A stretch of DNA of 22,225 nucleotides from a virus, in IMG/VR virus record IMGVR_UViG_3300001850_000461, positions 1 through 22,225 of that record. One strand, given 5' to 3'. The notes under the pieces are model-generated. The model worked only from the letters and a program-made list of their open reading frames with translations, did not search any database and was not told where the DNA came from. The translations under genes were made by a program, and so were the position numbers. Positions 1-22,225 of the stretch are shown here, in pieces; the first letter of the stretch is position 1; each line of letters opens with the position of its first letter.

Positions 1-393
1 AATTCAGGTGACTGGATTGACCGCCAAGCAGCTAAAGCAACAGGAGAAAGTATCAGTTACATCAACAAAGAAAAGACTAAAATTGATTTAACAAAACCAG
101 CCGCTAATCTTGTTGAAAGAGCAATCCATACACAATACCAATTGATGATTGAGCATACTGTAAATGGATTGAACAAGGGCTTCAGCGATATCAACAAAAC
201 TGTAAGAACTGATGGAGAGGTTGATGTTGTGATTGCAGGTGGCACTAGTTCTCCAAATGGATTTGCACAATTATTTAAGCAAACATTAGACAAGGCTGAC
301 TTGCCAATTAAAGTTGGAAATGTCATTCAACCATCAGACCCTTTGTATTCGGTGGCTAGGGGTTGCTTAATCGCCGCAGAAGCATCAAAGTAA
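1..393 (+). CDS. Actin-like ATPase (ParM/MreB/Hsp70 fold), C-terminal part
   Basis: The reading frame is open from base 1 and ends in TAA, so this is the last 130 residues of a longer gene. It begins with NSGDWIDRQAAKATG, which resembles the Gly-Asp segment of actin-like ATPases. It then has a VVIAGGTSSPNGF stretch typical of the adenosine-binding loop, and ends with a conserved-looking SDPLYSVARGCLIAAE helix. Such proteins polymerise with ATP and move or segregate DNA in plasmids and large phages. The N-terminal phosphate loops lie outside the window, so the family is read from the C-terminal half only. A plasmid-type ParM/StbA or another Hsp70-like protein is equally possible. The next gene starts 18 bases downstream on the same strand. 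Confidence 0.62.
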   Translation, partial: NSGDWIDRQAAKATGESISYINKEKTKIDLTKPAANLVERAIHTQYQLMIEHTVNGLNKGFSDINKTVRTDGEVDVVIAGGTSSPNGFAQLFKQTLDKADLPIKVGNVIQPSDPLYSVARGCLIAAEASK

Positions 394-410
394 AGAAAAG
401 AAAGGAAAGA

Positions 411-869
411 ATGAAACTCAACAAAAAATGCGTCAGCGACCTAGGCGCTGCTGCCTACTTGCTCATGCACGACATTAAGGTTATAGGAAGAAGAGGTAAA
501 GATATTTACTTTTTACTCGATCCTAAACACAATGAAGAACAATTTGACCAACTTACCTTGGATTATTTATCAAGTGAGTTTCATAGATTTGATGCTTGTA
601 TCATGAGCCTGAAGAAAATTGGCGAATACAATTTTAATCCATCGCTCTATCGTTTTGTCACAGACTTAGGCGCAGCAGCTTATATTCTGATGCATAAGTA
701 CAAAGTTGTTGGCAAAAGAGGAAAAGCCATCTACTTTGAGGTTGAAGAAGGAGCAGCAGACAAATTTGACGAAATAGCTCTTGAGTATATCAGTAGCGAC
801 TTCCATCGTTTTGACTCATGTCTCATGTCTCTTAAAAAAATTGGCGAGTATATCAGCGAACAATCCTAA
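411..869 (+). CDS. Tandem-duplicated DUF5659-like small protein
   Basis: The protein has 152 residues. The ATG at 411 is preceded by AAAGGAAAGA, a good ribosome binding site; an upstream in-frame TTG is not needed. It consists of two copies of one domain, residues 8-73 and 83-147, about 60% identical by eye. Each copy reads V-(S/T)-DLGAAAY, a Lys/Arg-Gly-Lys turn, IYF, and ends FHRFD then MSLKKIGEY. The pattern of an N-terminal DL-x-A-x-Y helix, a central strand pair and a closing helix with L-x-x-L-K-K matches my memory of DUF5659, a small domain of unknown function common in phages. No catalytic residues are evident. The two copies differ widely at synonymous positions, so the duplication is old. 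Confidence 0.7.
   Translation: MKLNKKCVSDLGAAAYLLMHDIKVIGRRGKDIYFLLDPKHNEEQFDQLTLDYLSSEFHRFDACIMSLKKIGEYNFNPSLYRFVTDLGAAAYILMHKYKVVGKRGKAIYFEVEEGAADKFDEIALEYISSDFHRFDSCLMSLKKIGEYISEQS
432..851 (+). repeat. Two in-frame copies of a ~65-residue domain
   Basis: Copy 1 covers 432-629 and copy 2 covers 657-851, separated by a nine-residue linker. The protein copies are about 60% identical by eye with one gap, while codons differ at many positions (for example GGCGCTGCTGCC against GGCGCAGCAGCT). This marks an ancient domain duplication, not a recent DNA repeat. Confidence 0.8.
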
Positions 870-887
870 CAAAGCAATATATAAGGT

Positions 888-2246
888 ATGTTAAAAAAGA
901 AAAAATTATACCTTAAAGAAGCAGATGCTCAAGTTGTGACGCCACAAGATGTCACAACTTGGTCAAATCAATTGGTTGATGACTGGATTTCCGATTTAAA
1001 AAAGGAAATCATGACTGGCGCATCAACCTCGGGGCGAGGATTGTGGGACAGATTTAAAAATTGGTTATCGAATGTTTGGTACGGATATGGCGATCCAAGA
1101 AATCCCTACTATGACATCAACAGATTTGGATATGGTCTTGGATCAAAACCAGTTGACTCTTCAAGCAAAAAAGAAAAGCCAAGTCTCCTTCCGAAAGATT
1201 TTGGCAAGAGAGAATCAAATACTAGTCTGAACAACTATAAAACTTTGCGTGAAACATGTGAATCATTGGAAAAATCATTAAATGAAGAAGAGCAAAGCAA
1301 TCTTAGATTAATGCAGATTATTGACAAACACGCAGTAATATTAAAAGAAAAAATAAAACAAATGCTGTTGAAGCAATTGGAAGCAGAAAAACAAAAATTC
1401 AAAATGCCAGATTTGTGTTACCAACTTTCTCCAGAAGAAAAACAAAAAATCTGTGCCTCTGCTTCAAAAGAAGCACCTTCTGCTGCTGCTGAAGAAAAGC
1501 CTGCTGCTGCTGCTGCTGAAGAAAAGCCATTGAAAAAAAAGCCGAAAACAAAAGTCTCTTCTGAAGAAGGGAAAAAACCAGTTGAATTCAGCTTTACAAC
1601 ACCACCAACAGAAAACAAAGAGTGGAAAGATTTAAGCCAAGAAGAAAAGATATTGTGGAACAAGTATGGTGGCGGTCTGTCAAAAAGAAGTGAAAGAGTT
1701 GGCTCTCTCGCTGCCCTTCATGGCGTAAGTTACCCTCAAATTTTAAGACTTGGCGATCCAAGAGCAGATATATTAAAAAGAATTTTGCCACAACAAAAGA
1801 ATAAACTTAAATCAGCATATGATCATTTAGCAGATCATGGGAGAGTTGAATTACAAAGCGATCCAATTAGATCGCAACAAGACTTAGAAGCAAGAATTAA
1901 AAAATTGCACAAAGAACCAGAGCGAACATCAGCACCCACAGAAATTCCAACAGGCAACAAAAAATCAGAAAAAAGAATTATCAATATGAAATTGATAAAT
2001 GCAGTTATGTCTGAGTTAAGTGAAAATAATTTGCTGGATGAGGCTATAACTGACATTTATAACAGATTGCCTGATTCCTATGATGAATTTGAAAATAAAA
2101 TAAAAAAATTAGTCATAACAGGAGTTGCATCACTTCCTGAACGATTCAAATCGGTTTTTGAAGAAAGATTAACTAAAGTTGAAAATTTCAGACAGCTTGC
2201 AAACTTACTAGTATCTATTTTAAAGAAACATTATGAGGAAGAATGA
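888..2246 (+). CDS. Long charged, coiled-coil-rich phage protein of unknown function
   Basis: The protein has 452 residues. The ATG at 888 follows ATAAGGT, a weak ribosome site. The N-terminus is basic (MLKKKKLYLKEADAQ), followed by a Trp/Tyr/Gly-rich patch around residues 50-85 (WDRFKNWLSNVWYGYGDP). Residues about 115-165 look like a coiled coil. Next comes an Ala-Glu-Lys-Pro low-complexity stretch near residues 200-220 with two AAAEEKP-type repeats. A folded-looking segment follows (SERVGSLAALHGVSYPQIL), and the last ~90 residues look helical. I do not recognise the family. A virion core, scaffold or internal head protein is possible from composition alone, but that is inference. It converges on and overlaps the next minus gene by 16 bases. 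Confidence 0.85.
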   Translation: MLKKKKLYLKEADAQVVTPQDVTTWSNQLVDDWISDLKKEIMTGASTSGRGLWDRFKNWLSNVWYGYGDPRNPYYDINRFGYGLGSKPVDSSSKKEKPSLLPKDFGKRESNTSLNNYKTLRETCESLEKSLNEEEQSNLRLMQIIDKHAVILKEKIKQMLLKQLEAEKQKFKMPDLCYQLSPEEKQKICASASKEAPSAAAEEKPAAAAAEEKPLKKKPKTKVSSEEGKKPVEFSFTTPPTENKEWKDLSQEEKILWNKYGGGLSKRSERVGSLAALHGVSYPQILRLGDPRADILKRILPQQKNKLKSAYDHLADHGRVELQSDPIRSQQDLEARIKKLHKEPERTSAPTEIPTGNKKSEKRIINMKLINAVMSELSENNLLDEAITDIYNRLPDSYDEFENKIKKLVITGVASLPERFKSVFEERLTKVENFRQLANLLVSILKKHYEEE

Positions 2247-2656
2247 TTTCTTGAAACCATTTTCTTATTGAAATCTTGAGCTTGTTTGGATAATTGAGCC
2301 AACAAAGCTGGATCAATATAAGGAGATGCGTTCGGATCAACTCCCATGACAACAGGCTTTTTATCATCTGGAGCCTTTTGCACCTCTTGGACAATTTTTT
2401 CAAATTCTGGATTGTCTTCTCCAATAACTTGTTCTTCAAGTATTCCCACGACATGGTTCATGGCATAAAAATTTCTGCAACCTGTTAAATGATGGCGTGT
2501 AAATATTCCATCTTCATCTATGGAATCTACTATGCCTGTGAAAAAATCAGCAAATTGATGATCTTGGAAATTGTTTTTACCTATTCCAACAGTAAGCACA
2601 GTACAAACTCTGCCCACAAACATTTCCTGCATTCTTTTCAATGATGTAATTTTCAT
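2231..2656 (-). CDS. Hypothetical protein, possible small-barrel domain
   Basis: The protein has 141 residues. Its ATG at 2656 overlaps the stop of the upstream oxygenase-like gene in an ATGA junction, so the two are probably translationally coupled. Residues 1-75 look like a compact beta domain: GRVCTVLTVGIG, then FFTGIVDSIDEDGIF, then TGCRNFYAMNHVVGILEEQV. This pattern could be an SH3-like or Lsm-like barrel, but that is a guess from strand pattern. The C-terminal half is acidic then Lys/Ser-rich and probably disordered. The 3' end overlaps the opposing gene ending at 2246 by 16 bases. I do not recognise a named family. Confidence 0.8.
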   Translation of the reverse strand: MKITSLKRMQEMFVGRVCTVLTVGIGKNNFQDHQFADFFTGIVDSIDEDGIFTRHHLTGCRNFYAMNHVVGILEEQVIGEDNPEFEKIVQEVQKAPDDKKPVVMGVDPNASPYIDPALLAQLSKQAQDFNKKMVSRNHSSS

Positions 2657-3225
2657 AGTTTTAATGTGTACCCTATGCTAAATCGATCTGTTTCAGAGAA
2701 AACGCTATGCCACAAATGTTTTTCACTTATTTTGAATATTCTAAAATTCCATCCTTGCTTGTCCCATGATGTAACAACTTCATTTGTTTCTGGATCGCAG
2801 TATCTGAAAAATGACTTATTATCTTCTCTCGCAAATGTACAATACATCCTAAGGCCATGACTGTTGCTATTAGTATGCCAACCCATAAAACCATTTTCTG
2901 GATACCAAATTCTACCACTAACTCCCATTCCTTTGATGTTTCGACCAGCTAAATATCTTGAAATTATTTTGTGTAAAAAATCTATGTTTATATTATCAAA
3001 TTTATAAAGATTGCAATCAAGAGTTGCTACCGATCTGTCTTCTTTTTTTATTTCATCAAGAGCTTTTTGAGAAACTCTTGAAAGCGCATATTCTTTTGTA
3101 ATTTCAGGACGGAAAAGCTCTTTCATGACATTTTTCGTGTCATAATTTATTGTAGAAACAATAGCATCCAAGGATTTTAATGTCACTTCGTCCTTGATTT
3201 CGATTTCTTCATAGAATTTATTCAT
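2653..3225 (-). CDS. 2OG-Fe(II) oxygenase-like double-stranded beta-helix protein
   Basis: The protein has 190 residues. ATG at 3225 is preceded by GAGGTGAAACC. The second half has the cupin-type oxygenase layout seen in T4-like and cyanophage proteins: GWHTNSN (residues 116-122), a strand pair with SFFRYCDPETNE, WNFRIFKI, then LWHSVFSETDRFSIGY (171-186). Probable iron ligands are H117 and H173, with R181 at the place where 2-oxoglutarate is usually bound. The usual H-x-D reads H-x-N here (N119), so activity as a hydroxylase is uncertain. The N-terminal half is unrecognised. The substrate is unknown; related phage proteins are thought to modify protein, nucleic acid or sugar. It is transcribed divergently from the gene at 3279. 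Confidence 0.75.
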   Translation of the reverse strand: MNKFYEEIEIKDEVTLKSLDAIVSTINYDTKNVMKELFRPEITKEYALSRVSQKALDEIKKEDRSVATLDCNLYKFDNINIDFLHKIISRYLAGRNIKGMGVSGRIWYPENGFMGWHTNSNSHGLRMYCTFAREDNKSFFRYCDPETNEVVTSWDKQGWNFRIFKISEKHLWHSVFSETDRFSIGYTLKL

Positions 3226-3278
3226 GGTTTCACCTCATAAATTATAGGAGTAACAGTAAATAAGTTGGAGAAAAAATC

Positions 3279-3665
3279 ATGAAACAAATGAAGCAAAATC
3301 AACCTTCTAAAAACAATCAGGATGAAATTAAAGGAAGCGTTGACCAAACAAAAGTAGCAAGAGGGGCTTTGCCAAGATTTAGCGGTCAGGGCTATCACGC
3401 TGACAAAAGAGAAAAAAGACAAGATGCCAAAAAACGAAAAGAACTTCGTGGCGATGATTATATGAGCAATGAAGTTGCACCTCCCGGCTGGGAAGGTACT
3501 GTCAGGGCCATGAAAAAACACAAAGATATTGATAATCCTTGGGCTTTAGCTTGGAGCATGAAGAAAAAAGGCTATAAGTCTCACAAGAAAGAGCCAAAAT
3601 GTAAAAATGACTGGAAAAATGGCTACCCCACCTTTTCAGAATGGGTTAACGCCAAATATCGCTAA
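3279..3665 (+). CDS. Small basic phage protein with conserved PPGWEGTVRAMKKH module
   Basis: The protein has 128 residues and is very Lys-rich. ATG at 3279 follows GTTGGAGAAAAAATC, a good ribosome site. The first ~60 residues are polar and probably disordered. Residues about 68-104 form a compact module reading PPGWEGTVRAMKKHKDIDNP then WALAWSMKKKGYKSH. I recall this signature in many phage and plasmid proteins of unknown function, often close to head genes. The C-terminus has Trp and Tyr (CKNDWKNGYPTFSEWVNAKYR-type end). No enzyme motif is seen. It converges on the primase gene, overlapping it by 20 bases, and its terminator lies at 3694-3726 inside the primase coding region. Confidence 0.8.
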   Translation: MKQMKQNQPSKNNQDEIKGSVDQTKVARGALPRFSGQGYHADKREKRQDAKKRKELRGDDYMSNEVAPPGWEGTVRAMKKHKDIDNPWALAWSMKKKGYKSHKKEPKCKNDWKNGYPTFSEWVNAKYR

Positions 3666-4719
3666 ATGCAAAAAAATCTCCAACTGTTCCACTAGGCCCC
3701 GAATAATCAAGGGGCCTTTGGTTTTTGGTGATGTAGTGATATAACAAAACAGGATTGTTTTTAACTAAGAACTCATTCCAGTCATTGTAACCTTTAGGCG
3801 GAATAACAAATTGGAGTTTGTCAGGTGAATTTTTGACTGTTTCTAGAGCAGCAATCATAGAACTCATTTTAGCTGTACCAGATTTGCCAGCATGATCTCT
3901 GTCGAGACAAAGAACAACACGATATTGATTCAACAATAAAGCCTGTTTCTCGCCCATATTCTTGCCACCACAAGCACAAGCATTTAACTCAGCTTGTTTG
4001 AGGCTAAGAGCGTTGAATTCACCTTCGCATATGTAAACAAGATTATTTTTTTCTGGCCAATCTCCAGCCATGAAAATCACATCTTCTTTTCCAACTCCAA
4101 TTTCCTTGGGAGGTCCAAGATACTTACACTTGGACTCATGAAGAGCACGACCATTGTAATAAATTAATTTTCTGTTTTTATCGTAATAAGGTATCAGTAT
4201 TCTGTTCTTATAACGACCATCTGTGCCAATATACAAACCATCAATTGATATTTTTCTGTTCTTTAAATATTCCTCTGCCTTCATGCGCCATCTATTGTTT
4301 ATTCCCAAACTTGATATTAAGAAACATCCAACTGGTATCTGCAACCCTACTTCTTTTTTATTCTGACCTTCTAAAATTTCTTGCAGACCTTCTTCTGCTG
4401 AGAACATATCCTCTAACTGTTTTTCAATCTCACGAACTGTTGTCATGCCATTCAGTCTTAAAAGTGCTGTTTCCCTGTCACAGGAATCAACAAGCATGAC
4501 AAGCTTTACAAGACTGCCTTTGTTTTGAGTTTTGAAGCAGTTATAGGAGCCATATTTACGCTTATATTTGCCACCATCAGGGTTGCACCAAAGATGGTGA
4601 TCATCATCATCTTTTTCAAAAATGCTGTTAATACGAATTTCTGGAGGTCTCACCAAAACATTATCATCGCCAAACCTATCTTTGGCCCATTTCTCAAAAT
4701 GTTTAAATGATACGCCCAT
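3646..4719 (-). CDS. DnaG-type DNA primase with TOPRIM domain
   Basis: The protein has 357 residues and should make RNA primers for phage replication. I place the start at ATG 4719 (MGVSFKHFEK), because AAAGGAAAAATA lies immediately upstream; the longer GTG start at 4746 would put this ribosome site inside the gene. Residues 41-75 resemble the primase zinc ribbon but are degenerate: C45 and C61 are present, while NCFKT replaces the usual pair of closing cysteines. A short catalytic-core region follows (RILIPYYDKNRKLIYYNGRA). The TOPRIM domain has E232 in YICEGEFNA and D273/D275 in CLDRDHAG. No helicase part is attached. The protein is shorter than bacterial DnaG, as is usual for phage primases. 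Confidence 0.88.
   Translation of the reverse strand: MGVSFKHFEKWAKDRFGDDNVLVRPPEIRINSIFEKDDDDHHLWCNPDGGKYKRKYGSYNCFKTQNKGSLVKLVMLVDSCDRETALLRLNGMTTVREIEKQLEDMFSAEEGLQEILEGQNKKEVGLQIPVGCFLISSLGINNRWRMKAEEYLKNRKISIDGLYIGTDGRYKNRILIPYYDKNRKLIYYNGRALHESKCKYLGPPKEIGVGKEDVIFMAGDWPEKNNLVYICEGEFNALSLKQAELNACACGGKNMGEKQALLLNQYRVVLCLDRDHAGKSGTAKMSSMIAALETVKNSPDKLQFVIPPKGYNDWNEFLVKNNPVLLYHYITKNQRPLDYSGPSGTVGDFFAFSDIWR
3694..3726 (+). terminator. Rho-independent terminator for the 3279 gene, inside the primase coding region
   Basis: AGGCCCC (3694-3700) pairs perfectly with GGGGCCT (3711-3717) around a 10-base loop, and TTGGTTTTT follows on the plus strand. There is no T-run on the minus side, so it should act only on plus transcripts arriving from 3279-3665. 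It lies within the last codons of the opposing primase gene. Confidence 0.72.
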
Positions 4720-4757
4720 TATTTTTCCTTTTGATAAAAACTGCACTAAAATATATT

Positions 4758-5534
4758 ATGGAAAAAGACAAACTAATCTGTGAACACATTTCAGTCTCAA
4801 GAAAACAAACTTGGGACTTGTGCCAACTTTCATACAAGTACCGCTACCATCTTAAACTTGTGTCCCAAGAACCTGTTCAGCCATATTTCGCTTATGGAAA
4901 ACTTGTCCATAAAATAGCAGAAATCTATGTGCAAGAACAAGGGCAAAAACCAATTGAAGAAATCACATCTCAATGCCTTAAAGGCGAAATAGTTGTAGAA
5001 GAAGGAAAACCTCCTATTGTTTTAGATGCGGAATACAAAAAGAAACTGCCAGAACATGTCAGAAACATTAAGAACATAAGCGACAAAATTGGATATGATG
5101 GCGAACTAGAATGGATGTTTAAATATGATATGCAACCACCAGATAATCACATGATAACTGGTGTTATAGACAGATTAATCATCCGTGGTGATAAGTATTT
5201 CATTCTTGATTACAAAACAACGAAAAAAGGAAAGTGGCGTAAAAACGCAAGCACAATATCAAAGGATTTGCAGCTAAGATGTTACGCAAGAGTTGTCAAC
5301 AAACATTTTGGTGCAAAGCCTGAAAACATAAAAGCTGCCCTTTTTTATTTAGATGGCGCAGACCTTGTGAGCACTAAATTCACAGAAGAAACGATTATGA
5401 GTGCAGAAGAAGAACTGCACAACACATTCAAACATATTACAGAAACTAGTCCAGACGATGCCTACAGCCGTGTAGGAGAACATTGTCGCAGGTGTGATTG
5501 GCGCAAGATTTGTCCTGCTCACAGAACAACTTAA
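4758..5534 (+). CDS. PD-(D/E)XK nuclease of the RecB/Cas4 type with Fe-S cluster cysteines
   Basis: The protein has 258 residues from ATG 4758; an in-frame upstream start near 4707 would run into the opposing primase. The order of motifs fits a RecB-family exonuclease domain. S-x-S-R-K-Q-x-x-x-x-C at residues 12-22 gives a first cysteine, C22. H51 is in YGKLVHKIAE, D138 in TGVIDRL, and D151-Y-K153 in FILDYKTTKKG. QLRCYA follows at 172-177, and C243, C246 and C252 lie in HCRRCDWRKICP. Four cysteines spaced as C...CxxCx5C normally hold a 4Fe-4S cluster in Cas4, AddB and related nucleases. It lies divergently next to the primase, so a role in replication or recombination of phage DNA is likely. 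No CRISPR genes are nearby. Confidence 0.87.
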   Translation: MEKDKLICEHISVSRKQTWDLCQLSYKYRYHLKLVSQEPVQPYFAYGKLVHKIAEIYVQEQGQKPIEEITSQCLKGEIVVEEGKPPIVLDAEYKKKLPEHVRNIKNISDKIGYDGELEWMFKYDMQPPDNHMITGVIDRLIIRGDKYFILDYKTTKKGKWRKNASTISKDLQLRCYARVVNKHFGAKPENIKAALFYLDGADLVSTKFTEETIMSAEEELHNTFKHITETSPDDAYSRVGEHCRRCDWRKICPAHRTT

Positions 5535-6427
5535 GGCAAAAGAATATATTCTGGTCTGAATTCTTCGTTCTTACCGCTATGATCTTTTATCTTGATCTGT
5601 TTGGCGTTTCCGACTACATCTTTCTGCTCAAGCAAAAACTCATATCCTTTTTGCTTTGACCAGAACTTATGAATGACTGACAATGGTGTAAAATAGCCTT
5701 TTCCAGTACCATCACGATATTGTGTGCCCCAACAAGTTCCAATATAATATCCATCGTCATTCATGAGACCTCCACCACTTCTACCCGGTCTTGGTGAGTT
5801 TTTAGTTGTTACGAGATCATCGCCTTCTATGCCGATCATTTCGATATCATAATGAGCCACTTCAGTTCCAGCATCGCATCCAACTGAGTGAGCGTGTTGT
5901 CCTGCCACATATTTGTATTCTTTTGGCCCAAGAGGAAAAACATTCGGTTCCCAATCAGGAGTGAATGTTATAAGAGCAGTATCCTGACCATCGACATAAC
6001 TATAAAAAATTACATTTGAATCATATGATCTTGGTGTGTCTAACTTATTGTCATTGTGATACCATATTATTACCTTACACTTCATGTTCTTCTTCTTGCC
6101 TTCTTCAACGCTCATAATCCCTTGAGACCATAAGTGACCGCAAGTGGCAACATACGCTAAATTTTTCTTCTTATCGTAATGGACAATTGTTCCAGAACCA
6201 GATGCTCCAGAAACTGCTATTTTTACTGATGGTGCAAGATATTTTCTAAATTCAGGTCCACGCCTTGGAATTGGAGCAGGATTCTCATTTCCAAATTTAT
6301 CACGCTCCAAAATTGGCATGTTATCGAACGAATCGATATCATAAAATTTTGGGGTGTCCTGATATGAAACACTTGGATTTGTTGTTAAAATAAAGGATAA
6401 TAATGTGAAAAAGAATCTTTTAATCAT
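5531..6427 (-). CDS. Secreted trypsin-like serine protease
   Basis: The protein has 298 residues. ATG at 6427 has GGAG five bases upstream. Residues 1-22 are a Sec-type signal peptide (MIKRFFFTLLSFILTTN then Ser-Val-Ser-Tyr). The chymotrypsin-fold triad is visible: H98 in VATCGHLW, D149 in DGQDTALITF and S217 in RPGRSGGGLMN, which is the G-x-S-G-G signature. The enzyme should act outside the cytoplasm on proteins; specificity is unknown. The C-terminus ends FRPEYILLP, and the EYIL-x-P part recurs in the cysteine peptidase at 18472. The gene is monocistronic and divergent from 6479, sharing a short spacer with a TATATA motif. Its stop shares the TTAA with that of the plus gene ending at 5534. 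Confidence 0.88.
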   Translation of the reverse strand: MIKRFFFTLLSFILTTNPSVSYQDTPKFYDIDSFDNMPILERDKFGNENPAPIPRRGPEFRKYLAPSVKIAVSGASGSGTIVHYDKKKNLAYVATCGHLWSQGIMSVEEGKKKNMKCKVIIWYHNDNKLDTPRSYDSNVIFYSYVDGQDTALITFTPDWEPNVFPLGPKEYKYVAGQHAHSVGCDAGTEVAHYDIEMIGIEGDDLVTTKNSPRPGRSGGGLMNDDGYYIGTCWGTQYRDGTGKGYFTPLSVIHKFWSKQKGYEFLLEQKDVVGNAKQIKIKDHSGKNEEFRPEYILLP

Positions 6428-6452
6428 TGCTACTCCAGTAATAAGAGTCTAA

Positions 6453-6462
6453 AATATATAGA
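6453..6462. promoter_or_regulatory. AATATATAGA: near-copy of the peptidase-associated 10-mer
   Basis: This lies in the 51-base spacer between the divergent genes at 6427 (serine protease) and 6479. Read toward the protease it is TCTATATATT, 9 of 10 matching the exact motif found at 11129, 15856, 18442 and 20103. It sits 25 bases from the protease ATG and 16 from the other. Confidence 0.45.
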
Positions 6463-6478
6463 GACAAGAGAGGTAAAC

Positions 6479-6928
6479 ATGGCCACCCTAACAATTTCTC
6501 ATTATTTATATTTGAAAGAAGAAGAAAGGTACGCACTTAATGATGGGAAAGACATTGAAACTGTTGGGGTTTGTATTCCAGTATGGTTTCTAAAAGGAAA
6601 CACATCAGAGCCAGCACAAGAATATTTTTGCAAATATATACTTAAAAATCCAAGAACAGGCGCAAATGTTAAACAGTCAGAAGAAGGATTTGAAGTTTAC
6701 TTTCCTAGCATCATTTCAAGCGAAGAGGAATCAGTAAATCAACAAACAAAAAGAATCATGCAAAAGAAAATAGGAACAACTGAATGTTTGCTTGAACCGC
6801 AAGATGGGGGTTTTGGGAATTGTGAATTTCGTATACTTCAAAAATTACAGCTAAAAGATAGCTTGCACCATCTCGTTCATTTTTTTGAAATTAAACCAAT
6901 TGAAATGCTAATCGACACAATAAGTTAA
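6479..6928 (+). CDS. Hypothetical protein
   Basis: The protein has 149 residues. The ATG at 6479 follows GAGAGGTAAAC. It starts MATLTISHYLYLKEEERYAL and looks like a soluble alpha/beta protein with mixed charge. There is no signal peptide, membrane segment or recognisable catalytic motif. I do not recognise the family. It is divergent from the serine protease and converges on the terL operon, with its TAA sharing the TTAA at 6925-6928 with the opposing stop. A single-gene transcript seems likely. Confidence 0.8.
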   Translation: MATLTISHYLYLKEEERYALNDGKDIETVGVCIPVWFLKGNTSEPAQEYFCKYILKNPRTGANVKQSEEGFEVYFPSIISSEEESVNQQTKRIMQKKIGTTECLLEPQDGGFGNCEFRILQKLQLKDSLHHLVHFFEIKPIEMLIDTIS

Positions 6929-7434
6929 GGACAATCGTGCAACTGAAGGGACATAGTCAAATTGAGTGTGTCTCCGCTTGCAAGAGTAACTGCATTGCTT
7001 AGTGGCGCAGATGAAATAAGAACACCTGTATTATCTGCTGAATTCACCATGAAAAGACTTTTTACTGGTCCAAATCCTGCTCCTGTAGCAGAAAAAATCA
7101 AGGTTGGACTTGCTGCTCTGTAAATGCCACTTACAGATGAAATCGTAAACCCATTTGTTGAGTTTACTGCTTGTCTAAGGTAACCACCAGAAGATGGTTC
7201 ATTTGTCAAAGATGAAATTGTATCATTAATGTTTATTGTTGTTCTATCATCAAGTCCAAAGTAATAATTTGCTGGCAACAATGAACCATCATTAGCAAAA
7301 CAAAGATTGAGGAGAAACAACTCGCCAAGTTGATGAAGGGTGTTATAAATGTTTTCTTCTTGGTAAATTACTTTTCCATTTCTCACATGAGACAATGAAT
7401 TGATTTTCAAAATACCACGCCAGTCATTTTTCAT
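6925..7434 (-). CDS. Probable virion structural protein
   Basis: The protein has 169 residues. Its ATG overlaps the stop of the upstream 2H phosphoesterase gene (ATGA at 7434-7431), making it the last cistron of the terL operon. It is rich in Ser, Thr, Asn, Gly and Leu with few charges in the second half. Phrases such as YYFGLDDRTT, EPSSGGYLRQAV, SPTLIFSATGAGFGPVKSLF and LASGDTLNLTMSLQL resemble beta-rich phage tail or baseplate decoration proteins that I recall from tailed-phage genomes. No catalytic residues are visible. Assignment as structural rests on composition, remembered similarity and its place in the packaging operon. Confidence 0.75.
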   Translation of the reverse strand: MKNDWRGILKINSLSHVRNGKVIYQEENIYNTLHQLGELFLLNLCFANDGSLLPANYYFGLDDRTTININDTISSLTNEPSSGGYLRQAVNSTNGFTISSVSGIYRAASPTLIFSATGAGFGPVKSLFMVNSADNTGVLISSAPLSNAVTLASGDTLNLTMSLQLHDCP

Positions 7435-7943
7435 AATTTTTTCCCTAATCTAAAAATCATCTTAGTATCAGGCCCAGAATAAATTAATTCATCAACATCG
7501 AAACTCTTGTCGCAAAAGTATCTATTGCCTAAAAAACTTTCTCCAAAACCTTTTTTCAAATAACACAAAGTCACATGAGGAACATATTCTGCATAAAATT
7601 TGTTATATTGTATATAATTTGATAAATTTTTGTTTATATTGCATATTTCTTGATTGATGATTGGAATATAAAGAACATCGAATTTACTGTTAGTTAAAAA
7701 TAATTTGAGTTGTCCAAGATAGCAAGTAAAAGGACTTTCCTCTTCTATTGTTTTTTGAATGTTTTTTGTATTCTTGTCAGAAATATCACTTAAAAGAGTG
7801 ACATGAACATCATGCACAATACCATAATATGGCTCTTCTTCATAAAGATAAGAATTATCTATATTGTCGTAGCACCACGATATTATTTCATCGGCAAGAG
7901 AATCTTTAATTTCTGCCAAAATGTACGATTTATCCAAATACAT
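7431..7943 (-). CDS. 2H phosphoesterase (LigT/2'-5' RNA ligase-like)
   Basis: The protein has 170 residues from ATG 7943, where GAAGAG stands about seven bases upstream; alternative starts at 7961 (ATG) and 7976 (TTG) would extend it. Two H-x-T motifs define the 2H fold: H47-V-T49 in HDVHVTLLSD and H123-V-T125 in VPHVTLCYLKKG, 76 residues apart. Members cleave or form 2',3'- or 2',5'-phosphodiesters. Phage members include tRNA-type ligase-like enzymes and Acb1 (T4 57B), which destroys cyclic nucleotide signals of CBASS immunity. Which substrate applies cannot be read from sequence. It overlaps the upstream coiled-coil gene by 14 bases and the downstream structural gene by 4. Confidence 0.82.
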   Translation of the reverse strand: MYLDKSYILAEIKDSLADEIISWCYDNIDNSYLYEEEPYYGIVHDVHVTLLSDISDKNTKNIQKTIEEESPFTCYLGQLKLFLTNSKFDVLYIPIINQEICNINKNLSNYIQYNKFYAEYVPHVTLCYLKKGFGESFLGNRYFCDKSFDVDELIYSGPDTKMIFRLGKKL

Positions 7944-8262
7944 TCTGCATCTCTTCGTCATTAGTTGGAGCGTCAATAATCTTTTCAGAATTTCTTTTTG
8001 AAACTAGTTGTTCTAGCTTATTTTTTTCCAGATTGATTTCTCTTTCTATGGCGACAAGGTTATTCACATTTGATTTTTTGGCCTGAACTGATTTTCTTTT
8101 CTGATAGTTATCTTCTCTTATCTGCCTCTTTTTTTCCACTTCTTCAATAGCTTCCATAGCTTTTACAATTAGAACTTTCACTTCCTGCAATGAGAAATCA
8201 TCAGGCGCATTTATAAGTGCCTGACGCAAATAATTTTTTGTCGCATTAGTGTTGTTTTTCAT
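7930..8262 (-). CDS. Small coiled-coil protein of the terL operon
   Basis: The protein has 110 residues. ATG at 8262 has GGAG within the last codons of the preceding gene, whose stop is one base away. The sequence is helical and highly charged. NYLRQALINAPDDFSLQEVKV is followed by KAMEAIEEVEKKRQIREDN and a Lys/Glu heptad-like stretch (LVAIEREINLEKNKLEQLVS). It ends in an acidic tail. This size and character, next to the terminase large subunit, would suit a small terminase partner or head-assembly helper, but no small-terminase motif is recognised. Function unknown. Confidence 0.8.
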   Translation of the reverse strand: MKNNTNATKNYLRQALINAPDDFSLQEVKVLIVKAMEAIEEVEKKRQIREDNYQKRKSVQAKKSNVNNLVAIEREINLEKNKLEQLVSKRNSEKIIDAPTNDEEMQNVFG

Positions 8263-8263
8263 G

Positions 8264-9226
8264 TTATTTCTCCAGAAGCTTTATCCAAATGATATCGACA
8301 TCATCAAGAAGTTGATATTCTATGAAATCACCTTCATTTAAAACTTTAGTTAATTTGTCTTGCCTTAAACGAACCTTCCAAATATCTTCTGATTCTGAAA
8401 TCGGCATATTCCTAAGCAAAGTGTTTTTTGGCAAAGTTGTTTTAATTCCAAGCGAAATGTCTCTTTTCTTTTTCTCAAACAAGTTTCTCTCTTCTTGTGG
8501 CTTATTCATGTACAATGTAATTATTTTTTTAATTTTTGGGCTTTCTTTAATTCTTTGTAGCAAACTGTCAATCTGAGACCTCATAGAAGAAGGCATTTCA
8601 CTAAAAACTATATTTTCAACTAAAAAACCACGATCAGTTTTCTTGAAATCAAAAACGACATGATAGTTCTCGCCAATAGTTACTGTTGCCTCTTCAGATG
8701 CACGATTTTCTTTATAAACTGCTGTAAAATTAATCGGATGATGATCCCATTCAATTTTTTCAATTTCTCTTTCTACATTAAAAACCATTTCCCTCATCAC
8801 ATCTAAAGTTTTAGAACACAAACCTTCAACAATATCATCAATGTCTTTCGGATCAAGTTTTTTTCTAATCATGTTGGATTGATATGTGTACACAACAGAT
8901 TCTATCAATGGAATAACACTATCGTCTTTTGAATTAAGATATAACCATCTTTCAAGATTTTCTACTTGATTTGAAATTTTTGTTATATTTGAATTTTCTA
9001 AACATATCATAAAAGATTCAACATATGGATAATTAACTTTTTCTAATTTTGATTTGATGTTTGTAACATCAATAAAATTTTTGACACATGGATTATTGTC
9101 AGAATTTTTTAACACTAAGCCAGAAATGTTAGTTGTTAATTGTTCTTTGTAATCATCAATTGAAATCGCAATTTTAGATTGCGAGTTTGCTTTCTTTTCA
9201 CAATATTCTTTGTATCTTGTAAACAT
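8264..9226 (-). CDS. Hypothetical protein directly downstream of terL
   Basis: The protein has 320 residues. Its ATG at 9226 is two bases after the terL stop, so it is co-transcribed and probably coupled. It starts MFTRYKEYCEKKANSQ and is Lys/Ile/Asn-rich. There is a helical middle (residues about 60-170) and a strand-rich part with YHVVFDFKKTDRGFLVENIVF. It ends with DFIEYQLLDDVDIIWIKLLEK-type hydrophobic strands. There is no signal peptide and no motif I can name. Position suggests a packaging or head-completion role, which is inference only. Confidence 0.82.
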   Translation of the reverse strand: MFTRYKEYCEKKANSQSKIAISIDDYKEQLTTNISGLVLKNSDNNPCVKNFIDVTNIKSKLEKVNYPYVESFMICLENSNITKISNQVENLERWLYLNSKDDSVIPLIESVVYTYQSNMIRKKLDPKDIDDIVEGLCSKTLDVMREMVFNVEREIEKIEWDHHPINFTAVYKENRASEEATVTIGENYHVVFDFKKTDRGFLVENIVFSEMPSSMRSQIDSLLQRIKESPKIKKIITLYMNKPQEERNLFEKKKRDISLGIKTTLPKNTLLRNMPISESEDIWKVRLRQDKLTKVLNEGDFIEYQLLDDVDIIWIKLLEK

Positions 9227-9228
9227 AA

Positions 9229-11085
9229 TTAAAATCCAAACTCTCTAAGCAGTCTATCGTATTTTCTTTCTGGAATATATGTGTAACCACCTTGATAATT
9301 ATCTGACTCTGGTGCAAGTAAATCCATTTCATCATCAGACAATAAATCTTCGGGGCTACCTTCAAGAAGCTGCTTCTTGATGTCTTCGTAAACTGCATTT
9401 TTGACAATTTGTACTGATTCTTTTGGTCTTTCTGCTCCCATAGGCAAATCACGAAGAAGAGTATCACGAACATATAGTGCAATACACATGGACATTATTG
9501 CATCGTCATGTTTACCCTTCTGTGCCTGAGCTTTTCTAGTCACTTTATTGTATTCAAAAGTTTGAAGTTCACAAACAAACCTCATACTGTTGATTCTTAC
9601 AGTTTGATTCGTGAGCCTATTCTGCAAAGCCTCAAGATAAAGAGGCCTATTTGTTTGGCTCATCTTAATTCCCGGTTTGGCATTAGCAGTTTTCGTGTTT
9701 TCATAATACAGGTTGTCATAAAACAAAGTGTGTTGCAATGCACTTAAAACAGCGCCTCCCGGTCCCATGTTTTCGACAACCACAAGGGAATTATTGTAAA
9801 ATGTGGCAACTTCATTAATTACTTGGGCAAACTCATGAGGAATTATCAGGTTTGAATAAAACTCTACTACTTGCTCAAGTGTAGCAGTATCAATAATGTG
9901 GAAAACACTACTGTCATTGTTTTCGCCCTGACCTTCAGCGCAGTCAGCAGCTAAGATATATTCGTGCCCTTCAACAGGCTCTTTCCAAATCCACATGGCA
10001 CCTTTGTTTTGATCATTTTCAAGTTGTGCTATTCTGCCAGCTTGATTTGCCCATTTGGGAAACAACTTGCGACTTGGAAAATTACTTCTAGTTTGTTCTG
10101 TTAAACTAGTGATAATCTTTGCGCTAAAATATGTTTCGCCAGAGCCCTGAAATTCACGCAAAACTTCTTGTCTGAAGCCTTTTTCGCCTAACTGAGCCTT
10201 CTGTTCCGCAACCCAATTTTCGTCATTGTAATCAGGGTGTTCCCAATAATCCAAATCAATAACATGAAACTTGTTTAATCCATCTTTTGCTTCTTGATAT
10301 GTTTGCTCATACCAGTTTCCCAATCCATTTACAGTTGAGATCAATGTGCATGAACCACCTGTTGAAAGGATAGGCCACATAGCTTTCCAATGTTTTTCCA
10401 TATCATCGATGAACGCACATTCGTCTACGATTAGGAATGTTACTGACTTACCACGGGCTGCTTCTGGTGAATAAAATTTTAATGCTGATCCTGTATCTGT
10501 AAATTGTTTTAAGTGGTCATTCCACTTTCCATCTTTTTTAGGTTTTAGCCATTCTGGTAAATTTTCACACGCACGATCAGCCATCATGCCAATATCAGTT
10601 GCTTCTCGGTCTGTTTTTGAAATAAGCATGATTTGCTGGTCAAGCTGAAACATACAGCGCCACAAACCCCATAACAAAGTTACAGTAGTCAAACCACCCT
10701 GACGAAACTTTGAAATAATGTTGAATCTGTGATTTTCATAATCATTTATCGTTTTTCTTTGGTATTTAAATAAAACGAATGGAATAAGACCACGCATGGG
10801 GTGAAGAATTTTTACATATTTGTGGCAAAAATATGCAAAACTGTTTGAGCATTTGATTATTTCTTTTTTACGCCTGTTAGTGTCGTAATTTTCAACACTC
10901 TCTAATGGCTCATCTGGATCAATCTGCAATTCATATTTATCGAAACTGTAATATTTTGGATCATATTGAAGTCTATTACTATCCGTGTCGATGTTGCCAC
11001 CAGACAGATAATAATCCGACAAGGTTTTGAATTTACCTCTCCAGACAGATTCTTTTACGCTTTTGAAGTAAACGCTTTCTTCCAT
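9229..11085 (-). CDS. terL: Terminase large subunit (gp17-like packaging ATPase/nuclease)
   Basis: The protein has 618 residues, the usual size for T4-type TerL. It drives DNA into the prohead and cuts the concatemer. The ATPase domain has an atypical Walker A, KFRQGGLTT (126-134), with Leu where T4 gp17 has Lys. Walker B is TFLIVDEC with D221-E222, and the coupling motif is STVNG near 250-254. The RNase H-fold nuclease has D381 in LAADCAEGQG, E438 in VVVENMGPGG and D528 in KHDDAIMS. The gene opens a minus operon of five tightly joined cistrons (11085 down to 6925). The ribosome site is weak (TTGGAATAAA). It is intact and free of inteins, unlike the portal gene. Confidence 0.96.
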   Translation of the reverse strand: MEESVYFKSVKESVWRGKFKTLSDYYLSGGNIDTDSNRLQYDPKYYSFDKYELQIDPDEPLESVENYDTNRRKKEIIKCSNSFAYFCHKYVKILHPMRGLIPFVLFKYQRKTINDYENHRFNIISKFRQGGLTTVTLLWGLWRCMFQLDQQIMLISKTDREATDIGMMADRACENLPEWLKPKKDGKWNDHLKQFTDTGSALKFYSPEAARGKSVTFLIVDECAFIDDMEKHWKAMWPILSTGGSCTLISTVNGLGNWYEQTYQEAKDGLNKFHVIDLDYWEHPDYNDENWVAEQKAQLGEKGFRQEVLREFQGSGETYFSAKIITSLTEQTRSNFPSRKLFPKWANQAGRIAQLENDQNKGAMWIWKEPVEGHEYILAADCAEGQGENNDSSVFHIIDTATLEQVVEFYSNLIIPHEFAQVINEVATFYNNSLVVVENMGPGGAVLSALQHTLFYDNLYYENTKTANAKPGIKMSQTNRPLYLEALQNRLTNQTVRINSMRFVCELQTFEYNKVTRKAQAQKGKHDDAIMSMCIALYVRDTLLRDLPMGAERPKESVQIVKNAVYEDIKKQLLEGSPEDLLSDDEMDLLAPESDNYQGGYTYIPERKYDRLLREFGF

Positions 11086-11128
11086 TTTATTCCAAAATTT
11101 ACTTTTTAACAGACAAAACTAAGATAAT

Positions 11129-11138
11129 AATATATAGT
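11129..11138. promoter_or_regulatory. AATATATAGT motif between terL and the M28 peptidase gene
   Basis: This lies in the 81-base divergent spacer, 28 bases from the ATG at 11167 and 43 from the terL ATG at 11085. It is an exact copy of the 10-mer at 20103 and the reverse complement of ACTATATATT at 15856 and 18442. A promoter -10 or late-promoter element is likely; direction is ambiguous because the core is palindromic. Confidence 0.55.
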
Positions 11139-11166
11139 TTCATCACAAGACAAAACAAAGGTCGCC

Positions 11167-12300
11167 ATGAAAAAGTTGCATATATTAGCCCTTACCTTGG
11201 GATTGATGATACTTGTTCTTCTTTTTAGCAAAGAAAAAAAATTTGAATTACAACACCCAGCTAGTCCATTTGAAGAAAAAATAGAGAAAAAACCAGAAAT
11301 AAAAGTAGAACCACCAAAATTAACAGTTATTGATGCTTTAGGCAAAATTGATAGAATAGACCTAAAAGCAAATCTTGAGTATCTGGCCTCAAACCAACTT
11401 GAAGGCAGAATGTCTGGTAAAAAAGGCAACAAGATTGCTGCTGAATACATCAAGAAAAAGTTTGAAGATTTTGGATTACCAACTGAATTTGACAAATTTA
11501 ACATTAAAAGAGTCAATCCCGGCCCTAAAAATGAAATAGGTGATGACTTCACAAACAACATCTATTCTTGGATTGAAGGGAATGATCCAATTCTAAAAGA
11601 TGAAGTTGTAGTCATTGGCGCTCATATGGACCACATTGGATATGGGCCAACTTATAGCCGTACTGGTGGAGGTAGAATCCATAATGGCGCAGATGACAAT
11701 GCAAGTGGAACAGTTGCGCTTTTAGAAATAGCAGAAGCATTTTCAGTTATGAAAGGCCAGAATAAAAGAACAGTTGTTTTCATTGCATTTTCAGCAGAAG
11801 AAATGGGATTAAAAGGAAGTTTGCATTATGTGAACAATCCCAAATTCCCCAAGGGAAATCCTGACATAAAAAAGCATATTTTCATGTTAAACATGGACAT
11901 GGTTGGGCATCTTGGCACAAGTAAAACAGTTGCATTTGATGATGGAACAAGTTCTCCAGATATTGGGTTCATAATCAAGCAACTTGGAGGAAAATATTCT
12001 TTTGCAAAAAATATAACATTGCGTGGATCAGGTGGAAGTGATCATGCGCCCTTCTATAATAAGAAAGTACCCGTGGCTTTCCTGCACACAGGACTTCATG
12101 AGTATTATCACACACCCAAAGATACTTCTGACAGAATCAACTACGATGGTCTAGAAAAAGTTTCTAAATACGGTTTTGAGTTGGCATGGACCGTATGTAA
12201 CGCAGTAGAAAGAGTAGAATTTGATTATGGCTCATTTAAAGAACTAGACCTGAATCACGATCACGGTCAAAAAGATATGCCATTAGAGGAAAACCCATGA
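11167..12300 (+). CDS. M28-family zinc aminopeptidase, membrane-anchored or secreted
   Basis: The protein has 377 residues. ATG at 11167 follows AAAGGTCGCC. Residues 5-20 are a hydrophobic signal or anchor, followed by a Lys/Glu/Pro linker (residues 36-51). The peptidase domain has all five M28 metal positions: H153 in GAHMDHIG, the bridging Asp at 176/177 in NGADDNASG, E211-E212 in FSAEEMGL, D244 in LNMDMVG, and H315 in EYYHTPKDT. It should remove N-terminal residues from peptides with a dinuclear zinc centre, in the periplasm or outside the cell. A ferritin-like gene overlaps its stop (ATGA). The same anchor-plus-linker design recurs in the M14 gene at 20143. Confidence 0.92.
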   Translation: MKKLHILALTLGLMILVLLFSKEKKFELQHPASPFEEKIEKKPEIKVEPPKLTVIDALGKIDRIDLKANLEYLASNQLEGRMSGKKGNKIAAEYIKKKFEDFGLPTEFDKFNIKRVNPGPKNEIGDDFTNNIYSWIEGNDPILKDEVVVIGAHMDHIGYGPTYSRTGGGRIHNGADDNASGTVALLEIAEAFSVMKGQNKRTVVFIAFSAEEMGLKGSLHYVNNPKFPKGNPDIKKHIFMLNMDMVGHLGTSKTVAFDDGTSSPDIGFIIKQLGGKYSFAKNITLRGSGGSDHAPFYNKKVPVAFLHTGLHEYYHTPKDTSDRINYDGLEKVSKYGFELAWTVCNAVERVEFDYGSFKELDLNHDHGQKDMPLEENP

Positions 12301-12725
12301 CTAAACAAGAAATGATTGATTTGCTGAATGAAGACCTAAAAAATGAATGGATGCATTTAAGATTTTACCTTTATCACGCAAGTCAAGTAGTTGGCTTACA
12401 TTGCTCAGAATATAAGGAACTACTATTGGCACACGCAGCAAGCGAAATGAAGCATGTTACTGAATTTTCTGATATGATTATTGGATTAGGTGGATCACCA
12501 ACAGAAGAATCAAATAGTTTTACAAAACATACTAATCCCAAAGAAATCATGACTTATGCTTTGGAAATTGAATCAAAAGTCGTTGAAAATTACACCGAAC
12601 GCATTAAACAAGCAGAAGAATTAGGTGGAGTTGACGGTCAATGGCTTGAAATTTTCCTAGAAAAGCAAGTAGAACATAGTCGTGAAGATGCAGATCATTT
12701 CAAACAAATACTTCGTGGCATTTGA
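12297..12725 (+). CDS. Ferritin-like diiron protein (bacterioferritin/Dps type)
   Basis: The protein has 142 residues. The ATG at 12297 overlaps the M28 stop (ATGA), so translation is coupled. It is a predicted four-helix bundle: NEDLKNEWMHLRFYLYHAS, HAASEMKHVTEFSDMIIGLGG, YALEIESKVVENYTERI and LEKQVEHSREDADHF. E17, E50 and H53 match the first glutamate and the E-x-x-H pair of the ferroxidase centre. Candidate later ligands are E92 and E126, but they cannot be aligned exactly by eye. Such proteins oxidise and store iron or protect DNA. The length is slightly below bacterioferritin (about 155). In a phage it could bind iron released in the host or serve the oxygenase at 2653, both inference. 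Confidence 0.85.
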   Translation: MTKQEMIDLLNEDLKNEWMHLRFYLYHASQVVGLHCSEYKELLLAHAASEMKHVTEFSDMIIGLGGSPTEESNSFTKHTNPKEIMTYALEIESKVVENYTERIKQAEELGGVDGQWLEIFLEKQVEHSREDADHFKQILRGI

Positions 12726-12774
12726 CTTTTTTTTCATTAAACATACAATTTAGTGAAACCAAGAGGAATTACCA

Positions 12775-13077
12775 ATGAAGTATACTATTGTATCCGAACT
12801 TCCTGTTGCTCGTTTTTGGTATAAAGGCAATCATAGCCATCCTGTTCGCAGGACAATTCTTGTCACAACATCAGACAAGGATTCAATCACAGGATATGAA
12901 CTTCGTGAAGGAAGCAAAATTAGGCCTGCAAAGTATGCTCCCGTAAAGACTTTTGCAAGAGCCAAAATTGCCAAAACAAGCAATCTTAGGATTGATAATC
13001 CACTCAGGAAAAACAGGCAAACCAAGTCAACACTTGTAAGGAAACCACTTATTGATTTGATTGAAAGTGGAATTTGA
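12775..13077 (+). CDS. Small basic protein, possible SH3/WYL-like barrel
   Basis: The protein has 100 residues. ATG at 12775 follows AAGAGGAATTACCA. The N-terminal 65 residues read as a strand-rich domain: MKYTIVSELPVARFWYKGNH, SHPVRRTILVTT, SITGYELREGSKIR, and APVKTFARAKIA. The C-terminal third is Lys/Arg-rich. The R-R-T-hydrophobic pattern followed by G-Y-E-L-R-E-G recalls small SH3-like or WYL-like domains that bind nucleic acid, but the match is weak and from memory. It is followed by a strong terminator at 13100, so it ends the transcript begun at 11167 or has its own. Confidence 0.8.
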   Translation: MKYTIVSELPVARFWYKGNHSHPVRRTILVTTSDKDSITGYELREGSKIRPAKYAPVKTFARAKIAKTSNLRIDNPLRKNRQTKSTLVRKPLIDLIESGI

Positions 13078-13099
13078 AGCAAATTCTGAATAAATGTCC

Positions 13100-13138
13100 A
13101 AAGACACTACTAAATATGGTAGTGTCTTTTTATTTTTA
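13100..13138 (+). terminator. Strong rho-independent terminator
   Basis: AAAGACACTAC (13100-13110) pairs over 11 perfect base pairs with GTAGTGTCTTT (13119-13129), with an 8-base loop TAAATATG, followed by TTATTTTTA. It ends the plus-strand unit 11167-13077. Confidence 0.88.
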
Positions 13139-13144
13139 TAAATC
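13137..13144 (+). promoter_or_regulatory. T4-late-like TATAAATC box
   Basis: TATAAATC matches 7 of 8 bases of the T4 late promoter consensus TATAAATA. It sits directly after the terminator and 27 bases before the ATG at 13172 of the virion protein, the right place for a late promoter. Confidence 0.5.
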
Positions 13145-13171
13145 CGTTTCTAAATGGCGAGGGGAAGAAAA

Positions 13172-14176
13172 ATGTCTTTTTATTTGAACCCTTTTAATGA
13201 TTATTTCGGCTACTACACAGTAGGCGATTCTTCTAGTTTTAAGTTGACTTTCAAAGTTCCAGCAAACAAAAACATGGGAGAATTCTTCATTTGTTGGAAT
13301 TCTGGTCCATATGATCTTTCCACAAATAACATTTTAACTTTCAACTATGCATTTGACCCTGTTTATAAAAACTGGTCATCATTCTCCGTGAATATCGCTG
13401 GAGCCAATCCTGCTTCTACTTCGATTCATGAAATCGTATCGATACTAAACGCAGACTCAGATTTTAACGCTTGGTATACCGCAAGTGTTTATAACAATTC
13501 ACAAATAGGAATTAGACAGAAAAGACCTGCTGCTTCATTTAGAACATACATTTCAAATACAAGCGCAGAACTTGTACTTAAATTCAATAAGCAAATTGGA
13601 ATAGCAGATATTCCTTCCTACTTTGAAAAAGACACGATTGCCAACAGATTCTCTACAGATACTGCTAACAATACCCTCATAAGATTAGGAAAGGCAATAA
13701 CTGCTAATACAGCAGCCAATCCTACAGTTTGCACATGCGTTGGCCACGGATTATCAAATGGAAACACTATTTACATCGCCAACAGTAACAGCACACCAAG
13801 TATCGATGGCTCTTACGCTGTAACAGTAACAAGTCCTAACACATTCACTATTCCAGTAAATGTTACAACCGCTGGTACATTTGCCGAATTCTTCACACAA
13901 GTTGAACACGACATTCTTGTGGACCTTGGAGTTGACTACACAACTCTTCTTACAGATTATGAACACCTCAAGGGCAGGTGTCCTGCATTTACATTTACTG
14001 TCAACACTCTGGATGGTTCTGGAAGAATTACCAAGCAAATCACTTATGCAACTGGTTCAACAGCAGGAATGCTTGGCAGAAAGACAATTTATACTTATTC
14101 TGGAATAGCAACAACTCCAAGCACAATAACCGAAGTACCTTATGTGCTTACCGCATCAGATATCCTTTATCCTTAA
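13172..14176 (+). CDS. Virion structural protein with FCCH-like repeat
   Basis: The protein has 334 residues. I choose ATG 13172 (MSFYLNPFNDYFGYY), because GAGGGGA lies seven bases upstream; the in-frame ATG at 13154 would include that site. The protein is rich in Thr, Asn, Ser and aromatic residues and has no signal peptide. Residues about 188-230 carry the phrase GHGLSNGNTIYIANSNSTPS followed by DGSYAVTVTSPNTFTIPV. This is typical of the short beta repeat, annotated as E1 FCCH-like, found in tail and capsid decoration proteins. It also resembles phage head proteins in its N-terminal part, but no fold is certain. A late-type promoter box and the upstream terminator make it a separate transcription unit. 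Confidence 0.85.
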   Translation: MSFYLNPFNDYFGYYTVGDSSSFKLTFKVPANKNMGEFFICWNSGPYDLSTNNILTFNYAFDPVYKNWSSFSVNIAGANPASTSIHEIVSILNADSDFNAWYTASVYNNSQIGIRQKRPAASFRTYISNTSAELVLKFNKQIGIADIPSYFEKDTIANRFSTDTANNTLIRLGKAITANTAANPTVCTCVGHGLSNGNTIYIANSNSTPSIDGSYAVTVTSPNTFTIPVNVTTAGTFAEFFTQVEHDILVDLGVDYTTLLTDYEHLKGRCPAFTFTVNTLDGSGRITKQITYATGSTAGMLGRKTIYTYSGIATTPSTITEVPYVLTASDILYP

Positions 14177-14330
14177 AATCAGGCCATGTCCAATTTGAAG
14201 CTGATTCTTGATAATGCGCCATTTTAACAGCTAATTTTTTAGCTTCTGGTTTACAAAAAAAAGGCAAGTTGTGCAAAACACAACTTGCCCATTCTTTTCC
14301 GACTAATTCACGCCAGCCTTCGCTGGACAT
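14148..14330 (-). CDS. Possible 60-residue protein
   Basis: ATG at 14330 has AAGAGGTTTT directly upstream, the same ribosome site and spacing as the gene at 18472, and begins eight bases after the stop of the upstream minus gene. The protein starts MSSEGWRELVGKEWASC and ends NWTWPDFKDKGYLMR, a plausible globular composition. Against it, a strong minus-strand terminator hairpin lies inside the frame (14255-14289), and it overlaps the virion gene by 29 bases. It may be read only by read-through transcripts, or be chance. Confidence 0.45.
   Translation of the reverse strand: MSSEGWRELVGKEWASCVLHNLPFFCKPEAKKLAVKMAHYQESASNWTWPDFKDKGYLMR
14255..14289 (-). terminator. Rho-independent terminator of the 15838-14339 operon
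   Basis: GGCAAGTTGTG (14263-14273) and CACAACTTGCC (14279-14289) form a perfect 11-bp stem with a 5-base loop. Read on the minus strand it is followed by eight T (A8 at 14255-14262). The plus side lacks a T-run, so it should stop minus transcripts about 50 bases after the gene ending at 14339. Confidence 0.78.
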
Positions 14331-14338
14331 AAAACCTC

Positions 14339-14893
14339 TTACATAAAGAAAAGGATATAGCCAAGACCAATAACTTGTGCAGCGATCACAACAATAAGAG
14401 CTTTGTCCATCAAGGACATTCCATCTTTTTGAGGAACCTGTAGTTTTTGGATTTCTTCAGCAAGACCTTGTGCCTTTACACACTTCTTTTCAGCATGGTG
14501 AGCCATAGACAATTCACGATTAGCTTTGATTGCTGCCACGATTGCATCAATCATTTCCTGCTTGGTGACAGGTTTGTTGGCGTCATCAGAATTTCCAGAT
14601 GCAGCAACACCAATGTGTTCAACAACCTGCATGGGAACCTTGGGCTCCAAGGATTCAACTTTCTGCTCAACTACATTTCCAGTCTTGGGGTCAATTGTCT
14701 CAAGCTTGCGCTCATAAAGCATGGGCTTGCATTTTTCGACAACTCGCTGTTGTAAACGAAGAGGTCTTTCATCTTCAATATGCACTTCGATGACTTTTTC
14801 ACACTCGCCATTTACATCCTTGTGCTCGATGACTCTTTTCTCGGCTCTACGACCGTCTTCAAGAGTCCATTTCTCAATTTTAACTTCATCCAT
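14339..14893 (-). CDS. Tail-anchored membrane protein of unknown function
   Basis: The protein has 184 residues. The ATG at 14893 has only the weak AAAGGGGCAATT upstream. Residues 1-95 form a charged, strand-rich segment (EKWTLEDGRRAEKRVIEHKD, ERPLRLQQRVVEK, MLYERKLETIDPKTG). Residues about 105-160 are helical (KQEMIDAIVAAIKANRELS). The last ~20 residues are one hydrophobic helix (ALIVVIAAQVIGLGYILFFM), so it would be a tail-anchored protein with its bulk in the cytoplasm. No holin or spanin pattern is certain, although a small C-terminally anchored phage protein could belong to lysis or virion assembly. A GATAAATA box lies 31 bases upstream. Confidence 0.82.
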   Translation of the reverse strand: MDEVKIEKWTLEDGRRAEKRVIEHKDVNGECEKVIEVHIEDERPLRLQQRVVEKCKPMLYERKLETIDPKTGNVVEQKVESLEPKVPMQVVEHIGVAASGNSDDANKPVTKQEMIDAIVAAIKANRELSMAHHAEKKCVKAQGLAEEIQKLQVPQKDGMSLMDKALIVVIAAQVIGLGYILFFM

Positions 14894-14924
14894 AATTGCC
14901 CCTTTTTTAGAGAGTTTCCACTAG

Positions 14925-14932
14925 TATTTATC
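14925..14932 (-). promoter_or_regulatory. T4-late-like GATAAATA box
   Basis: Read on the minus strand this is GATAAATACTA, 7 of 8 to the T4 late consensus TATAAATA. It sits 31 bases from the ATG at 14893, in the 48-base gap after the gene ending at 14942. Confidence 0.45.
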
Positions 14933-14941
14933 CTTCTGCAA

Positions 14942-15301
14942 TCAATTTTTGCGACGAACTTTTATCTCAGAAATGATTACTTTTTGTTTATAAAACAAAA
15001 TTTCAGCTTGCTTTTCAGCTTTAACGCAAGCGTCTTCATATGTTTCTGCCTGCATATCTTTTAAATTCTTGTATTCAATCCCTAAACCACGATTAAAACG
15101 AACAATTGCAGTCCAATCAGACATCCTTGGCTGTTTTAATGTTTTAATTGCAAATTCAATTGCATCCTCGTACTTACTAAATTCAGTTTCATCTAAATGA
15201 AAGTCACTCTCTTGTACTGCTTGTTTTTTCAAAATAAATTTTCCATTACTGGGAAAAATCATGAATCCGCTCATCATTATATTTCGTAATTCTTCACTCA
15301 T
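14942..15301 (-). CDS. Hypothetical protein
   Basis: The protein has 119 residues from ATG 15301 (MSEELRNIMMSGF), which is served by GAGGTG four bases upstream; an in-frame ATG at 15313 gives four more residues. The sequence looks alpha/beta: MIFPSNGKFILKKQAVQE, YEDAIEFAIKTLKQPRMSDW, TAIVRFNRGLGIEYKN, and a Lys-rich C-terminus KVIISEIKVRRKN. No motif is recognised. It follows the gene at 15317 closely and probably shares its transcript. Confidence 0.8.
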   Translation of the reverse strand: MSEELRNIMMSGFMIFPSNGKFILKKQAVQESDFHLDETEFSKYEDAIEFAIKTLKQPRMSDWTAIVRFNRGLGIEYKNLKDMQAETYEDACVKAEKQAEILFYKQKVIISEIKVRRKN

Positions 15302-15316
15302 ATAACACCTCATCCA

Positions 15317-15838
15317 TTAAGTTAAGCCCCATTTTGTTCGGAATTCATCTAGCAATTCTTGCCTTTTCTTGTTCGCAGCTTCAATTAGTTTCTTTCTTTC
15401 TTTGGGTTTTTGTATTTTCTCCAATTTCTTGGCATCTTCATATATTCTTTCCAATTCATTTTCCCAATTTTCATGTGGCACATATGCCTCAAGCTCTCCA
15501 CCAACTTCTTTATAAACTTTGTAACCTTGATATTCTACTGTTATTTCACGATGGTGGAAATAAACATAAATTGACAAATTAACGCCACGACTCAGACCAT
15601 CAAAATGAACTCCAATTTCATAACTTTGATCGTCTTCTTCAATAGTTGGCATCGAATCTTCTTCTTCAATCGCAAAAGGATCATCCAGAAATGTCTGCTC
15701 AAAAGAACGACTTCCCTGATGAATTATAGGATTGCCCAATTTTTTAGCAATTAAAGAGAATTTACCCTCCATTCCCATATAGCCCTTACGCATGGCTTCT
15801 ATGGTTCTTGCCTCACGGATCATCTGCTCACGATTCAT
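15317..15838 (-). CDS. Hypothetical protein, first cistron of a minus operon
   Basis: The protein has 173 residues. ATG at 15838 has AGAGGGTCTAAAC upstream. The N-terminal part is charged (MNREQMIREARTIEAMRKGY). An acidic segment follows near residues 52-72 (DDPFAIEEEDSMPTIEEDD), then a strand-rich domain (GVNLSIYVYFHHREITVEYQ, YKVYKEVGGELEAYV). A basic helical tail contains Lys-rich heptads. No catalytic motif is visible and I do not recognise the family. It is divergent from the metallopeptidase gene at 15897, sharing the spacer with the ACTATATATT motif. Confidence 0.8.
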   Translation of the reverse strand: MNREQMIREARTIEAMRKGYMGMEGKFSLIAKKLGNPIIHQGSRSFEQTFLDDPFAIEEEDSMPTIEEDDQSYEIGVHFDGLSRGVNLSIYVYFHHREITVEYQGYKVYKEVGGELEAYVPHENWENELERIYEDAKKLEKIQKPKERKKLIEAANKKRQELLDEFRTKWGLT

Positions 15839-15855
15839 GTTTAGACCCTCTGACC

Positions 15856-15865
15856 ACTATATATT
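15856..15865. promoter_or_regulatory. ACTATATATT motif upstream of the HExxH metallopeptidase
   Basis: This is an exact copy of the motif at 18442 (both in the wider context CCACTATATATT) and the reverse complement of those at 11129 and 20103. It lies in a divergent spacer, 31 bases from the ATG at 15897 and 17 from that at 15838. Confidence 0.55.
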
Positions 15866-15896
15866 AATGTCGCAACCAACTAACTAGGAGGATTAA

Positions 15897-17612
15897 ATGC
15901 TCAATGGAATTATGAATTGGTTTAGACGAAACATACCTTTTGTTTTTCCACATGATGAACAGATTGTTGAAAAACAAGGATTACCAGCAGCTAAATCCAA
16001 CCTAAATAAAACATATCTTGTAGATGCCACTATGCCAACTTTTGTTGTTGAAGCACCAATTCCAACAACAACAGCACTCCCAATGACAGCAACAGGCGAA
16101 ATGGGAGGCGGATACGCATTAGGATCAAGTCAACAACAAGCAGCAGGACTAAAACAAATTGTAAATGCTGCACTTCTTTACATGTCTGGAAAAACACCCA
16201 AAAAAATTACTAAATGGGCAGCAACAAGTAATTTACTTCTCCAAGCTAGAGCAGGCCGTGATATCAATGCCTATTATGACAGAACAGGCTTAAAATTCTT
16301 TTACTTTCCTGATGGATATCGCAAAAAAACTGTTTACGCCTGTGATTCAAGAGTTGTTGTATCACATGAATTTGGACACGCATTCCTTGATATTCTCAGA
16401 CCAGACCTGTGGAATGTTATGTCCGATGAATGTTGGGCGTATCATGAAGCTTTCGCAGACATTATTGCACTTTTAAATAACTTGCAATATGAATCAATCA
16501 TAGACGCCGCAATAAAAGAAACTTCTGACTTAAACAAATCCAACATATTGACCAGATTTGCTGTTGATATGGGTATTGGACTTTATAACTTAACAGGTGG
16601 AAAAGACGGAGAATTAAGCAATTGCCTTCGTGATTTAACCATAAGATTTGACTATGCGAATCCATCATCTTTACCAAAAGATGGCAGAGATGATCAACTT
16701 ATCAATGAATCTCACAGCTTTAGCCGTGTTTTTTCAGGAATGTTTTATAACATCCTTATTCAAGTTGCCAACTATTACATCACAAATGAAAAACTAGCCC
16801 CAAAAGCAGCATTGATTAAGTCAAGAGATACAATGGCAAGCTATATAATCAATGCATCTATGACTGCTCCTGTAAACCCAAGATTCTACAAAGCAGTATG
16901 TCAGGAAATGCTCACATTTGACAAAAAGAATGGTGGTAAATTCCAAACACTCCTTTTCAATACTTTCGTTTCATGGAAAATTCTTGATCCAGCAATCAAA
17001 ATACTAAGCAATATCACATATGCTGATGTCATCAAAAATGTTAAATCTGAATTTGATTATGAGGATCATGGAACCATTAAAGTTCTTCGTTTAGGATCAA
17101 AGAAAACGATTAAACTTTCAGATTCACACGGCGTTCTTGCCATGAGTTACAATCCACTTATGGAAGCAGAAATAGAAGTTGCATACCAATCTGCTTATTA
17201 TTTTGATGAAAACCTAATTCTTCAAGATGTCAATGAGACTTCTGATACTGAAATCATTGAATCAGCCATGAACTGTATCAATCTCATTCAAGCTAAAAAT
17301 CTACTGGGGAATACAGACCGCTCACAATTTGAATTAGTTGAAGGAAAACTTCTTCGTACTAAAATCGCAGCTTGCGGATGCAATAAACCAAATTATTGCA
17401 TCCCCGGCTCACCTGAATATCAAAAGCCGTGGAAGCCAAAAAATAATGCAGGATGCGTTAAATGTCGCAACAAAAATTGCGAACCAAGACCATGCAACTG
17501 CGAAACTCCAACACCACCAACTCCACCAAAATTAGGCTGCTACACAGCAGTTAAATCTTGCAATTACTCTGCAATTACAGTTGGAAGCAGAATATCAAGG
17601 AAGGTCTGTTAA
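15897..17612 (+). CDS. HExxH gluzincin metallopeptidase (M4-like) with Cys-rich tail
   Basis: The protein has 571 residues. ATG at 15897 follows a perfect AGGAGG with spacing five. The zinc motif is H157-E-F-G-H161 in VVVSHEFGHAFLD. The third ligand is E184 in YHEAFADIIALL, as in thermolysin-type (M4) and M36 peptidases. H273 in NESHSFSRVFSGMFYN may be the M4 transition-state histidine. The central ~200 residues look helical. The last ~80 residues contain 11 cysteines with a Pro-rich linker (CETPTPPTPPKLGCY), a disulfide- or metal-rich tail. No clear signal peptide is seen, unlike the other four peptidases, so export may need lysis or the protein may be in the virion. Its end overlaps the opposing lipoprotein gene by 18 bases. 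Confidence 0.85.
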   Translation: MLNGIMNWFRRNIPFVFPHDEQIVEKQGLPAAKSNLNKTYLVDATMPTFVVEAPIPTTTALPMTATGEMGGGYALGSSQQQAAGLKQIVNAALLYMSGKTPKKITKWAATSNLLLQARAGRDINAYYDRTGLKFFYFPDGYRKKTVYACDSRVVVSHEFGHAFLDILRPDLWNVMSDECWAYHEAFADIIALLNNLQYESIIDAAIKETSDLNKSNILTRFAVDMGIGLYNLTGGKDGELSNCLRDLTIRFDYANPSSLPKDGRDDQLINESHSFSRVFSGMFYNILIQVANYYITNEKLAPKAALIKSRDTMASYIINASMTAPVNPRFYKAVCQEMLTFDKKNGGKFQTLLFNTFVSWKILDPAIKILSNITYADVIKNVKSEFDYEDHGTIKVLRLGSKKTIKLSDSHGVLAMSYNPLMEAEIEVAYQSAYYFDENLILQDVNETSDTEIIESAMNCINLIQAKNLLGNTDRSQFELVEGKLLRTKIAACGCNKPNYCIPGSPEYQKPWKPKNNAGCVKCRNKNCEPRPCNCETPTPPTPPKLGCYTAVKSCNYSAITVGSRISRKVC

Positions 17613-18026
17613 TTTAACAGGCAATTTAACTGGTTTGCCTTTATCATCAAAATAAATTGTGTTGGTATTCGCATCAATATGACTGTAGATTAGCTCTGCA
17701 TAAGGCTTATCTCCCATCAAATTGATGCGAATACTAACCTCTGTTATCTTTGGCCTTACAGTTCTGATCCTAATTTTAAATTTGTCCTTGTCACCAGAAA
17801 CTAAATAAAACCCATCTTTTGTCTCTTCATCATTTATAATCTTGTGCCCCAAATCATCCAAAGCATGTTTTGTAGCACGATAAATTATTTTTGATTCATC
17901 ATTATAATATTTTTTTGCCTCACCTTGCTTCCACATTATAACACCAGTCACTATTGGACTTACTACAAATGGCGCAACTGTGCAACCAAAAATAAAAAAA
18001 CATAAAAATAATACTATTTTTTTCAC
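17595..18026 (-). CDS. Lipoprotein, DUF3568-like
   Basis: The protein has 143 residues. The GTG start at 18026 is supported by a perfect AGGAGG five bases upstream. Residues 1-15 are a lipoprotein signal (MKKIVLFLCFFIFGC) with lipid attachment expected at C15. The mature part begins with a hydrophobic Ala/Val/Gly stretch. It continues with YRATKHALDDLGHKIIND and a strand-rich segment (FKIRIRTVRPKITEVSIRIN, LMGDKPYAELIYSHI). This order resembles DUF3568 envelope lipoproteins of Gram-negative bacteria, from memory. A phage-borne lipoprotein often alters the host surface, for instance blocking superinfection. That role is inference here. Confidence 0.85.
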   Translation of the reverse strand: MKKIVLFLCFFIFGCTVAPFVVSPIVTGVIMWKQGEAKKYYNDESKIIYRATKHALDDLGHKIINDEETKDGFYLVSGDKDKFKIRIRTVRPKITEVSIRINLMGDKPYAELIYSHIDANTNTIYFDDKGKPVKLPVKLTDLP

Positions 18027-18079
18027 TCTTGCCTCCTATGATAGTTATTGACTGGCATTGCATTTAAAGGAGATTAGCC

Positions 18080-18376
18080 ATGATAGAATATTTGGACGAA
18101 ATCTTTGCAAATCTTTATTCAAACGACATCTTTGTAGGAAAAAATTACGACGATGATGAAGACGATGATGACGATGATGATATTTGGGGCGATGACGAAG
18201 ATGAAGATGAGGATGAAGACGAAGACGAAGATGACGATTGGGAAGAAGATGAATGGGACGATGATGAAGATGATGAGTCATGGGACGATGACGATGATGA
18301 TGACGATGATGACGATTGGGAAGAAGACGAATGGGATGATGATGAAGAAGACGAAGACGAAGAAGATAACTACTAA
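18080..18376 (+). CDS. Hyperacidic Asp/Glu-Trp low-complexity protein
   Basis: The protein has 98 residues. ATG at 18080 follows AAAGGAGATTAGCC, a strong site. A normal N-terminus (MIEYLDEIFANLYSNDIFVG) precedes about 75 residues that are nearly all Asp and Glu, broken by single Trp residues. The block DDDWEEDEWDDDE occurs twice. The net charge is extreme and the protein is presumably unfolded. It could bind calcium or other cations, act as a DNA mimic, or be a charge-balancing internal virion protein; none is shown. A perfect palindromic terminator follows. Codons alternate GAT/GAC and GAA/GAG, so the tract is not a simple single-codon expansion. Confidence 0.82.
   Translation: MIEYLDEIFANLYSNDIFVGKNYDDDEDDDDDDDIWGDDEDEDEDEDEDEDDDWEEDEWDDDEDDESWDDDDDDDDDDDWEEDEWDDDEEDEDEEDNY
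18148..18369 (+). repeat. GAY/GAR triplet low-complexity tract
   Basis: This tract is almost entirely GAT, GAC, GAA and GAG codons. Two longer near-identical blocks start at 18233 and 18311, 78 bases apart, each encoding the DDWEEDEWDDDE unit, which suggests internal duplication by slippage or recombination. Confidence 0.75.
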
Positions 18377-18398
18377 GTGAAAAAAATAAAAAAGCACA

Positions 18399-18434
18399 AA
18401 AATGAGCCTAGGAATTCCTAGGCTCATTTTATTT
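18399..18434. terminator. Perfect 32-base palindrome, bidirectional terminator
   Basis: AAAATGAGCCTAGG and its exact complement flank a 4-base AATT centre (18399-18430), giving a 14-bp stem. TTTTATTTT follows on the plus strand, and T-rich sequence also follows when read in reverse. It separates the acidic protein gene from the cysteine peptidase gene. Confidence 0.88.
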
Positions 18435-18441
18435 TATAACC

Positions 18442-18451
18442 ACTATATATT
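18442..18451 (+). promoter_or_regulatory. ACTATATATT motif upstream of the cysteine peptidase
   Basis: This is an exact motif copy placed between the palindromic terminator and the ATG at 18472 (20 bases). Because the flanking genes are both plus-strand, this copy can only serve the peptidase, which fixes the functional direction. Confidence 0.6.
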
Positions 18452-18471
18452 TTCATACTAAAAGAGGTTTT

Positions 18472-19200
18472 ATGGCAAGACTTTTATTCATTTTCCTATT
18501 TTTTGCCATTAATTTACAGGCATTTTCACAACCATTTCCAGATAGAACATTCCCAGAAAGACCAAGCATAAAACAATTCCCCAGCGTTTATCTGGCTGTT
18601 GATACAAACCCAATAGTTGCCTATGACGGCGCTATTGATGAAGACCTCTCAGACCTTATGGTCCCAATTCCCATGAGAGATCGTGTTTTCAACAGAACAG
18701 GAATTCAATGCGTTTGGGCATCAACAGAAGCCCTTGGAAGATATGCAGAAGAACCAAAACTTATCAATCTTACAGATGACCCAGAATGCAAAAGCTATGC
18801 TGGCCCAGCCAGCTATTCTCGCAAAATGAAAGAAAGAGCCGTAAAATACAGAATGACATATGACACCAATGACAGAAGCCTCATCATTAAATCAGTAGTT
18901 CAAGAAAGAAGAGGCTGTATGTTTTGCGTTCCCGGCCACGCCATGGTACTTGTACACTATGATGAAAAAAAAGGCATTGTTAAGTATTTCAACAATTCTG
19001 ACAGATCACTAGCAATCAGAACTTGGACTATGGCCGAATTCAATAAAAGATTTGAAGGTTGGGTTGCTGCAATTTACGCAGACCATGACATCATATCACA
19101 AAAATATGCACCCAAAATTGAACCTTTGCCAATCATCGACAGAAATGGACAACAAGGAATTTACGACAAAGAATACATCCTTCAGCCAGCAAAAAATTAA
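18472..19200 (+). CDS. Secreted papain-like (C-H-N) cysteine peptidase
   Basis: The protein has 242 residues. ATG at 18472 follows AAAAGAGGTTTT. Residues 1-19 form a signal peptide (MARLLFIFLFFAINLQAFS). A Pro-rich region then leads to GIQCVWASTEALGRY with probable nucleophile C80. H156 sits in VPGHAMVLVHYD and N174/N175 in KYFNNSDRS, the Cys-His-Asn order and spacing of papain-fold enzymes (C1, C39 and relatives). Extra cysteines C106, C149 and C152 may form disulfides. The end KEYILQPAKN shares EYIL-x-P with the serine protease at 5531. The enzyme should act outside the cytoplasm. It has its own terminator-flanked promoter region. Confidence 0.82.
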   Translation: MARLLFIFLFFAINLQAFSQPFPDRTFPERPSIKQFPSVYLAVDTNPIVAYDGAIDEDLSDLMVPIPMRDRVFNRTGIQCVWASTEALGRYAEEPKLINLTDDPECKSYAGPASYSRKMKERAVKYRMTYDTNDRSLIIKSVVQERRGCMFCVPGHAMVLVHYDEKKGIVKYFNNSDRSLAIRTWTMAEFNKRFEGWVAAIYADHDIISQKYAPKIEPLPIIDRNGQQGIYDKEYILQPAKN

Positions 19201-19874
19201 TCTAATTTTGAAGTTTTTTGCATAAGAGTCATACCATTTCGCATCACTTTATCAGAATGAAAATGCATAACGCTGAATTCACCATATTCATCCATGAACC
19301 AATTTACAGTTTTTTGCTCTGATTTGATAACTGCAACTTTTCCAGACTTGCGTATGTTATCACCCAACTTTTCATTCTTTTTTCTATATGATTCAGGCGA
19401 TTTTTCAAAACCCTCTTTTGTGTAATAACCAGTATCGTGAATTATAACTATGCCATTTTTAGATAATAAAGGAATAACTTTTTGCAAACACTTCTTATTT
19501 AATTCAAAAATATGCGAACAATCCAAAAAAAACAAATCTATAAACCTTCCTTGTATCATCTCTGAATTGAAATTAACACAATCATCTTTTATAAAAAAAC
19601 AATTTTTTAGATTTTTACAAAGTTTGCTGGCACTATCTACACAAAATTGCTCTTTGTCTAAACCAAAATAAAAACAATCTTCATCTTTTGCTAAACAAAA
19701 ATTATATGCAGACAAACCTGTTTGTAATCCAAATTCAACTATAGTAGAAGGACGAATTACTCTCACCATACCAAATAAAAAAACCGCCTCATCTCTTTGT
19801 ATAGGCCCGTGTTTATAACTTTCAAACAAATCCAAATGATTTTTTTCTAAACCCAACTGAGGATGAAAAATCAT
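19197..19874 (-). CDS. SAM-dependent methyltransferase, class I (TylF/CmcI-like)
   Basis: The protein has 225 residues. ATG at 19874 overlaps the TAA of the upstream small gene (TAATG), so the two are coupled. The Rossmann motifs are IVEFGLQTGLSAYNF (motif I), an acidic YFGLDKEQFC second strand, FIDLFFLDCSHIFELNKK (motif with D-x-S-H), and VIPLLSKNGIVIIHDTGYY. The D-x-S-H and closing IHDT are typical of Methyltransf_24-type O-methyltransferases acting on sugars or small molecules. The substrate is unknown. With the nearby sulfotransferase-like gene it may modify a surface glycan, which is inference. Its stop shares a TTAA with that of the cysteine peptidase. Confidence 0.85.
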   Translation of the reverse strand: MIFHPQLGLEKNHLDLFESYKHGPIQRDEAVFLFGMVRVIRPSTIVEFGLQTGLSAYNFCLAKDEDCFYFGLDKEQFCVDSASKLCKNLKNCFFIKDDCVNFNSEMIQGRFIDLFFLDCSHIFELNKKCLQKVIPLLSKNGIVIIHDTGYYTKEGFEKSPESYRKKNEKLGDNIRKSGKVAVIKSEQKTVNWFMDEYGEFSVMHFHSDKVMRNGMTLMQKTSKLD

Positions 19875-20098
19875 TATTTTTTCTTATCCTTGCAATTGCA
19901 ACCTTTTTTCATCATCTTCGCTTTTCTCATCTTGTCCAAAATTGTTGGTGGCTTTTCATCAGAAATATATGTGTTCATGGCAGTTGTCGGTACACTTGCC
20001 CCAAATCCATCAGGCCCCGGAGTCGCAAATGATGGCGCTCCTGTCATTCCTCCGTAATTTTCAGCTTTCTGAAGCCAGCTAGAAAAAGATTGCATCAT
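19874..20098 (-). CDS. Small protein with Cys/Lys-rich tail
   Basis: The protein has 74 residues from ATG 20098 (or 73 from the adjacent ATG 20095). No clear ribosome site precedes it, and the AATATATAGT motif lies only five bases away, so the transcript may be nearly leaderless. It begins MMQSFSSWLQKAENYGG, passes through a Gly/Pro/Ser/Thr-rich middle, and ends MMKKGCNCKDKKK. The final CNC with flanking lysines could bind metal or nucleic acid. Short proteins beginning with an M-x-x-F-x-x-W-L helix occur in T4-like phages near head genes, but I recognise no family. It is coupled to the methyltransferase. Confidence 0.7.
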   Translation of the reverse strand: MMQSFSSWLQKAENYGGMTGAPSFATPGPDGFGASVPTTAMNTYISDEKPPTILDKMRKAKMMKKGCNCKDKKK

Positions 20099-20102
20099 AT
20101 AC

Positions 20103-20112
20103 AATATATAGT
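20103..20112. promoter_or_regulatory. AATATATAGT motif upstream of the M14 peptidase
   Basis: This is an exact motif copy, 30 bases from the ATG at 20143 and in the same orientation and near-same distance as the copy upstream of the M28 gene. It also abuts the start of the divergent small gene at 20098. Confidence 0.55.
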
Positions 20113-20142
20113 TTGCAAGGGTTTTTTATGACAAGGAGTGTT

Positions 20143-21201
20143 ATGAAAAATAAAATGATGAAATTAGGCTTAATTTTAATCCTATCAGCATTAAGCGTAA
20201 TTACATATAACAAAAAAATATCATCAAAAACTCAACCAGAAAATCAAATTGTTCTAAAAAAACCAGAACAAAAAATAAATTTAGAAGAACCAAAAACCTA
20301 TCAGATTACAACCAAAATACCAGAACATCTCAGCTATCCACAAACAGTTGAACAACTACAAAACTGGAAAAAAGAAGCCCCTGATCTAGTAGAAACAGGC
20401 ACATACGGCAAAAGCAAAAAAGGCACAGACCTCTATTTCATAAGAATAAATAAAAAAGATAACAAAAATAAACCAGTTGTTCTCTACACATCCTGCATTC
20501 ACGGCAATGAGCCTCTCGCAGCAGGAATTACTATGGCCTATATCGGCACACTCCTTGACCAATACAACAAAAACAAAGAACTTACTGAAATAGTCAATAC
20601 AAGAGACTTATATTTTGTTCCAGTAGTCTCTCCAGATAGCTATCCAAATACAAGATATGTTGATGGAGTTGATCCCAATCGTGACTTCTCAAGCCCTAAA
20701 TTTCCAAATCACGAAAGCAGCCCAAGCGTAACTGCACTTATTGACCTCTACTGGAAATTAAGACCATCAGCAGTTATTTCAGGACACACCTTCGGAAGAC
20801 TTATGCTCACTCCATACGGAGATAACTATAACAAAACCCCTCACGAAAATGATTATACCAGAATCGTTGGCAAAATGGCTGAAATGTGCGGATACAAAAA
20901 AATGCCATGCGCCGAACTCTACAGCAGACCTATATCAGGAACAGAAGTTGATTGGTTCTACAGAAATGGATCAATGGCTGTTGTTATTGAATTTGGAACA
21001 CATCAAAACAAACCCACATTTTCCGAAATATACAAGGAATTCAAAACAACAAAAGACGCAATCACACTTTTTATCAAAGAAGCACCACTTGTCCCAATTA
21101 CTGTGGCCGACGAAGAGATTGATTTTTCAAAAAATACAGGTATCGCTCGTAGCTATCGGAAATCTGCGAACGGACAGTTGGTCCCAGCAAGTCAGTATTG
21201 A
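20143..21201 (+). CDS. M14-family zinc carboxypeptidase, membrane-anchored or secreted
   Basis: The protein has 352 residues from ATG 20143, which has AAGGAG four bases upstream; ATG 20128 with its own AAGGG is an alternative adding five residues. A hydrophobic signal/anchor spans residues 7-22, then a Lys/Glu/Pro linker to about residue 55. The zinc site has H120 and E123 in SCIHGNEPLAAG and H215 in VISGHTFG. The substrate Arg is R180 in DGVDPNRDF. The catalytic glutamate is E283 in VVIEFGTHQ. It removes C-terminal residues or cuts gamma-D-Glu bonds in peptidoglycan stems, as M14 members do both. The C-terminal 104 bases overlap the opposing sulfotransferase-like gene. Confidence 0.92.
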   Translation: MKNKMMKLGLILILSALSVITYNKKISSKTQPENQIVLKKPEQKINLEEPKTYQITTKIPEHLSYPQTVEQLQNWKKEAPDLVETGTYGKSKKGTDLYFIRINKKDNKNKPVVLYTSCIHGNEPLAAGITMAYIGTLLDQYNKNKELTEIVNTRDLYFVPVVSPDSYPNTRYVDGVDPNRDFSSPKFPNHESSPSVTALIDLYWKLRPSAVISGHTFGRLMLTPYGDNYNKTPHENDYTRIVGKMAEMCGYKKMPCAELYSRPISGTEVDWFYRNGSMAVVIEFGTHQNKPTFSEIYKEFKTTKDAITLFIKEAPLVPITVADEEIDFSKNTGIARSYRKSANGQLVPASQY

Positions 21202-21712
21202 GACCCCTATTGTAAAAACTCATGGCATCGGGGTTGAATTTTATAGGACTTGTTAATTCCAAATATTCCTGAATCAATTCAATCCCCTTGCCCTGACACA
21301 AATCATCAAATGTCAAAAAAACCGCTCCCTTCGTAATCCTACTCATCTCACACAAACGCCTTAAACGAAATGAATAATACCTACACGCATTAGAAACCTT
21401 ATACCTATTCGTCTTTACCATCTCAACAACAGAATGCAATGGATTTCTTACAAAATATATAAATTTGCAACTTTTTGATAAATTTTTATAATCCAATTGA
21501 AAGTTATAATTTATCTCATCCATAAAAATCGCAGAAGAACTTTTTCTTAGTTTGTGCCTTGTTTCCATTAAATTAATTAAATTGTAATTTGAATGATAAA
21601 TATTGATATTCTGAGATTTATAGCCTTGTATGCGTGAATTTGTCTCCAATGCATCATATAATGCTTTAGATGCTGATCCTAAATGCGTACACAAAAACAG
21701 AACTTTTTTCAT
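21098..21712 (-). CDS. Sulfotransferase-like P-loop protein
   Basis: The protein has 204 residues. ATG at 21712 has TAGGTTAATC upstream. The N-terminal VLFLCTHLGSASKALYDAL occupies the place of the PAPS 5'-phosphosulfate loop. FIYFVRNPLHSVVEMVKTNR is the classic 3'-phosphate segment (V-R-N-P-x-x-S). The central S-S-A-I-F-M-D-E strand and the C-terminal Y-L-x-L region also fit small sulfotransferases. The substrate is unknown; glycans are the usual acceptor in phage and bacterial members. The N-terminal loop is degenerate (G-S-A-S-K in place of a strict K/R-x-G-T), so activity is uncertain. The overlap of 104 bases with the M14 gene is the longest in the window. Confidence 0.75.
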   Translation of the reverse strand: MKKVLFLCTHLGSASKALYDALETNSRIQGYKSQNINIYHSNYNLINLMETRHKLRKSSSAIFMDEINYNFQLDYKNLSKSCKFIYFVRNPLHSVVEMVKTNRYKVSNACRYYSFRLRRLCEMSRITKGAVFLTFDDLCQGKGIELIQEYLELTSPIKFNPDAMSFYNRGLNTDLLGPTVRSQISDSYERYLYFLKNQSLRRPQ

Positions 21713-21776
21713 GATTAACCTAAAGAAAATTCTCCCGCAAATCTAACTATTCATATTAGAGTTAAGGGTACTTAGT

Positions 21777-22225
21777 ATGCCAATATGGTCTGACTTTTTT
21801 AAACTTTTTTCATTTTCAGCAGAACCTGACCCATTGTCTAGGCGCAAAGACCCTAGACAATTCACATCCGCTGGCATTAGCCAACCAGAAGCCCTTGGCG
21901 CTGATATCAACAACGGCCAAGTAAGCGGTGGAATGTCCAGCTATCGCCAAACAAATGACATGATTGACACAACAACGCTGTCAAATCGTGCCATGCGATA
22001 CAAAGAATACGAAAGACTTAGAAATGTTCCCGAAATTGAAATGGCAATGACAGTATACGCAGACGAAGCCTGCATCTCTGGCGATACCAAAATTGCAACA
22101 CCCTTCGGCTACATCACAATAAAAGAATTAACAGAAACCAAAAAAGACGAAAGATTTCTTGTCTATTGCTACGATTTTGAGAAAAAAGACTACACTCTAG
22201 GATGGGCATATGATCCAAGAGTAGT
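21777..22225 (+). CDS. Portal protein (gp20-like), N-terminal part, interrupted by an intein
   Basis: The frame is open from ATG 21777 (AAGGG upstream) to the end of the window: 149 complete codons. The extein reads MPIWSDFFKLFSFSAEPDPL and later RAMRYKEYERLRNVPEIEMA followed by MTVYADEA. The R-Y-x-E-Y-E ... P-E-I-E-x-A ... Y-A-D-E-A series is typical of T4-type portal proteins, which form the dodecameric DNA gate of the head. At residue 99 the sequence changes to an intein (see next entry). The downstream extein and stop are outside the window. It is divergent from the sulfotransferase-like gene. Confidence 0.88.
   Translation, partial: MPIWSDFFKLFSFSAEPDPLSRRKDPRQFTSAGISQPEALGADINNGQVSGGMSSYRQTNDMIDTTTLSNRAMRYKEYERLRNVPEIEMAMTVYADEACISGDTKIATPFGYITIKELTETKKDERFLVYCYDFEKKDYTLGWAYDPRV
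22071..22225 (+). other. N-terminal Hint domain of an intein in the portal gene
   Basis: The insertion starts at C99 directly after YADEA. CISGDTKIATPFGYITIKEL is a textbook intein block A: the nucleophilic Cys, then S-G-D-T, then a glycine turn and I-x-E-L. It continues RFLVYCYDFEKKDYTLGWAYD, matching the next strands of the Hint fold. The B, F and G blocks and any homing endonuclease lie beyond the window. The protein must splice to give a working portal. Confidence 0.88.

Follow-up and report, generated by a model that had tools for sequence, protein, structure and literature searches.

Why would a single region of a phage genome encode five unrelated peptidases? Phage proteases are usually regarded as capsid-maturation enzymes or lysins, and an earlier note, made from the letters of this DNA alone, had proposed that the five act as a set on envelope or extracellular protein. 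The window, by which we mean the whole stretch of DNA analysed (1..22225), is the entire IMG/VR record IMGVR_UViG_3300001850_000461, a linear fragment of 22,225 bases. A C-terminal tail common to two of the peptidases suggests that a phage may bring several proteases to a single location by means not described before.

Genome setting

The terminase large subunit (9229..11085, minus strand; PHROG terminase 1.3e-43) serves as the phylogenetic marker of the locus. It shares 51% identity with its counterpart in the 595-kb uncultured phage LR756511.1, and terminases of up to 93% identity are found in IMG/VR contigs. A near relative of 532 kb, G001, encodes the T4-type morphogenesis families gp25, gp15, baseplate and S77 prohead protease. 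Given these terminase matches and the size and T4-type families of G001, the window is probably a fragment of a huge T4-type phage of about 0.5 Mb. The 5' part of the portal protein gene lies at one end (21777..22225, plus strand; PHROG portal 2.7e-4), and its translation suggests that the gene is apparently split by an intein. Neither an Rfam nor a tRNA scan found anything in the window.

Five peptidases and their catalytic residues

Three of the peptidases are recognised by Pfam. The serine protease TRYP (5531..6427, minus strand; 298 aa) passes the cut-off for Trypsin_2 (8e-7) and carries within this domain the His-Asp-Ser triad (H98, D149, S217) of S1 trypsin-like enzymes, the three residues being kept in 35/35, 35/35 and 34/34 aligned homologues, respectively. 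The M28 metallo-aminopeptidase (11167..12300, plus strand; 377 aa; Pfam M28 4.6e-42) has the metal ligands and catalytic Glu of its family, and the ligands are invariant in all 24 aligned homologues. The M14 zinc carboxypeptidase (20113..21201, plus strand; Pfam M14 1.5e-29) combines the HxxE...H zinc ligands with the substrate Arg and the catalytic Glu. Among its aligned homologues, recovered via synteny and in full contigs, the ligands His, Glu and second His are kept in 12/12, 12/12 and 11/11 and the catalytic Glu in 9/9. The positions first given for the five genes are correct, save that the M14 reading frame opens earlier, with a TTG at 20113, the ATG lying at 20143.

The remaining two were folded with AlphaFold from family alignments. 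GLUZ (15897..17612, plus strand; 571 aa), encoded between the terminase and portal genes, has chance-level matches only in Pfam (M78 0.14, M4 0.26). Its model (pLDDT 81.7) matches M36/M4 enzymes, with a best Z of 23.8 for an M36 enzyme (rmsd 2.7 over 284 residues) and about 21 for thermolysin, and the HExxH motif, the downstream Glu ligand and the catalytic His are invariant in 39/39 aligned homologues. GLUZ is thus a gluzincin of the M4/M36 fold, resembling thermolysin (M4) and fungalysin (M36) in fold, zinc and catalytic residues. It differs from them in sequence, with an identity of only about 11-15%, as well as in its status as a core gene of phages, its Cys-rich C-terminus and its lack of a signal peptide. 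Assignment to the M4 or M36 family proper was rejected on sequence (M4 E = 0.26; M36 not listed).

PAP (18472..19200, plus strand; 242 aa) had no useful match in the Pfam search. Its model, with a core pLDDT above 90, matches papain/C39-fold enzymes (best Z 14.5), and in aligned homologues the catalytic Cys is found in 20/20, the His in 19/19 and the Asn in 17/17. The predicted papain fold with Cys-His-Asn places it among papain-like (clan CA, C39-like) cysteine peptidases. A scan for cellular homologues of PAP confirmed none. The initial description of five unrelated peptidases with recognisable catalytic residues is thus borne out, these residues being invariant in 9-39 homologues each, and the structure prediction that it had called for returned M36/M4 and papain/C39 folds for GLUZ and PAP.

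Export-type N-termini and selection

Four of the peptidases had been credited with a signal peptide or N-terminal anchor, and strongly hydrophobic N-termini are indeed present in 84/84 of their homologues (TRYP 34/34, PAP 16/16, M28 24/24 and M14 10/10), as judged, like all signal calls here, by a hydropathy heuristic and not by SignalP. For GLUZ the figure is 7/39, some of these owing to over-extended starts. A Sec signal peptide is predicted for residues 1-21 of TRYP (6365..6427, minus strand; hydropathy 2.26 over 11 aa; cleavage-like SVS at 21) and for residues 1-19 of PAP (18472..18528, plus strand; hydropathy 2.72; AFS at 19). M28 and M14 have putative N-terminal membrane anchors, and the M28 N-termini show no cleavage-like site among the sequences listed. 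Since the background rate of hydrophobic N-termini in the 532-kb G001 is 19%, four of four is unlikely by chance. Between the window and one relative, pN/pS of the peptidases is 0.15-0.30 (terminase 0.07), so that the peptidases are under purifying selection. We consider it highly probable that TRYP, PAP, M28 and M14 are exported and active.

A clade-specific four and a core fifth

All five genes recur, their order unchanged, in 10 further IMG/VR contigs, namely 9 of the 29 whose terminase and portal surroundings were compared, together with 3300016659_000131, one end of which is cut short. With the residues kept and the genes found together in relatives, neither of the observations that the earlier note had named as counting against its proposal (lost catalytic residues, no co-occurrence) was made, and the endo- and exopeptidase types that it had pointed out are both present and co-inherited.

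What does not stand is the treatment of the five as one set. GLUZ, mostly without a signal, is found in 29/29 of the relatives compared, though its presence helped select most of them, and also in LR756511, where the other four are absent. A deep sister group among the 29 has TRYP and M28 beside GLUZ, and a third group has none of TRYP, PAP, M28 and M14. Because GLUZ is in all 29 contigs and the four only in some groups, GLUZ is a core gene separate from the exported-like four, and TRYP, PAP, M28 and M14 are a clade-specific suite that is gained or lost: an arrangement of 4+1. PAP, M14 and M28 are each missing from some relatives, and hence the suite is not an obligate unit.

The four need not be neighbours. 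In G024 (459 kb), M14 (377 kb) and PAP (162 kb) are both set apart from the pair formed by TRYP and M28 (423 and 430 kb, within 423-431 kb), so that the four are up to 260 kb apart yet all present; the PAP and TRYP genes of G023 map to 57 and 106 kb, respectively. Such dispersed positions indicate co-inheritance that goes beyond synteny. All four are absent from W01 (595 kb) and G004 (180 kb). A comparison of the large tail-positive G001 and G024 with the tail-negative W01 and G004, limited by contig completeness, gave 33 conserved proteins specific to the former pair. Seven of those of at least 150 aa are exported-like, and five of the seven are peptidases: TRYP, PAP, M28, M14 and an anchored HETxH protein with a downstream DEW motif. 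The other two are an uncharacterised anchored family (G024:1668-2477) and a weak case.

Nor is the arsenal limited to five, for relatives also encode the anchored HETxH zincin-like protein, a caspase/legumain-like protein, an S8 subtilase, a C39 peptidase, additional S1 proteases and the S77 prohead protease. Glutamate dehydrogenase adjoins another S1 protease in G001, G003 and G008 (3/25 records), G001 encodes many aminoacyl-tRNA synthetases, and a lipobox occurs in divergent members.

A C-terminal tail shared by unrelated proteases

TRYP and PAP, of unrelated folds, end in a tail of about 21 residues with the consensus IPIIDRNNPQGxYPxDYIPLP, located at the C-terminus or a few residues before it and preceded by a variable linker. 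In the window, the tail is IKIKDHSGKNEEFRPEYILLP in TRYP (5534..5596, minus strand) and LPIIDRNGQQGIYDKEYILQPAKN in PAP (19126..19197, plus strand), and the peptide shared by the tail-bearing proteases is IPIIDRNNPQGKYPRDYIPLP. The earlier note had missed this similarity. An HMM built from TRYP tails only finds PAP and a third protein at about 1e-5 to 1e-8 among 10,394 ORFs, with a weaker match for the PAP tail of G001 (0.007), and the reverse search from PAP tails to TRYP also works.

The third carrier, encoded in G005, is an anchored protein of 304 aa that bears GHG and SCYAS motifs. Its relative in G001 is 46% identical, with an ORF that extends about 22 residues beyond the tail, and GHG and SC[YH]A are kept in the two sequences. 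Pfam and PDB sequence searches gave no match for this protein, and for this reason we only infer, from its motifs, that it may be caspase/legumain-like (clan CD). A search of 19,768 ORFs (2.7 Mb, from the window plus ten contigs) turned up no fourth carrier family, the next E being 0.036, and a tail-alignment scan of 2.9 million viral contigs confirmed 26 loci, all of them TRYP, PAP or the third protein. Reference phages had no tail match, and plasmid matches were at chance level (TraG, E = 3).

The divergent TRYP L235 is 38-42% identical to deep-clade members in its catalytic domain and 86-90% in its tail; drift is seen in the tails of the clade to which the window belongs, with 33% identity to that of the divergent TRYP. 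When identical tail residues are compared between loci (33-58% GC), their codons differ in 62% of cases. As the codons differ while the residues are kept, selection acts on the tail peptide and not on a DNA signal, and the idea of a terminator or a 3' duplication maintained at the DNA level is ruled out by the same figures. A genome-wide secretion signal is likewise excluded by the restriction of the tail to three families among 19,768 ORFs. The tail might instead be a duplicated 3' end that hitch-hikes without function, given its shortness and its drift in certain clades. We regard this as quite improbable in view of the protein-level conservation despite differing codons, the retention of the tail in highly divergent TRYP and its presence in three families at different genome positions.

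The tail is of low confidence in the PAP model, as is expected of a flexible docking peptide, and its covariation between TRYP and PAP within genomes is marginal (p = 0.05-0.06). The tail probably binds a common partner. More tentatively, it could be a new targeting or docking signal, with one envelope partner, of phage or host, gathering proteases of unrelated fold into a multi-protease complex during infection; we hold this possible, though short of an even chance.

Proposed function and alternatives

Taken together, we lean towards an exported module for proteolysis, specific to a clade of huge T4-type phages, in which the endopeptidases are docked by the common tail. The infected cell would make TRYP and PAP, and in some relatives the third, putatively caspase/legumain-like protein, and export them through Sec. 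Their flexible tails would dock them onto one shared partner in the host envelope, where they may cut envelope or periplasmic proteins. The anchored M28 aminopeptidase and M14 carboxypeptidase would be exposed to that compartment too and shorten the resulting fragments from either end, a division of labour between endo- and exopeptidases. GLUZ is a separate core protein, probably associated with the virion or with morphogenesis. The benefit would most likely be the remodelling or digestion of host envelope protein during infection, with recovery of amino acids as a possible gain. Any single physiological role for the module is at best unlikely when taken by itself.

Lysis or egress is one such role, in which the exported proteases would digest an S-layer or an envelope rich in protein and so take over from endolysin and spanins or assist them. 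It draws on their signal peptides and anchors and on the search for an endolysin elsewhere in the genome, which the earlier note had advised: SLT, Phage_lysozyme, M15_3 and Amidase_2 have no match in 24-25 related records, among them the genomes of 532 and 595 kb. The result covers those four families only, and W01 has neither these lysins nor the module, so that lysin absence does not track with the module. The five peptidases themselves include no known lysin catalytic domain. A host with a protein envelope is moreover hypothetical, and we consider lysis a rather unlikely role. Recovery of nutrients, by which exported endo- and exopeptidases would yield amino acids for a translation-rich phage programme, is somewhat less likely again. 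The joint occurrence of endopeptidases, aminopeptidase and carboxypeptidase, the glutamate dehydrogenase gene beside an S1 protease and the synthetases of G001 would fit it. The families listed include no peptide transporter, however, the dehydrogenase is confined to three of the 25 records, and synthetases are generally common in huge phages.

Receptor stripping or superinfection exclusion, with anchored and docked proteases removing receptors or blocking later phages, would suit genes that are accessory, clade-specific and of exported type, with a lipobox in divergent members, but exopeptidases are unnecessary for such a role and we find it doubtful. Least probable of all is that the set processes head proteins in capsid or virion maturation. 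The genes do flank terminase and portal, where GLUZ is universal, and a maturation role for GLUZ alone may hold. For the set as a whole, the separate S77 gene of G001 makes capsid maturation unlikely; four of the five have a signal peptide or an anchor, the PAP and M14 genes of G024 are remote from its head genes, and none of the five matches S77, which eliminates them as the prohead protease.

Relation to known systems

In Type IX secretion (T9SS), diverse exported proteases bear a common C-terminal signal in addition to an N-terminal Sec signal. The T9SS C-terminal domains are folded and span some 70-80 residues, unlike the short phage tail with its low model confidence. Encapsulin cargo peptides are short conserved C-terminal peptides by which enzymes of unrelated fold dock to one shell protein. 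These cargo targeting peptides (PMC10960027) are the nearest functional analogy of the phage tail, a likeness of working (a shared C-terminal peptide on enzymes of unrelated fold) with no claim of membership. Encapsulin cargo is cytosolic and has another motif, whereas the tail carriers have signal peptides and are not known to have a shell.

Among phage enzymes, the jumbo-phage prohead proteases (S77, phiKZ type) are similarly phage-encoded and near head genes, but they are intracellular and serve the maturation of the capsid. Iyer et al. (PMC7824862) describe ClpP, SprT-like, ArdC-like and group-1 zincin peptidases as accessory to jumbo phages; like the present module these are patchy, with host or virion proteins as their proposed targets, and unlike the exported set they come with no mention of a signal peptide, M28 or caspase. 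Reviews of jumbo phages likewise cover prohead and patchy intracellular peptidases and leave out any set that is both exported and tagged. Nor did searches of the open-licence literature find one described, which is weak evidence of absence. If true, a conserved exported suite of proteases of several clans with a common tag would imply that infection by huge phages includes a step in the host envelope that has so far gone unrecognised, and the tail, if it is a tag, would be a short transferable address.

As to the host, one contig in a Neisseriaceae MAG holds the TRYP homologue found in the cellular scan. This contig is itself a relative of the present phage locus, and the bin gives a weak indication of a host in the Neisseriaceae.

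Additional peptidases and an anchored family in the relatives

Large tail-positive relatives, which carry the C-terminal peptide common to the S1 serine and papain-fold peptidases, encode further enzymes of this kind. An anchored HETxH zincin-like protein with a DEW.AY motif (L280:3708-4697 in G024; G001:240353-241228), lacking a Pfam family, is probably a further exported metallopeptidase. In G001 another S1 protease of the exported type, which lacks the tail, is encoded beside a glutamate dehydrogenase (L154:2450-4934), and these two genes likewise lie at most about 2 kb apart in G003 and G008. G001 also holds a C39 peptidase gene (L153:12746-13429; 9e-12) and a subtilase (S8) gene (L154:12314-13285; 7.6e-48), in whose product a signal peptide is not evident.

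An anchored family with a conserved GSNxxxFWxWS[KR]R motif (L279:1668-2477 in G024), with homologues in G001, G003, G005, G007 and G023, occurs in tail-positive genomes and was not found in the tail-negative contigs W01 or G004; it is a candidate partner or envelope protein.

Ferritin-like, acidic and 2H phosphoesterase-like proteins

The M28 gene adjoins one for a ferritin-like protein (12297-12725; 1.2e-16) present in nearly all relatives, and the gluzincin gene one for an extremely acidic Asp/Glu-repeat protein (18080-18376); a similar acidic ORF adjoins the gluzincin in G023 (L232:10977-11324). A 2H phosphoesterase-like protein (7431-7958), matching 2'-5' RNA ligase (0.0044) and, weakly, Acb1 (0.073), could possibly be an anti-CBASS or RNA end enzyme.

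Volactin homologue and apparent inteins

An actin-like volactin homologue, cut off by the contig end (1-393; Pfam 3.9e-26), is kept throughout the clade. The portal gene (21777-22225), which reads ...DEACISGDTKIATPFGYITIKELTE..., appears to be split by an intein. RXKI01000042.1, a related contig in a Neisseriaceae MAG bin, has an intein-like insert in a volactin-like gene (L222:619-2757).
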